From Antedon mediterranea (Eukaryota; Echinodermata; Crinoidea; Comatulida; Antedonidae), in assembly GCF_964355755.1 (NCBI RefSeq), contig NC_092677.1, positions 10,500,601 through 10,564,600 of the forward strand: a stretch of 64,000 bases of DNA, given 5' to 3'. How positions within the stretch are numbered: the first letter of the stretch is position 1; each line of letters starts with the position of its first letter. The translations under genes were made by a program, and so were the position numbers. Below the pieces are notes generated by a model. That model was not told the DNA's origin, made no database searches, and was given only the letters and a program-made list of their open reading frames with translations. This document shows, in pieces, positions 1-64,000 of this stretch.

Positions 1-602
1 CATGTTATATAATCACGTGTGTTAAGCTCTGTCTACATTATCAAATTATATGTGACAAAGAAATGTGATGTGCCCATATATGGGCACGATGGCGTAATCA
101 CATTGACAGTTTAGACATAGTTTTAGACTATTTTAGTTACATCAAAACTGTTTTATGAAATGCATTCAGCTTGTATAGAACAAAGTATTTAATACTCAGG
201 TCAACTAAGGTAAAACATTAATTAATACAGGTAATTTTTGTAATAATTATGTGAAATTATCCAAACTTTAATAGTGACATACATATTTGTTGAAAGTAAT
301 AAACATCAACTTTAAATCGATAAAATGTAAATACCTTAATTTGTAAAACAACATTATATAAAACTAAGTAGGCCTAGAAAACGAAAAAGTTATGTCCACA
401 GACACAGCAAATCAGAAAGTGTATAATGTTAGAGAACTGGTCAGTTCGTTCCATGAAATGTGAACGCATGTAAACGAACATTTAGACCCTGCTGCAATCA
501 TCATCGGAAACATTATGTATTTTGTTTTTTTAAAGCTTTGAGATATATGACGACAATATTCCCTCAAAAACATTAATGTGCATTATTGCTCGTATCAATC
601 TC
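1..602. other. Intergenic, 3' flank of the Ig gene
   Basis: AT-rich DNA with no supported coding exon. It contains a MITE at 22-124 (listed separately). It lies downstream of the minus-strand Ig gene and may include that gene's 3' UTR. No clear polyadenylation signal was found on the minus strand. Confidence 0.6.
22..124. mobile_element. TTAA-flanked MITE, degraded copy
   Basis: TTAA is followed by the terminal sequence GCTCTGTCTACA, then the internal motif TGATGTGCCCATATATGGGC, with a decayed right terminus near TTTAGACATAG. Better preserved members of the same family lie at 19285, 26650 and 29150. Confidence 0.7.
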
Positions 603-1748
603 TTATATTTTAGAATGTGATCGTCTTGCTTTTTTCCTGGAATATCTGATAAGCACTAACGCTAAGATAACCACTATGGCAACAACTAATAAGACAAACA
701 CGACGATAACTACCGGATGAAGAGTGCTTTTATCAACCAAAGGTGATTGCATTGTTGGCGCAGCCGTCCATGATGTCGTCGCTGTATCCGTTCCAATTTT
801 GATCGACATTGCCGCTCCTTTACTCAACCTTCCATCTGGTGTTTCAACTTCACATTCGATCACTGAATTGTTGTCGCTCTGTTTTAAATTGGTTATAGTT
901 AGTACACGATTGTTTGCTTTCAGTTCAAACCTTCCGGTCATCATTATATCAACATCAACTTTGCTCCAAGAGTATTTGACATTTTCTCCCGATATCTCAC
1001 TACAGACAAACGTAGCATTATCACCTACTTTATAAAATGCCTTGTCAGCTCTGACTGTAGCTACTGGAGATCGTGGAAGAGGTATGATAGTACAGAATGG
1101 TTCGTGAGCAAACGCATTTGAGATGGCTTTGCAACGAAATATGGCACCTTCGTCTGCGCGTTGTAATATCTGATAGTAAGCTAAGGTTGTTGTACCCGCT
1201 TGGTTTAAGACTTCCCGACCGTTAATGTCCCATAACAATGTAGGAGTAGGCATCAGTCCTGATGCTGTTGCTGCTGAGCACGTTAGAGTAATTGTATCCC
1301 CAATTTTTGGTTTAGTTGGAGAGACATCGCAAGTAGGTGCACCTTCCATCGGCACTTCAAGTGTCAGAGTAGCTTGTGCCAATTTCATGAAGGTTTGACG
1401 TGAATCGATATACCCACATTCATAAAGACCACCGTCAATATCTTGAGCATCAGTAATCTGTAGATGGAAATCACGCTTCTTATTGTTCCAAGTGACTTTG
1501 TATCTTCGGCGCAGCTCTGGATCGGTGACATACAGAAGGTGATTTACACTGACATACTTTTCACCAAGGTGCTCTACATGTTTCCAAACAACGGACTCTC
1601 CAGTTTGTATTGATGTCACACTGCATTCCAACGTGGCCGTATTTCCTCTTCTTACTTTCTGACTTATTGGACCTTGTATCAACTGCACTGCAGATGTAAA
1701 ACTTGTTGAGTAAATGAAAAATAGAATGCATGATATTAAAGCCTTCAT
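603..1748 (-). CDS. Ig-superfamily single-pass membrane protein (3 Ig domains)
   Basis: A single open frame predicts 381 residues, probably a cell-surface adhesion or recognition protein. I chose the ATG at 1746-1748 because it puts a typical signal peptide (residues 1-20, hydrophobic, ending TSA) at the N-terminus; an upstream in-frame ATG at 1826 would bury it. Ig1 spans about 22-132 (Cys42, Cys111, V-type DxGxYxC motif). Ig2 spans about 136-225 (Cys157, Cys206, with a possible extra Cys140-Cys219 pair). Ig3 spans about 228-318 (Cys249, Cys299). A Ser/Thr-rich stalk leads to a transmembrane helix at about 345-367 and a short basic tail with no ITAM, ITIM or PDZ-type motif that I can see. 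All three Ig domains lie in one uninterrupted exon, which is unusual because metazoan Ig domains are normally on separate exons. A retrocopy or a lineage-specific intronless gene is possible. I cannot assign an orthologue. Confidence 0.8.
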   Translation of the reverse strand: MKALISCILFFIYSTSFTSAVQLIQGPISQKVRRGNTATLECSVTSIQTGESVVWKHVEHLGEKYVSVNHLLYVTDPELRRRYKVTWNNKKRDFHLQITDAQDIDGGLYECGYIDSRQTFMKLAQATLTLEVPMEGAPTCDVSPTKPKIGDTITLTCSAATASGLMPTPTLLWDINGREVLNQAGTTTLAYYQILQRADEGAIFRCKAISNAFAHEPFCTIIPLPRSPVATVRADKAFYKVGDNATFVCSEISGENVKYSWSKVDVDIMMTGRFELKANNRVLTITNLKQSDNNSVIECEVETPDGRLSKGAAMSIKIGTDTATTSWTAAPTMQSPLVDKSTLHPVVIVVFVLLVVAIVVILALVLIRYSRKKARRSHSKI

Positions 1749-2107
1749 GATGATGTACTTTGTCAGTGTGCTCCTAAAATCAACGTTTTCACACTGAAGC
1801 ACAAAACGAATATATCTGATTTTCATAGGCCTTCTCTCATAATTTCCGATTTAAGTTAACCAATCAGATGCAGCCAATGAATTGCAATGAAAAATACTCA
1901 CTTAATGTCTTCTGATAAATAATTATGATATGGAAAGTGTGATTTTCCCCCTGAAATGTTACTGTTTTTTGTTTTTATGTAAATAGGAACCTTGCTGCTC
2001 AATTTGCGTTGTATAATTAACAATTAATTAGCAAAACAGTTGTACTGTAATAAGCATAATAATCAATTTAGACAGTTGGGGGTTCAGGAAACTGTAAAGT
2101 GTAGTCT

Positions 2108-2265
2108 AAAGGCCAATTTTCACAGACGAGCGGTAACGGTAAGCGGAAAATCACAGAATCTGTTACATCTATCCTGAGCGGAAACTGCCCGTCCGCTCCG
2201 CGTTGTGCGTAAATGGAATAACCAGGGAGTTGAAAATTACCGCTCGTCTTTGTAAATTGGCTTTT
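2108..2265. mobile_element. Small inverted-repeat MITE (about 158 bp)
   Basis: The left end reads AAAGGCCAATTTTCACAGAC and continues GAGCGGTAA. The right end is its imperfect inverted copy (AAAAGCCAATTTACAAAGAC on the minus strand). No protein is encoded. Confidence 0.65.
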
Positions 2266-3148
2266 AAAACTTAACTTTAAAATGGTACTATAAAGTTATA
2301 TTATCACGGAAGAAAATAAATCGAAGGGTAAATAGTAATGCCTATACCTAAACCAAAGGTAATGATTTTTAAAATGCCGACCGATATACCTACTAAATAT
2401 CGCTTATGTTTGCTACAATAATTATTAATAGCCTAATTCTGAAGATATTAATTTTAGCTCCTACTCTGGATCAAATCGATTTTTTGCTGAATTATTTTAT
2501 TTCAAAATAGATATATATTACAAAAAACATAATATCAACCATAGACAGGTAAAAAAAATAGCTAAATAAGTGATAAAACGTAAAAGTTTTTTTTTGAAAA
2601 GGATGAGTCAGGAACGGAAAATATTACTTTATTTTTTGACCTGATTTAGGTAAAGTGAAAGTAAGCTGACGAGAGAGAAAATGAATTGTTACTATCAGTG
2701 CCAAATTTGATAAAGATGCTATAGGCCTAAGCTAGTAGCTACAATTCCCATTATGAAAGGATTTATTAAACTAACCTCTTTTTATTTATTAAAATGAATA
2801 GGCCTAAGTGATCAGCCTACGTCGTTAATTATATCATAATTAAACGAAGAAGATTAAAATGGTATTGACACATAATTAGACTACCAATGAGGCCTAAACA
2901 AACAAATAAAAAGAAAGTAAAAAGACCATCAAGAAGACAAAAAAATAACGGGTCGATAAACCAAATAAAAAAGATTCAAAAGGAAAACGTATCTTTAGCA
3001 AAATTACAAACCACCAAGCCCACACAAAAAGTATAGAAACAAATTGTGGAAAGTGTAATGTCTGAATGATGGAAAAATTAATTCAAGAGGAGAGAAAGTA
3101 TGTCATAAAATCACAGTAGGCCTACATTGATTGATTACACATTTGTTT

Positions 3149-3149
<1 letters not shown>

Positions 3150-3194
<45 letters not shown>
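3150..3194. repeat. (AAT)n microsatellite
   Basis: About 15 uninterrupted AAT/TAA triplets. Confidence 0.95.
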
Positions 3195-4414
3195 GGCCGA
3201 TGCTATACAAAATACAGTGATAACAAATTACGAGACTATTTCTGACAAAAATGGCGAGTGAGATTGTGAATCTCTGAGAAACTTATTTATAAGATAGTAC
3301 ATTCGAAACAAAGTCTTGAAATTCTTTATTTTTGGAAAGTTTTTCTTATAATATAATGACTAATACATATTGTGACATTACTAATTGACTTTGTCCAATT
3401 ATTAAAGCTTATCGAATTCCATAACCACATTGCAATAATTAATTTCCTGCCAAGGTTTGTCCCTTCCTATATTTAGTTCGTCACGTGTCGTATACGCGTG
3501 CCAAATACGCCCCTGACTCGTCACGAGGGCTCAATCTTAAGAAACTTCCGATGATTTAATGAACAAGGCCTACATGTACAATTTTTATTTTTGGCAGCAA
3601 ATTAATATGACAAAATGTGAATTGATATAGTTCCACGTAATCTGTATATTTCCTCCATGGTTATACCATGGAAAAATGCATAGGCCTACAATTTGAATTT
3701 CCGTAAATTTAACACACGCCGGGAAACTCCGTCGCGAGTGCATTGTAGCAACTACAAAGGAGATGAGGGCCTACCAAGGTTACGGTACAAACAGAAGAAG
3801 GCAATACGTGCAGATAAAAAACCATTGTCGATCATTTCGATTTATATTTTTTTGAAATAGGCCTACACATTTGAAACTGGCACTGACTTCTTGAAAGATA
3901 CCATATTCACATAAAAGTGATTATTAATATTAAACTAACGCGTTTTTTTTTTTAATGAATAAGCAGGTCGTTTCATAAAATCAACGGCAAATTGATTGAT
4001 TACGGTCGATATCATTACAAGGAATTTAATATTTATAATGTTCTTTCAATTTCATAGCAAATATATTAGTATTTTCAAGAACTACAGAGTCCTAAATTTA
4101 ATTTGGTATATTTGACCATAAGCGTGGAAACTCATTTATAGAGGAGTGTTTTAGTACGTATGTACGGGCATACTAGCGGTGTTTAAATGTTAGAACATCT
4201 GGGTATCGTGGATTTATATACTGTAGTATATTGAACACTGTAGACAGTACTTTCCTTTCATAACTCGTTTTCATATCTTTTTGGTGATGCTTTTCACAAA
4301 ATTCATCGAACCACATTTATCTGTTCATACGTAAATTAATAATTTGGTTTAAAATTAAAAATGTTTCACACGTCAGAGTTTATATATTGCCTTGGTACGG
4401 TTTATGAGTTTATG

Positions 4415-4451
4415 AGCGTTTTTTGTAAGAAATATTCTTACAAAAAACGCT
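4415..4451. repeat. Perfect hairpin, 17-bp arms and 3-nt loop
   Basis: The arm AGCGTTTTTTGTAAGAA, the loop ATA and the exact reverse complement follow one another. No transposon termini or known structured RNA were recognised around it. Confidence 0.85.
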
Positions 4452-5374
4452 GCTCGCTTATTGTTATTGCTAAGGTCAAGTCTGGGGGTCACTTCATCAT
4501 GTCTAGATACTTCAAGTATCCTATTACAAACAAAAACTTCAATGGACTGTTTTGATAATAATTCAATGATTATCTGACAGTGAATTACAGTAATATCATG
4601 GGACTCATAAATACCAGAAATGCTTTGGGATTTGTCATTAGACTCTTTTCCCAGCCGTTTTTGTTATTCAACAGGTGGTACCTATAAATTATAGTCGAGT
4701 TTCCATTTTAACAAAAATGTCAAAGTGTAGTACTATACTGCTGCTTGATTTCATCTAATGAATGAGTCATCTCGTGTGACGTAGCGGGCTAGAGCAGCAG
4801 CGTGAAAACGCCACCTATAACAACAGCGAACAAAAAATGAAGGAATGTTTCGAGACCGGGAACCAGACTAGAGTGTAGCCAATAGGATATCAAAGAGTGT
4901 GCTAAATAAGATCATGTGATGAATAGCGATATGACATCATCATCATCAGGGTTGTTTCGTCGAATTACGTCGCGGTATGGTTGTGTTTTTGTTTTGTTTT
5001 GGGACTAAAAGGAAGTAAAAACTCAATAAACATTTGCAGTTTTGGTGCTATTTTTCGCCAGTAGTGTTACATTGATCTCTATACATACACTTTTATATTT
5101 AATGTGGCAAAAATAAAGTTATTTGTACGTAAAAATCGTAGTTGAGCCTCTCTCACGACGTTCGTAGCAGCAGCCTAGCAAGCCTTCAATAAAGCAGCCT
5201 GGCTGCTGGGCGCGCCACACGATATTCACGCCTGTATGCAGCTGTAATAGATAGGGTATCCTAGCCTATCCTCATCTAGTTATTTTCATTCTGTTGAAGT
5301 TGCAGGTAGTTAGGCTATCCTCTGTAAACTTATAAAAACTACCTCTTAAGAAGTAACTCAACGACAAAAATAAT

Positions 5375-8300
5375 ATGGAGACTGAAGAAGCTAAATTAAC
5401 TGTGGTAGTCAGAACTCCAGACCAGTCTTCAGATGACTTTGTTATAGAATGTAACGAATTATGGACTGTAAAGAAAATCAAATCTTACATTTGTAAATTT
5501 TATCCCACAAAACCGGTAAGTAGGACCGAAAAAATTGATATCAATAATGTTATAGGCTAATGCCAATTCATTAAAAAAGCAACCAAAATGAATTATCTGT
5601 AAAACCACGCACGCACGCATTTAACTTAAATCGCAAATTTTGTGAGTGATTGAAACTCGCGAAAGTTTCATGCCGTGAATCATTTCAGAATGTACTGTAG
5701 GCCTACTACTGCACAATAACAATAGCTTATGTATTAGCACATGGAGTAAGACGTCTTTATAACACAAAGGTCACGCATACAAGATATTGTTACAGTATTT
5801 TAATTTACTTGTACTTTATTTTCAAATTCGCGAAAGTTTTTATGTCTTGAAAATGGCCAATGTAGTTTCATGACAGTTTCTGGTTTTACAGTAATCTCTA
5901 TAATTCTTGATTGAGCCTGAAAGTTTTTGCTAATTAATTCAAAATGATTAATAAATTGTTCATTGCTAAGATAATAAACTACTCTACTTACTTGGGTAAG
6001 TAATGTATTTCAGTATATTCACTTGTGGAAAAAAAGATTTAGGATTGATCTGATTTTTGTTTTCAGGCTGAGAAAAACCAAAAAATTATTTACTCTGGAA
6101 AACTACTAGCAGACAATTCAGTTTTAAAAGATGTATTCCGAGAGGTAAATGTTAAAAGTAACAACAAATATATCATAAGTCATCCTTCAATACAATATGC
6201 TATTTTTTTTTTTTCAAAATAAAGGTCCAATTTGGAAATCACCCACACTTTCTGCAGCATGGAAATGATACAACATGAATTAGATATTGTAAATGGTACT
6301 GGTTCAGACATCTGGTAGCCATTGAAATAAAGTTGGCATTTAGATTAATGATACTACACAATGTTTTTGTTTGTACTGGTGGTACATATACAAGTTACAA
6401 ACAAACTCAAAATGTCCTATGGACAGACATACCAAAAGTATAACAATTACACTACACTAGCAATTTACAAATATAAAACAATTTTAAAATACTAAAAAAG
6501 ACATAATACAGTAAAGTCTCGGTCCAACAAACATGATCGACCTTTGACCCTACTACTTGTGTCATTATTCAAGTACTGTACAATACGGTTGTAACTGTAA
6601 TACAATATAGACAAAGCCACACTTTTAATAATACCTGTAATGTGCCTCTTTTGTACTTATGCCATATGGTGGTTTAGTACGGGTACATAGGATAAGAACT
6701 AAAGTATTGCTGTATCAGTTACAGTGGTCAGCAAACTTATCTTTTTATATTTGATTAAATGTGCCTGAAATATAAAATTATTTTAATACAAGATACTAAA
6801 TAATGGTGGTCTTGAAAATGTAATGTTTAATATTTCCATTCCATACTAAATGTTCAGTAAAAATAAATAAATTTTGTCCAGTCATTTTGACTTAATAGCT
6901 CCGGGCTAGATTGTATTATAATGGCATTTTATTATTTGCTTACGAAAAGCACATTGTCAAAAATATTGTTGTAAATGTAAGGTTTACTTTTAAATCAGAC
7001 TTATTTGTAATATAACTAACTTTGTATATCCCTAACTCTGTATATAAATGAACAATTGCTTTTTCAGCAAGACGACCAACGGCATACAGTACATTTAGTT
7101 TGTTTAAAGACAGCAGAGAGTGTAAAAAGCATTCCTACCCTGCCTGCTACATCCACACTTCCACAATCAAGACCGGTGCCAAGTAGCAGTGTAGGTGATG
7201 CCAGTGGCTCACAGACTGATGGATTAAGACATCGTCCCCCCACGGCAAACTCATCCTATAGCCCATATAATTATCCTTACAAGTGAGTAATAAGGTTTTA
7301 GATTTGATTGAACAGAATTGTTTACTTAAATTCAAGTTATTCTTGTCAGCGTTGTGCAACGAGTCGTCTCTTCAGGTGAAAATTAAACATGTTTAAAGTA
7401 CTTGTGATGAAATAAAAACTACGCCCGATGGAATTCAACTCAGACAGCACTGACAAATCAAGACATATGACGCTGTCTGAGTTGGCCTTAAGATGCAGAG
7501 TTGGACTTATTTTAGTTCCGCATGTTCAAGGATATAGCTAAAGAAATGTTGTAAAAAAGTTAAGGAGGAGTGGGAAAAAAATAAAACCGGTACCCAGAGG
7601 TTTATTGGGTAGGTTATAATTAGGCTGTCATTAATAAGCTTTAGGCTGGGTGCAAGTCAAACATTGGTGGCGTGTCCGCCAACCTCCCCACCAAAATTAC
7701 ATCATTGTATATTTAAATCTTTAAACCACTAAACCAATGAATTGAGTAGCAATAGGTATAGGTGTGTGATGTGTCTAAATATGGTAGTGATATGCCCAAA
7801 TATGGTAGTGATATAACATCATCGTGCCCATATAGTTTGATAGTGTAGCTCAAGAGTATTATTAGATTTTATAGAATTATTTCTTATTTACACCGTTTAG
7901 TTATGGTGGATATCAGATGCAATATGGTGCTAATAATATACCAACATCAACTTACTACCAAGCCTACTGGATGCAACAATATTATGCCCAACAAATGGCG
8001 CAGTATGCTCAATAGTAAGTTCAAAGTTCAAATTAATCATTGTTTATACTAAACAAAACAACATACTGGTATAATAATATACAAACAGTAAACTCTATTT
8101 ACTTTAACTTGATTGAATGCAATTGTTGATTAACTTGATTAGCAATATAAAAAGGAAATTGCCAAAAAAAAACCACTGATTATTCTATCCACTTGGAGCA
8201 AATTAAAAATCGAGAATATATGCTGAAATATATTATTATATTTAATTTATTTAAAAAAAAGACTGACTGATGGATTAAGACATCGTCCCCCAGGGCAAAC

Positions 8301-9655
8301 TCATCCTATAGCCCATATAATTATCCTTACAAGTGAGTAATAAGGTTTTAAAAAGGAAACTGCAAAAAAAAAACCACTGATTATTTTATCCACTTTGAGC
8401 AAATTGAAAATCGAGAGTATATGCTGAAATATATTACTATTGTATTTAATTTATTAAATAAAAAAAACCTATTGTGTATACTTTTTATTTTATGGTTTAA
8501 TAAATACTTTTCACAGTTCAAATCAGCAGATGACATCAACGCCGAATGCACTAAATGCTAACGTGAACCCAGCCCCCGTCGTCAACCTCGCAGCAGCTCA
8601 ACCTGTAGTACCAAATGTAAATATCGCAAACAACGCTCCACCAGCTCAAAACAACGTACGAATGAACGCCGGTGTTGGACCTGCTATTGATGATGATGAC
8701 GACGATCAGATGAACCGTGATTGGCTCGACTGGAGTTACATGTTTTTCCGCGCGACTGTACTTATATCGATTGTTTATTTCTATTCGTCAATGAATAGAT
8801 TCATGATTGTAATTGGATTTATATCATTCTTTTATTTGTAAGTGTTTTTTTTAATTTTAATTTCAGCAGTTAAAAACCAATTCTGTAACCTTGATTACTA
8901 TATAGCTAATTTAATTAATTATAGTCTTGGACAAAAATTGCCAAACTCCATAAAAACTTTTTCAACTAAGGAAAATAATTGCTTACCCCTTTTCTGGTTT
9001 ATTGTTCAGTTATCGTCAAAGACAGCAGACACTTCGAAGACAAGTGGCAGCTGGTGAGGCTGCAGCAGCAGCAGCGGCGGCAGCTGCACCACCACCACAA
9101 GAAGAGGAAATACCTACAGAACAAACAGATGGTGATCAACATGAAAATGAAGAACATACCAATCAGCAGGTACTACCAGTGTTGAATTTATAACTTACTT
9201 TCTCTTTCACAAATCAACAGCTTTACAGGGACATTTTTCTGTGTTCAAAATAAACAAATATAAATATATAACACTACAGCCAACCACTGTTGACGGAACA
9301 CTTAGGTCCTGAATATAATATCAATAATTTTTATTTGGCAAAATTGTTTAAAAGTACGTTTTACATTTCATCTTGCCAGGAGCAAGTAATAGGCATGAGC
9401 CCAAACATATATTTAAAATTAATATAATAATTGTTGTGCATGTTTTTACTTTTTTCACAAACAAAGAACTAATTATTGCTATCATTTTATTTACAGACTG
9501 AGCAACCTGAAAACGAATCGCAGACAGATTCAAATGCAATTGAAACACCGCCCTCACCTCCGCAACCCGGAGTATTTGCAACTGCATGGATATTCTTCAG
9601 TAGTTTCTTTACATCATTAATTCCCCACGAGCCACCCCCAGCAAATTTAAATTAA
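5375..9655 (+). CDS. HERPUD: HERPUD/Herp homologue (ER ubiquitin-like domain protein)
   Basis: Seven exons: 5375-5515, 6067-6144, 7068-7282, 7901-8014, 8517-8837, 9010-9169, 9497-9655. All junctions are GT-AG and join in frame to 395 residues, close to vertebrate HERPUD1 and HERPUD2 (about 390-406). Exons 1-3 encode an N-terminal ubiquitin-like fold (KLTVVVRTP; IYSGKLL in exon 2, very like Herp). The middle is a Pro/Ser/Tyr/Gln-rich linker. Exon 5 holds a hydrophobic hairpin (about FFRATVLISIVYFYSS and the following FMIVIGFISFFYLF). Exon 6 has a short Ala/Pro run. The C-terminus (AWIFFSSFFTSLIPHEPP) matches the conserved Herp tail. Known family role: an ER-membrane protein, induced by ER stress, that recruits the Hrd1 ubiquitin ligase complex for ER-associated degradation. 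Whether it is closer to HERPUD1 or HERPUD2 is not resolved. Confidence 0.92.
7761..7853. mobile_element. Degraded TTAA-family MITE in HERPUD intron 3
   Basis: It contains the family's paired ATATGGTAGTGATATGCCCA motif and the right-end TTTGATAGTGTAG. Both termini are eroded. Confidence 0.5.
8150..8460 (+). pseudogene. Duplicated fragment of HERPUD exon 3 inside intron 4
   Basis: Bases 8264-8350 repeat bases 7213-7299: the 3' part of exon 3 plus its splice donor and the first intron bases. A base is missing in the C-run (CGTCCCCCAGGG against CGTCCCCCCACGG), so the copy is frameshifted. It is bracketed by two copies of an intronic segment beginning AAAAGGAAA (8150-8252 and 8351-8460). There is no good pyrimidine-rich acceptor upstream, so it is probably not spliced in. 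Confidence 0.8.
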
Positions 9656-11700
9656 TCGAGGAATAATATTGATTAAAAACTTTGGAAGAAAGTTTTTTCT
9701 GTTTTAGTTTATGAATTTAAAAGAGTGTGTTATCATCTGTAAGAAGAAACAAAAATATTGCTTGTTTTTTCATAACATTCCAGAAAGTGGAAGCTGTTTG
9801 ACTTTATTTATGTACAGAAAATAGGGCTGTATTACATCATTTTAAATTCATACTTATTTTAACAAGGTGATTGGAATATTTAAAATTTATTTCGCTTCAA
9901 GTTCAAGTAGAAGATAGAATATTTTGAAAGTAGTCAGAATTATAACAACAAAGTTATTAATATATTAAAAACAAATATTTTAATGTTTTTATCTTATTTA
10001 ATTTCATATTTACTCCATAGTAGTTTTTGTTATATTAAGGTACAATTTAAAGTTTTATTTTAACAAATGGTAGTTTTTATGAATTACTCGATATAAGTAG
10101 GTGTATTTGACTGGTCACTTACGGGCTTCTCAAAACTAATCGTAAAGGATTTACTCTCATTGCTCATATAAAGTGAGGAGTCTGAAGAACTAAATCTTCT
10201 TAAAACAGACCAGTTGGGATAGGCCTATTACTGTAGTTATTATGTGCAACTTACATATAAATGTATATAGCATTTATCTTAGTGTCAGCATTAAGTTTCA
10301 ATTCTGGTTTAAATTTTTGTATTTTCTACTGTGGTTGTAGAAAAAAAACACAAAATCCGAAAATGAGATATTGCATTAAATATACAGTAGAATCCCTATT
10401 AAGTGGAAACTTTTAGGACCCAAAGTGTCCCCTTAATATGGGTGTCCCCTAAATAGGGATGGGATGTATATTGCCACAGAAACATGTTTGTGTCTCAAAA
10501 AATGAGTTACGATACTATTTTTTTAAACACCACACCAATATACATATTTGTATTCATAAGTATAGTGAAAAGAAGATGTGAGTTAACAATAGGCAGAGTA
10601 TGTACAGCATTTAAATGTATTTTATGAAGTTACCTGTTCAAGGTATCAAAATCATGTTTTTGTATCATAAACTGTATAGTTCCAATATGATATATAATAT
10701 ATTTTGTGTATTTTTATTTCTTGTTTGATAATTATTAAAATGATTAATATTGTACAGATTTAAATTATTTAATACTGTAATTGTTTGGGTGTTTAGGAAG
10801 GTATAAGGGGTTCAAAACATTTATATTAACCTAGTATCATTTGATAAATATACAATGTTGGATCCAGATGTGGGGTTGACATATTTCTGCACATCCCCTT
10901 CCCCATATTATATTATCTGAATTTCTTTTTGTCGATGACCTCCCTCCCCGGTCGCTTACGTTTTGCAGCTGTCATATTATGTACAACATAAGGAGGTATC
11001 GCCATGTACCCTCTGAAATTTAAACCATTTTACATAGTATGTACACCAATAAAACAACATTATTTAAAATAAAGTTTATGATTGTCTTCATTAAAGTACT
11101 ATTTTTTTCTAACTTTTATTTTTTCAAATGATATAATGTGTTGAAGAATTTGTTATTTGTCAATTGATACATAATACTGTATACTGTATCACTCATCCCA
11201 TAAATTTCATTCTGCTATTTTATTGTTAGAAATAATCTAGGGATCACTTCATCACAGTAGGATTTCACTGTTGACATTTTCTGGTTCATTGAACATGCTT
11301 AGCCAAGCGTAAAGACAATGGGAAAACAGCTGATAATACAATGTTGATAATGAATGTGACTGAATTATGGTACGATATAATATCAGATACGAAGTCCACG
11401 TCGGAGACTCATGCTGGCTTATTACATCAACCTTGACCCAATATCGGCCTTTGTTTTCCATGCTTATGTTGAAAGCAGTCGTAAAGTGAACTTGAGCTCA
11501 CCAAGTCAAGGAAAGTGTTTCTCCAATCATCAGGAAATTCCTCATCATCAGCTGTCTGCCTACTACTACTCACTCAGTCATCATATAGGCCTATTATATA
11601 CAGTAGCCTACCCTATAGGCCTATAAATCCTACTTATTAAAAAGTCTAAAGCTTTACAGCTCTATTTTTTCTGCTTGCTGAACTTCTTGTGTATTTCGAA
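9656..11700. other. HERPUD 3' UTR and intergenic DNA
   Basis: No coding exon seen. Candidate polyadenylation signals are AATAAA near 11048 and 11068, which would give a long 3' UTR. It contains a mariner/pogo-like terminal fragment at about 10383. The methyltransferase promoter should lie in the last few hundred bases. Confidence 0.55.
10383..10462 (+). mobile_element. Tc1/mariner (pogo/Tigger)-like terminal fragment
   Basis: It begins TACAGTAGAATCCCTATTAA, followed by GTGTCCCCTTAATATGGGTG. Ends of the form TA+CAGTAGAA are typical of pogo/Tigger MITEs. Related fragments lie at about 34302-34374 and 35796-35925. Confidence 0.5.
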
Positions 11701-14700
11701 ATGGCAGATAACCGTAAGTCAAGAGTAATTTTTATTTTCTGATCATTCATAATAAGGCAAAATGAAATTATATTGCCATAGAGTCGATGCTGCCATTTTA
11801 GAACTTATTGAATAGTCATGTAACATCTGTTATAGTACATGATTTGCGCAATTTGAAAATTACACAAGAATTTTCTTGCGTAATTTGTTAATTTTGCAAT
11901 TGCGCCTTTTTGATTAATACCTATTCTATATACCTCCATGATAAGACATAACAATAATAAAGTGTATTGTTGACGTTGCCAATACAAAATAATGCATTAT
12001 ACTAAAGAAAACTTTAAATTACATGCATGGTTGACTGCCAATAGCTTGATTAATTTGCTATTTAAATAATAATTATTATTTCTGCCAGATTATTTATAAT
12101 TTATTCATCTTGATGGGTAAAAATTACTTTTATTAGAAAATGACAAAAGTCGAAAAGATATGTCTGCATTCTGGGAACAACATTCCAAAGAGGCGTCATT
12201 GGAAGAAATGTTTCTGGACTCACAAGCAAAGGAAATTAGTAAAATGGAGGAGAGAGAGATTCTTACCCTGATGTGTGATGTTAAGAAGAAAGATGTTTTG
12301 GAATTGGGAAGTGGAATAGGGTATGTATCAATCATTTTTTAAAATATTAGTGACACATTTTAAGTATTTTTTTCATATTCATTTATTTATCAACAGTTTT
12401 CAACATTTCGAACATAACTTTATCAATCAAAATAAACTAACTATTGACAGGGTAAAACTAGGAGGCAGTGCCTTGTTTCCATGGGGACCCTATGGACAAA
12501 ACAAACGAAATACAACAAGTGAAACTAACATAATATGACTTAATTTTCCATTATGGTAAACTTTTTAAAGAGGTAAACTGTCGAATTTGTTGACGAGTTA
12601 CAATAATAAAAAACTAGCTTCTACAAAGCTTCTACACATTTAAACTGATATTCCTTAGATTATATATTTTTTCACTGTTTTCACAGACGATTCACCGGAA
12701 CGTTAGCTAAAGATGCTAATCATGTGACCAGCCTTGACTTTATGGAACCATTTGTTAGGAAGAACAAGGAGACAAATGGTCACTTGAAAAACATCACATT
12801 TGTGACAGCTGATGTTACTAAACAACACTTTGAACCAAAGAGGTAGAGTATGTTGCCTTTTAAGTAAAAGGTTGGTGGTTGTTGTATAGTCTAGAGTGTG
12901 TTAATATTGCTACAGACTTTAGGAAAGTCAAGCAGACAGACTGGGGCACTGCCACCACAGCCATAACAGTTTCAAGTCACTCCTCGACCATAATTGATAA
13001 TTCTGGTTGTAGATCAAGGCTTCATGTAAAACATAAGCACTTAAAACTGAAGTTCTGACTTGTGTGCACTTTAAATAGCCAGTAAATTTTTAGAAAAGAA
13101 TAGGTGGTTACAATGTTGATGCTGATTCATCTCAGTCCCTGTCACTTAATAATACAGTACAAAGGGAACGAAACTGTAAACTAACTACGCTTTTCCCCCC
13201 AGTTTTGATGTGGTTTTCAGTAACTGGTTACTAATGTATCTCAGTGATGCTGAAGTTAATGAGCTCATAATAAATATAATCAAGTGGATAAAACCTGGTG
13301 GAAAGGTCTTTTTTAGAGAGTCTTGTTTTAGACAATCAGGTAGGTTTAAACTGTTGCCTACAGTGTGTAGTCAGAATAGGCCTATGGCCGCAAATCGCAT
13401 TTCCGGCTATTCTCTTTTGTTTATGAACTATATTGTTGGTGTAATTTCCAGCCCACAAATTTCAATTGCCGACCTTAATATTGCCGACCTTATATTGTCA
13501 GAGGACGGCATTCTCTTGCCGACCGAAATTAGGCTAGATCCCTCCTCCTTTCAAGCCTCCTAGCAACAACATGGTACATTAGGGATCGTATCATTGAGAC
13601 TTTAACAGGCATATTCACCATCATGTGGTGTTTAGGTAAAAAACCATGGAATTAAGATGATTCCTGAATTCACTCAACCATTGCATCTTGCACTTGCGTC
13701 CGTGTGAGCTGCATGCTTTCTCTATCAAGTAGCTGGCTGGGCACGTCACACACGCACGCGGAGACCTGTGTAGGGGAATACCCTGTTATGTCAACCAAAC
13801 AACAACTATGCTCTGTGTACAGCTCGCTAGCTCCAGAACCACGATGTTCAGCAGTTATCAAATAGAACTTATCTTGTAAATTTTAGTGTTAGGTTTTTAT
13901 ATTTTAGTTAAATTTATTAAGGCTTGACTAGGCCTGTAGTGAACAATCGTCGTGTTGTGTTAGTATGCCCAGCAAAAAAAAAGTGGGAGGCCAAGCGGAA
14001 CTCGCTGTTCAGCGGGGGGATCGTACGATCCCCCGATCCCCCCCTGGTTACGGGCCTGTAAAGGGCAGTTGTGGATCCAGGGGGCGGGGGGTAGTTTGTG
14101 GAAGGTTGGTTATGCCTAAAAATGGTAAAATGAAGTGATGTTTTTGTTCTATCTTTTACATTGTAAATTTCGAAATTTCCTTGGATCCACTTTTGAGTGG
14201 TTGTACAGATGAACGACAACCCTGTGTCGATCTGGCCCTCTTGATCTTGAAGAAATAAACATCTAAATATAGTTTTTATTTTGACAACCAACAGGCAATA
14301 CCAAACGAGACTTCAATCCGACCAATTACCGTTCACCGTCAACGTACTGTGCAATGCTTCAACTAGCTAAGGCTGAAACTCCTGCGATGGGGCTAGATAT
14401 TTTGTTTTGTAGAAACATTAAAGCTTACATTGAGGTAATTTTTCATTTCATTTTCTCATTAGAAATAGTTTGATGTTAACAGTAAGAATTGTTTTATTTT
14501 AAATTTAAAAATATGTTTTAAAATTTAAACCTTGTTTATAGAGGAAATCCGTAAACAGCATATGCTGACAATTAAATGGCCCTCACATAAGTAGATAAAA
14601 CAAATTTATCTGTTTTGCTTTAGTTGAAAAAAAATCACCATCAATGTTGCTGGTTGCTGCAGAAAGTTTCTAGAACTACTAGTCACCAAGGTTACGACAC

Positions 14701-17700
14701 TTTCCAGCAGTTTTTAGACAACAAACAGTATACAAAGAATGGTGTTTTAAGATATGAGCGAATATTTGGAGCTGGTTATATCAGTACTGGCGGACAGGAG
14801 ACAACAAAGGTAAGAGGTTAATATTAGGTTACCTAAACTGGTGATGCGGAACAATGGCATTCAATATGTTTAATTTATTTATTTTTTTTTTATTTATTTA
14901 TTTATTACGGTATATATAAAATTACAAAAACAATAGCACATAGCTAATAACGTTTGTATTACAATAAAAAATATTGAAATGAAATCTATAAAAACTACAA
15001 TAATAAATTCGGAATATACAATTACAAAATTTCACAATTATTCACTAAAATTAAAATATTAAGAATCTTAAAATATATACACAATTTTGGAAAATACAAT
15101 TGCACTTTTATTTAAAAAAAAACGAAAAATTTACATTATAATATACTAAAGTAAAACCTATCTGCACTGTTCTTTATTTGATTATTATTATTATTATCTT
15201 TCAGTATAGGTGGCAACATTGCACAATTATTCACTAAAATATTCACAACATTAAAAATCTACAAAAATATATTAAATTTCGGAAAATAAAAGTTTACAGT
15301 ATATATTAATATTAAACGTTGTCTGCAGTGCTCTTCATTTGATTATTTTAGGCGGTAATATTGCACAATCATTTATTATATATTTTTTTAATTTAATTTT
15401 TCACAGGAGGAATTTAATTTGTTTATAATATAGGGAATCGTTGAATTTTTATATCGGTTAGTTTTTATTCTAGGTAATGTAAATCTATTGGGGTTACGTA
15501 ATCTAGATATATTAGGTCTTTCAGCAGGCAGCATATTACGATGTCTCTCTGACTTAAGGATACCTTCTCCAAATTTTAATGTTAATTTTTCTCTACGTTC
15601 AGCAAGGCTGGTAATTTTAAGTTGAGTAAGGGCCGTATCATAGCTCTCATAGTCCTGGCCAAGTATAATTTTGCATGCTCGCTTTTGCAACCTCTCAATT
15701 TCATTGGTCTGATGTTTTGTAATGCTAGAGTGCCAAACAACACATGCATACTCAGTCAGCGGCCGAATATAGAGTTGATAAATACTTAACATGTCACCAA
15801 TAGGTGCACTATATCCTCTCAATGCATAAAGAAGAAACATTCTTCTACTTGCTCTAGAGATAATATTTTTGATTTGGATATCCCAACCTAAATTGTCTTG
15901 TAGCTCAAGACCTAATAATTTCATACTATGTACAGTATCAATTTTTTCACCACTTATAGTAAATTGGGGGTAGTTTATTTGGGATTTCATAAAATTTATA
16001 TTAATAACATGGCACTTCGAAGGCTTGGGTAGCATGTCATTTTGTTTACACCAACAACTCAAGGAATCTAAATGGGATTGAAGTTCTGATGATGTACTAT
16101 TATTTTTTATATCAATTATTTCTCCCAGTGTTAGATCATCCACAAATTTCCAACGATTATCAGTGGTGTTACCCGCATCATTCACCATAACAGTAAATAT
16201 GCTGGGTCCCAGTTTGGTACCCTGGGGGACCCCACACGTTATAGTTCTTAGTCCAGAACAATGTCCCTTAAATTTCACACACTGGGTGCGATTCATCAGA
16301 AAACTGCTAATCGTTGGAATTATCGACGGTCTAACACCAGATTCTATCATCTTTGAAATAGCAACATTATGGTTTATCCTATCAAACGCAGTTGTGAAAT
16401 CAACTGTACATAATGTGGCGTAGGTCCCTGGCACATCAATATTGGATATAACCGTATTCAACATATCTACTAAGTAGTGTGTTGTACTAGTTCCTCTCAC
16501 GTTACCATACTGTTTACAATCCAATACTGGTTCGAAATCCGTTTTTAACCATCCCGCTAGGAATGATTCAAATACTCTACCCAATATTTTAGTTAGTGAA
16601 ATAGGTCGTAATTGGCCAACCATTGTCGGTTTTTTAACTTTAGGTACTGGTACAATTGATGCGGTCTTCCACACAGTTGGAAACACCCCTTCGTTTAGAC
16701 AGGTATTAAAGATTAAAAACAGGGGTTGTGCTATTTCAAAAGAAAACAGCTTAATGAGTTTCACCGGAATATCATCTGGGTGGCCAGATTTATTGGAGTT
16801 TAATTTCTTTAAACTCTTCCAAATTTCTCCATGGTATATTTTGGGGGGTGGTTTTGTAGGCAAGTACGAGGGAAGTGTTTCCAATCTGAGTGGTGGAAGC
16901 TGGCAACATACTCTTGAGAAATGTTCATTAATTTGTTCAGCCTGTTCTTCAACAGATTCACCATAGTTATTTAATTTAACATTGTCTGACTTATTGTTAT
17001 ATCCTGTAATGTTTTTAATTGTTTTATTCCATTTACCGGGTTGTGCATTTTTTAGTCCTTCTATATTATCCTTATAATGTTTCTCTTTAGCTTTGTTAAT
17101 TTCATACTTTACTTTGTTTCTTAGGCTTCGCCATAAATTTATATTATTAGATCTATATGCCTTTTGTCGCTCATCAATCAATTTATGTATGCGATAGTTC
17201 ATCCACGGCTTTTCATTATTTCGTCGTCGAATTACTTTTTGCGGAAAATGTTCTTCGTATTTTTGTTTTAGTATATTTTCAAGGATTTCTGCCATTTTCT
17301 CTCCTGATTCTGCCAAATACACCTCCTCCCATGATTCCTGAGTTATCCATTGGCCCATCGATCGAATACAAGATTCTCTGAATGGCCTTGTGATCAAGGC
17401 TTTTGAGGTAGGCTTGCGAATTTGATTTAAAGGCTTCCAAATGATTACACAGTGGTCACTCTTGCCCAATGGACTGTGTTTTATGGGTGTTTTGTAAACA
17501 TTATCAACATCAGTGACAATTTTGTCCAGGCAATTTTGTTTGCGAGTTGGGAAAAGAACGACTTGTTTAAGTAAGAGATGGTTTTCTAAATCATCAGTAT
17601 CAAATTCATTGAAGTCGCCTAGTATAATAAATGCTGCTTTATTATGTGTTCCTCGAATCTTATCCACTGTTGTAACAATGTGGTCAGAAAGCAGCATTGC

Positions 17701-20553
17701 ATGGTTGCACCTCGGAGGGTAATACACAGCGCATATACATAAGATTGATCCAATACAAGATGGTACTTTAACCTGGATCCACACCACCTCAAGATTTTCG
17801 GGTATCACAGCTTCAGTAATGCTTGCAGATTCTATATGATTACGAATGTATACTGCTACACCACCTCCTTTTTTATTTGCCCGATCTTTACGGTATACTT
17901 CATATTCACATAATTTAAATTTTCCAGATTTTGAACACATATGTTAGTAGCTTTCTATACATGTTTAATCACCAAATCAAAATATAAATGTTTTACTCAG
18001 ATAACAATTATCTTTTATTTAAAGGCAAATTAGGCAATGCAAATACAGATTTAAAAAAAAGCTAAATCAAAATGGTAATGTTAAATCAGGGAGGTATAAA
18101 ATAATACCTCCATGGTTAAACTGCCAGAAAGAAGTTCCGATCTTTTGGAAAACATTACAATATATAATGATTTTCTTTTTAAAAATCTTTTAGGAATTTG
18201 TTGCTACGTTGAATCTGAAGCCTGGACAGAGAGTGTTAGATGTAGGTTCTGGTATTGGTGGAGGGGATTTTTATATGGAAAAGGTAAATTAATGAGACTT
18301 AATTGTTTCTGTAGATTTTCTTTAAATTCTGTATAATTATGTATCATTTCCTTTCTCTGATTAATAAATAGATAATTATTGATTAAAATTAAACGGTTTT
18401 ATGTTCATTTTAAATAAATTCGACTAAATACCTAAACGATAATTCATTTATTCTGTTCTTCTATTCTATTTTTTATTAAAATAAATATATTGTATTTTAC
18501 CTAGAAATATGGTGCTGAAGTGTTTGGCATTGACTTATCAGCTAATGTTGTAGAAATTGCTATGGAACGCTCTCCAGCAGACACAAAGGTATTAATATTA
18601 GATGCTATATATACCTATTGATTTAGAATCAATAATGTGTATTTACAGTACACAAAATGAATGTTTATGAGTTGAAAGATTGACTGTTCTACTATACAGT
18701 AGGCCTACAGTGATTAAGTTCGCTTTTTGAAAATCCTTGGCATTTTACTTTTTTTTTTTTCGATTTCATATAATAAATCAAATCAAAAGGCAACTTTCTG
18801 ATTTTGTAAGCAGAGTAAAACTGTTATAGATGGCGCACACTAATAGTTGGTTTTCTCCCAAAACTAAAAACCTGATATTCCAACATTTTCAGTTGTCTCT
18901 TATATGCTATTTAAAATAAATTGTGAAAATGAATGGTGAGTGCCTCGGACAGAGAACAATTTCATCAATGTAGTATAGTAAATAGCTATACAAAACTTAC
19001 TTACCTTACTGCTAAACATTTAAAATTGTACAATAGCAACAAATATTAGACAAACAAACAAAAACTATGTTCACTAAAAATTTAAAATGACTATTATTAC
19101 AGATTTGTTTGAGAGTATCTATAGTTATTTGATATGTTGTTTTGGTATATTTTAGGTCCAGTTTCAGATCTGTGATGTGACAACAATACAGTTTGAATCA
19201 GAGAGTTTTGATGTTGTATACAGTAGAGATACCTTGCTACATATACCGGATAAGTTTGCAGTCTTTAAGCAATTTTTTGTGAGTTTAAAACTCTGTCTGT
19301 ACACTATCAAACTAACAAAAAAAGTGTGATGTGCCCAAATATGGTAGTAATATGCCCAAATGTGGTATTAATCATCATCATGTTCATATATGGGCACACA
19401 TTTTTTGATAGTGTAGACAGAGCTTAAGAAATGGTATTATAATATTTCACTTGATAATACTTTAGCATTATTAACGATAATATTAATAAAATAAATGATA
19501 ATTATTTTAAAATTTGTAATGCTAATACTATGATAATAATAACTACAATGAATATGATTATCAAATGTTTTAGAATTGTTTTGTTCTTTTTTAAGCATAT
19601 TGTGTGTAAATATTGTCGTATTGGTCATGTAATACATAGTCTACTCACTTTAAAACTAATATATTTTCACTTGCGTTGAGTCTACACATTAGGTCATGTA
19701 TCGATTTTCTTTCAAATTCATAACATTTTTTGTTTTTTCGCATTACAATGTCTTTTTAGAAATGGATGAAACCTGGTGGAAAACTATTTATATCAGATTA
19801 TTGCCATGGTGACTGTGAACATTCCGATAAATTTAAATCATATGTAGCTCAGCGAGGTTATGTTCTGCATACAGTTAAACGATACGGAAAGGTATTTAAA
19901 TGAATTTAAACACAAATTATATTATATTAGTTATATACTGGCACTTTTCAATTCACGGCATCTGATTGGTTAATAGCCGTTGTATAGTTATTGCCTTTCC
20001 CTCAACTCTAAGTTTGCTAAAGAGGACATGCATGCAACATATACCGTATGTATGGTCTTTATACAGTAATACTGTACATTTAAGCTCTTACCTTAAAACC
20101 TCTATACTTGACATTCTCTTTGGACTTACGTATCTCCACCATACCGAGAATGACATCTTGCACCTGTAAATAATTAAAATTTTCTTTAGATGTTAGAAGA
20201 AACAGGTTTTGTCAATGTGAAAGCAGATGATCGTTCAAAACAATTTATTAGAATTTTGAAACAAGAGAAGGCACAAACAGAGACTGCTAAAAATATGTTT
20301 ATAAAGGTAAGGAAAAGAAAGCTACTGTACGTATGTTGCTCTATTATCATTATCTATCAAAGAGCATTAAAAGCAGTTTCCGAATGATCATCCTCTTAAA
20401 AACCTAAAATTTCTAACCCACTTTTAATTTTTACATTAGGATTTTTCTGAAGCTGATTACAATGATATTGTTGGTGGATGGACTGAGAAGTTAGGACGAG
20501 TGGAGCTTGGAGATCAAGCATGGGGCACATTTTATGCCGAAAAACCACTTTAA
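11701..20553 (+). CDS. PMT: Two-domain phosphoethanolamine N-methyltransferase (PMT/PEAMT)
   Basis: Twelve exons: 11701-11713, 12137-12320, 12687-12842, 13203-13339, 14295-14434, 14624-14809, 18194-18283, 18505-18588, 19156-19278, 19760-19891, 20190-20306, 20440-20553. GT-AG junctions join in frame to 491 residues, the size of plant PEAMT. Domain 1 has SAM motif [10 protein letters not shown] (about 58-66), then [16 protein letters not shown] and [14 protein letters not shown] linker carries [14 protein letters not shown] (about 254-267), a hallmark of the family. Domain 2 has [11 protein letters not shown] (from about 286), [14 protein letters not shown] and [13 protein letters not shown]. 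Family role: SAM-dependent methylation of phosphoethanolamine through mono- and dimethyl forms to phosphocholine, feeding phosphatidylcholine synthesis in the cytosol. Both halves keep the SAM motifs, so both could be active, whereas nematodes split the activities between PMT-1 and PMT-2. Intron 6 (3.4 kb) carries an antisense LINE. The 13-nt first exon (ATG GCA GAT AAC C) rests on splice fit alone. Confidence 0.92.
13975..14100. repeat. Dispersed repeat fragment in PMT intron 4
   Basis: C/G-rich stretch with GATCGTACGATCCCCCGATC and a GGTTACGGGCCTG segment resembling the termini of the hAT-like element at 60149-61208. Boundaries are uncertain. Confidence 0.35.
14875..17960 (-). mobile_element. 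5'-truncated non-LTR retrotransposon (CR1/jockey-type LINE)
   Basis: The insertion lies in PMT intron 6, antisense to the host gene, between two copies of ATGTTTAAT (14866-14874 and 17961-17969), a 9-bp target-site duplication. Its 3' end (low coordinate) finishes in a TAAA/ATAA-type simple repeat, with partial repeats in the 3' UTR around 15035 and 15220. The 5' end truncates the endonuclease. The long open frame and intact duplication suggest a fairly recent insertion. Confidence 0.92.
15388..17940 (-). CDS. LINE ORF2 polyprotein: endonuclease (partial) + reverse transcriptase
   Basis: 850 residues without an internal stop. The N-terminal part is the C-terminal two thirds of an APE-type endonuclease: GGGVAVYI near 26, GDFN at 108-111, SDHC at 161-164. 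The reverse transcriptase follows, with [28 protein letters not shown] and the catalytic box FVDD in place of the more usual YADD/FADD. The C-terminus has the usual [14 protein letters not shown] region. The first endonuclease strands and catalytic Asn/Glu motifs are missing because of 5' truncation, and an in-frame TAG lies just upstream of the first Met, so this copy is probably not autonomous. No ORF1 is present. The CR1/jockey placement is by motif style, not phylogeny. Confidence 0.92.
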   Translation of the reverse strand: MCSKSGKFKLCEYEVYRKDRANKKGGGVAVYIRNHIESASITEAVIPENLEVVWIQVKVPSCIGSILCICAVYYPPRCNHAMLLSDHIVTTVDKIRGTHNKAAFIILGDFNEFDTDDLENHLLLKQVVLFPTRKQNCLDKIVTDVDNVYKTPIKHSPLGKSDHCVIIWKPLNQIRKPTSKALITRPFRESCIRSMGQWITQESWEEVYLAESGEKMAEILENILKQKYEEHFPQKVIRRRNNEKPWMNYRIHKLIDERQKAYRSNNINLWRSLRNKVKYEINKAKEKHYKDNIEGLKNAQPGKWNKTIKNITGYNNKSDNVKLNNYGESVEEQAEQINEHFSRVCCQLPPLRLETLPSYLPTKPPPKIYHGEIWKSLKKLNSNKSGHPDDIPVKLIKLFSFEIAQPLFLIFNTCLNEGVFPTVWKTASIVPVPKVKKPTMVGQLRPISLTKILGRVFESFLAGWLKTDFEPVLDCKQYGNVRGTSTTHYLVDMLNTVISNIDVPGTYATLCTVDFTTAFDRINHNVAISKMIESGVRPSIIPTISSFLMNRTQCVKFKGHCSGLRTITCGVPQGTKLGPSIFTVMVNDAGNTTDNRWKFVDDLTLGEIIDIKNNSTSSELQSHLDSLSCWCKQNDMLPKPSKCHVININFMKSQINYPQFTISGEKIDTVHSMKLLGLELQDNLGWDIQIKNIISRASRRMFLLYALRGYSAPIGDMLSIYQLYIRPLTEYACVVWHSSITKHQTNEIERLQKRACKIILGQDYESYDTALTQLKITSLAERREKLTLKFGEGILKSERHRNMLPAERPNISRLRNPNRFTLPRIKTNRYKNSTIPYIINKLNSSCEKLN
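19285..19427. mobile_element. TTAA-flanked MITE in PMT intron 9
   Basis: TTAA on both sides, left end ACTCTGTCTGTACACTATCA, right end inverted (GATAGTGTAGACAGAGC). The interior has the conserved TGATGTGCCCAAATATGGTA motif and its inverted counterpart. Noncoding, about 140 bp. Confidence 0.85.
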
Positions 20554-21052
20554 AGTTGGAATAGAAGTTGAGACACAGTTGACTGCATTAGCCCATTTTA
20601 AAATAAAATAAAATCATTTTATAAATCAGCAAAAAATATTTGTATATTGTAAATTACTTGCTGACGACGTTGTCTTCCAGTTCCAGTTATTCTCTTTATA
20701 GTTTCTATGAAACTACTTACCTACTAGACCATTTTGTAATGGTCAGATTTTAGATTGTCTACCTTGCTTAATGTGAATTTATTTTATCCACAATTTTAAT
20801 ACTATAAATAAAATATGTGACATACAAAAATGTGTATTTTCACATTTAAATAATATTAAATTATAGCAGCCTGGATTTCTTTAAATACAGTAAAATTTCA
20901 AAAGCCTAAAATTAAATTACATTCATAAATATATACATTTGATTTTCTGGTGCGCATGCATACAATTGAGGGACTAGTGCTGTTCCGTCATACCACGCCG
21001 AAAGTGTTTAACGTGTCACTCAATCCAATCGAGTTTGAACAATACCATGAAA

Positions 21053-21112
21053 GCCCAGTGGTATAATGGTTAGGAAATCTGCATATTCCAGGTTTGAATC
21101 TCGATTGGGGCA
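21053..21112 (+). repeat. tRNA-derived SINE head / pseudo-tRNA
   Basis: It starts GCCCAGTGGTATAATGGTTA (A-box-like) and has GGTTTGAATC (B box), ending GGGGC, which partly pairs with the start. At about 60 nt it is too short for a cloverleaf, since the anticodon arm is reduced, so it is a relic rather than a working tRNA. Confidence 0.55.
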
Positions 21113-22744
21113 ACTTTTTCTCATTCTCACAGATTTCCTCATCTTATCATTCCAAATTAATTAATACATTTTCAGTATATCAGATATAGTAGAATTTGTT
21201 CTGTGCCTGTGGTATATTTATATATAATTATATACATACAATATTTTAAAATTATTTTTAACAAATATAGACTGATTGTATTAAAAGATTATTTCACAAA
21301 AAATACAATTATATACAGTACATACAATATTTAAAATTATAAAAAAAAAAAATATAGAATGATTGTATTAAAAGCGTATTTCACAAACAATACAATTTTA
21401 TTTAAATGTTTATTGCAAGTTGAAACATGTTGTCCTTTGTATTAGGACCAAGGTGTTGTCGTTATTTAATGGTCATTGCCAGCCATGTTTCAATAATTCT
21501 CGATAAAATAATATTACCACAAATAGTGTTTGTAAAAGAGCATTTATAAATGGAGTTTCTAAAGCAGTTACTGTATGAAAAAGTGTCAATGTTTATATCA
21601 AGTAAATTTCTTGAATCTGGGACCAATTTGGACTAAACTCTGGCTTCAGATGATTTTATAGTCAATGATTACATTTTTTAGAAAATGTTACAATGCTGGT
21701 TAATAAATGTTCATTGTGAACTTATATTACTTGTATACTTTTATCATTGGTGTCACTTGCTGTTTGCTCGATGGTAGATTGAATTTTTTTTAAAATCATG
21801 GATGTATGTTGATTCATTTTCTTATAAATATCAGTCTATATATATTATAGAAGGTGATAGGAAACATCAGATTCTAGAACCATTAGTTAATTACGCCTGG
21901 CTATATCGCAAGTCATGGGCTTTCACCACAGTCAGTTTCATCTCAGCTAGGCCCACCCAAACCCATCCGATTTTCAAGTTTTACCAGGCCATCCTAAGTC
22001 TTTTGGCTGGGTTCTATAAATGTAGCGTGACAGCCGAAGGCCTACATATTATGTCTGGGAGATGGATGATTAATTATTTTGTAAAAGACTTACTTACGTA
22101 TTAGGTCATGTCCTGATTTATGAAAGCAAAAGAAATTCAATACTCTTTAAGGTGAAACAAAATGACTTTATACAAAAAACCACGGCAGGCGATCGTCGTG
22201 TGGTGGTGTTTGTGATTGGTCAGTAGTTCAATAGCAGGATGTACCAATACACATGTGCATATTATGTGTTACCGTGACGATGGAGCGTTTCCTCCACTCA
22301 CGACCAGCCAGCGTGTGCTCTGGGCGTTTGCTCCTAGACCTAGAAATGCATTCCGATCCGTGATGGAAAGAATGTACAGTTGTATACTAGTAATCTTCTA
22401 TTACTCTCTAGTCACGAGCTAAATTAATGATACCCATATTTGTCAAATTACGTTATTTGAATAAATACAAAGTGGACTTACTAGTTACAATTAATTGGCA
22501 CTTTATGTTCCTGTTAATTTAGTCAAACAAATCAAATGAACTTCGAGGCGAATCGAATGGCCCTGTGACGATATCGCGGTAAAAATGAACAATGATTTTA
22601 CAGGCGTGAAAATAAATGAACCGTGAACATTTTAAATCAAAATATTTGCATAAAATTTAAGTGCAATTCATACTGCGTGGTGATTGCTTAGTTAAGGCAG
22701 AGGCAACTCAAACTGCTTTTCAAGTCATTTTGGTTTTCTTACGA

Positions 22745-24341
22745 CCGAAAAAGGGTACTAGGACATTTTGCCGAATGCCATTTCGCCGACAGACATTTAG
22801 CCGACAGACATTTAGCCGACCGGACATTTAGTCGACAGGTTATTTGGTCGACAGGACATTTCGCCGACAGGACATTTTGCCGACTGGACATTTCGCCGAC
22901 AGGACAATTCGCCGACAAGACATTTTGCCGACAACTATTTCGCCGAAAGACGACAGACAACTGGCCGACAAGACATTTCGCCGACAACTATTTCGTCGAC
23001 ATAGGACATATTGTCGAATTGACATTACGAATTATTAACACTTACGTCTATGAAACAAATAAGCCTATGTTTTTTTTTTATTTTGTTTGGAATTCGTTGA
23101 TCTGCTACTCAGAAGTAAGGTATGACAAATTATAGCGTATTTATTCGAATAAATGCCCGGGTCGTTTGTTGTTCAGGAGCCGTTCAATCAAGGGAGGCCT
23201 TGATATGATATAATACGATAACATAATGACATTAAATTATCTAGATATAAAAAAAATACAACACAAATTTCAAGAAGAGATAAAAGGTTTAGGCCTATTA
23301 ATTACATGTGTCAGTAATTATTTATATTTATTTTTTATTCTCTTCATTATATTGACAGTATAGTAACACAGTAACACACACTTTAGGTTGGGTCTATTAT
23401 TTCACTAAATTAATGTCTAGAAAAGATCTTCGAATATTTTTATAATTAATATTTTATTTCTCTAAAATTGTCTTACCGGACGAGCCACAGTTTTAGCCAA
23501 CCACAAATTGATCTCTGTGGCATGTTCGTTTATTATCGGTTATTTATTCGCCTCCATGCAGCAGTTTCAATTTGCGTTTTCCGACGTCTTATAGATAGTC
23601 AGTATTAATAGGCGTAGAAAATTCTGTTAAACAAGTGGTTACTTGAAATTGTTAACATTATTTGTTTTTATTTTAAAACACTTTTTATGATACTTATATA
23701 GAACAATATTGATAAAATCTCAAATCGAAATAAAATTACAATTAATTGTTGTTTTTTTGTTTGCATTTTCTATTGACATTGGCTCATCAGACAGTTATCT
23801 AATGTTTTGAAATAGGAAAAATAAATTTAAGGTTTAAAAGAAATTTAATGAAACTGAATTTGAACCATTACCACTTCTAAGTGGCACAAACGTTTGTTTA
23901 AAAAGCGAAAGCACGTGTGAAGATATCGCACTTTTGTTTCCCATGGTAAGGAGGAAAGGATGAAATGTCCGCTCGCTTTTTAGAGACATTTTAGGTGAAG
24001 TTTCTTTAGTCCCTCAGTCCTAGTTTCTATTATTTATCAAGGTTTTTACTCTTCGATGATTTAGAATAGCAAATGTAATGTAAATGTATCCTCTGTAAAT
24101 GTGTCTTGTCGGCCAATAGTCTGTCGGTCAAATGTCTGTCGGCTAATTGTCTGTCGGCGAAATGGTTTTCGGCGAAATGTCCTGTCGGCGAAATGTCTTG
24201 TCGGCGAAATGTCTTGTAGGCGAAATGTCCTGTCGGCGAAATATCTGGTCGGCGAAATGTCCGGTCGGCGAATAGTCTGTCGGTCAGTTGTCTGTCGGCT
24301 AAATGGCGTTCGGCAAAATGTCCCGTTTCCCCGAAAAAGGG
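22745..24341. mobile_element. Foldback-like element with minisatellite inverted arms
   Basis: Two arms of about 240-280 bp (22756-23030 and 24105-24330) are inverted with respect to each other. Each is an irregular array of a 16-17 bp unit of the type CGCCGACAGGACATTT with variants (TTAGCCGACAGACA, TTGGTCGACAGGAC). About 1.1 kb of unrelated AT-rich DNA lies between them. The element is flanked by an 11-bp direct repeat, CCGAAAAAGGG (22745-22755 and 24331-24341), consistent with a target-site duplication. No transposase is encoded. Open frames across the arms are by-products of the repeat. Confidence 0.8.
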
Positions 24342-25515
24342 ATACTGTTGTATACACATTTCATGATTCCTAAAAAATGCATAAATTCCATGGCTCAGAT
24401 CAAATGGCACATATAATGATTTTTATAAATCTATTCATTTGTGTAATTATTATTAGCGTCCAACGCGCAAACAGGGCCTATTAGAAAAGTATAAATTATT
24501 TGATATTACGTTTACCACAGCCCTGATATAAAACAAACTCACTTTTGCCTATACTGTTTATTTATTCGTTATTACAATTTCCAAAACATCATAATACATA
24601 CTATCCTAAACTTCCCCAGATTTTATACGAAAAACAATACTTGAAACAATTGTATACCAGTGTTTAGACATAACACCATTATTATAAAAGTTACTTATTA
24701 ACAAACTTGAAAAAATACTATAAAAATACAAACGGGTTTACCATTAGCTATAAATAATAAATTTACACCAATATAAAACAGTAACTTAGATAGTTTACAC
24801 ATGATTTGCCGAAAAATAAACTTGTTTACAGTTTGCTAACATAAAGTTAAAGTTAAAGTTGGGATTTGTTCACCCAATTTAGAGTTGAGTATGTATTTAC
24901 AATGTATAAAACCTATAAAATCTACACTGTATACTTGGAAACTACTACGATCAGGTTCAGGATACTTTCATAGTTTGCTTTACACATACTATTTTGGCAA
25001 TGTGCATCAGATTTCATTACAATTCATTCCACAAAATAGATTAAGAACGTATGCCAATCCACAATCCATGTGAGCCATGCTATGTATAAGCATTACCAAT
25101 AATACAACACAACATCAAAATGCAAGCATAAGTTGCGGCAACATTAAACAAAAATAATTTGTGCATGTTTTCCTTAAAATCAAATAATAATGTAATATGC
25201 ATCAGTTGTGTGTTACTATTTCAAAAGATTATTACCTGGAACACAAAAATTCAATAGAATTTCACAAGAAATAGTCTTATTTCTAAAATTCAAAGAAGCA
25301 TTTTCATTGATTGCTTTTTTAATACGATATTTAATTCCATGTATAATACATTCAGGTAGAAAAAATAGATATCTAAGCTAAGAAAACAGTACTAAATATA
25401 TAATTTACTAGAAGTAAATACAGTAGGGTAAATTATTTCTAGGTTAAACAATAGTAAAAATAATAACTGTTTAATTTTTTTTTTTTGCATAGTAGTTTAA
25501 ATACAATTTTTATTA

Positions 25516-25727
25516 TTACTGAATTAGAGCAACTTCGTCCTTTCGTAACTCTACATCCGTGTTTGGTATTTTACGGGAGATGATTCGATGTATCATAAAT
25601 ACCAAAGCGAATATTACAATAAGAAGAGTGACCATTGCGATAGTCATATACTGGTTCATAAAATGCTGCTCGGACATCAAGCTGTCGTACAACAAGGTAG
25701 AATCATTATCAATCTTCGTAGAAGAAG
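25516..25727 (-). CDS. EGF gene: last exon, transmembrane helix and short tail
   Basis: A phase-1 start gives a Ser/Asp-rich juxtamembrane stretch ([20 protein letters not shown]), a helix of about 22 hydrophobic residues ([19 protein letters not shown]), a basic stop-transfer segment (HRIISRK) and a cytoplasmic tail of about 20 residues ending VALIQ before TAA. No kinase, PDZ or SH2 motif is evident. Confidence 0.85.
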
Positions 25728-28700
25728 CTAGAAATATTTAAACAAAAATGAGTGTTATTATTAAAAGCATCTATGCCGTCTGTGGGCCAAATCTGGATCA
25801 TATCAATTGTATTTACAAAAAAAAACATAGTTTATTCATTTGAATTCATCTGAAAGAAAGGTAAACCAATAAGAACAGTACCTCTTAACCTGTTAATTAA
25901 GTAAAGAAGTTAATATAGTAATCAGATTTGGGGGTTAACCACTTACTTTGCTGGAATATGCACATCAATAACCAAACATTAAAGAGAACACCATAAAGCT
26001 CTTCTATTGGGCCAATTTAACCATGAAGTAAAAAAAAAAATTGCAAAAACATTTTCTTCCTCCATGATCTAGCAGCTAAAGATATAATACGATCATTCCA
26101 TTACTCTAAAGGGGTGTTCATGTCTTACCTGTCATACAGTTAGCTCCACCATATCCTATTTTACAGTGACACATGAAACCAAGCATTCCGGAGGTTGAAA
26201 GAGGTACACAAGTTCCATCATTAGCGCATGGGTTCGGTTCACAGACATCTATCAAAAGATTTAAATTGTCAGCAATGTGTATTACAAATTGAAAACCTGT
26301 GTTGTGTTACTCACATGAATAAACCAAACCATGCCATTTTATCCAAATAAAAAACACATTTGAGGAAAATAGGTTATAGAAGTGATAATTCCACCGCTTT
26401 AATTTATGCTCCTAAATATGGACACAACTTAAAACTCTTTGGTCAATTCCACTGGCAATGAAATCGGAGTGTAACTCAACAAGCATGCTATGCAAAATGC
26501 TAATAGTAATCACTTCGTTTTAAATGATTAAGATGAGGAAATCTGTAAGAATGATATATTATACAGTATAATTATTTTATTTTATTTTTATTTTATCAAA
26601 GCTACATTTGTGCTTCAAAAAATTTGGCATTTATAATGAAATACAAAGTTTAACCTCTGTCCACACTATCAAACTTTATGTGAAAAAAAATGTGATGTGC
26701 CCATATATGGACATAATGATGTCATAAATCTACCTAATTTGGGCATATCTGTACCTAATTTGGACTTATCACTTTTTGTCAAACTAGTTTGATAGTGTAG
26801 ACAGAACTGAATGAGAATAGATTATAGAAAGATAAACTTACAGTCTTCACAAATGGGACCATAGAATCCTAGAGGACATTCACATGTATTTACGTAGCCA
26901 TCAGTATCCAACACACAACGTCCATTGTTTTCACAATGACAATCAGAATCTATCAAGATAGTATAATCAATTTTAACTGAAGAAATGAGCAACACTGCTG
27001 ACACAATTGTGAAATAAAAAGATAATTATAAACGAGAATATTTCTTTTTTGTTGATCCAATAAATACTACAAAAATTTAGTTTGCTTTCTGGTACACATG
27101 TCACCTTGGTGACAATGTCGCAGAAAAAAAACCACAGCGCTCTCAAAAACACTGAGTTGATGTATTGACCACACTGTAACCAATATGTACTTAGGTCAGT
27201 TGAATAGTTGTAATATTCTTGTTGCTTGTGTTTGCAAACATATGTTCCCTAACTCAAAAATGTGTTGTAGATGGAGAAGTATCCTATATATTTAAGCTTA
27301 GAGTTTGCGAATTTTCTTTTTTCTGCTTGTACGTTTGTTGATATGGATGATTTTTCCGAAATAAAAGAAATTGAATTTAACGTTGTTAACAAAAAAGAAA
27401 AAATATCTAATATAAAATTAGGATCCAAATGAGATTATTTCAAGATGATTATAAACAATTTTAAACTTAGTTATTTTTAGCTACCATTTTTGCAATAATC
27501 AATGCCAAAAACAATAGAAACACATCCATTGTGTGCCAGCTTTTTTAATGAAAATTAAGTAAATTTAAATTCATTTTGTATTCTTAGTCTGATTATGAAG
27601 TTTTATAATACTTCAAAATGAGAGATTTAAATTCCAATTTTATAAATATATTGTAGTATTCCCTTATTTCAAGGACAGTAGGTTACAGGTTGCCTATGTG
27701 CTTCTCAAACTTGTCCTTAAAGCCGATTTTCCACTAGGCGAATTTGTTCGCGCAAATCGAAAGCGTCATACTATGCACATGCGTATTCGCGTTTCTGTCT
27801 GTCATACTGCCTTCTTCGACGAATTCTAGTTTCTTGGATTTTTCGCTTCAGCGAAATTTACTAGTTCGAATTGTTTCTACTTTTTGCGAAGCGAAACATT
27901 GCGCAACCAATCAGAGCTCAGGAAATGAGCTATGACGCTTTCATGAGCACTCATGCGAATCGAAATGCTCAGCAACCACGCGAGGAACATGAACGTCGCA
28001 GCTATTCACTCATGTACTGGAAAGAGAGTAGGCGATTTATTTCTTTTCGAAACGTTGGATTCGCGCGAACAAATTCGCCTAGTGGAAAATCGGCTTCAAG
28101 CTGTAATCGCACTGCTTGGATAGAAACAGCAAGGATTGGAGCAGCTACCTATGTTTTAAATAAAATTCCATAAACTTACATGTACTATTTACAACATCCC
28201 GTCGTCTTCTACTAGCCATACATATGTATAGTGTTCCAGCATAATAACATGTTTGGCCCTCAGAACAGGGATTACTTGTACATGGATTAGCTGTAAAATA
28301 AAAATCGATAATACATAAGTGTGGCTGGAATAACATGACTGTATCTGGATTTTTAAAGAAAAATGATAAACATTAAAGTCCTATAATTTTTTGTAAATGC
28401 ATCATCACTGCATTTATTTATTTATTCCTTTGAGTAGTGTATAATGGTATTAAAGTGTTTTTAAGAATAGAGAAGCATACAAGAGAGTACTGTATGTTGA
28501 AAAACTGGGTCTTATTGGGATGCAACAAAAAGCACATACTGTACAACACATGTGCAATGCAATTTTATTGTAGACATAAACATAATTATGTTTACTCTTC
28601 TGTTGCTCTAATAGTCAATGATAACAATTCACAAATTGAAAAGCCACAAAGCCTATAAATATATGTAGACATTTCAGTTCTGTTGAGCATGTGTGTCAAA

Positions 28701-31700
28701 AGCAAATATTAAAAAACTTCCTTACGATTTTCACAATTAGTTCCAACGTAACCAGATACACATACACAGTTAAAACCAGAACCAGCTACATTACAAGTTC
28801 CACCATTCTGACATGGATTAGACTGACAAGCATTTGCTGTAAATAATAATACATGACAAAAACCAATTAGGTTATATTTAAATAATCAGGAATGACATAA
28901 GGCACGATACATGCACAATCTTAGACGTATGCGCAATGAAATGTACAACGCAAGACACATTAACAATGATAGACATAAGAGTAACGCAAATGCAATGCTA
29001 GACGTATGTGCAACTCGGAACGCATGTATATTAACATTTTAGCAGCACCATCAGTGGGCTAGAGTGTATGTTACTGACACTAGAGTATTATATTTTGTAG
29101 TGTTAGTACCCTAGTGCTTGTTTCCCACTAGGATGCAATACTCAGCACATTAAGCTCTGTCTACATTATCAAACTAGTTTGACAAAAAAGGTGTGATGTG
29201 CCCAAATATGGTAGTGATATTACATTATCAAGTCCATATATGAGCACATCACATATTTTTTGTTCCGTAAAATTTGATAGTGTAGACAGAGGTTAAGATA
29301 TGTAGGACTCAAATTTATGACCTTTTCATAGACCTCAAAGCTTGTACTTATGAATACTGTATTCACCAATCTAAAAAACCCAATTACAGTATGAGCTGAT
29401 GATTGTATTGGTGAAAATTATATTATATAACTATATTTGGGCACATCCTACTTTTTTTGTTAAATAAATAATTTATATTTAATAATTTTATATTTTGTCA
29501 CAGGGCTTTCAAGATTATATAGTTCTAAGCTGGACTGGATCTCAATGGAAATACAAAATAAAATAAGCAAAAAGCTAAATCAAAACGATAAAGTAAAACA
29601 ACCCGAAAAATTTGCAGAGCTTTCGGATAAGTACACTAGCCCTTCATCAGTGCAAGTGAGAGTACAGAGTACAGAGAAAGAATTTACAATATAAAGCAGA
29701 CAAACACTGCCTGAGTGGACTGGTTTAGGAGCAGAAAACAATGAGGACAGCTCACAACAACAACAACAATTTAACAATTTAGGAATGAAACTAAAAACAA
29801 TGGTAAACCAAAACAACTCAAATGGTGGTTAATATTGAAACTTAACTTGGAATAATTTTATCGATTTGTATGTTCCTAATGTTAAGTCCATATACGGTAT
29901 ATAGAGTAGACATATTCTGTCAAAAAAAAAAAAAACAAAATGACTAACTTGTTGTTGGTGTTTGACAAGTAGTTCCACTGAAACCAGTTGTACATTGGCA
30001 AGTAAAACTAGAACCACTTGAAATACAAACTCCACTGTTCAGGCATGGGTTAGGTTGACAAGCATTGGCTGTAAATAATAATAATAATAATAATAGAGAA
30101 ATTTAAAAAAAATCATTAAAAATAACATTTCTGAAAATGGTTTCATGATCTGATCTGAGATTTTAGTATTAACAATTCCACATATATTTATGCTATTTAA
30201 AAATAAAAATTCATTAATCGTAGCTACCTAATACGGGTAGATGTTATGCTCTACTCTACAGTCTTTGGTGTCAAATTTACAATTAAAACGTCCATTCTGA
30301 ACATGTGTGTCAAAACATTAACACAAACATAAACATTTGTCGTATTCGATTTAGACTTCCACCGTTGAGTACAGTTTTTCCGTTGAGTACTTCTTTAACG
30401 GAGTATTTTGAGCGTTGAGATTGTTCTTAACGAAAAAGCTTTCGTTGTCAACGTTTTCTATTCGAATGACTTTCTGTTGAGCACAAATTTACAATTCGAA
30501 TACAAAAAGTACTCAACGAATCTTTACGTTGACAACGAAAGTTCCCAATCGAATACGACAATTAATGACTTTCTTACTTGCTGTTTGACAAGTAGTTCCA
30601 CTGAAACCAGTTGTACATGTACAGAAAAAACTTGCACCGCTTAAATTACAAACTCCACTGTTCTGGCATGGGTTAGGTTGACAAGCATTGGCTGTAATTA
30701 ATAATAATAGAGAAATAATAAAAAAAAATCATTAAAAATAACATTTCTGAAAATGGTTTCATGATCTGATCTGAGTATTAACAAATCCACTTATATTTAT
30801 GCTATTTAAAAAATAAATATTCATTAATCGTAGCTACCTAATACGGGTAGATGTTATGTTCTATCTCAGTCTTTGGTGTCAAATTTACAATTAAAACGTC
30901 TATTCTGAACAATAGACAAAAACAAAAACATTATCACAAACATAAAACATTAATGACTTACTTGTTGATGTTTGACAAGTAGTTCCACTGAAACCAGTTG
31001 TACATGTACAGAAAAAACTTGCACCGCTTAAATTACAAACTCCACTGTTCTGGCATGGGTTAGGTTGACAAGCATTGGCTGTAATTAATAATAATAGAGA
31101 AATAATAAAAAAAAATCATTAAAAATAACATTTCTGAAAATGGTTTCATGATCTGATCTGAGTATTAACAATTCCACTTATATTTATGCTATTTAAAAAA
31201 TAAATATTCATTAATCGTAGCTACCTAATACGGGTAGATGTTATGTTCTATCTCAGTCTTTGGTGTCAAATTTACAATTAAAACGTCTATTCTGAACAAT
31301 AGACAAAAACAAAAACATTATCACAAACATAAAACATTAATGACTTACTTGTTGATGTTTGACAAGTAGTTCCACTGAAACCAGTTGTACATGTACAGAA
31401 AAAACTTGCACCGCTTAAATTACAAACTCCATTGTTCTGGCATGGGTTAGGTTGACAAGCATTGGCTGTACCAGTACCTGCAATAAAAATAACAATAATA
31501 GGAACAATGGGCTTATAATAACAATAATAACATAATTTACAGAATAGAATTATTTTTTATCATAACTATTTATTAATTATAATTTTTTAAATCAACGAAA
31601 GAGATAACATCGTATTAGCAGTCTTGGAACAATGACTGGATTTGAACCAGAGACCCTAGGATTGATTGATAAAAAAGCCCATATATGAACATGATGATGT

Positions 31701-34700
31701 CATATCACTACCATAGTTGGACATATCACTACCATATTTGGGCACATTTGTTTTGTCAAACTAGTTTGATAGTGTAGACAGAGCTTTACAATGATACATA
31801 ATTCAAGCTGGTTTTATTGCATTAAATGCATATTTGATACACATACCTGTTTCACAATTTGTTCCAGAAAATCCAGAGATACATGCACAAGTGTATGAGT
31901 TTCCAGATGCCATGCATGTTCCACCATTTTGGCATGGGTTGGTGGCACAAGGATCTGTGGCTGCAGAAACAATTAGAAAGTTACTCATTATTATAGTGTT
32001 GTATATTTGGGACTGCTCCATAATCTCTTTGCTTTCTTCCTTATATATTTACTCTCATCTATATATAAATTTACGTAAGGGCAAAATTCGGTAAATCGCG
32101 CCTTACTTCTAGAATTTTCACTCGATGGTATGTAAAGTTGGTTCGTACTTTCGGTACTGATTTTAACCGCCTGATGTAACCCTGTTTACTAATTAAATTG
32201 AGTTAGATAATTAGTTATTGACGATTAAAACGAATTTAGGTTCAACGATTTGCCCCAAATAGGGGTGTTTTCCGATCGTGGTATACACTGTCTAATGGAT
32301 GTCCATCTTGAAAAATACCCGCCAAAAAAATGCGAGAAGGCTTCGCATTTTTCTATCTCCTCCTACGATAATTGTTTTTAATAGCTGAAAACCGGTTGAA
32401 CAGCTAGAGTACACCATCATAATGTTGAAGACAGGCCGATTTTCTTTAAAAAATACTATTTTGATAGATTTAATATACGATTATACAAATTTATTGATTT
32501 GCGATGAATGGAACATCCCAATCTCTCAGTCTGCCAGAGTTTGGTTTAACACAAGTACTGTAGGTAAATTTATGAGCCCTTGGTTTAACACATACGGTAG
32601 GTAAATATATGGGCCCTTTGAGAATAAACTTGCAATACTTTGACAATACTGTAAATACCTATTAACTATTTTTCATTTGAATCGAACATTTCTTACTGTG
32701 AATGTTCGTACTGTTAGATGTAATATAAAAATATATACAAATAAACTTTATTACTGAGACTGTGGATAGGCTCTACTGTTAGATATACAAATAAACTTTA
32801 TACTGACAGTTCCTTCTCAACGTTTGTATTAATTAATAATTACCAAAAATATAAACGTCGTAGTGGTGTATCGTGACATGTACTTTAATATTTCAATCGA
32901 TTATGACAGTGACAGTTTTAACAAAGTATTAAATCGCAAATGTTTTAGGCCTACTGTATTTAGAGGTATATTATTTATAGGCCTATAAAACATGAACAAA
33001 ATATTTCGTTACTCAGTGGATAAAGAATATATTTAAAAATTGTTCCTCTTTGTACCTATCCGCTTTCCCATCCCTCAACCCTAATGTTACATAGCGAGGA
33101 GGCTTCGCATTTTCCTATCTCCTCCTACGATAATTGTTTTTAATAGCTGAAAACCGGTTGAACAGCTAGAGTACACCATCATAATGTTGAAGACAGGCCG
33201 ATTTTCTTTAAAAAATACTATTTTGATAGATTGCTAGAGTACACCATCATAATGTTGAAGAAAGGCCAATTTTCTTTAAAAAATACTATTTTGATAGATT
33301 TAATATACGATTATACAAATGTATTGATTTGCGATGAATGGAACATCCCAATCTCTCAGTCTGCCAGAGTTTGGTTTAACACAAGTACTGTAGGTAAATT
33401 TATGAGCCCTTGGTTTAACACATACGGTAGGTAAATATATGGGCCCTTTGAGAATAAACTTGCAATGGGTTCGGAAAATGTTAAAAACCAATTTCTATTA
33501 TTTGAATCGGTAAACAGTTTCCATTTATTATACATTGATAATGAAACATGAAATATTCCTATTTATGTCCCTCGAGGTTCATTACAATTTATATTTAGTA
33601 GTCCCACGGACTTCATCTTAGCCACTCCCCCCGAGTGCTAAGGCCAAATTTATGATACCCTACTTTCTATGTAAACAGCTTGATTACATCATTTTACAGA
33701 CAAACGAAACTTTTTTAAACCTACTGTTTCAATAAATGAGTATAATACTGTATACGTTTTCATAAGTAAGTGCATATACATTTTCGTGTTTTCATTGACG
33801 AGATTGTAATAGTAACTTCAGTAACTATTACAGTACTTATTTATTATACGACACAAGACAATTGTATCTGACAGGTACGTACATTATTCTAAAAAATAAG
33901 TCTAGATAGATCCCTTAGGCGTCATAAATCACAGGCCAACAAATCAGTACTCATGACAGAAATTCGACCCAGTTTGGTTCACACAAATGTTTACAGGAAT
34001 TTCAACACCACAACCGATGATTTGCCCTAAATATTTAGGTAGACTACAGTTTAATTTTTCACTGAATAGGAGCTTGCATTTCCGATTTCCATTTCGCAGA
34101 ATGTCTAGGTCTATTTATTTAGTTTGGTTCTTATAATATATAAATACAATCAACTTTATTACTGCGGTTCCATCACCACCACCACGTGCCACCCAATTCC
34201 CGTACATACATTTCCATTTCTCCCTAATTTCTTTAATCCACATAAATTAATTGTCCTTTATGGAATCCAGTATTGGTTTTGTTGTCTCTATTTCTGAATA
34301 CCCCAATTAGGGGGACACTTCCGTTTTTGTTTAGTGTCCCAAAAAAGTCCCCGTCCGTGGATTCTACTGTATTCGAGAACCATCTGTGAGCACCCCTAGA
34401 TGGTACGCGAGCGAAGCGAGCGTGCCATCTAGTAATTAAAATTTATACTAACATTTCGATGATAATAGTTACTAAGAGATATTTATAATCTAATAATGAA
34501 TTTTATCTCATCGCAATTTATACATAAAATTATACAAACATAATACCATAACCTCAAAAAGAAGCCAATGGACTGCTTCTTTCAAAAGTAATCTTGGGTT
34601 AAATTACCTTATTTCTTTGATATTCAAATAGTCTATATCTATATCTCAAAAAGAAACCCATACCATCTTAAAAAAAACACACAATGGGCTTTTTTCAAGA

Positions 34701-37700
34701 TTATTTTTGAAGACCAAAGAAGAGGCTTCTTTTCAAGGTTTTACGATATCACAAATTATACATCCAAGATTTCATCAAAATGGCAATAAGCAGTTAATGA
34801 AACAAATTGAATGAAATGAAACGTGTAGGCCTACACTTACCCGAGAATGTTTCACAATTTGTGCCAATGTAAAAGTCTGGACAGGTACACGTGTAAATAG
34901 TACCAGAAACCACACATTGTCCGCCATTCTGACATGGTGAACTATCACAAGGTCCTGTTGTTCCTATGAAGGCTATCAACATATAAAAGAATAAATTTAA
35001 GATTCTATAATTGTAATATTGTTTAAAAAAGCTAAACTTCACAATGGACATGTTCATATAAAATATTGTGACTTAGTTATCATTATTATAAGGTTAGCAA
35101 GATAAAGATAAACTATTCATATATATTTATTATCCTTTTATTTTGTTGCATAAAAGCTGAACCAATAAGGTTGTGTGCAATAGTAAATCCAATGCAGTTT
35201 GGTTAAATCTATGTTATGAATTAGTTAATCATGTTTAAACTATGTTTCTATCACCAGAACCATGGAGCGAGTAAGGCTCGAACCCTTGCTGATGTTAATG
35301 GCAGGGTATTACCGTTCCACTATCTAACCGTTTGTCCAGCTTTTTTTACATTTTTCCAAATGTGATATTTGATATTTATTTTATTTTTTTTACAATATGG
35401 TAAACCTGTTTAAAGGGTAAACAAATTAACCACAGAGGCTATGCCGGGAAGCTAAGTAATTCAGATAGGCTGCGGAGTAGAACAGTTATAGATGACATGG
35501 ACTACAGGTTGATTTTCGAATGCGGGTCAGTCAGTAACAATAACAATAAATAATGATCAGGTGTTTATGATATACAGTATCTATGGTGAAAACATAAGAT
35601 TACTTACTTTGACAATTGGTACCAGAGTAGGAAGATGTACAACTACATGTATAAGAATTGGTGTTGCCAATCACATTACAGGTACCACCATTTGAACATG
35701 GATTAGTAGCACATGCATTAGCTACAAAAAGAAAGTAAATAAAGTAATTAATGAGACATTTTGATTTTCCTGATTATGGTAATGACAATGTACTACCTCT
35801 ATTAAGGGGACACCTTCGGGGACCAACAAAGAACAGAGGTGCACATCTTGAATAGATCCGTAGTGTTAAAACATATCTCCTTGTTTGCTTTAAAAGGGTT
35901 GTCACCTTAATAGGGGTGTATTAAAGGAAAAGGCTCTTATCATAGGCCTATTACACAACAGACTTCCACAATCCAACCTACATCATTTCATTTCATCAGT
36001 GTTAGTGTAAATTTTAAGATATTGTAGGTTATTTTTGTGGAAGTTGCTTTTGTTAATTTTCTGGTGAAATTTTTTTCTCTTTTTGTTTTGTATGATTTGT
36101 ATATGGATGTACTATTCCAAATAAAGGAAATGATTAAATGAATATACTGTATAGCTTCCGGTGATGCTACCAAGAACCGCCAGCAAATGTTCCATATAAT
36201 GACCACCTAGTGTGACAACAATCCCAATAATCATGATTTTAAACCGTTGATGTTTTTCTGGGATGGGGTTGTACTGCTTACATAAAATACCCCAAGGTTT
36301 GGAATCAAAAATAAATGCTGTTGTTAATCTACACTTACAAGTAACTTCACAATTGTGGCCAAAGTATGGGCTGACACAATCGCAGAAATAATCAGTTCGT
36401 GATTCGTAACTATGATAACAGTTTTGACACGTCCCACCATTAGCACATGTTGATCTTGATGCAAACGTACATACATCATATGTTGTCTGTAATGCTGCCA
36501 AAAGAAATAATTAATTTAATCATTAGTCATAAATAAGTGTATATTCTAAAAATGTAGGTAGGATAAACATAGCAAAATATTGTCTATTCTATTTAAAAAA
36601 ATGTTTCCTGATGTACGCTATAAATATGTTTGAAAATATGAATACAATATTTTTGTCTTCTCTAAAAAATGTGATGCATTATTTGTGGAGTAGAGTGGAA
36701 TATATGATTCTATTTTAGCTAATATTTGACCATTCTAATTATGAAGAGTTAAATTATGGTAGTGGAGCCATAGTTTGGTGGTTAACATGCTTGTCTTTCA
36801 ATCTAAAGATCTGGCAATAAATGACTTAGTTCCAGGGTTGTTTCTATTCCACTCACTGAGCCTCAAATGATACTTAGTTTATTATAAACACTATATAGTT
36901 TATCCATCCGATAATTGTTACTTTCTATTGGATGCATATGGAAACAAAATTGTATCTACAGTAACTAGACCAACATTAATGTAAACATACCGGACGTTGC
37001 CAAAAATGTGTCACAGTTTGGTCCTGAATAGCCAGAAGCACACACACACGTGTACTGGTTGACATATGGATTGAAGGAGCCAGTGTCACTGCGATAGCTG
37101 TTATAGCAAGTACCTCCATTGGAGCATGTAGTTGTAGTACAAGCCTCATAACTTGGTATAAATACTACAAGTATAGAAAACAAATTAAAATGTCAAATAA
37201 TGTAAATGAATGTATTTCATTTCATTTATTCATGGTGAAACACGGTAAAATACAGTACATGGTTGAAATTACAAAAATGAGGTAAATTAGGAAAAAAAAA
37301 AACAGTTCAATGTGAACAAACTGCAAACAAAAATTTTTCTTAGCCAGTTGTATAAATATTTGAGCGGAAACTTTCTAGTGAAAACAAATTAGAGGCAATA
37401 CAGTATATGTTTTAATATATGGCCAACCCTTGTTAAATATGGTGGTGATATACGCAAATATGGTAGTGATGTGACATCATCATGTCCATATATGGGCACA
37501 TCACATTTTTTGTCACATAAATGTTGATAGTGTAGAAAAGGCTTTATACATATTGAGTGTGGGTATAAAAAAAGACTAATTCGCCTCTTGAGATGCTAGA
37601 AAACAGTTAACATTAAACCTATACAATATATTCTAGTGAGTATGAGGTGATATTCAATCTTAATGACATACCTGTTTGGCTTCCACAGTTAACACCAACA

Positions 37701-40700
37701 AAGCCAGCTGGACAGACACAGATATAGAATGTATCATCCATAGTAAGACAAGAGCCACCATTCAAACAAGGAAAGGTGTTACATGGATTTTCGTTCACAG
37801 TTACCACTAAAGAAAATAATATACTATACTATAATACACAGAATTTTTACATATTTAACAGTTTACAATAAAGATGTATTGTCCCTTTGACTAATTCCAA
37901 AACAATTTTTAAAAAAAGATTTCGAAAAAAGTGGGTCATTTTGAAGTATCATAATAGTTATTAACTTTCACCAAAAATTAGTAAAAAAAAAATAATTTAG
38001 CTGAAATACAGATGTTTTTTGACAGACAGAAGTCAAAGTTTTCGATCAAAACATATCTCATAATGCAACGCGCTTGTTTGGCTACTTTGTATGCATAATC
38101 ATAAAACTTCCTCGTGATCTGTGTGAAAACACCTTCTCAACCGTGACGAGTTGTAAACAATCCTAATTAGCATCAGGCATAATGCATACCCGTAGTTTGA
38201 AATCTTTGTTTACTTTCGCTCGCGACGATTTGTAATCAAATTAATTTACCTGTTAATTACGTAAACTTGTTGTTTTTTGCTCTAATTTTCGACTTAAAGT
38301 GAATAACTTTAATATAACTTTGATATGGCCAATTTAAATTAATTAAATTTATAAATATATTGACCTTCATTTTTTTGTGTTTCAAGGGACAATACATCTT
38401 TAAGTATTCTTAACATTTGGTTAATTTTGTATCAGTGACACAACAAAAAAATTGTAAAATTAAAATTAACTGATTTTAAATTTTATATTATTAGGTAAGC
38501 TTATTTACCATGACTCTGCAGAAAAAAAAATCTTAACTTTTATAAAATCTGAAACATTTTAAAATAATTTAAGTTTACAAATATACAAATAGTACAATAT
38601 TGGTGGACTGATTAATAATAAAAGTTTAAAATAAAATGATTTGATCAATGGGCCAATAGTATTATGAATAAGGAAACGTAGACCATAAGATATTGCATTC
38701 AAATGCGATTTGATTTTTGTTTTTATCAATTATTACTATGTACTTATATGTATTGTTTTTTAAATTGCCTTACGTGAGGTGAATAAAGAATTTGACTTTG
38801 AGTTGAACTTTGACTTTAACTAATTGTCCCATTTTGGTTGATGTTGATGCCAATGTTAATTTTCTACTCTGAAGTAAATTGTAATTAAGAGCAAATACAC
38901 GCACATAAAACTAGTTCTCTTCAACTGATGGCGTATCCCGAAAGTTGTTTTAATACATTTATAAAAGAGGCAGTTTTAACCTATTTGATTAGGATTTTCT
39001 TTTCTCTATCCTGCCTATGCAGCTCTTTCATTCTATTTTGTTATATACTATTCACACATAATGCATGCTAGGCAAGTAATCAGTACTCTCACTACCAGTG
39101 ATTGACCAGGTGGGCTTTTTCGAGATAAACTGTATTTGAATGTCAAAGGAATAGAATTGTGTACGATCGTGTTTACCAAATATCAATATATTAATGACCT
39201 TACCATCCACTTCAATTATCTCAACAATCATGCTTCATATATTTATTTTACAATCTAATCCAAATGGCACTTTGATTAGATTGTATAATTTTGTCTTGTC
39301 TGCTTCTTAGGAAAATATGTAAAATTGGCAGGGAATCTCTAAAAAATCCTATTATTGTAGTAGGAATTTACAACATTAGCAGCATTCTTTTCGAAAAGAA
39401 GCCTGCCACATCCCCCACCCTCTCCCCACTTCAGTTTGCAAAAGTAAAGGTAATCTCAAAAAGAAGCCTGCCACATCCCCCACCCTCTCCCCACTTCAGT
39501 TTGCAAAAGTAAAGGTAATCTCAAAAAGAAGCCTGCCACATCCCCCACCCTCTCCCCACTTCAGTTTGCAAAAGTAAAGGTAATCTCAAAAAGAAGCCCA
39601 CAAATATGGATAATCTCTATTAAGATTTACCTAGTTGACAGTTAATTCCAGTCCATCCTGAAACACACTGACAAGTGTACGAGGTGCTACCACATACACC
39701 ATTGTCAACACATGTTCCTCCATTCTGGCATGGGTTAATAGTAGCACAGGCTAGTTCGAGACCTAGATATAAGAATATAAAATGATTCATCTTACAAATT
39801 GAAACTGACCACCAATTACATAAATATAAGATTTAATCGGTTTAGTTTCAGAGCACTATATGAATTCACAGTTATAACAGGTCATCTGCTAAAATTATTA
39901 TCAGACCAACCAGAGACAACTGTTGGGACAAGAAGTATATTTTGCCATAATTGACCATTCCCATCAAAACTTAAAATATTATTCTGGTCCTCAAGCTTAA
40001 CTGGAAACTGAGGAAATTCGGATTAGGCCTTCCACGGACCCACGGCAGCCAGCAGTGCAGCACCTGGTAGATCAGCACACTGGGAGACGATCCCCTACTC
40101 TTTTCAAATAGTGTACCAAATTCTTTAACATGCACTGGACCAATGGCTTTACATCTGGATGAGGCGATGAGAGTAAAGCATCTTGCCTAAGGATGCAATT
40201 AGTATGGTACAAATAACCTCGAACCCATGCCTATTACATGCTAGTCCGATATTATCATTACACAATTACTATCTGGTGTATACACAGCACTCGCCGCTAT
40301 TTCTAGACGGTGTCTCATCAAGAACGCAATCGGGCCCAACTTGATGTGATGAAAACCGGTGTTTCAACGATGTATGGCCAACATCATGAGATGATCTAAT
40401 CAGCATTTTGATATTAAATATTTTTTGAATTGCAGCTTTCTGTATATGTGGCCATTTCATATTGACGCTCGAATAAAACTAAACTTACGTTGTTGACAAT
40501 TTGCTCCAGTATAGCATGATTGACATGTACATGTGTATGTAGAACAACCTGTATTTACAGTACCAGCTATACAAACTCCTCCATTCTGACATGGGTTGCC
40601 TGCACATCCATTATTTACTGAAACCAAAAACGAACGTCAGTCTAATAAATCAGCCTAAAATTGTTCCAGCTAAAATTTATTTCAGTATACATAGTGATAG

Positions 40701-43700
40701 GGTCAAGTAGCATAGTATTTTTTAACAGTTGAATTTAAATTCACTAAATGTCACATCAAAATTATTTTTGTGATGGCATTATTTTAATGTATAGTCAATG
40801 AAGTTAATGAGAAAAATAAATAATAAAAAACAGCTAAAAAATAATGCATATTACAAGCATATATTGTAGGTAAAGCTATAGAAAGGGTTTTCAGTACTGT
40901 ACAGCAGTTAGTAAAAGACACAAAGACTTACCAGTAGAACAGAAAGCTCCACTAAAACAGCCAGAACATTGGCAAGTGTAACCATCGCAAGTTGAACCTG
41001 TGGCTACGCACACAGCCCCATTTTGGCATGAATTATTTTCGCAGGCATCAGATACTATAACATAGTTTAAAAAACATTATTAATTTTATTACTTTATTAC
41101 AAACATATATTTTAGGCTCCACAATGTTGAATGGATGAAAAATATTCCCATTTTCAATTCATGATCATTCATTCAACACACATTTTAGTGAAAGGTTTGC
41201 AAACAAATTGATCAAATGAAGGTGGACGGTTAAACTAGTTTTTTGTTAATGATCAACTATAGAAAGATGTAAAACCTACGTGTTTGACAGAATTGGCCAC
41301 TATAGCACGTGGGGCAGTTGCATTGGTAAGTGGTACATCCACTGCCTACATTGGCACAGGCAGCACCATTCATACACTGATGATTGTCACAGGCAGAAAC
41401 AGCTACAAAATAGAGAAAATATAAAAACATTTGTTCAGATGCCATTTATAAACAATCTGTAACATGGTGGGACCAAACCCTATTAGTCACACAGGCTATT
41501 CACCCCTTACTATCCTCGATGCCTACATAACTTGGAACACTACATTCCTGAGGTGGGTCTTCCAAGTAAAGTAAATCAGGATGTGGTACCATTTAATTAT
41601 TCATCCTTCCTGTCCACTTAATATAAATATATATTTTGTAGTTAAGTTAGTTAGTTCGGGTATTGATTCTTGAGACTATCACATCAGTCAGAATCACTAC
41701 ATTTTCACATTGTTTTATAATCTTACTTTTGATTGAATAAATAGTATATTTTGTACATTGAATACTTTTGTGCCATCGTTATTGTCTATGCCCTCGACAC
41801 GACTACCGTTACACAATCATACACATTTACACTAATCTACACTATTACACCAAATCTTATATTTAAATAAAATTGTTTTTTTAGTTGGAACAAGCACTCA
41901 ACACTAAAATAAACAATGTATTTAGAAAATTATGTAAGATAGAAAAACATTGATAGTAAAAACAAATACAATAATTGTTTATTTTACAGTTGGTTAGTGT
42001 CAACTGTATGAAAAATAACTGAAACTCACATGTTTCACAGAATTGTCCAGTGTAGCAATTTGGACAAGAACATGTGTATGCTGTACAGGAACCAGAAACT
42101 TGGACACAACCACCTCCATTCTGACAAGCATTGTTAGAGCAAGCATTCAACACTGATAAAACAAACATGACATGAATTACACACATTGTGTACTAGACTA
42201 ATAAGAGTAACAATTTAGATTGACTATGAATAATGATATACAAGTAGAAAAGAAAATGAAACTCACAAGTTTCACAGAATGTTCCAGTATAACAATTTGG
42301 ACAAGAACATGTGTATGCTGTACAGGAACCAGAAACCTGGACACAAGCAGCTCCATTCTGACAAGCATTGTTAGAGCAAGCATTTAACACTGATAAAACA
42401 AACATGACATGAATTACACACATTGTGTACTAGACTAGGAAGAGTAACACTTTAGATTGACTATGAATAATGATATACAAGTAGAAATATAAATGAATTG
42501 AAACTCACAAGTTTCACAGAATTGTCCAGTGTAGCAATTTGGACAAGAACATGTGTATGCTGTACAGGAACCAGAAACCTGAACACAACCAGCTCCATTT
42601 TGACAAGCATTGTTATCACAAGCATTCAGTACTAAAATAACAAAACAATGTACTTAGAAAATATGTAACATAGAAACATCTAATATAAATTATAAAGTGT
42701 GAATAAAAATATACAAATCATTTTTGTTATAGTTGTTTAATCAACTGGATGCAATATGAATGAAACTTACAAGTTTCACAGAATTGTCCAGTGTAGCAAT
42801 TTGGACAGGTACATGTGTATGCTGTACAGGAACCAGAAACCTGGACACAACCAGCTCCATTCTGACAAGCATTGTTAGAGCAGGCATTCAACACTAAAAC
42901 ATGATGACGAAACAATAATAAGTAACAGAAAACACATGGCAAACTATTACAAACACTAATATTAAGAAAAGATAATTATATAGCAAAATTGCGATATATG
43001 AATCGTAATAGGAAATGTACTGTAGCTCCATTGTAAAAAGCACTGGATTAGTTCTCACTTTGCAAAATATGTACCATAGAATAAAAATAACAATAATAAT
43101 ATGAAAATAAAAGAGTTTATAAATGTTTATATAGATAAAGATGGCTTAGTGATCTGGAGGTCGTGGGGGTCGTGGGGGTCGAGTTCAACTTGAGAATTAC
43201 TTGCAAATATCATTGCAAGTATTTTCAAATGTACTTAGTATTTTGTCAGATTAATATTAATATTAATCTTTATCATATGATAACAATATTGACAAAAATA
43301 GTTAAGATATTTGTTAAATAAAATGTATTGGTATATATTGTTTATAACTATTAAGTAGAAAGATAAAGTTAACATAATTTACAAAATGAAACATAAAATA
43401 TGTAAAATTCATAAATTAACGAAACTTACAAGTTTCACAGAATGTTCCGGTGTAGCAGCCTGGACAAGAACATGTGTATGCTGTACAGGAACCAGCAACC
43501 TGGACACAAGCACCTCCATTCTGACAAGCGTTGTTGTCACAAGCATTCAACACTATATAAAAAATATTTCAAAATGTCAAATTTCAAACTATATTTTGAA
43601 ATAATGTAATTATCTATTTTGCTAATAACAATAAGCACAGCAATATTAAGTACTGCAAAAATATAAAAGATAAATGTTAAATATGCGAACATAAGAACTA

Positions 43701-46700
43701 GCATATAATACAAATATCAAGTGATTAACTTACAAGTTTCACAGAATTGTCCGGTGTAACATGATGGACAGGTACATGTGTATGCTGTACAGGAACCAGA
43801 AACCTGGACACAACCACCTCCATTCTGACAAGCATTGTTGGTACAAGCATTCAACACTAAATAATAAAACAATGTACTTAGAAAATATGTAACCGAAATC
43901 TTGTATTATGTATTGTCAATTTAGAATTGGTTATGAAGGATTTACAGTTGTTTAGTCAACTGTGTGAAAATAAATGAAACATACAAGTTTCGCAGAATTG
44001 TCCAGTATAACAGTTTGGACAAGAACATGTGTATGCTGTACAGGAACCAGAAACTTGGACACAACCAGCTCCATTCTGACAAGCATTGTTGGAACAAGCA
44101 TTCAATACTGGAATAACAAGAAATAATAAAATAATGCACAAATATGTAACATAGAAACATCTAATATAAAATATACTGGATGCAACATGAATGACACGTA
44201 CAAGTTTCACAGAATTGTCCAGTGTAACATGATGGACAAGAACATGTGTATGCTGTACAGGAACCAGAAACCTGGACACAACCAGCTCCATTCTGACAAG
44301 CATGGTTAGAGCAAGTATTCAACACTGATAAAACAAACATGACATGAATTACACACATTGTGTACTAGACTAAGAAGAGTAACAATTAAGAGTGAATTTG
44401 AGTAATGATATGTAAGTAGAAATGAAAATGAAAGTCAAAAGTTTCAAAGAATGTTCCAGTATAACAATTTGGACAAGAACATGTGTATGCTGTACAGGAA
44501 CCTGAAACCTGGACACAACCAGCTCCATTCTGACAAGCATTGTTGGAGCAGGCATTCAACACAGATAAAACAAACATGACATGAATTACACACTTTGTGT
44601 ACTAGACTAAGAAGAGTAACAATTTAGATTGACTATGAATAATGATATGCAAGTAGAAATATAAATGAATTGAAACTCACAAGTTTCACAGAATGTTCCA
44701 GTGTAACAATTTGGACAAGAACATGTGTATGCTGTACAGGAACCAGAAACCTGGACACAACCAGCTCCATTCTGACAAGCATGGTTAGAGCAAGCATTCA
44801 ACACTGATTAAACAAACATGACATGAATTACACACATTGTGTACTAGACTAAGAAGAGTAACAATTAAGAGTTACTATGAAAAATGATATGCAAGTAGAA
44901 ATGTAAATGATACTAACAAGTTTCACAAAATTGTCCAGTAAAACAATTTGGACAAGAGCATGTGTATGCTGTACAGGAACCAGAAACCTGGACACAACCA
45001 GCTCCATTTTGACAAGCGTTGTTGGAACAAGCATTCAACACTACCAATGCGTGGTAATTAATTTAAGCATAGTATTTGAAATCTTTTATAGTATTTTTAG
45101 TTTATAGGCCTACTCAATTAAAATAATAAATATGGACATATTTTTTGACTTACAAGTTTCACAAAATTGTCCAGTATAACATGATGGACAAGAACACGTA
45201 TATGCTGTACAGGAACCAGAAACCTGGACACAACCAGCTCCATTCTGACAAGCGTTGTTGGAACAAGCATTCAACACTGAAATAATAAAATAATGCACTT
45301 AGAAAATATGTAACATAGAAACATCTAAAATAAAATATACAGGATGCAACATGAATGAAACGTACAAGTTTCACAGAATTGTCCAGTGTAACATGATGGA
45401 CAAGAACATGTGTATGCTGTACAGGAACCAGAAACCTGGACACAACCAGCTCCATTCTGACAAGCATTGTTGGAGCAGGCATTCAACACTGATAAAACAA
45501 ACATGACATGAATTACACACATTGTGTACTAGACTAAGAAGAGTAACAATTTAGATTGACTATGAATAATGATATGCAAGTAGAAATATAAATGAATTGA
45601 AACTCACAAGTTTCACAGAATGTTCCAGTGTAACAATTTGGACAAGAACATGTGTATGCTGTACAGGAACCAGAAACCTGGACACAACCAGCTCCATTCT
45701 GACAAGCATTGTTGTCACATGCATTCAACACTGAAAAAAGCAAATATAAAATTATTTAAAATGTCACAGAATTTTTGTATTTCAAACTATTTAGAAATAA
45801 TGTAAATATCTATTTTGCTAATAACAATAAGCACAACAATATTAAGTACTGGAAAAAGATAAAAGATAAATGTTAAATATGCGAACATAAGAACTAGCAT
45901 ATAATACAAATATCAAGTGATTAACTTACAAGTTTCACAGAATTGTCCGGTGTAACATGATGGACAGGTACATGTGTATGCTGTACAGGAACCAGAAACC
46001 TGGACACAACCACCTCCATTCTGACAAGCATTGTTGGTACAAGCATTCAACACTAAATAATAAAACAATGTACTTAGAAAATATGTAACCGAAATCTTGT
46101 ATTATGTATTGTCAATTTAGAATTGGTTATGAAGGATTTACAGTTGTTTAGTCAACTGTGTGAAAATAAATGAAACTTACAAGTTTCGCAGAATTGTCCA
46201 GTATAACAGTTTGGACAAGAACATGTGTATGCTGTACAGGAACCAGAAACTTGGACACAACCAGCTCCATTCTGACAAGCATTGTTGGAACAAGCATTCA
46301 ATACTGAAATAATAAAATAATGCACAAATATGTAACATAGAAACATCTAATATAAAATATACTGGATGCAACATGAATTAAACGTACAAGTTTCACAGAA
46401 TTGTCCAGTGTAACATGATGGACAAGAAAATGTGTATGCTATACAGGAACCAGAAACCTGGACACAACCAGCTCCATTCTGACAAGCATGGTTAGAGCAA
46501 GCATTCAACACTGATAAAACAAACATGACATGAATTACACACATTGTGTACTAGACTAAGAAGAGTAACAATTAAGAGTGAATTTGAGTAATGATATGTA
46601 AGTAGAAATGAAAATGAAAGTCACAAGTTTCACAGAATGTTCCAGTATAACAATTTGGACAAGAACATGTGTATGCTGTACAGGAACCTGAAACCTGGAC

Positions 46701-49700
46701 ACAACCAGCTCCATTCTGACAAGCGTTGTTGGAGCAGGCATTCAACACAGATAAAACAAACATGACATGAATTACACACATTGTGTACTAGACTAAGAAT
46801 AGTAACAATTTAGATTGACTATGAATAATGATATGCAAGTAGAAATATAAATGAATTGAAACTCACAAGTTTCACAGAATGTTCCAGTGTAACAATTTGG
46901 ACAAGAACATGTGTATGCTGTACAGGAACCAGAAACCTGGACACAACCAGCTCCATTCTGACAAGCATGGTTAGAGCAAGCATTCAACACTGATAAAACA
47001 AACATGACATGAATTACACACATTGTGTACTAGACTAAGAAGAGTAACAATTAAGAGTTACTATCAAAAATGATATGCAAGTAGAAATGTAAATGATACT
47101 AACAAATTTCACAAAATTGTCCAGTAAAACAATTTGGACAAGAACATGTGTATGCTGTACAGGAACCAGAAACCTGGACACAACCAGCTCCATTTTGACA
47201 AGCGTTGTTGGAACAAGCATTCAACACTACCAATGCGTGGTAATTAATTTAAGCATAGTATTTGAAATCTTTTATAGTATTTTTAGTTTATAGGCCTAAT
47301 CAATTAAAATAATAAATATGGACATATTTTTTGACTTACAAGTTTCACAAAATTGTCCAGTATAACATGATGGACAAGAACACGTATATGCTGTACAGGA
47401 ACCAGAAACCTGGACACAACCAGCTCCATTCTGACAAGCGTTGTTGGAACAAGCATTCAACACTGAAATAATAGAATAATGCACTTAGGAAATATGTAAC
47501 ATAGAAACATCTAAAATAAAATATACTGGATGCAACATGAATGAAACATACAAATTTCACAGAATTGTCCAGTGTAACATGATGGACAAGAACATGTGTA
47601 TGCAGTACAGGAACTAGAAACCAGGACACAACCAGCTCCATTCTGACAAGCATTGTTAGAGCAAGCATTCAACACTGATAAAACAAACATGACATGAATT
47701 ACACACATTGTGTACTAGACTAAGAAGAGTAACACTTTAGATTGACTATGAATAATGATATGCAAGTAGAAATATAAATGAAACTTACAAGTTTCACAGA
47801 ATTGTCCAGTGTAACAATTTGGACAAGAACATGTGTATGCTGTACAGGAACCAGAAACCTGAACACAACCAGCTCCATTTTGACAAGCATTGTTATCACA
47901 AGCATTCAGTACTAAAATAACAAAAAAATGTACTTAGAAAATATGTAACATAGAAACATCTAATATAAAATATAAAGAGTGAATAAAAATATACAAATCA
48001 TTTTTTATATAGTTGTTTAGTCAACTGGATGCAATGCAACATGAATGAAACTTACAAGTTTCACAGAATTGTCCAGTGTAGCAATTTGGACAAGAACATG
48101 TGTATGCTGTACAGGAACCAGAAACCTGGACACAACCAGCTCCATTCTGACATGCATTGTTGGAGCAGGCATTCAACACTGAAACAACAAACATGACATG
48201 AATTACACACATTGTGTACTAGACTAAGAAGAGTAACAATTTAGAATGACTATGAATAATGATATACAAGTAGAAATGTAAATGAAACTCACAAGTTTCA
48301 CAGAATGTTCCAGTATAACAATTTGGACAAGAACATGTGTATGCTGTACAGGAACCAGAAACCTGGACACAACCAGCTCCATTCTGACAAGCATTGTTGG
48401 AGCAGGCATTCAACACTGAAACAAAAAACATGACATGAATTACACACATTGTGTACTAGACTAAGAATAGTAACAATTTAGATTGACTATGAATAATGAT
48501 ATGCAAGTAGATATGTAAATGAAACTCACAAGTTTCACAGAATTGTCCAGTGTAGCAATTTGGACAAGAACATGTGTATGCTGTACAGGAACCAGAAACT
48601 TGGACACAACCACCTCCATTCTGACAAGCATTGTTAGAGCAAGCATTCAACACTGATAAAACAAACATGACATGAATTACACACATTATGTACTAGACTA
48701 AGAAGAGTAACAATTTAGATTGACTATGAATAATGATATGCAAGTAGATATGTAAATGAAACTCACAAGTTTCACAGAATTGTCCAGTGTAGCAATTTGG
48801 ACAAGAACATGTGTATGCTGTACAGGAACCAGAAACCTGAACACAACCAGCTCCATTTTGACAAACATTGTTATCACAAGCATTCAGTACTAAAATAACA
48901 AAACAATGTACTTAGAAAATATGTAACATAGAAACATCTAATATAAAATATAAAGAGTGAATAAAAATATACAAATCATATTTGTTATTAGTTGTTTAAT
49001 CAACTGGATGCAATATGAATGAAACTTACAAGTTTCACAGAATTGTCCAGTGTAGCAATTTGGACAAGAACATGTGTATGCTGTACAGGAACCAGAAACC
49101 TGGACACAACCAGCTCCATTCTGACAAGCATGGTTAGAGCAAGCATTCAACACTGATAAAACAAACATGACATGAATTACACACATTGTGTACTAGACTA
49201 AGAAGAGTAACACTTTAGATTGACTATGAATAATGATATACAAGTAGAAATATAAATGAAACTCACAAGTTTCACAGAATGTTCCAGTATAACAATTTGG
49301 ACAAGAACATGTGTATGCTGTACAGGAACCAGAAACCTGGACACAAGCAGCTCCATTCTGACAAGCATTGTTAGAGCAAGCATTTAACACTGATAAAACA
49401 AACATGACATGAATTACACACATTGTGTACTAGACTAAGAAGAGTAACAATTAAGAGTGAATTTGAGTAATGATATGTAAGTAGAAATATAAATGAAACT
49501 AACAAGTTTCACAAAATGTTCCAGTATAACAATTTGGACAAGAACTTGTGTATGCTGTACATGAACCAGAAACCTGAATACAACCAGCTCCATTCTGACA
49601 AGCGTTGTTGGAGCAAGCATTCAACACTACCAATGCGTGGAAATTAATTTAAGCATAGTATTTGATATCTTTTATAGTATTTTTAGTTTATAATAGGCAT

Positions 49701-52700
49701 AATCAATTACATTTATCAATATGGACATATTTTTTGACTTACAAGTTTCACAGAATTGTCCAGTATAACATGATGGACAAGAACACGTGTATGCTGTACA
49801 GGAACCAGAAACCTGGACACAGCCAGCTCCATTCTGACAAGCATGGTTAGAGCAAGCATTCAACACTGATAAAACAAACATAACATGAATTACACACATT
49901 GTGTACTACACTAAGAAGAGTAACAATTTAGATTGACTATGAAAAATGATATACAAGTAGAAATGAAAATGAAACTCACAAGTTTCACAGAATGTTCCAG
50001 TATAACAATTTGGACAAGAACATGTGTATGCTGTACAGGAACCAGAAACCTGGACACAACCACCTCCATTCTGACAAGCATGGTTAGAGCAAGCATTCAA
50101 CACTGATAAAACAAACATGACATGAATTACACACATTGTGTACTAGACTAAGAAGAGTAACACTTTAGATTGACTATGAATAATGATATACAAGTAGAAA
50201 TATAAATAAAACTTACAAGTTTCACAGAATTGTCCAGTGTAACAATTTGGACAAGAACATGTGTATGCTGTACAGGAACCAGAAACCTGCACACAACCAG
50301 CTCCATTTTGACAAGCATTGTTATCACAAGCATTCAGTACTAAAATAACAAAACAATGTACTTAGAAAATATGAAACATAGAAACATCTAATATAAAATA
50401 TAAAGAGTGAATAAAAATATACAAATCATTTTTGTTATAGTTGTTTAATCAACTGGATGCAATATGAATGAAACTTACAAGTTTCACAGAATTGTCCAGT
50501 GTAGCAATTTGGACAAGAACATGTGTATGCTGTACAGGAACCAGAAACCTGGACACAACCAGCTCCATTCTGACAAGCATGGTTAGAGCAAGCATTCAAC
50601 ACTGATAAAACAAACATGACATGAATTACACACATTGTGTACTAGACTAAGAAGTGTAACAATTTAGATTGACTATGAATAATGATATACAAGTAGAAAT
50701 ATAAATGAAACTCACAAGTTTCACAGAATGTTCCAGTATAACAATTTGGACAAGAACATGTGTATGCTGTACAGGAACCAGAAACCTGGACACAAGCAGC
50801 TCCATTCTGACAAGCATTGTTAGAGCAAGCATTTAACACTGATAAAACAAACATGACATGAATTACACACATTGTGTACTAGACTAAGAAGTGTAACACT
50901 TTAGATTGACTATGAAAAATGATATGTAAGTAGAAATATAAATGAAACTAACAAGTTTCACAAAATGTTCCAGTATAACAATTTGGACAAGAACTTGTGT
51001 ATGCTGTACATGAACCAGAAACCTGAATACAACCAGCTCCATTCTGACAAGCGTTGTTGGAGCAAGCATTCAACACTACCAATGCGTGGAAATTAATTTA
51101 AGCATAGTATTTGATATCTTTTATAGTATTTTTAGTTTATAATAGGCATAATCAATTAAATTGATCAATATGGACATATTTTTTGACTTACAAGTTTCAC
51201 AGAATTGTCCAGTATAACATGATGGACAAGAACATGTGTATGCTGTACAGGAACCAGAAACCTGGACACAACCAGCTCCATTCTGACAAGCATTGTTATC
51301 ACAAGCATTCAGTACTAAAATAACAAAACAATGTACTTAGAAAATATGTAACATAGAAACATCTAATATAAAATATAAAGAGTGAATAAAAATATACAAA
51401 TCATTTTTGTTATAGTTGTTTAATCAACTGGATGCAATATGAATGAAACTTACAAGTTTCACAGAATTGTCCAGTGTAGCAATTTGGACAAGAACATGTG
51501 TATGCTGTACAGGAACCAGAAACCTGGACACAACCAGCTCCATTCTGACAAGCATGGTTAGAGCAAGCATTCAACACTGATAAAACAAACATGACATGAA
51601 TTACACACATTGTGTACTAGACTAAGAAGAGTAACACTTTAGATTGACTATGAACAATGATATACAAGTAGAAATATAAATGAAACTTACAAGTTTCACA
51701 GAATGTTCCAGTATAACAATTTGGACAAGAACATGTGTATGCTGTACAGGAACCAGAAACTTGGACACAACCACCTCCATTCTGACAAGCATTGTTGGTA
51801 CAAGCATTCAATACTGGAATAACAAGAAAGATAAATGGTTAAAAGAGATAAGTATAAATGTAGTTGTGCTATGTACAGTAGTTGTTTAAAACAATCGCAA
51901 TCGCAGAAACTTACAAGTTTCACAGAATTGTCCGGTATAACACGATGGACAGGTACATGTGTATGCTGTACAGGAACCAGAAACCTGGACACAGGTAGCT
52001 CCATTCTGACAAGCGCTGTTAGAACAAGCATTCAACACTGCAAAATATAGGAAATTATATGCATTCTTTACTTTCTAATCATCTTTGTTATGTTAAAAAA
52101 ATTTGATCCTTCTTTTGAGATGTAAAAGAATAAAGAATTACATAAACTTACAAGTTTCACAGAATTGTCCAGTGTAACAATTTGGACAAGAACATGTGTA
52201 TGCTGTACAGGAACCAGAAACCTGGACACAACCGCCTCCATTCTGACAAGCATTGTTATCACAAGCATTCAACACTGTAAAATAAAAGAAAAACATTTTT
52301 AAATCGTCGTTTTTTTTTTAATTATTACCATTGTTAATTAATTAGTAGATTATTTAATAGTATAACAAATGCAAGAAAAAGAGACACCACCAGCAATAAT
52401 ACTGAAAATGAATAAATGTAAAGAAGTATTATGTTGGACAAGTTTTCAGTAAAAATAACTCACATGTTTCACAAAATTGTCCAGTGTAACATGTTGGACA
52501 AGAACATGTGTATGCTGTACAGGAACCAGAAACCTGGACACAAAAAGCTCCATTCTGACAAGCATTGTTGGAGCAAGCATTCAACACTACCAATGCATGA
52601 GAATTTAAGCATAGCATATATAAAATCTTATATAGTATAGGTATTTTATAATAGGCCTGAAAAATTCATGCAATTCTGACAAGAATTATTCGAATCCATG

Positions 52701-55700
52701 GAAATTTAAGAATAGTATATTAAACCTATATGTAGGCCTACTAATTTAAATTTCTAAGTAACGACATAGGTTTAAACTCACATGTTTCGCAGAATTGTCC
52801 TGTATAACAATTTGGACAAGAACATGTGTATGCTGTACAGGAACCAGACACCTGGACACAACCAGCTCCATTCTGACAAGCATTGTTGGTACAAGCATTC
52901 AATACTGGAATAACAAGAAAGATAAAGTGGTTAAAAGAGATAAATATAAATGTAGTTGTGCTATGTACAGTAGTTGTTTAAAACAATCGCAGAAACTCAC
53001 AAGTTTCACAGAATTGTCCGGTATAACACGATGGACAGGTGCATGTGTATGCTGTACAGGAACCAGAAACCTGGACACAGGTAGCTCCATTCTGACAAGC
53101 GCTGTTAGAACAAGCATTCAACACTGCAAAATATAGGAAATTATATGCATTCTTTACCTTCTAATCATCTTTGTTATGTTAAAAAAAATTTGATCCTTTT
53201 TTTGAGATGTAAAAAAATAAAGAATTACAGAAACTTACAAGTTTCACAGAATGTTCCAGTATAACATGATGGACAAGAACATGTGTATGCTGTACAGGAA
53301 CCAGAAACCTGGACACAACCGCCTCCATTCTGACAAGCATTGTTATCACAAGCATTCAACACTGTAAAATAAAAGAAAAACATTTTTAAATTGTCATTGT
53401 TTTGTAATTATTACCATTGTTAATTAATTAGTATATTATTTAATAGTATAACAAATGCAAGAAAAAGAGACACCACCAGCAATAATACTGAAAATGAATA
53501 AATGTTAAGAAGTATTATATTGGACAAGTTTTCAGTAAAAATAACTCACATGTTTCACAAAATTGTCCAGTGTAACATGTTGGACAAGAACATGTGTATG
53601 CTGTACAGGAACCAGAAACCTGGACACAAAAGGCTCCATTCTGACAAGCATTGTTGGAACAAGCATTCAACACTACCAATGCATGGGAATTTAAGCATAG
53701 CATATATAAAATCTTATATAGTATAGGTATTTTATAATAGGCCTGAAAAATTCATGCAATTCTGACAAGAATTATTCGAGTCCATGGAAATTTAAGAATA
53801 GTATATTAAACCTATATGTAGGCCTACTAATTTAAATTTCTAAGTAACGACATAGGTTTAAACTCACATGTTTCGCAGAATTGTCCTGTATAACAATTTG
53901 GACAAGAACATGTGTATGCTGTACAGGAACCAGACACCTGGACACAACCAGCTCCATTCTGACAAGCATTGTTGGTACAAGCATTCAATACTGGAATAAC
54001 AAGAAAGATAAAGTGGTTAAAAGAGATAAATATAAATGTAGTTGTGCTATGTACAGTAGTTGTTTAAAACAATCGCAGAAACTCACAAGTTTCACAGAAT
54101 TGTCCGGTATAACACGATGGACAGGTGCATGTGTATGCTGTACAGGAACCAGAAACCTGGACACAGGTAGCTCCATTCTGACAAGCGCTGTTAGAACAAG
54201 CATTCAACACTGCAAAATATAGGAAATTATATGCATTCTTTACCTTCTAATCATCTTTGTTTGGTTTTAAAAATTTGATCCTTCTTTTGAGATGTAAAAG
54301 AATAAAGAATTACATAAACTTACAAGTTTCACAGAATGTTCCAGTATAACATGATGGACAAGAACATGTGTATGCTGTACAGGAACCAGAAACCTGGACA
54401 CAACCACCTCCATTCTGACAAGCATTGTTATCACAAGCATTCAACACTGTAAAATAAAAGAAAAACATTTTTAAATTGTCATTGTTTTGTAATTATTACC
54501 ATTGTTAATTAATTAGTAGATTATTTAATAGTATAACAAAAGCAAGAAAAAGAGACACCACCAGCAATAATACTGAAAATGAATAAATGTAAAGAAGTAT
54601 TATATTGGACAAGTTTTCAGTAAAAATAACTCACATGTTTCACAAAATTGTCCAGTGTAACATGTTGGACAAGAACATGTGTATGCTGTACAGGAACCAG
54701 AAACCTGGACACAAAAGGCTCCATTCTGACAAGCATTGTTGGAGCAAGCATTCAACACTACCAATGCATGGGAATTTAAGCATAGCATATATAAAATCTT
54801 ATATAGTATAGGTATTTTATAATAGGCCTGAAAAATTCATGCAATTCTGACAAGCATTATTCAAATCCATGGAAATTTAAGAATAGTATATTAAACCTAT
54901 ATGTAGGCCTACTAATTTAAATTTCTAAGTAACGACATAGGTTTAAACTCACAAGTTTCGCAGAATTGTCCAGTATAACAATTTGGACAAGAACATGTGT
55001 ATGCTGTACAGGAACCAGACACCTGGACACAACCACCTCCATTCTGACAAGCATTGTTGGTACAAGCATTCAATACTGGAATAACAAGAAAGATAAATGG
55101 TTAAAAGAGATAAATATAAATGTAATTGTGCTATGTACAGTAGTTGTTTAAAACAATTGCAGAAACTCACAAGTTTCACAGAATTGTCCGGTATAACACG
55201 ATGGACAGGTGCATGTGTATGCTGTACAGGAACCAGAAACCTGGACACAGGTAGCTCCATTCTGACAAGCGCTGTTAGAACAAGCATTCAACACTGCAAA
55301 ATATAGGAAATTATATGCATTCTTTACCTTCTAATCATCTTTTTGATGTTTTAAAAAATTTGATCCTTCTTTTGAGATGTAAAAGAATAAAGAATTACAT
55401 AAACTTACAAGTTTCACAGAATGTTCCAGTATAACATGATGGACAAGAACATGTGTATGCTGTACAGGAACCAGAAACCTGGACACAACCAGCTCCATTC
55501 TGACAAGCATGGTTAGAGCAAGCATTTAACACTGAAATAAAAAAAAACAATGTATTTTGGAAAAAATGTAAAATAGAAATATCTATTTAAAAAATATAAC
55601 ATGTGAAGAAAAACATAAAATCATTTATAGTTGTTTAGTCAACTGAATAAAACAAAAATGAAACTTACAGGTTTCACAGAATGTTCCAGTGTAACATGAA

Positions 55701-58700
55701 GGACAGGCACATGTGTATGCTGTACAGGAACCAGAAACCTGGATACAATTAGCTCCATTCTGGCAAGCATGGCTGGAACAGGCATTCAACACTGAGTATA
55801 TGCAAAAAGTTATTATAATTATTGTATCAATATACATAACATAAAAACGAAGCCAAAATGTGTAATCTTTACCTGAAATTCTTAAAGAGTAATTGTGTTA
55901 AAACATATATGTACTATCTTTAATCATAAATCTATAGTGCCACAGTTTCTGTAAAATGCTAATTATATAACAAACTTGGTTTAGGTCTAACTCTAATACC
56001 AATGCTGGCACAATTGAACTTACAAGTTTCACAAAATTGTCCAGTGTAGCAATTTGGACAAGAACATGTGTATGCTGTACAGGAACCAGAAACCTGGACA
56101 CAACCAGCTCCATTCTGACAAGCATTGTTGGTACAAGCATTCAATACTTGAATAACAAGAAAGATAAGGGCGTTAAAAGAGATAAATATAAATGTAATTA
56201 CGTTTCATGTTCAAACCAAATAGTAGGACCTTCTGGTAATTATGTTATCACAGATCGTATTACGTGCACCACTAGAAATCTAGTTTATTGTATTTCGTGT
56301 ACTAAATGTAATATGCTTTATATTGGTGAAACTAAACGCAGGTTAGGTGATTCTAAAGACTCCCGGATTACCTATAGCCACCCATTTTTGTAATAATGAG
56401 CATTCCCTTTCGGATATTACAATTTCTGGTGTTAAAGTATGTAATTGTTCTGAGACATCTCGTAGAATTATAGAAGAAAGAATAATTGTAAAGCTTGGCA
56501 CTCTTGCCCCTACCGGCATAAATGTACAATTTAGATCCTTTAAACATTAATTTTGCCAGAGACATTCACATATTAACAATTATTTACACTTGAAGCTTTT
56601 GTCTTTGTTTTAAATTTCCTGCTTTATAAGCAACCATTCCTGCTTTGTACCCCATAGCTTTTGGAGGCGTGCCTTTATAACTATGCCTTTTGTTTGTTAA
56701 CATCTTTGATTGGCTGATTTGTTTTATTATGTAATTTTGTGACTTATATATGTTATCCTTTGTTACAATTCTTTTCACCTGATGATGGGCTATGCCCGAA
56801 ACATGTCGTTAAAATAAATCTATATTGAGGCAGTTTTAACTTATTTGACCTTGTTTTTTTTCTATATCCTGCCTATGCAGCTCTTTGATTTATAAATATA
56901 AATGTAGTTGTGCTATGTACAGTAGTTGTTTAAAACAATCGCAGAAACTCACAAGTTTCACAGAATTGTCCGGTATAACACGATGGACAGGTGCATGTGT
57001 ATGCTGTACAGGAACCAGAAACCTGGACACAGGTAGCTCCATTTTGACAAGCGCTGTTCGAACAAGCATTTAACACTGATAAAATACAGAGAGTAATATG
57101 TAATCTGTTGAAATATTTTGAAACATTTGTGGCTGAATGATAACACATCTTTTGTGATTTAACCGGTTCTACTCTCAAGATAATCTGGGGTTATTTTTAA
57201 TAAACTTCACAAATCATAAATAAAAAAAAAAAGTGAATACAAATAAATAAATTATCAGTTTTTACAGTTATTTAGTCAATTGTACAGAAGAAACTTACAA
57301 GTTTCACAGAATTGCCCTGTATAACACGATGGGCAGGCACATGTGTATGCTGTACAGGAACCAGAAACCTGGACACAACCAGCTCCATTCTGACAAGCAT
57401 TGCTGGTACAAGCATTTAATACTGTAAGGAAAATGCAAAATTAAAGTGAAATGTCCCCAATATAAAACAGAAAATTTATATTATAAATGTTTACTTTTAC
57501 TGCTACATTAGTCGATTTATCAGACACCATCATCTAAAATTTTAACAATTATAAATGAAAACTTACATGTTTCACAGAATTGTCCAGTGTAGCAATTTGG
57601 ACAAGAACATGTGTATGCTGTACAGGAACCAGAAACCTGGAGACAACCAGCTCCATTCTGACAGGCATTGTTATCACAAGCATTCAATACTAAAAAAAAA
57701 ACAATGATATGAACACACTAACATGAAGAGATTGATATAATTATAAAACGTTGTTGTTATATAGCACTTGATGCACAAAGCGCTTCACATTATAATTCTC
57801 TGGTAATTTTTGATCAAATATATATAGAAAAATGCTTCCATAATGTTGTAACTAGTAATCAGCTCAGCCTATGCTTTGACCTTACCAGGTACCCATTTGT
57901 ACACCTGCTAGGGGAGAATTAAATGTAAGTAAAGTGTCTTGCCTAAGGACACAAGCAATGCGACAAGGATTGGATTCCCATTCCCGATCAGAAGGCCACA
58001 CGCTCTCACACATATATTGACACACAAGCCAGCCTCAGAGTAGATAGATGGAAAACTAAGAAACTTACAATCTTTCATAGAACTTACATGTTTCGCAATA
58101 TCGACCAGTATAACATGATGGACATGTACATGTGTAAAGCTCACATGAACCAGAAACCTGGACACAAGCAGCTCCATTCTGACAAGCATGAGTGGTACAA
58201 GCATTCAACACTATTAAGAAAACACGAATTTAGACACAATGTTTATGTAGAAGCAATTAAAATATTTGAATATTAATATTAATGTTTTACATACAACTGA
58301 TTCTTAAAAAACCATTACTTTTTCGCTCTCTACTACTGGAGAAAAGTAGAACTATTATTATTACTACGTTGTATGATTTACACTTAACAACAATTTACAT
58401 CAAAATCCTGTACATTAAAGACAAAAATAAAGAGTGAAATAGTGATATGGAGCCAACCAAGAAGAAATTGATTTGATTTGGACACATGACTTACACCATA
58501 GTGGGTAAAGATACTATTGACTATGCATTATTAGTTGGTGATGAAAACATTGAAACTTACAAGTTTCACAAAATTGCCCTGTATAACATGATGGACAGGC
58601 GCATGTGTATGCTGTACAGGAACCAGAAACCTGGACACAACCAGCTCCATTCTGACAAGCATTGCTGGAACAAGCATTCAATACTGAAATAAAACAGTAT

Positions 58701-61700
58701 GTAAAAACAAATGCATTGATTTACTATAATTCTATTAACATATCCACTATAGAAATTAAAACTCACAAGTTTCACAAAATTGCCCTGTATAACAAGATGG
58801 ACAGCTACATGTGTATGCTGTACAGGAACCAGAAACCTGGACACAACCAGCTCCATTCTGACAAGCATTGTTATTACAAGCATTCAACACTGAAATAAAT
58901 ATTAGAAAACAGTAAAAATACATACTAAATATATTGTGGTTAGCTGATTAAAATATCAAAATATTATATAGATAAAAATAGAACCTTACAAGTTTCGCAG
59001 AATGTTCCAGTATAACAGTTTGGACAAGAACATGTGTATGCTGTACAGGAACCAGAGACCTGGACACAAGCACCACCATTCTGACAAGCATTGTTGTTAC
59101 ATGCATTCAACACTGTGAAAAAAGTAAGAAAATATCTAAGTTAAATATAGAAATAATTGAACTGAAATGACTACTGTGAACAAATCAAATATGATACAAC
59201 AAACAAAGATGAAAATAGAATCTTACAAGTTTCACAGAATGTTCCAGTGTAACAAGTTTGACAGGTACATGTGTATGCTGTACAGGAACCAGAAACCTGG
59301 ACACATCCAGCTCCATTCTGGCAAGCATTGTTGGTACAAGCATTCAACACTGAAATAATATTAGAAAACAGTAAAAGTACATATTAAATATATTGTGGTT
59401 AGCTGATTAAAATGTTAAAATATTATATAGATAAAAATAGAATCTTACAAGTTTCGCAGAATGTTCCAGTGTAACAAGTTTGACAGGTACATGTGTATGC
59501 TGTACAGGAACCAGAAACCTGGACACAACCAGCTCCATTCTGACAAGCATTGTTGGTACAAGCATTCAACACTGCAATAGTTACAAATTATTTTGTTAAC
59601 AAGAAACATAGGGGTAAATAAAACAGGTAAATATAAATCTATTTGTCCTATCGTTGTTGGAAAAAATACACCAACGTAATGCAACCGACGCAACATAAGA
59701 AAATGTCTTTCCAATAAATGTGTTTGCCTCCACGTGCGTGAAATCAAACCTGCTTGTTGCGCGTCAAAGTTAGCATTCAGTAGACTTTGACCCCGCATAC
59801 TTTTGTGTATGCGCCGTACTATGTTTTTTTGTCTTGCATTGTGTTGGTTAATAATAATAATATCCTGGATTTATATAGCACCTAATGTTGTGAAACCTCT
59901 AAGCGCTGAACATTATTACCCCAATCATTTTTTGGATCAAACACGTATGGAAACATACTCCCATAATGCAGCTAGTAATCAGCGCAAAGTTGTGTCTTGA
60001 TCTAACCAGGTACCCATTTATACACCTGGGTGGAGAGAGGCAAACCTAAGTAAAGTATCTTGCCTAAGGATACAAGCAATGTAGCAAGAGTTGGATTCGA
60101 ACCTCGATCTCACGATCAGTTGTCCAACGTCCGACACACTGCGCAGGCCCGTAGCCAGGGGGGGTTTTTATGGTTCGGGCGAACCCCCCTTTACAGCGAA
60201 CCCCCCTTAACCAACTGCGAACCCCCATCCCCGACATGCCCAATACCTCACCCTCATCTCCAAAAATCCTCCAAATACGTGCCCCACAGCACAAAAAGTT
60301 GTTTGTAAATTGAAAAATTCGTAAACTTGTTCGTGAACCTTCTTCTCTGTATGAGCGTCAACTAGTGATACGTGTCTGTAAATTTCTAAAAGCTGCAAAT
60401 GAATTGCCGATTTTAACCTGAAAAATAAATGTTTGGTCCCTGCATGTAACATGATATTGACGCGTCTCATAGCGAGCTGGCGCACGAACGATTCGTACAA
60501 AGGACACCGCCAGACAAACTGCGTACCTATAATTGTTTAGATCACTGGCAGTCAGGCAGCATGCATAAAGTATATAGCCTTCCGACGTACATCAGTATTT
60601 ATGTGTGACTATGAAGTATAATGTATCATAGAGGATTATAGTGAATATTAATATTTTACACTATAATATCTATGGTATCAAGTACTGTAGTTCACATTAT
60701 GGCATCCGATTATTTTTTTCTAGACCACCAGTCGATACGTACTAAAATGTATCAATATCACCTATTTACATATTTATATTCCTCAACAAATTTCTGTAAA
60801 TAAATATTATAGATAGAGCTATCAAATAGCATTTGCCTTCGCCCAGTGTGCTTTTTTCGGGGCTGCTCCTAGATATACGTTCGCATTGAACTTGAACGCA
60901 AAACAAAATACGGAGTAAATGATCAAACAATCGGCAGTCCCGCACAGAGCACGCGCATCTAACATACGGCAACAAATAGTTATCGTCATTTAAATTATCG
61001 ACGTGTTTGAGGAGGAGGAAAAAAGTACGATCTTTTTGCTCATTGGTTATATAGCATGCTGCACGAGAGTGTCTTTTCCGGCCATCTAGGGGTGTCATTT
61101 AACAAAATTCGCTTCGCATCAGGCTGGGGGAGGGGGAAGGGGGGGGGGGGGGGTTGACCCAAATATTTAGTGTCCGAACCCCCCCTTGACAGATCCTGGC
61201 TACGGCCCTGCTGCGCCACATGCCCACTTATGATTACGCAATACAAGACTTTGCTTTGTGTTCTAGTAAGAACCACGCTTTAGATGACAATGGAACAAGT
61301 AAAAGAAATAGAAAATTGTAAAACAACCTACATGTTTCACAGAATTGTCCAGTATAACATGATGGGCAAGAACATGTGTATGCTGTACAGGAACCAGAAA
61401 CCTGGACACAAGCAGCTCCATTCTGACAAGTACTGGTTTCACAAGCATTTATCACTTAAATAATAAATATTTACCAAAAATTAACAATATTCTGGCGGAA
61501 AGATTTAAATACTAAAAACATACTTGACTATTTAATCAAAATTATGCATAGACCTAATTTATATAGTATAAACATTTGAGAAAACGATTGAAATAACAAA
61601 TACACTTACATTCATCACAAAAGTTTCCTCGATAGCAAGTTGGACAACTACAGGCATATGTTACACAGCTTCCATCGATCCCAGTACATCCAGCTCCGTT

Positions 61701-63903
61701 GGCACATTGATTACCATCACAGGCATTTATTACTGCAATAAACATGTAATACATTCCTAAAATTCCATGGTAATCTTGATAGAAGATATAGACGTACTGG
61801 GCAACTAAATAGCTCACTACTAGTTATTATATATTTTTTTTCTTATGCCAAAGCCCTAAAGTTAATTTGTTACTCTATGATATTTATATTGGATAGCAGG
61901 CGGTAAGTGCCCCTTAAATCAAACCATAGAAAACAGGGCATCATGCTGACATCCCTGCTCAACGCTTACGCGATTATGCTTTTGAATTAGCACCTTCCAT
62001 AACAGAATTGTTTAATAGTGCATTAAAACAAGGAATTTTCAAAGATATTTTAAAAAATAAATTCAGCCTTGTATTGGTCTCCGGAATTATTGGAGATACT
62101 GATTTCAATGACCTCCACCGTTAGCAAGACATTTTAGATATTTGAGAATAATTAGATGGTACCCGTCTATTGGTTGACGGGTAATATTATTAATACTTTA
62201 TGCTCAAACACAATGTTTTAAAATAAGTCTCTTGATTCTAGGATATTGTATTCTACTTACAAGCTTCACAAAATTGTCCAGTGTAACATGATGGACAAGA
62301 ACACGTGTATGCTGTACAGGAACCAGCAACCTGGACACAACCACCTCCATTCTGGCAAGCATGGTTAGAACAAGCATTCAACACTGATAAAAAAAACATG
62401 ACATGAATTACACACATTGTGTACTAGACTAAGAAGAATAACAATTTAGATTGACTATGAATAATGGTATACAAGTAGAAATGAAAATAAAACTCACAAG
62501 TTTCACAGAATGTTCCAGTATAACATGATGGACAAGAACATGTGTATGCTGTACAGGAACCAGAAACCTGAACACAACCAGCCCCATTCTGACAAGCATT
62601 ATTAGAGCAAGCATTCAACACTGAAACAAAAACAATATAAACAATGGGTATCATAAACAATGGGTATCATAAGCATTCAGCAATGCAATAATAATAAATA
62701 TGAAAAAACAATCAACAAAGCCAGATAAAATTGAAATATAAATGTATTCTTTTTATGTACATCATTAAGATGAAGAATGGACAACCAAAGAAACTCACAA
62801 GTTTCACAGAATTGTCCAGTGTAACATGATGAACAAGAACATGTGTATGCTGTACAGGAACCAGAAACTTGGACACAACCAGCTCCATTCTGACAAGCAT
62901 GGTTAGAGCAAGCATTCAACACTGTTAAAACAAACATGACATGAATTACACACATTGTGTACTAGACTAAGAAGAGTAACAATTTAGATTGACTATGAAT
63001 AATGATATACAAGTAGAAATGAAAATGAAACTCACAAGTTTCACAGAAAGTTCCAGTGTAACATGATGGACAAGAACATGTGTATGCTGTACAGGAACCA
63101 GAAACCTGGACACAACCAGCTCCATTCTGGCAAGCGTTGTTGCTACAAGCATTCAACACTAACATAGAGAAACATTAAAAAACAAATTGATAACAGACAA
63201 ACATTAAACAATTAGACACATTGTAAACCAGACTCCTTTATAATGAGTATACGTTCTTTAAGAAAAACTGGGATCTTACAAGTTTCACAGAATGTTCCAG
63301 TGTAACATGATGGACAAGTACATGTGTATGCTGTACAGGAACCAGAAACCTGGACACAAAATGCTCCATTCTGACAAGCGTTGTTGTTACATGCATTCAA
63401 TACTAACATAGAGAAATATTAAGAACAAATTGATATCACACAAACATGAAATAATTAGACACATTGTGAACCGGATTGAGAAGACATTACTTTATACTGA
63501 GTATACATTGGAAGCTTACAAGTTTCACAGAATGTTCCGGTATAACAGTTTGGACAAGAACATGTGTATGCTGTACAGGAACCAGAAACCTGGACACAAC
63601 CAGCTCCATTCTGACAAGCATTGTTGTTACAAGCATTCAATACTGAAATGAATGATTAAAATGGTTTGACAAAACAAGGACAAGAACAATATAATACAGA
63701 TCATGAAAAACACAAGAAACGAAAAAAACTGACAAGTTTAAGAAAACAAACAATATTAGAAATGACATATTGAATCTTACAAGTTTCACAGAATTGTCCA
63801 GTGTAACATGATGGACAGCTACATGTATATGCTGTACAGGAGCCAGAAACCTGGACACAAGCAGCTCCATTCTGACAAGCATGGTTAGAACAGGCATTCA
63901 ATA
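25516..63903 (-). CDS. Giant EGF-repeat type I membrane protein (5' end outside window)
   Basis: One minus-strand gene is inferred from 92 consecutive exons, all separated by phase-1 introns. In protein order (high to low coordinate): 73 near-identical 123-bp exons (63903 to 42030), each one eight-cysteine EGF-like domain of 41 residues; then 17 more divergent EGF exons plus one truncated, RRRR-bearing EGF exon; then a transmembrane/tail exon. Two array exons (44439, 46625) have damaged splice sites. The visible part encodes about 3,800 residues. There is no signal peptide in the window, so the start lies beyond 64000. Role: an extended extracellular rod anchored in the plasma membrane is the natural reading; adhesion, matrix or recognition functions are all possible. 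It is not Notch: there are no LNR repeats, RAM region or ankyrin repeats, and the tail is very short. Whether all exons enter one transcript cannot be seen from DNA. Confidence 0.85.
26129..26248 (-). CDS. EGF gene: membrane-proximal EGF exon
   Basis: 120 bp, six-cysteine EGF ([13 protein letters not shown] then [11 protein letters not shown]). CANDGTC fits the O-fucose consensus C2-x4-S/T-C3. Confidence 0.85.
26650..26811. mobile_element. TTAA-flanked MITE in an EGF-gene intron
   Basis: TTAA at the left (26650) and a TGAA variant at the right (26808). Termini CCTCTGTCCACACTATCAAA and its inverted partner. The interior has GTGATGTGCCCATATATGG. Confidence 0.85.
26842..26949 (-). CDS. EGF gene: short EGF exon
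   Basis: 108 bp, six cysteines ([10 protein letters not shown] then [12 protein letters not shown]). The C1-C2 spacing is shortened to a single residue. Confidence 0.8.
27720..28096. mobile_element. Inverted-repeat MITE (about 377 bp)
   Basis: The left end AAGCCGATTTTCCACTAGGC, continuing GAATTTGTTCGCGC, recurs inverted at 28061-28096. The interior is rich in TTCGC/GCGAA words. It resembles the short element at 2108-2265 in its terminal AARGCC-ATTTTC. No protein is supported. Confidence 0.8.
28180..28290 (-). CDS. EGF gene: truncated EGF exon with RRRR (furin-like) motif
   Basis: 111 bp, phase-1 on both sides. It begins as a normal EGF ([18 protein letters not shown], then YIC) with four cysteines, but the C5-C6 loop is replaced by [17 protein letters not shown] fits the R-x-K/R-R consensus of furin-type proprotein convertases. 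It is encoded two EGF exons ahead of the transmembrane exon, so cleavage would release the large ectodomain. CTSNPC fits the O-glucose consensus. Confidence 0.75.
28726..28836 (-). CDS. EGF gene: canonical EGF exon
   Basis: 111 bp, six cysteines: [14 protein letters not shown] then [14 protein letters not shown]. Carries both O-glucose (CQSNPC) and O-fucose (CQNGGTC) consensus sites. Confidence 0.88.
29150..29296. mobile_element. TTAA-flanked MITE, best-preserved copy
   Basis: TTAA-GCTCTGTCTACATTATCAAA at the left and its inverted copy (TTTGATAGTGTAGACAGAGG) followed by TTAA at the right. About 139 bp between target duplications. The interior repeats TGATGTGCCCAAATATGGTA and the inverted CCATATATGAGCACATCAC. 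Confidence 0.9.
29949..30068 (-). CDS. EGF gene: EGF exon, founder of a small tandem family
   Basis: 120 bp, six cysteines: [14 protein letters not shown] then [16 protein letters not shown]. Closely related to the next three exons (30578, 30962, 31349). Confidence 0.85.
30339..30560. mobile_element. Inverted-repeat MITE (about 222 bp)
   Basis: The left end GTCGTATTCGATT is matched inverted at the right (AATCGAATACGAC). The interior is full of GTTGAGTAC and CGTTGACAACG words, also in inverted arrangement. It sits in the intron between two duplicated EGF exons and makes that intron longer than its siblings. Confidence 0.75.
30578..30691 (-). CDS. EGF gene: EGF exon (tandem copy 1)
   Basis: 114 bp, [14 protein letters not shown] and [13 protein letters not shown]. 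First of three copies of an exon-plus-intron unit of about 385 bp. Confidence 0.85.
30962..31078 (-). CDS. EGF gene: EGF exon (tandem copy 2)
   Basis: 117 bp, nearly identical to the neighbouring copies, including flanking intron sequence. C-terminal variant ends CQTSTS. Confidence 0.85.
31349..31477 (-). CDS. EGF gene: EGF exon (tandem copy 3), two possible acceptors
   Basis: Same tandem family. The better acceptor (TTATTGCAG) gives 129 bp and adds four residues (TGTA) before NAC. An inner acceptor, which would end the exon at 31465, gives 117 bp. Both keep phase 1. Confidence 0.8.
31672..31788. mobile_element. Partial TTAA-family MITE next to a SINE fragment
   Basis: Right terminus CTAGTTTGATAGTGTAGACA then GAGC. 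The left terminus is missing. Immediately left (about 31630-31655) is TGGATTTGAACCAGAGACC, a B-box-like tRNA-derived sequence on the minus strand. Confidence 0.7.
31847..31960 (-). CDS. EGF gene: canonical EGF exon
   Basis: 114 bp, six cysteines: [14 protein letters not shown] then [15 protein letters not shown]-fucose consensus present. Confidence 0.88.
32336..33467. repeat. Direct duplication inside a long intron
   Basis: Bases 32336-32632 recur at about 33097-33467. The shared part runs from GGCTTCGCATTTTTCTATCT through GGGCCCTTTGAGAATAAACT. The second copy has an internal extra repeat of about 60-70 bp (GCTAGAGTACACCATCATAA). It looks like part of a larger dispersed element (about 32070-34440); no coding potential was recognised. 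Confidence 0.7.
34302..34374. mobile_element. Tc1/mariner (pogo)-like terminal fragment
   Basis: Ends GGATTCTACTGTA, the inverse of the TACAGTAGAATCC terminus seen at 10383, and contains the GGGGACAC and AAAGTCCCC words of that family. Confidence 0.45.
34841..34972 (-). CDS. EGF gene: EGF exon, two possible acceptors
   Basis: Six cysteines: [13 protein letters not shown] then [14 protein letters not shown]. It has an O-glucose consensus (CDSSPC). The exon ends at 34972 (132 bp) or 34963 (123 bp) depending on acceptor; both keep phase. Confidence 0.82.
35268..35341 (-). repeat. tRNA-derived SINE fragment
   Basis: The minus strand reads GGTTAGATAGTGGAACGG (A-box region) and later GGGTTCGAGCC (B box), then CTTACTCGCTCC. 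Cloverleaf pairing of the acceptor stem is poor. Confidence 0.55.
35608..35721 (-). CDS. EGF gene: canonical EGF exon
   Basis: 114 bp, six cysteines: [14 protein letters not shown] then [14 protein letters not shown]-fucose consensus present. Confidence 0.87.
35796..35925. mobile_element. Mariner/pogo-like relic
   Basis: CTCTATTAAGGGGACACC at the left and GTCACCTTAATAGGGGTG at the right form an imperfect inverted pair of the same family as the fragment at 10383. Confidence 0.45.
36339..36494 (-). CDS. EGF gene: long EGF exon
   Basis: 156 bp: [36 protein letters not shown]. Seven cysteines, with an extra one in the enlarged C3-C4 loop. O-fucose consensus present. Confidence 0.82.
36765..36842 (+). 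repeat. Possible tRNA-derived SINE fragment
   Basis: GGAGCCATAGTTTGGTGGTT resembles a tRNA 5' half with A box. The B-box region (TTCCAGGGTTG) is degenerate. Confidence 0.35.
36991..37164 (-). CDS. EGF gene: longest EGF exon
   Basis: 174 bp: [13 protein letters not shown], then an enlarged C3-C4 loop ([20 protein letters not shown]), then [12 protein letters not shown]. Six cysteines, O-fucose consensus present. Confidence 0.83.
37433..37546. mobile_element. Partial TTAA-family MITE
   Basis: TTAA at 37433, internal GGTGGTGATATACGCAAATA and CCATATATGGGCACATCACA, and an eroded right terminus GTTGATAGTGTAGAAAAGGC. Confidence 0.65.
37672..37806 (-). CDS. EGF gene: canonical EGF exon
   Basis: 135 bp, six cysteines: [14 protein letters not shown] then [15 protein letters not shown]-fucose consensus present. 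Confidence 0.87.
38776..38821. repeat. LINE-type 3' tail remnant
   Basis: GTGAATAAAGAATTTGACTT followed by degenerate TTGAACTTTGACTTT repeats, as seen at the 3' ends of some non-LTR elements. No coding part is attached. Confidence 0.3.
38966..39035 (+). mobile_element. Terminal fragment of the Penelope-like family
   Basis: GAGGCAGTTTTAACCTATTT through TATCCTGCCTATGCAGCTCT matches the 3' end of the Penelope-like insertion at 56825-56886. It lies in an EGF-gene intron. Confidence 0.65.
39392..39598. repeat. 65-bp tandem repeat, three copies
   Basis: Three nearly identical units (AAAAGAAGCCTGCCACATCC ... TTTGCAAAAGTAAAGGTAAT), the last followed by a partial copy. Intronic. Confidence 0.9.
39631..39762 (-). 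CDS. EGF gene: transitional seven-cysteine EGF exon
   Basis: 132 bp: [14 protein letters not shown], then [11 protein letters not shown], then [11 protein letters not shown]. It has the extra cysteine before C4 that marks the array domains, but keeps Gly (not Cys) in the C5-C6 loop, so it is intermediate between the two types. Confidence 0.85.
40489..40617 (-). CDS. EGF gene: eight-cysteine EGF exon, closest to the membrane
   Basis: 129 bp: [13 protein letters not shown], then [19 protein letters not shown]. This is the most C-terminal domain with both extra cysteines. Confidence 0.85.
40932..41054 (-). CDS. EGF gene: eight-cysteine EGF exon
   Basis: 123 bp: [15 protein letters not shown], then [19 protein letters not shown]. 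Same length and cysteine plan as the array exons but diverged in sequence. Confidence 0.85.
41280..41402 (-). CDS. EGF gene: eight-cysteine EGF exon
   Basis: 123 bp: [14 protein letters not shown], then [19 protein letters not shown]. Shares [10 protein letters not shown] with the array units. Confidence 0.85.
42030..42893 (-). CDS. EGF array block A: four 123-bp exons
   Basis: Exons start at 42030, 42267, 42509 and 42771; each is 123 bp. The unit reads [11 protein letters not shown][A/G]x[25 protein letters not shown]. Introns are mostly about 114-119 bp and nearly as conserved as the exons (ACAAACATGACATGAATTAC; GTGTACTAGACTAAGAAGAG). The cysteine plan is C-x4-C-x5-C-x6-C-x4-C-x-C-x2-C-x5-C. 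Confidence 0.9.
43430..45488 (-). CDS. EGF array block B: first nine-exon unit
   Basis: Exon starts: 43430, 43734, 43985, 44202, 44439, 44681, 44918, 45154, 45366. The block matches block C exon for exon at an offset of about 2.18-2.20 kb, including intron lengths. The exon at 44439-44561 looks dead: the acceptor AG is TG, the donor GT is TT, and the last cysteine codon is Phe. The others keep eight cysteines and GT-AG sites. Confidence 0.88.
44439..44561 (-). pseudogene. Dead EGF exon: acceptor, donor and last Cys lost
   Basis: On the plus strand the usual AACACTGAT (acceptor) is AACACAGAT and the usual GTCAC (donor) is GTCAA. The C-terminal FCET is FFET. Because flanking introns are phase 1 on both sides, skipping it keeps the reading frame. 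Its duplicate at 46625-46747 shares only the acceptor lesion. Confidence 0.85.
45608..47674 (-). CDS. EGF array block C: second nine-exon unit
   Basis: Exon starts: 45608, 45930, 46181, 46388, 46625, 46867, 47104, 47340, 47552. Duplicate of block B. The exon at 46388 has lost the fifth cysteine (TFSC instead of TCSC). The exon at 46625 has the same mutated acceptor as its block-B partner but an intact donor and all eight cysteines. Confidence 0.88.
46625..46747 (-). pseudogene. EGF exon with lost splice acceptor
   Basis: The coding unit is intact, with eight cysteines and a good GT donor, but the acceptor dinucleotide reads TG (AACACAGAT on the plus strand). The nearest internal AG, in CTTGTCAG, lies 32 nt inside and would shift the frame, so skipping is more likely than cryptic use. 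Confidence 0.75.
47789..48889 (-). CDS. EGF array block D: five exons
   Basis: Exon starts: 47789, 48056, 48293, 48530, 48767. Regular spacing of 237-267 bp. All eight cysteines and GT-AG sites kept. The exon at 48767 reads NACDNNVC-type (ACAAACATTG in place of ACAAGCATTG on the plus strand). Confidence 0.88.
49030..50339 (-). CDS. EGF array block E: six-exon unit, copy 1
   Basis: Exon starts: 49030, 49267, 49504, 49743, 49980, 50217. The first four match block F at an offset of 1449 bp. The exon at 49504 has lost the fifth cysteine (YTSSC for YTCSC). Confidence 0.88.
50479..51576 (-). CDS. EGF array block F: partial second copy of the six-exon unit
   Basis: Exon starts: 50479, 50716, 50953, 51192, 51454. 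The exon at 50953 carries the same Cys-to-Ser change as its partner at 49504, so that substitution predates this duplication. Confidence 0.88.
51691..55531 (-). CDS. EGF array block G: four-exon unit of 1.09 kb, nearly four copies
   Basis: Exon starts: 51691, 51915, 52152, 52464; 52782, 53001, 53239, 53550; 53868, 54087, 54324, 54635; 54953, 55171, 55409. Successive copies are offset by 1091, 1086 and 1085 bp. Each unit has characteristic members: one with CQNGATC (O-fucose consensus), one with CQNGAFC, and two of the common form. Intron sequences also repeat with the 1.09-kb period. Confidence 0.9.
55669..59571 (-). CDS. EGF array block H: eleven exons with larger, diverged introns
   Basis: Exon starts: 55669, 56024, 56953, 57299, 57567, 58088, 58561, 58767, 58990, 59227, 59449. 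Exons stay near consensus while introns differ in length and sequence and carry insertions (Penelope-like fragment at 56196, dispersed repeat at 57741). The exons at 59227 and 59449 share the variant [10 protein letters not shown]. All GT-AG and phase 1. Confidence 0.87.
56196..56891 (+). mobile_element. 5'-truncated Penelope-like retroelement (GIY-YIG remnant)
   Basis: Inserted in the intron between EGF exons 56024 and 56953. A 15-bp direct repeat ATAAATATAAATGTA flanks it (56181-56195 and 56892-56906). The plus strand encodes [10 protein letters not shown] then [10 protein letters not shown], the start of the GIY-YIG endonuclease of Penelope-like elements, and after a deletion/frameshift near 56360 [18 protein letters not shown] and the C-terminal end (stop about 56550). 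A hammerhead-like motif lies at 56772-56814. The reverse transcriptase is absent. Confidence 0.8.
56772..56814 (+). ncRNA. Hammerhead-ribozyme-like motif in the Penelope-like element
   Basis: Order: TTTTCAC, CTGATGA, T-GGGC-TAT-GCCC, GAAA, CATGTC, GTTAAAA. CTGATGA and GAAA are the hammerhead core boxes. GGGC/GCCC forms stem II. TTTTCAC pairs with GTTAAAA (six of seven) as stem I. GTC would be the cleavage triplet. The extra U before stem II departs from the classical core, so activity is uncertain. Such ribozymes are known from Penelope-like elements. Confidence 0.5.
57741..58030. repeat. Dispersed repeat (copy 1)
   Basis: TATATAGCACTTGATGCACA, later CAGGTACCCATTTGTACACC and GTGTCTTGCCTAAGGACACA, ending in a GGATTGGATTCCC B-box-like segment. 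The same modules occur at 59855-60146 and, in part, at about 40085-40235. Confidence 0.65.
59855..60146. repeat. Dispersed repeat (copy 2), split by a hAT-like element
   Basis: TTTATATAGCACCTAATGTT, CAGGTACCCATTTATACACC, GTATCTTGCCTAAGGATACA and GTTGGATTCGAACCTCGATC. Its end (ACACTGCGC) reappears after the inserted element at 61209 (CTGCGCCACATG). Confidence 0.65.
60149..61208. mobile_element. Non-autonomous hAT-like element (about 1.06 kb)
   Basis: Left terminus GGCCCGTAGCCAGGGGGGGT; right terminus CCTGGCTACGGCCCTG, its inverted partner (CAGGGCCGTAGCCAGG is a hAT-style end). Both ends carry G/C homopolymer runs and GAACCCCCC. CTGCGC on both sides may be part of a target duplication. No transposase was recognised inside. 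Confidence 0.7.
61332..61732 (-). CDS. EGF array block I: two isolated exons
   Basis: Exons 61332-61454 ([15 protein letters not shown], near consensus) and 61610-61732, the most diverged array member ([38 protein letters not shown]). Both are 123 bp with eight cysteines and phase-1 sites. Confidence 0.87.
61966..62088 (+). pseudogene. Probable reverse-transcriptase remnant
   Basis: A short frame reads [20 protein letters not shown], then [10 protein letters not shown], like the region just ahead of the RT fingers in CR1/jockey-type LINEs (usually ...ELAPxLTxIFNxSLxxGxxPxxWK). No RT catalytic motif is nearby. The match is by eye and short. Confidence 0.4.
62261..63903 (-). CDS. EGF array block J: seven exons at the window edge
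   Basis: Exon starts: 62261, 62498, 62799, 63036, 63280, 63520, 63781. All are 123 bp, eight cysteines, GT-AG, phase 1. The exon at 62799 has CSSC for CPSC; the one at 63280 has CQNGAFC. The last (63781-63903) is still a mid-array module, so the gene continues past 64000. Confidence 0.88.
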
Positions 63904-64000
63904 CTATTGAAGAATAATCCAAAGAAATATTAAATTATAATTATAAGAATCCAATCATAATAATAAATTGACAAGTCAATGGCGTAACACAGAGGCCAGA

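What the first reader, a model, noticed from the sequence alone, without database searches (positions are those of the whole stretch)
42030..63903. 73 near-identical single-domain EGF exons in one membrane-protein gene
Every exon is 123 bp, phase 1 on both sides, and encodes the same 41-residue domain. Symmetric exons can be gained, lost or skipped without breaking the frame, so the gene is built for rapid length change. The array is still open at the window edge. I know of no described gene with this exact domain repeated this many times, but I could not search.
Basis: partly seen in the sequence, partly recalled or inferred. Interest (0 to 1): 0.8.

Follow-up and report, generated by a model that had tools for sequence, protein, structure and literature searches.

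The report
Giant self-shuffling EGF exon array gene
One animal gene appears to carry over a hundred near-copies of the same small EGF-type protein block, each on its own interchangeable exon, and the DNA suggests that these exons keep duplicating, dying and swapping pieces with one another.

Summary
In detail: 73 minus-strand units of 123 bp lie at 42030-63903. 71 of 73 have AG/GT splice sites and phase 1-1; two lost a splice site, three more lost a cysteine. The array runs past both reported ends: 114 units detectable, 111 full length, 109 spliceable, 106 of those with eight cysteines. A hand-built model gives one gene of 129 exons over 62.3 kb: signal peptide, the array, conventional EGF exons, one transmembrane helix, 5,324 aa. 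No transcript could be checked.

Exons stay alike while 4,322 of 5,356 unit pairs have flanking introns at chance identity. Variable codons are nearly unlinked; left-hand variants follow the upstream intron, right-hand ones the downstream intron. I read this as concerted evolution: block duplication plus exchange inside exons. The same unit forms arrays of 43 and 39 copies on another chromosome, upstream of adhesion-GPCR (7tm_2) exons.

Function is inferred: a long adhesive or recognition stalk. The kind is known (Notch, ADGRE1, LPA KIV-2); scale, the 8-cysteine unit and the shuffling make it a new variant.

The parts
42030..63903 (-). 73 units of 123 bp, one 8-cysteine EGF domain each, phase 1-1
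40489..41402 (-). three further, more diverged 8-Cys EGF exons (41402-41280, 41054-40932, 40617-40489) at the 3' end of the array
46625..46747 (-). splice-dead unit: acceptor AG changed to TG
44439..44561 (-). splice-dead unit: same broken acceptor, donor also lost, last Cys changed to Phe
51683..55549 (-). higher-order block: about 1.09 kb (four exons) repeated, 97.2% identical over 2,788 bp at offset 1,091
43411..47924 (-). higher-order block of about 2.18 kb duplicated, 95.8% identical over 2,355 bp; it carried the broken acceptor along
39631..39762 (-). transitional EGF exon with 7 Cys
26129..37806 (-). 14 conventional (mostly 6-Cys) EGF-like exons of the same gene, one of them (28290-28180) cut short and carrying RRRR
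25516..25727 (-). last exon: transmembrane helix, short cytoplasmic tail, stop

Best explanation
The window holds the 3' two thirds of one gene for a very large single-pass cell-surface protein: signal peptide, two conventional EGF domains, a rod of about 109 near-copies of an 8-cysteine EGF domain, about 15 conventional EGF-like domains, one transmembrane helix and a short tail. The extra cysteine pair (C4, C7) probably forms a fourth disulfide. Each rod domain is one 123-bp phase 1-1 exon, so exons can be added, lost or skipped without frame damage. The array is kept alike by concerted evolution: unequal crossing-over duplicates blocks of one to several exon-intron units, and exchange between units with breakpoints inside the conserved exon core re-pairs the variable 5' and 3' codons. 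Shown by sequence: array, exon symmetry, duplicated blocks, dead exons, weak linkage between codons, junction pattern. Inferred: that all exons are spliced into one mRNA, the disulfide, and the role as a long adhesive or recognition stalk.
For: One model of 129 exons ends in a single stop. 110 of 111 full-length units are exactly 123 bp although introns vary from 83 to 1,760 bp. Outside seven variable codons pN/pS is 0.10. 4,322 of 5,356 unit pairs have best flanking-intron identity below 0.65, where the shuffled null has mean 0.57 and maximum 0.65, yet exon identity averages about 0.87 and third-position identity about 0.85. Mean r2 between codons is 0.024 over 221 site pairs in 68 dereplicated units, while inside codons 28, 31 and 36 it is 0.68-1.0. 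Pairs sharing only the upstream intron match better at left codons (0.772 against 0.633), pairs sharing only the downstream intron at right codons (0.724 against 0.554); difference 0.309, bootstrap 0.20-0.43. A and the C2 loci have fixed different synonymous codons: codon 23 ACA 99/104 against ACT 81/81, codon 32 TGT 92/104 against TGC 81/81. EGF fold: pLDDT 87.2, Z 6.1 to an EGF domain.
Against: No transcript was available. The model was built by choosing open, phase 1-1 exons, so its single frame is partly by construction, and it leaves out the two dead exons and three remnants. r2 does not fall with distance (Spearman -0.06, p 0.35; permutation p 0.16), as it should if tracts were long compared with an exon. 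Within-codon r2 is low at codons 1, 5 and 7 (0.00-0.37). 3 of 21 pairs of variable sites are associated at p below 0.01 (5-7, 7-14, 14-28). Third-position identity of A with the other C8 loci (0.829, 0.820) is close to that within A (0.855), so within-locus homogenisation is clear only against C2. Without the largest intron class only 12 and 6 pairs are left in the junction test. The seven variable codons were picked after looking at the data.
Confidence: 0.6

Rival explanations
1. The array is a menu, not a rod: each transcript takes one or a few of the symmetric exons, in the manner of Dscam1 or of EGF-exon skipping in ADGRE1, and so makes many isoforms.
For: All spliceable units are phase 1-1; 60 different seven-site combinations occur in 104 units; in ADGRE1 every single-exon EGF domain shows skipping (PMC6174849, passages).
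Against: The joints are uniform: 105 of 113 split codons at unit junctions are Leu, and almost all units keep both splice sites, as expected if they are read in series. Nothing resembling a selector/docking system was looked for.
Confidence: 0.15
2. The exon likeness comes from selection on synonymous sites (splicing enhancers, codon use) and not from exchange between units.
For: The most invariant stretch, codons 15-27, is central in the exon and pS there is low (0.115 for codons 9-27); A, C and D share most of it.
Against: The C2 loci use other synonymous codons in the same stretch, nearly fixed (codon 23, 26). Selection alone does not make left variants follow the upstream intron and right variants the downstream intron.
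Confidence: 0.15
3. It is a highly variable self/non-self or gamete recognition protein like ascidian HrVC70, with exon shuffling as its source of diversity.
For: Variation is concentrated in seven codons (pN/pS 0.79 against 0.10 elsewhere) and shuffled; HrVC70 is an EGF-repeat protein with restricted polymorphic sites (PMC9265791, passages).
Against: No ZP domain: 15 ZP matches in the genome, none on C8. pN/pS at the variable codons is below 1, which fits relaxed constraint as well. No population data.
Confidence: 0.15
4. Several small genes or a largely dead repeat array rather than one gene.
For: Two units are splice-dead, three are truncated, three lack a cysteine.
Against: One signal-peptide exon and one transmembrane exon; 0 internal signal-peptide candidates, though the controls also give 0 and 0.2, so this test has little power; 109 of 111 full-length units keep splice sites and frame.
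Confidence: 0.06
5. Assembly artefact: repeated reads stacked into too many copies.
For: The region is highly repetitive; one 932-bp block is 99.6% identical.
Against: Most blocks of 600 bp or more differ by 2-9% with indels; most introns differ; no N in the 94 kb.
Confidence: 0.04

Closest known systems
ADGRE1 (EMR1, F4/80) and other EGF-TM7 adhesion GPCRs
   Same: EGF domains on single in-frame exons; exon skipping; EGF exons duplicated as a set (7 to 14) in some mammals (PMC6174849, passages). The C2 arrays of the same unit lie upstream of 7tm_2 exons.
   Different: The window gene has one transmembrane helix; its unit has 8 Cys; about 109 against up to 14 domains; exon-centred homogenisation.
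LPA kringle IV type 2 and other exon-containing coding VNTRs (DMBT1, NEB)
   Same: Units of exon plus intron repeated in tandem inside a coding gene, with paralogous sequence variants between units (PMC11201333 passages; 1-40 units of 5.6 kb per allele, PMC11462820 abstract start in the listing).
   Different: Unit of about 237 bp with one EGF exon; introns mostly diverged while exons are not; copy-number polymorphism not tested here.
Notch, Delta and fibrillin EGF arrays
   Same: EGF fold (profile of 40 exons against PDB: Delta-like 1 E 6.4e-34, Notch1) and one-exon EGF modules (fibrillin, recalled).
   Different: Units there are diverged and positionally conserved; here near-copies with 8 Cys and no acidic calcium motif before C1 (motif recalled).
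Ascidian vitelline-coat protein HrVC70/HrVC120
   Same: Tandem EGF repeats with variation at restricted sites (PMC9265791, passages).
   Different: 12 EGF repeats and a ZP domain there; no ZP match on C8 here.
Drosophila Dumpy (recalled, no call)
   Same: Giant membrane-anchored EGF protein with hundreds of modules.
   Different: EGF modules alternate with DPY modules and are not near-identical single-exon copies (recalled).

Membership tests
EGF-like domain | EGF fold | tested here: met
   AlphaFold2 single unit pLDDT 87.2; best Z 6.1, rmsd 1.4 over 37 residues to an EGF domain; hmmsearch against PDB E 6.4e-34 to Delta-like 1, with a mixed 8-Cys/6-Cys profile
EGF-like domain | Pfam PF00008 over its curated cut-off | tested here: not met
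   17.1 bits (one unit) and 18.2 (two units) against 21.5
Laminin-type EGF (8 Cys) | match to the Pfam laminin EGF model | tested here: not met
   not among the families listed at E up to 1; cysteine spacing also differs (laminin spacing recalled)
EGF-TM7 adhesion GPCR (ADGRE type): window gene | 7tm_2 domain | tested here: not met
   the C2 7TM pieces give no tblastn match at E up to 0.05 in the 94 kb around the gene; the model ends after one helix
EGF-TM7 adhesion GPCR: C2 loci | 7tm_2 domain downstream of the array on the same strand | tested here: met
   PF00002 55.7 and 44.3 bits, cut-off 20.6; the exon recurs at 13729806 and 13785227; exon-by-exon linkage to the array not modelled
EGF-TM7 adhesion GPCR: C2 loci | GAIN/GPS domain | tested here: inconclusive
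   three exon-like pieces between Ig and 7TM give no Pfam match; single pieces may be too short
HrVC70/HrVC120-type vitelline coat protein | ZP domain | tested here: not met
   15 ZP matches genome-wide, none on C8
Exon-containing coding VNTR (LPA KIV-2 type) | tandem units of exon plus intron in frame | tested here: met
Exon-containing coding VNTR (LPA KIV-2 type) | unit number differs between individuals | not testable with these tools
   one assembly only
Concerted evolution | units more alike within than between loci | tested here: inconclusive
   clear for A against C2 (third-position identity 0.855 within A, 0.697 between), weak for A against the other C8 loci (0.829, 0.820)

The most novel reading that the evidence does not exclude
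A germline-diversified recognition receptor: a constant 8-cysteine EGF scaffold carrying a small set of codon alleles at about seven surface positions, re-assorted between more than a hundred exons by recombination inside the exon core, shared between a single-pass receptor and adhesion GPCRs, with exon number and content differing between individuals, and used for self/non-self, gamete or microbe recognition in an invertebrate deuterostome.
Probability: 0.2. Interest if true: 0.88.

Novelty: new variant of a known kind. Interest (0 to 1): 0.6.

Why it matters
It offers a single place with more than a hundred natural replicates of one exon, in which duplication, decay and exchange can be told apart because exons and introns behave differently. 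If individuals differ, it would be among the longest exon-based coding arrays with allelic length change. The link to an array of the same unit beside adhesion-GPCR exons makes a direct test possible: does stalk length or composition tune a receptor?

Tried and rejected
Ascidian HrVC70 reading: dropped because no ZP match lies on C8; Pfam cellulose synthase gave no match, a weak test for tunicates. Organism: COX1 gave nothing, the 18S family search failed with a tool error and was not repeated, an exact 18S-start pattern gave 0, and searches for a genome paper by size gave nothing usable. A Hox search gave 23 matches at E up to 1e-10, 12 of them in one cluster on C2 at 7.83-8.21 Mb; I named the genes by recall. 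The hemichordate cluster is described as 12 genes all in one orientation except the last pair (PMC3707753, passages); here one of the two outermost is inverted and the outermost is not, so I stop at 'ambulacrarian-like'.

Distance decay of linkage inside exons: tested, not significant. Positive selection at the variable codons: not shown, pN/pS 0.79 pooled; only codons 14 and 36 (and barely 13) have pN above pS. No Rfam family reached its gathering score in the window. A multi-domain model was not attempted because a spliced protein is not contiguous in the DNA. Paper searches for a described array of this kind (listings, open-licence library only) showed none in the rows that I saw; this is no proof of absence.

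Full report
What was checked. The window is C8:10500601-10564600 of an unnamed 354-Mb genome in 18 contigs. 71 of 73 have both splice sites and phase 1-1. Two have lost the acceptor AG (46747, 44561), the second also the donor and a cysteine; they lie at matching places of a 2.18-kb duplicated block, so the broken acceptor was probably copied with it. Three more have 7 Cys (51075, 49626, 46510). 68 of 73 are intact.

Full extent. With 30 kb more sequence the array has 114 detectable units, 111 full length, 109 with both splice sites, 106 of these with 8 Cys; three are truncated remnants. Upstream lie two conventional EGF exons, a 7-Cys exon and one signal-peptide exon (87784 in window numbering, C8:10588384); downstream 15 further EGF-like exons and a transmembrane exon with stop at 25516. 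Choosing one exon per place gives 129 exons, 15,975 nt and 5,324 aa with a single stop at the end. Because exons were chosen to be open and phase 1-1, the open frame is partly built in; the independent support is that 110 of 111 full-length units keep 123 bp while introns range from 83 to 1,760 bp, that pN/pS is 0.28 overall and 0.10 outside seven variable codons, and that no second signal-peptide candidate occurs in the array introns of 150 bp or more (opposite strand 0, shuffles 0.2 on average, so low power). The transmembrane exon has no second copy: the only other match in the genome is weak (E 0.139). One juxtamembrane exon (28290-28180) is a shortened EGF ending in RRRR, a possible convertase site (motif recalled).

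The unit. C-x4-C-x5-C-x6-C-x4-C-x-C-x2-C-x5-C: an EGF pattern with an extra Cys in the C3-C5 loop and another before the last Cys. Conventional 6-Cys and two kinds of 7-Cys exons flank the array. The single-unit model has pLDDT 87.2 and aligns with EGF domains at Z up to 6.1, rmsd 1.4 over 37 residues; Z under 8 is modest but the domain has only 40 residues. A profile of 40 exons (mixed 8-, 7- and 6-Cys) finds Delta-like 1 and Notch1 in the PDB (E 6.4e-34 and 7.4e-33). Pfam EGF stays below its cut-off. 105 of 113 split codons between units are Leu, giving the linker CET-L-LNAC.

How the array evolves. Self-comparison shows blocks of 600 bp or more at 91 to 99.6% identity with offsets of one to many units: tandem duplication at different times. 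Exons and introns behave differently. In 4,322 of 5,356 pairs the better of the two flanking introns is below 0.65 identity, the maximum of the shuffled null, yet exon identity averages about 0.87 and third-position identity about 0.85. In 68 units kept after removing recent copies, sites in different codons are almost unlinked (mean r2 0.024, 221 pairs), while the multi-base codon alleles at 28, 31 and 36 stay together (r2 0.68-1.0). Recurrent mutation would have to make the same two- and three-base changes many times; exchange is simpler. Direct support: pairs that share only the upstream intron agree at left codons (0.772) more than at right ones (0.633), pairs that share only the downstream intron the reverse (0.554, 0.724); the difference of differences is 0.309, bootstrap over units 0.20-0.43. 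Results against or weakening this: r2 shows no decline with distance; within-codon r2 is low at codons 1, 5, 7; three of 21 variable-site pairs are associated at p below 0.01; without the largest intron class only 12 and 6 pairs remain.

Other loci. The unit's core pattern occurs 268 times: 183 on the reverse strand, which are 93 in this gene and 90 on C2, and 85 forward, of which I placed 1 on C1, 14 at C8:1.6 Mb and 12 at C8:1.197 Mb; 58 I did not place. On C2 two loci have 43 and 39 strict 8-Cys units and are near-copies of each other (for example 99.3% over 13.5 kb). Downstream, same strand, follow an EGF exon (EGF_2 23.8 bits, over cut-off), an Ig-like exon (below cut-off) and two 7tm_2 exons (55.7 and 44.3 bits, cut-off 20.6). 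A third copy of the 7TM exon lies at C2:13785227, and 61 matches at E up to 1e-6 occur in the genome. I did not model these genes exon by exon, so 'array on an adhesion GPCR' rests on order, strand and distance. The 7TM pieces have no match in the 94 kb around the window gene. Synonymous states differ between loci: codon 23 ACA 99/104 here and ACT 81/81 on C2; codon 26 ACA 96/104 and ACG 79/81; codon 32 TGT 92/104 and TGC 81/81. That argues against fixed synonymous constraint. But A is nearly as like the other C8 arrays (0.829, 0.820) as like itself (0.855) at third positions, so the locus effect is clear only against C2.

Which animal. Twelve homeobox exons in order on C2 (7.83-8.21 Mb), with Hox names given by me from recall, look like an ambulacrarian cluster (compared with passages of PMC3707753, and PMC11310086). 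I do not name a class.

Function. Inferred only. Long EGF rods of membrane proteins serve adhesion or ligand binding. Variation sits in seven codons (5, 7, 13, 14, 28, 31, 36) chosen after inspection; pooled pN/pS there is 0.79, which fits relaxed constraint or mild diversification; 71 different peptides and 60 seven-site combinations occur among 104 units. Precedents: ADGRE1, with single-exon EGF domains that are skipped and duplicated (PMC6174849, passages), and LPA KIV-2, an exon-containing coding VNTR (PMC11201333, passages). The extreme number, the 8-Cys unit and exchange inside exons are what is new here.

Noticed in passing
C2:13660001-13770000 (L016, L004-L010, L018): Two near-identical loci with 43 and 39 units of the same EGF exon, followed on the same strand by EGF, Ig-like and 7tm_2 exons; third 7TM copy at C2:13785227.
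   Followed up: partly
C8:1190001-1230000 (L019-L022) and C8:1605001-1655000 (L011-L015): Further smaller arrays of related 8-Cys units; 58 forward core-pattern matches remain unplaced.
   Followed up: partly
window 30561-31470: A 387-bp tandem duplication (2.3 copies, 98% matches) of a conventional EGF exon in the same gene: the 6-Cys part is also growing.
   Followed up: no
window 28180-28290: Shortened EGF exon ending in RRRR, possible convertase cleavage site near the membrane.
   Followed up: no
window 15388-17943: Minus-strand open frame of 851 aa that reads like a non-LTR retrotransposon endonuclease/reverse transcriptase (by eye, no search).
   Followed up: no
window 603-1850: Minus-strand single-exon gene with Ig domains (V-set 43 bits, Ig_3 69 bits) and a transmembrane helix.
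   Followed up: partly
window 22760-22999 and 24102-24323: Short tandem repeats with a 15-16-bp unit around CATTTCGCCGACA, in opposite orientations; similar peptides appear in reading frames of L004 on C2.
   Followed up: no
C2:7827797-8206141 (L023-L036): Ordered cluster of 12 homeobox exons with one of the two outermost posterior genes inverted.
   Followed up: partly
C10:21409211-21514977: Cluster of 8 ZP-domain matches on C10.
   Followed up: no
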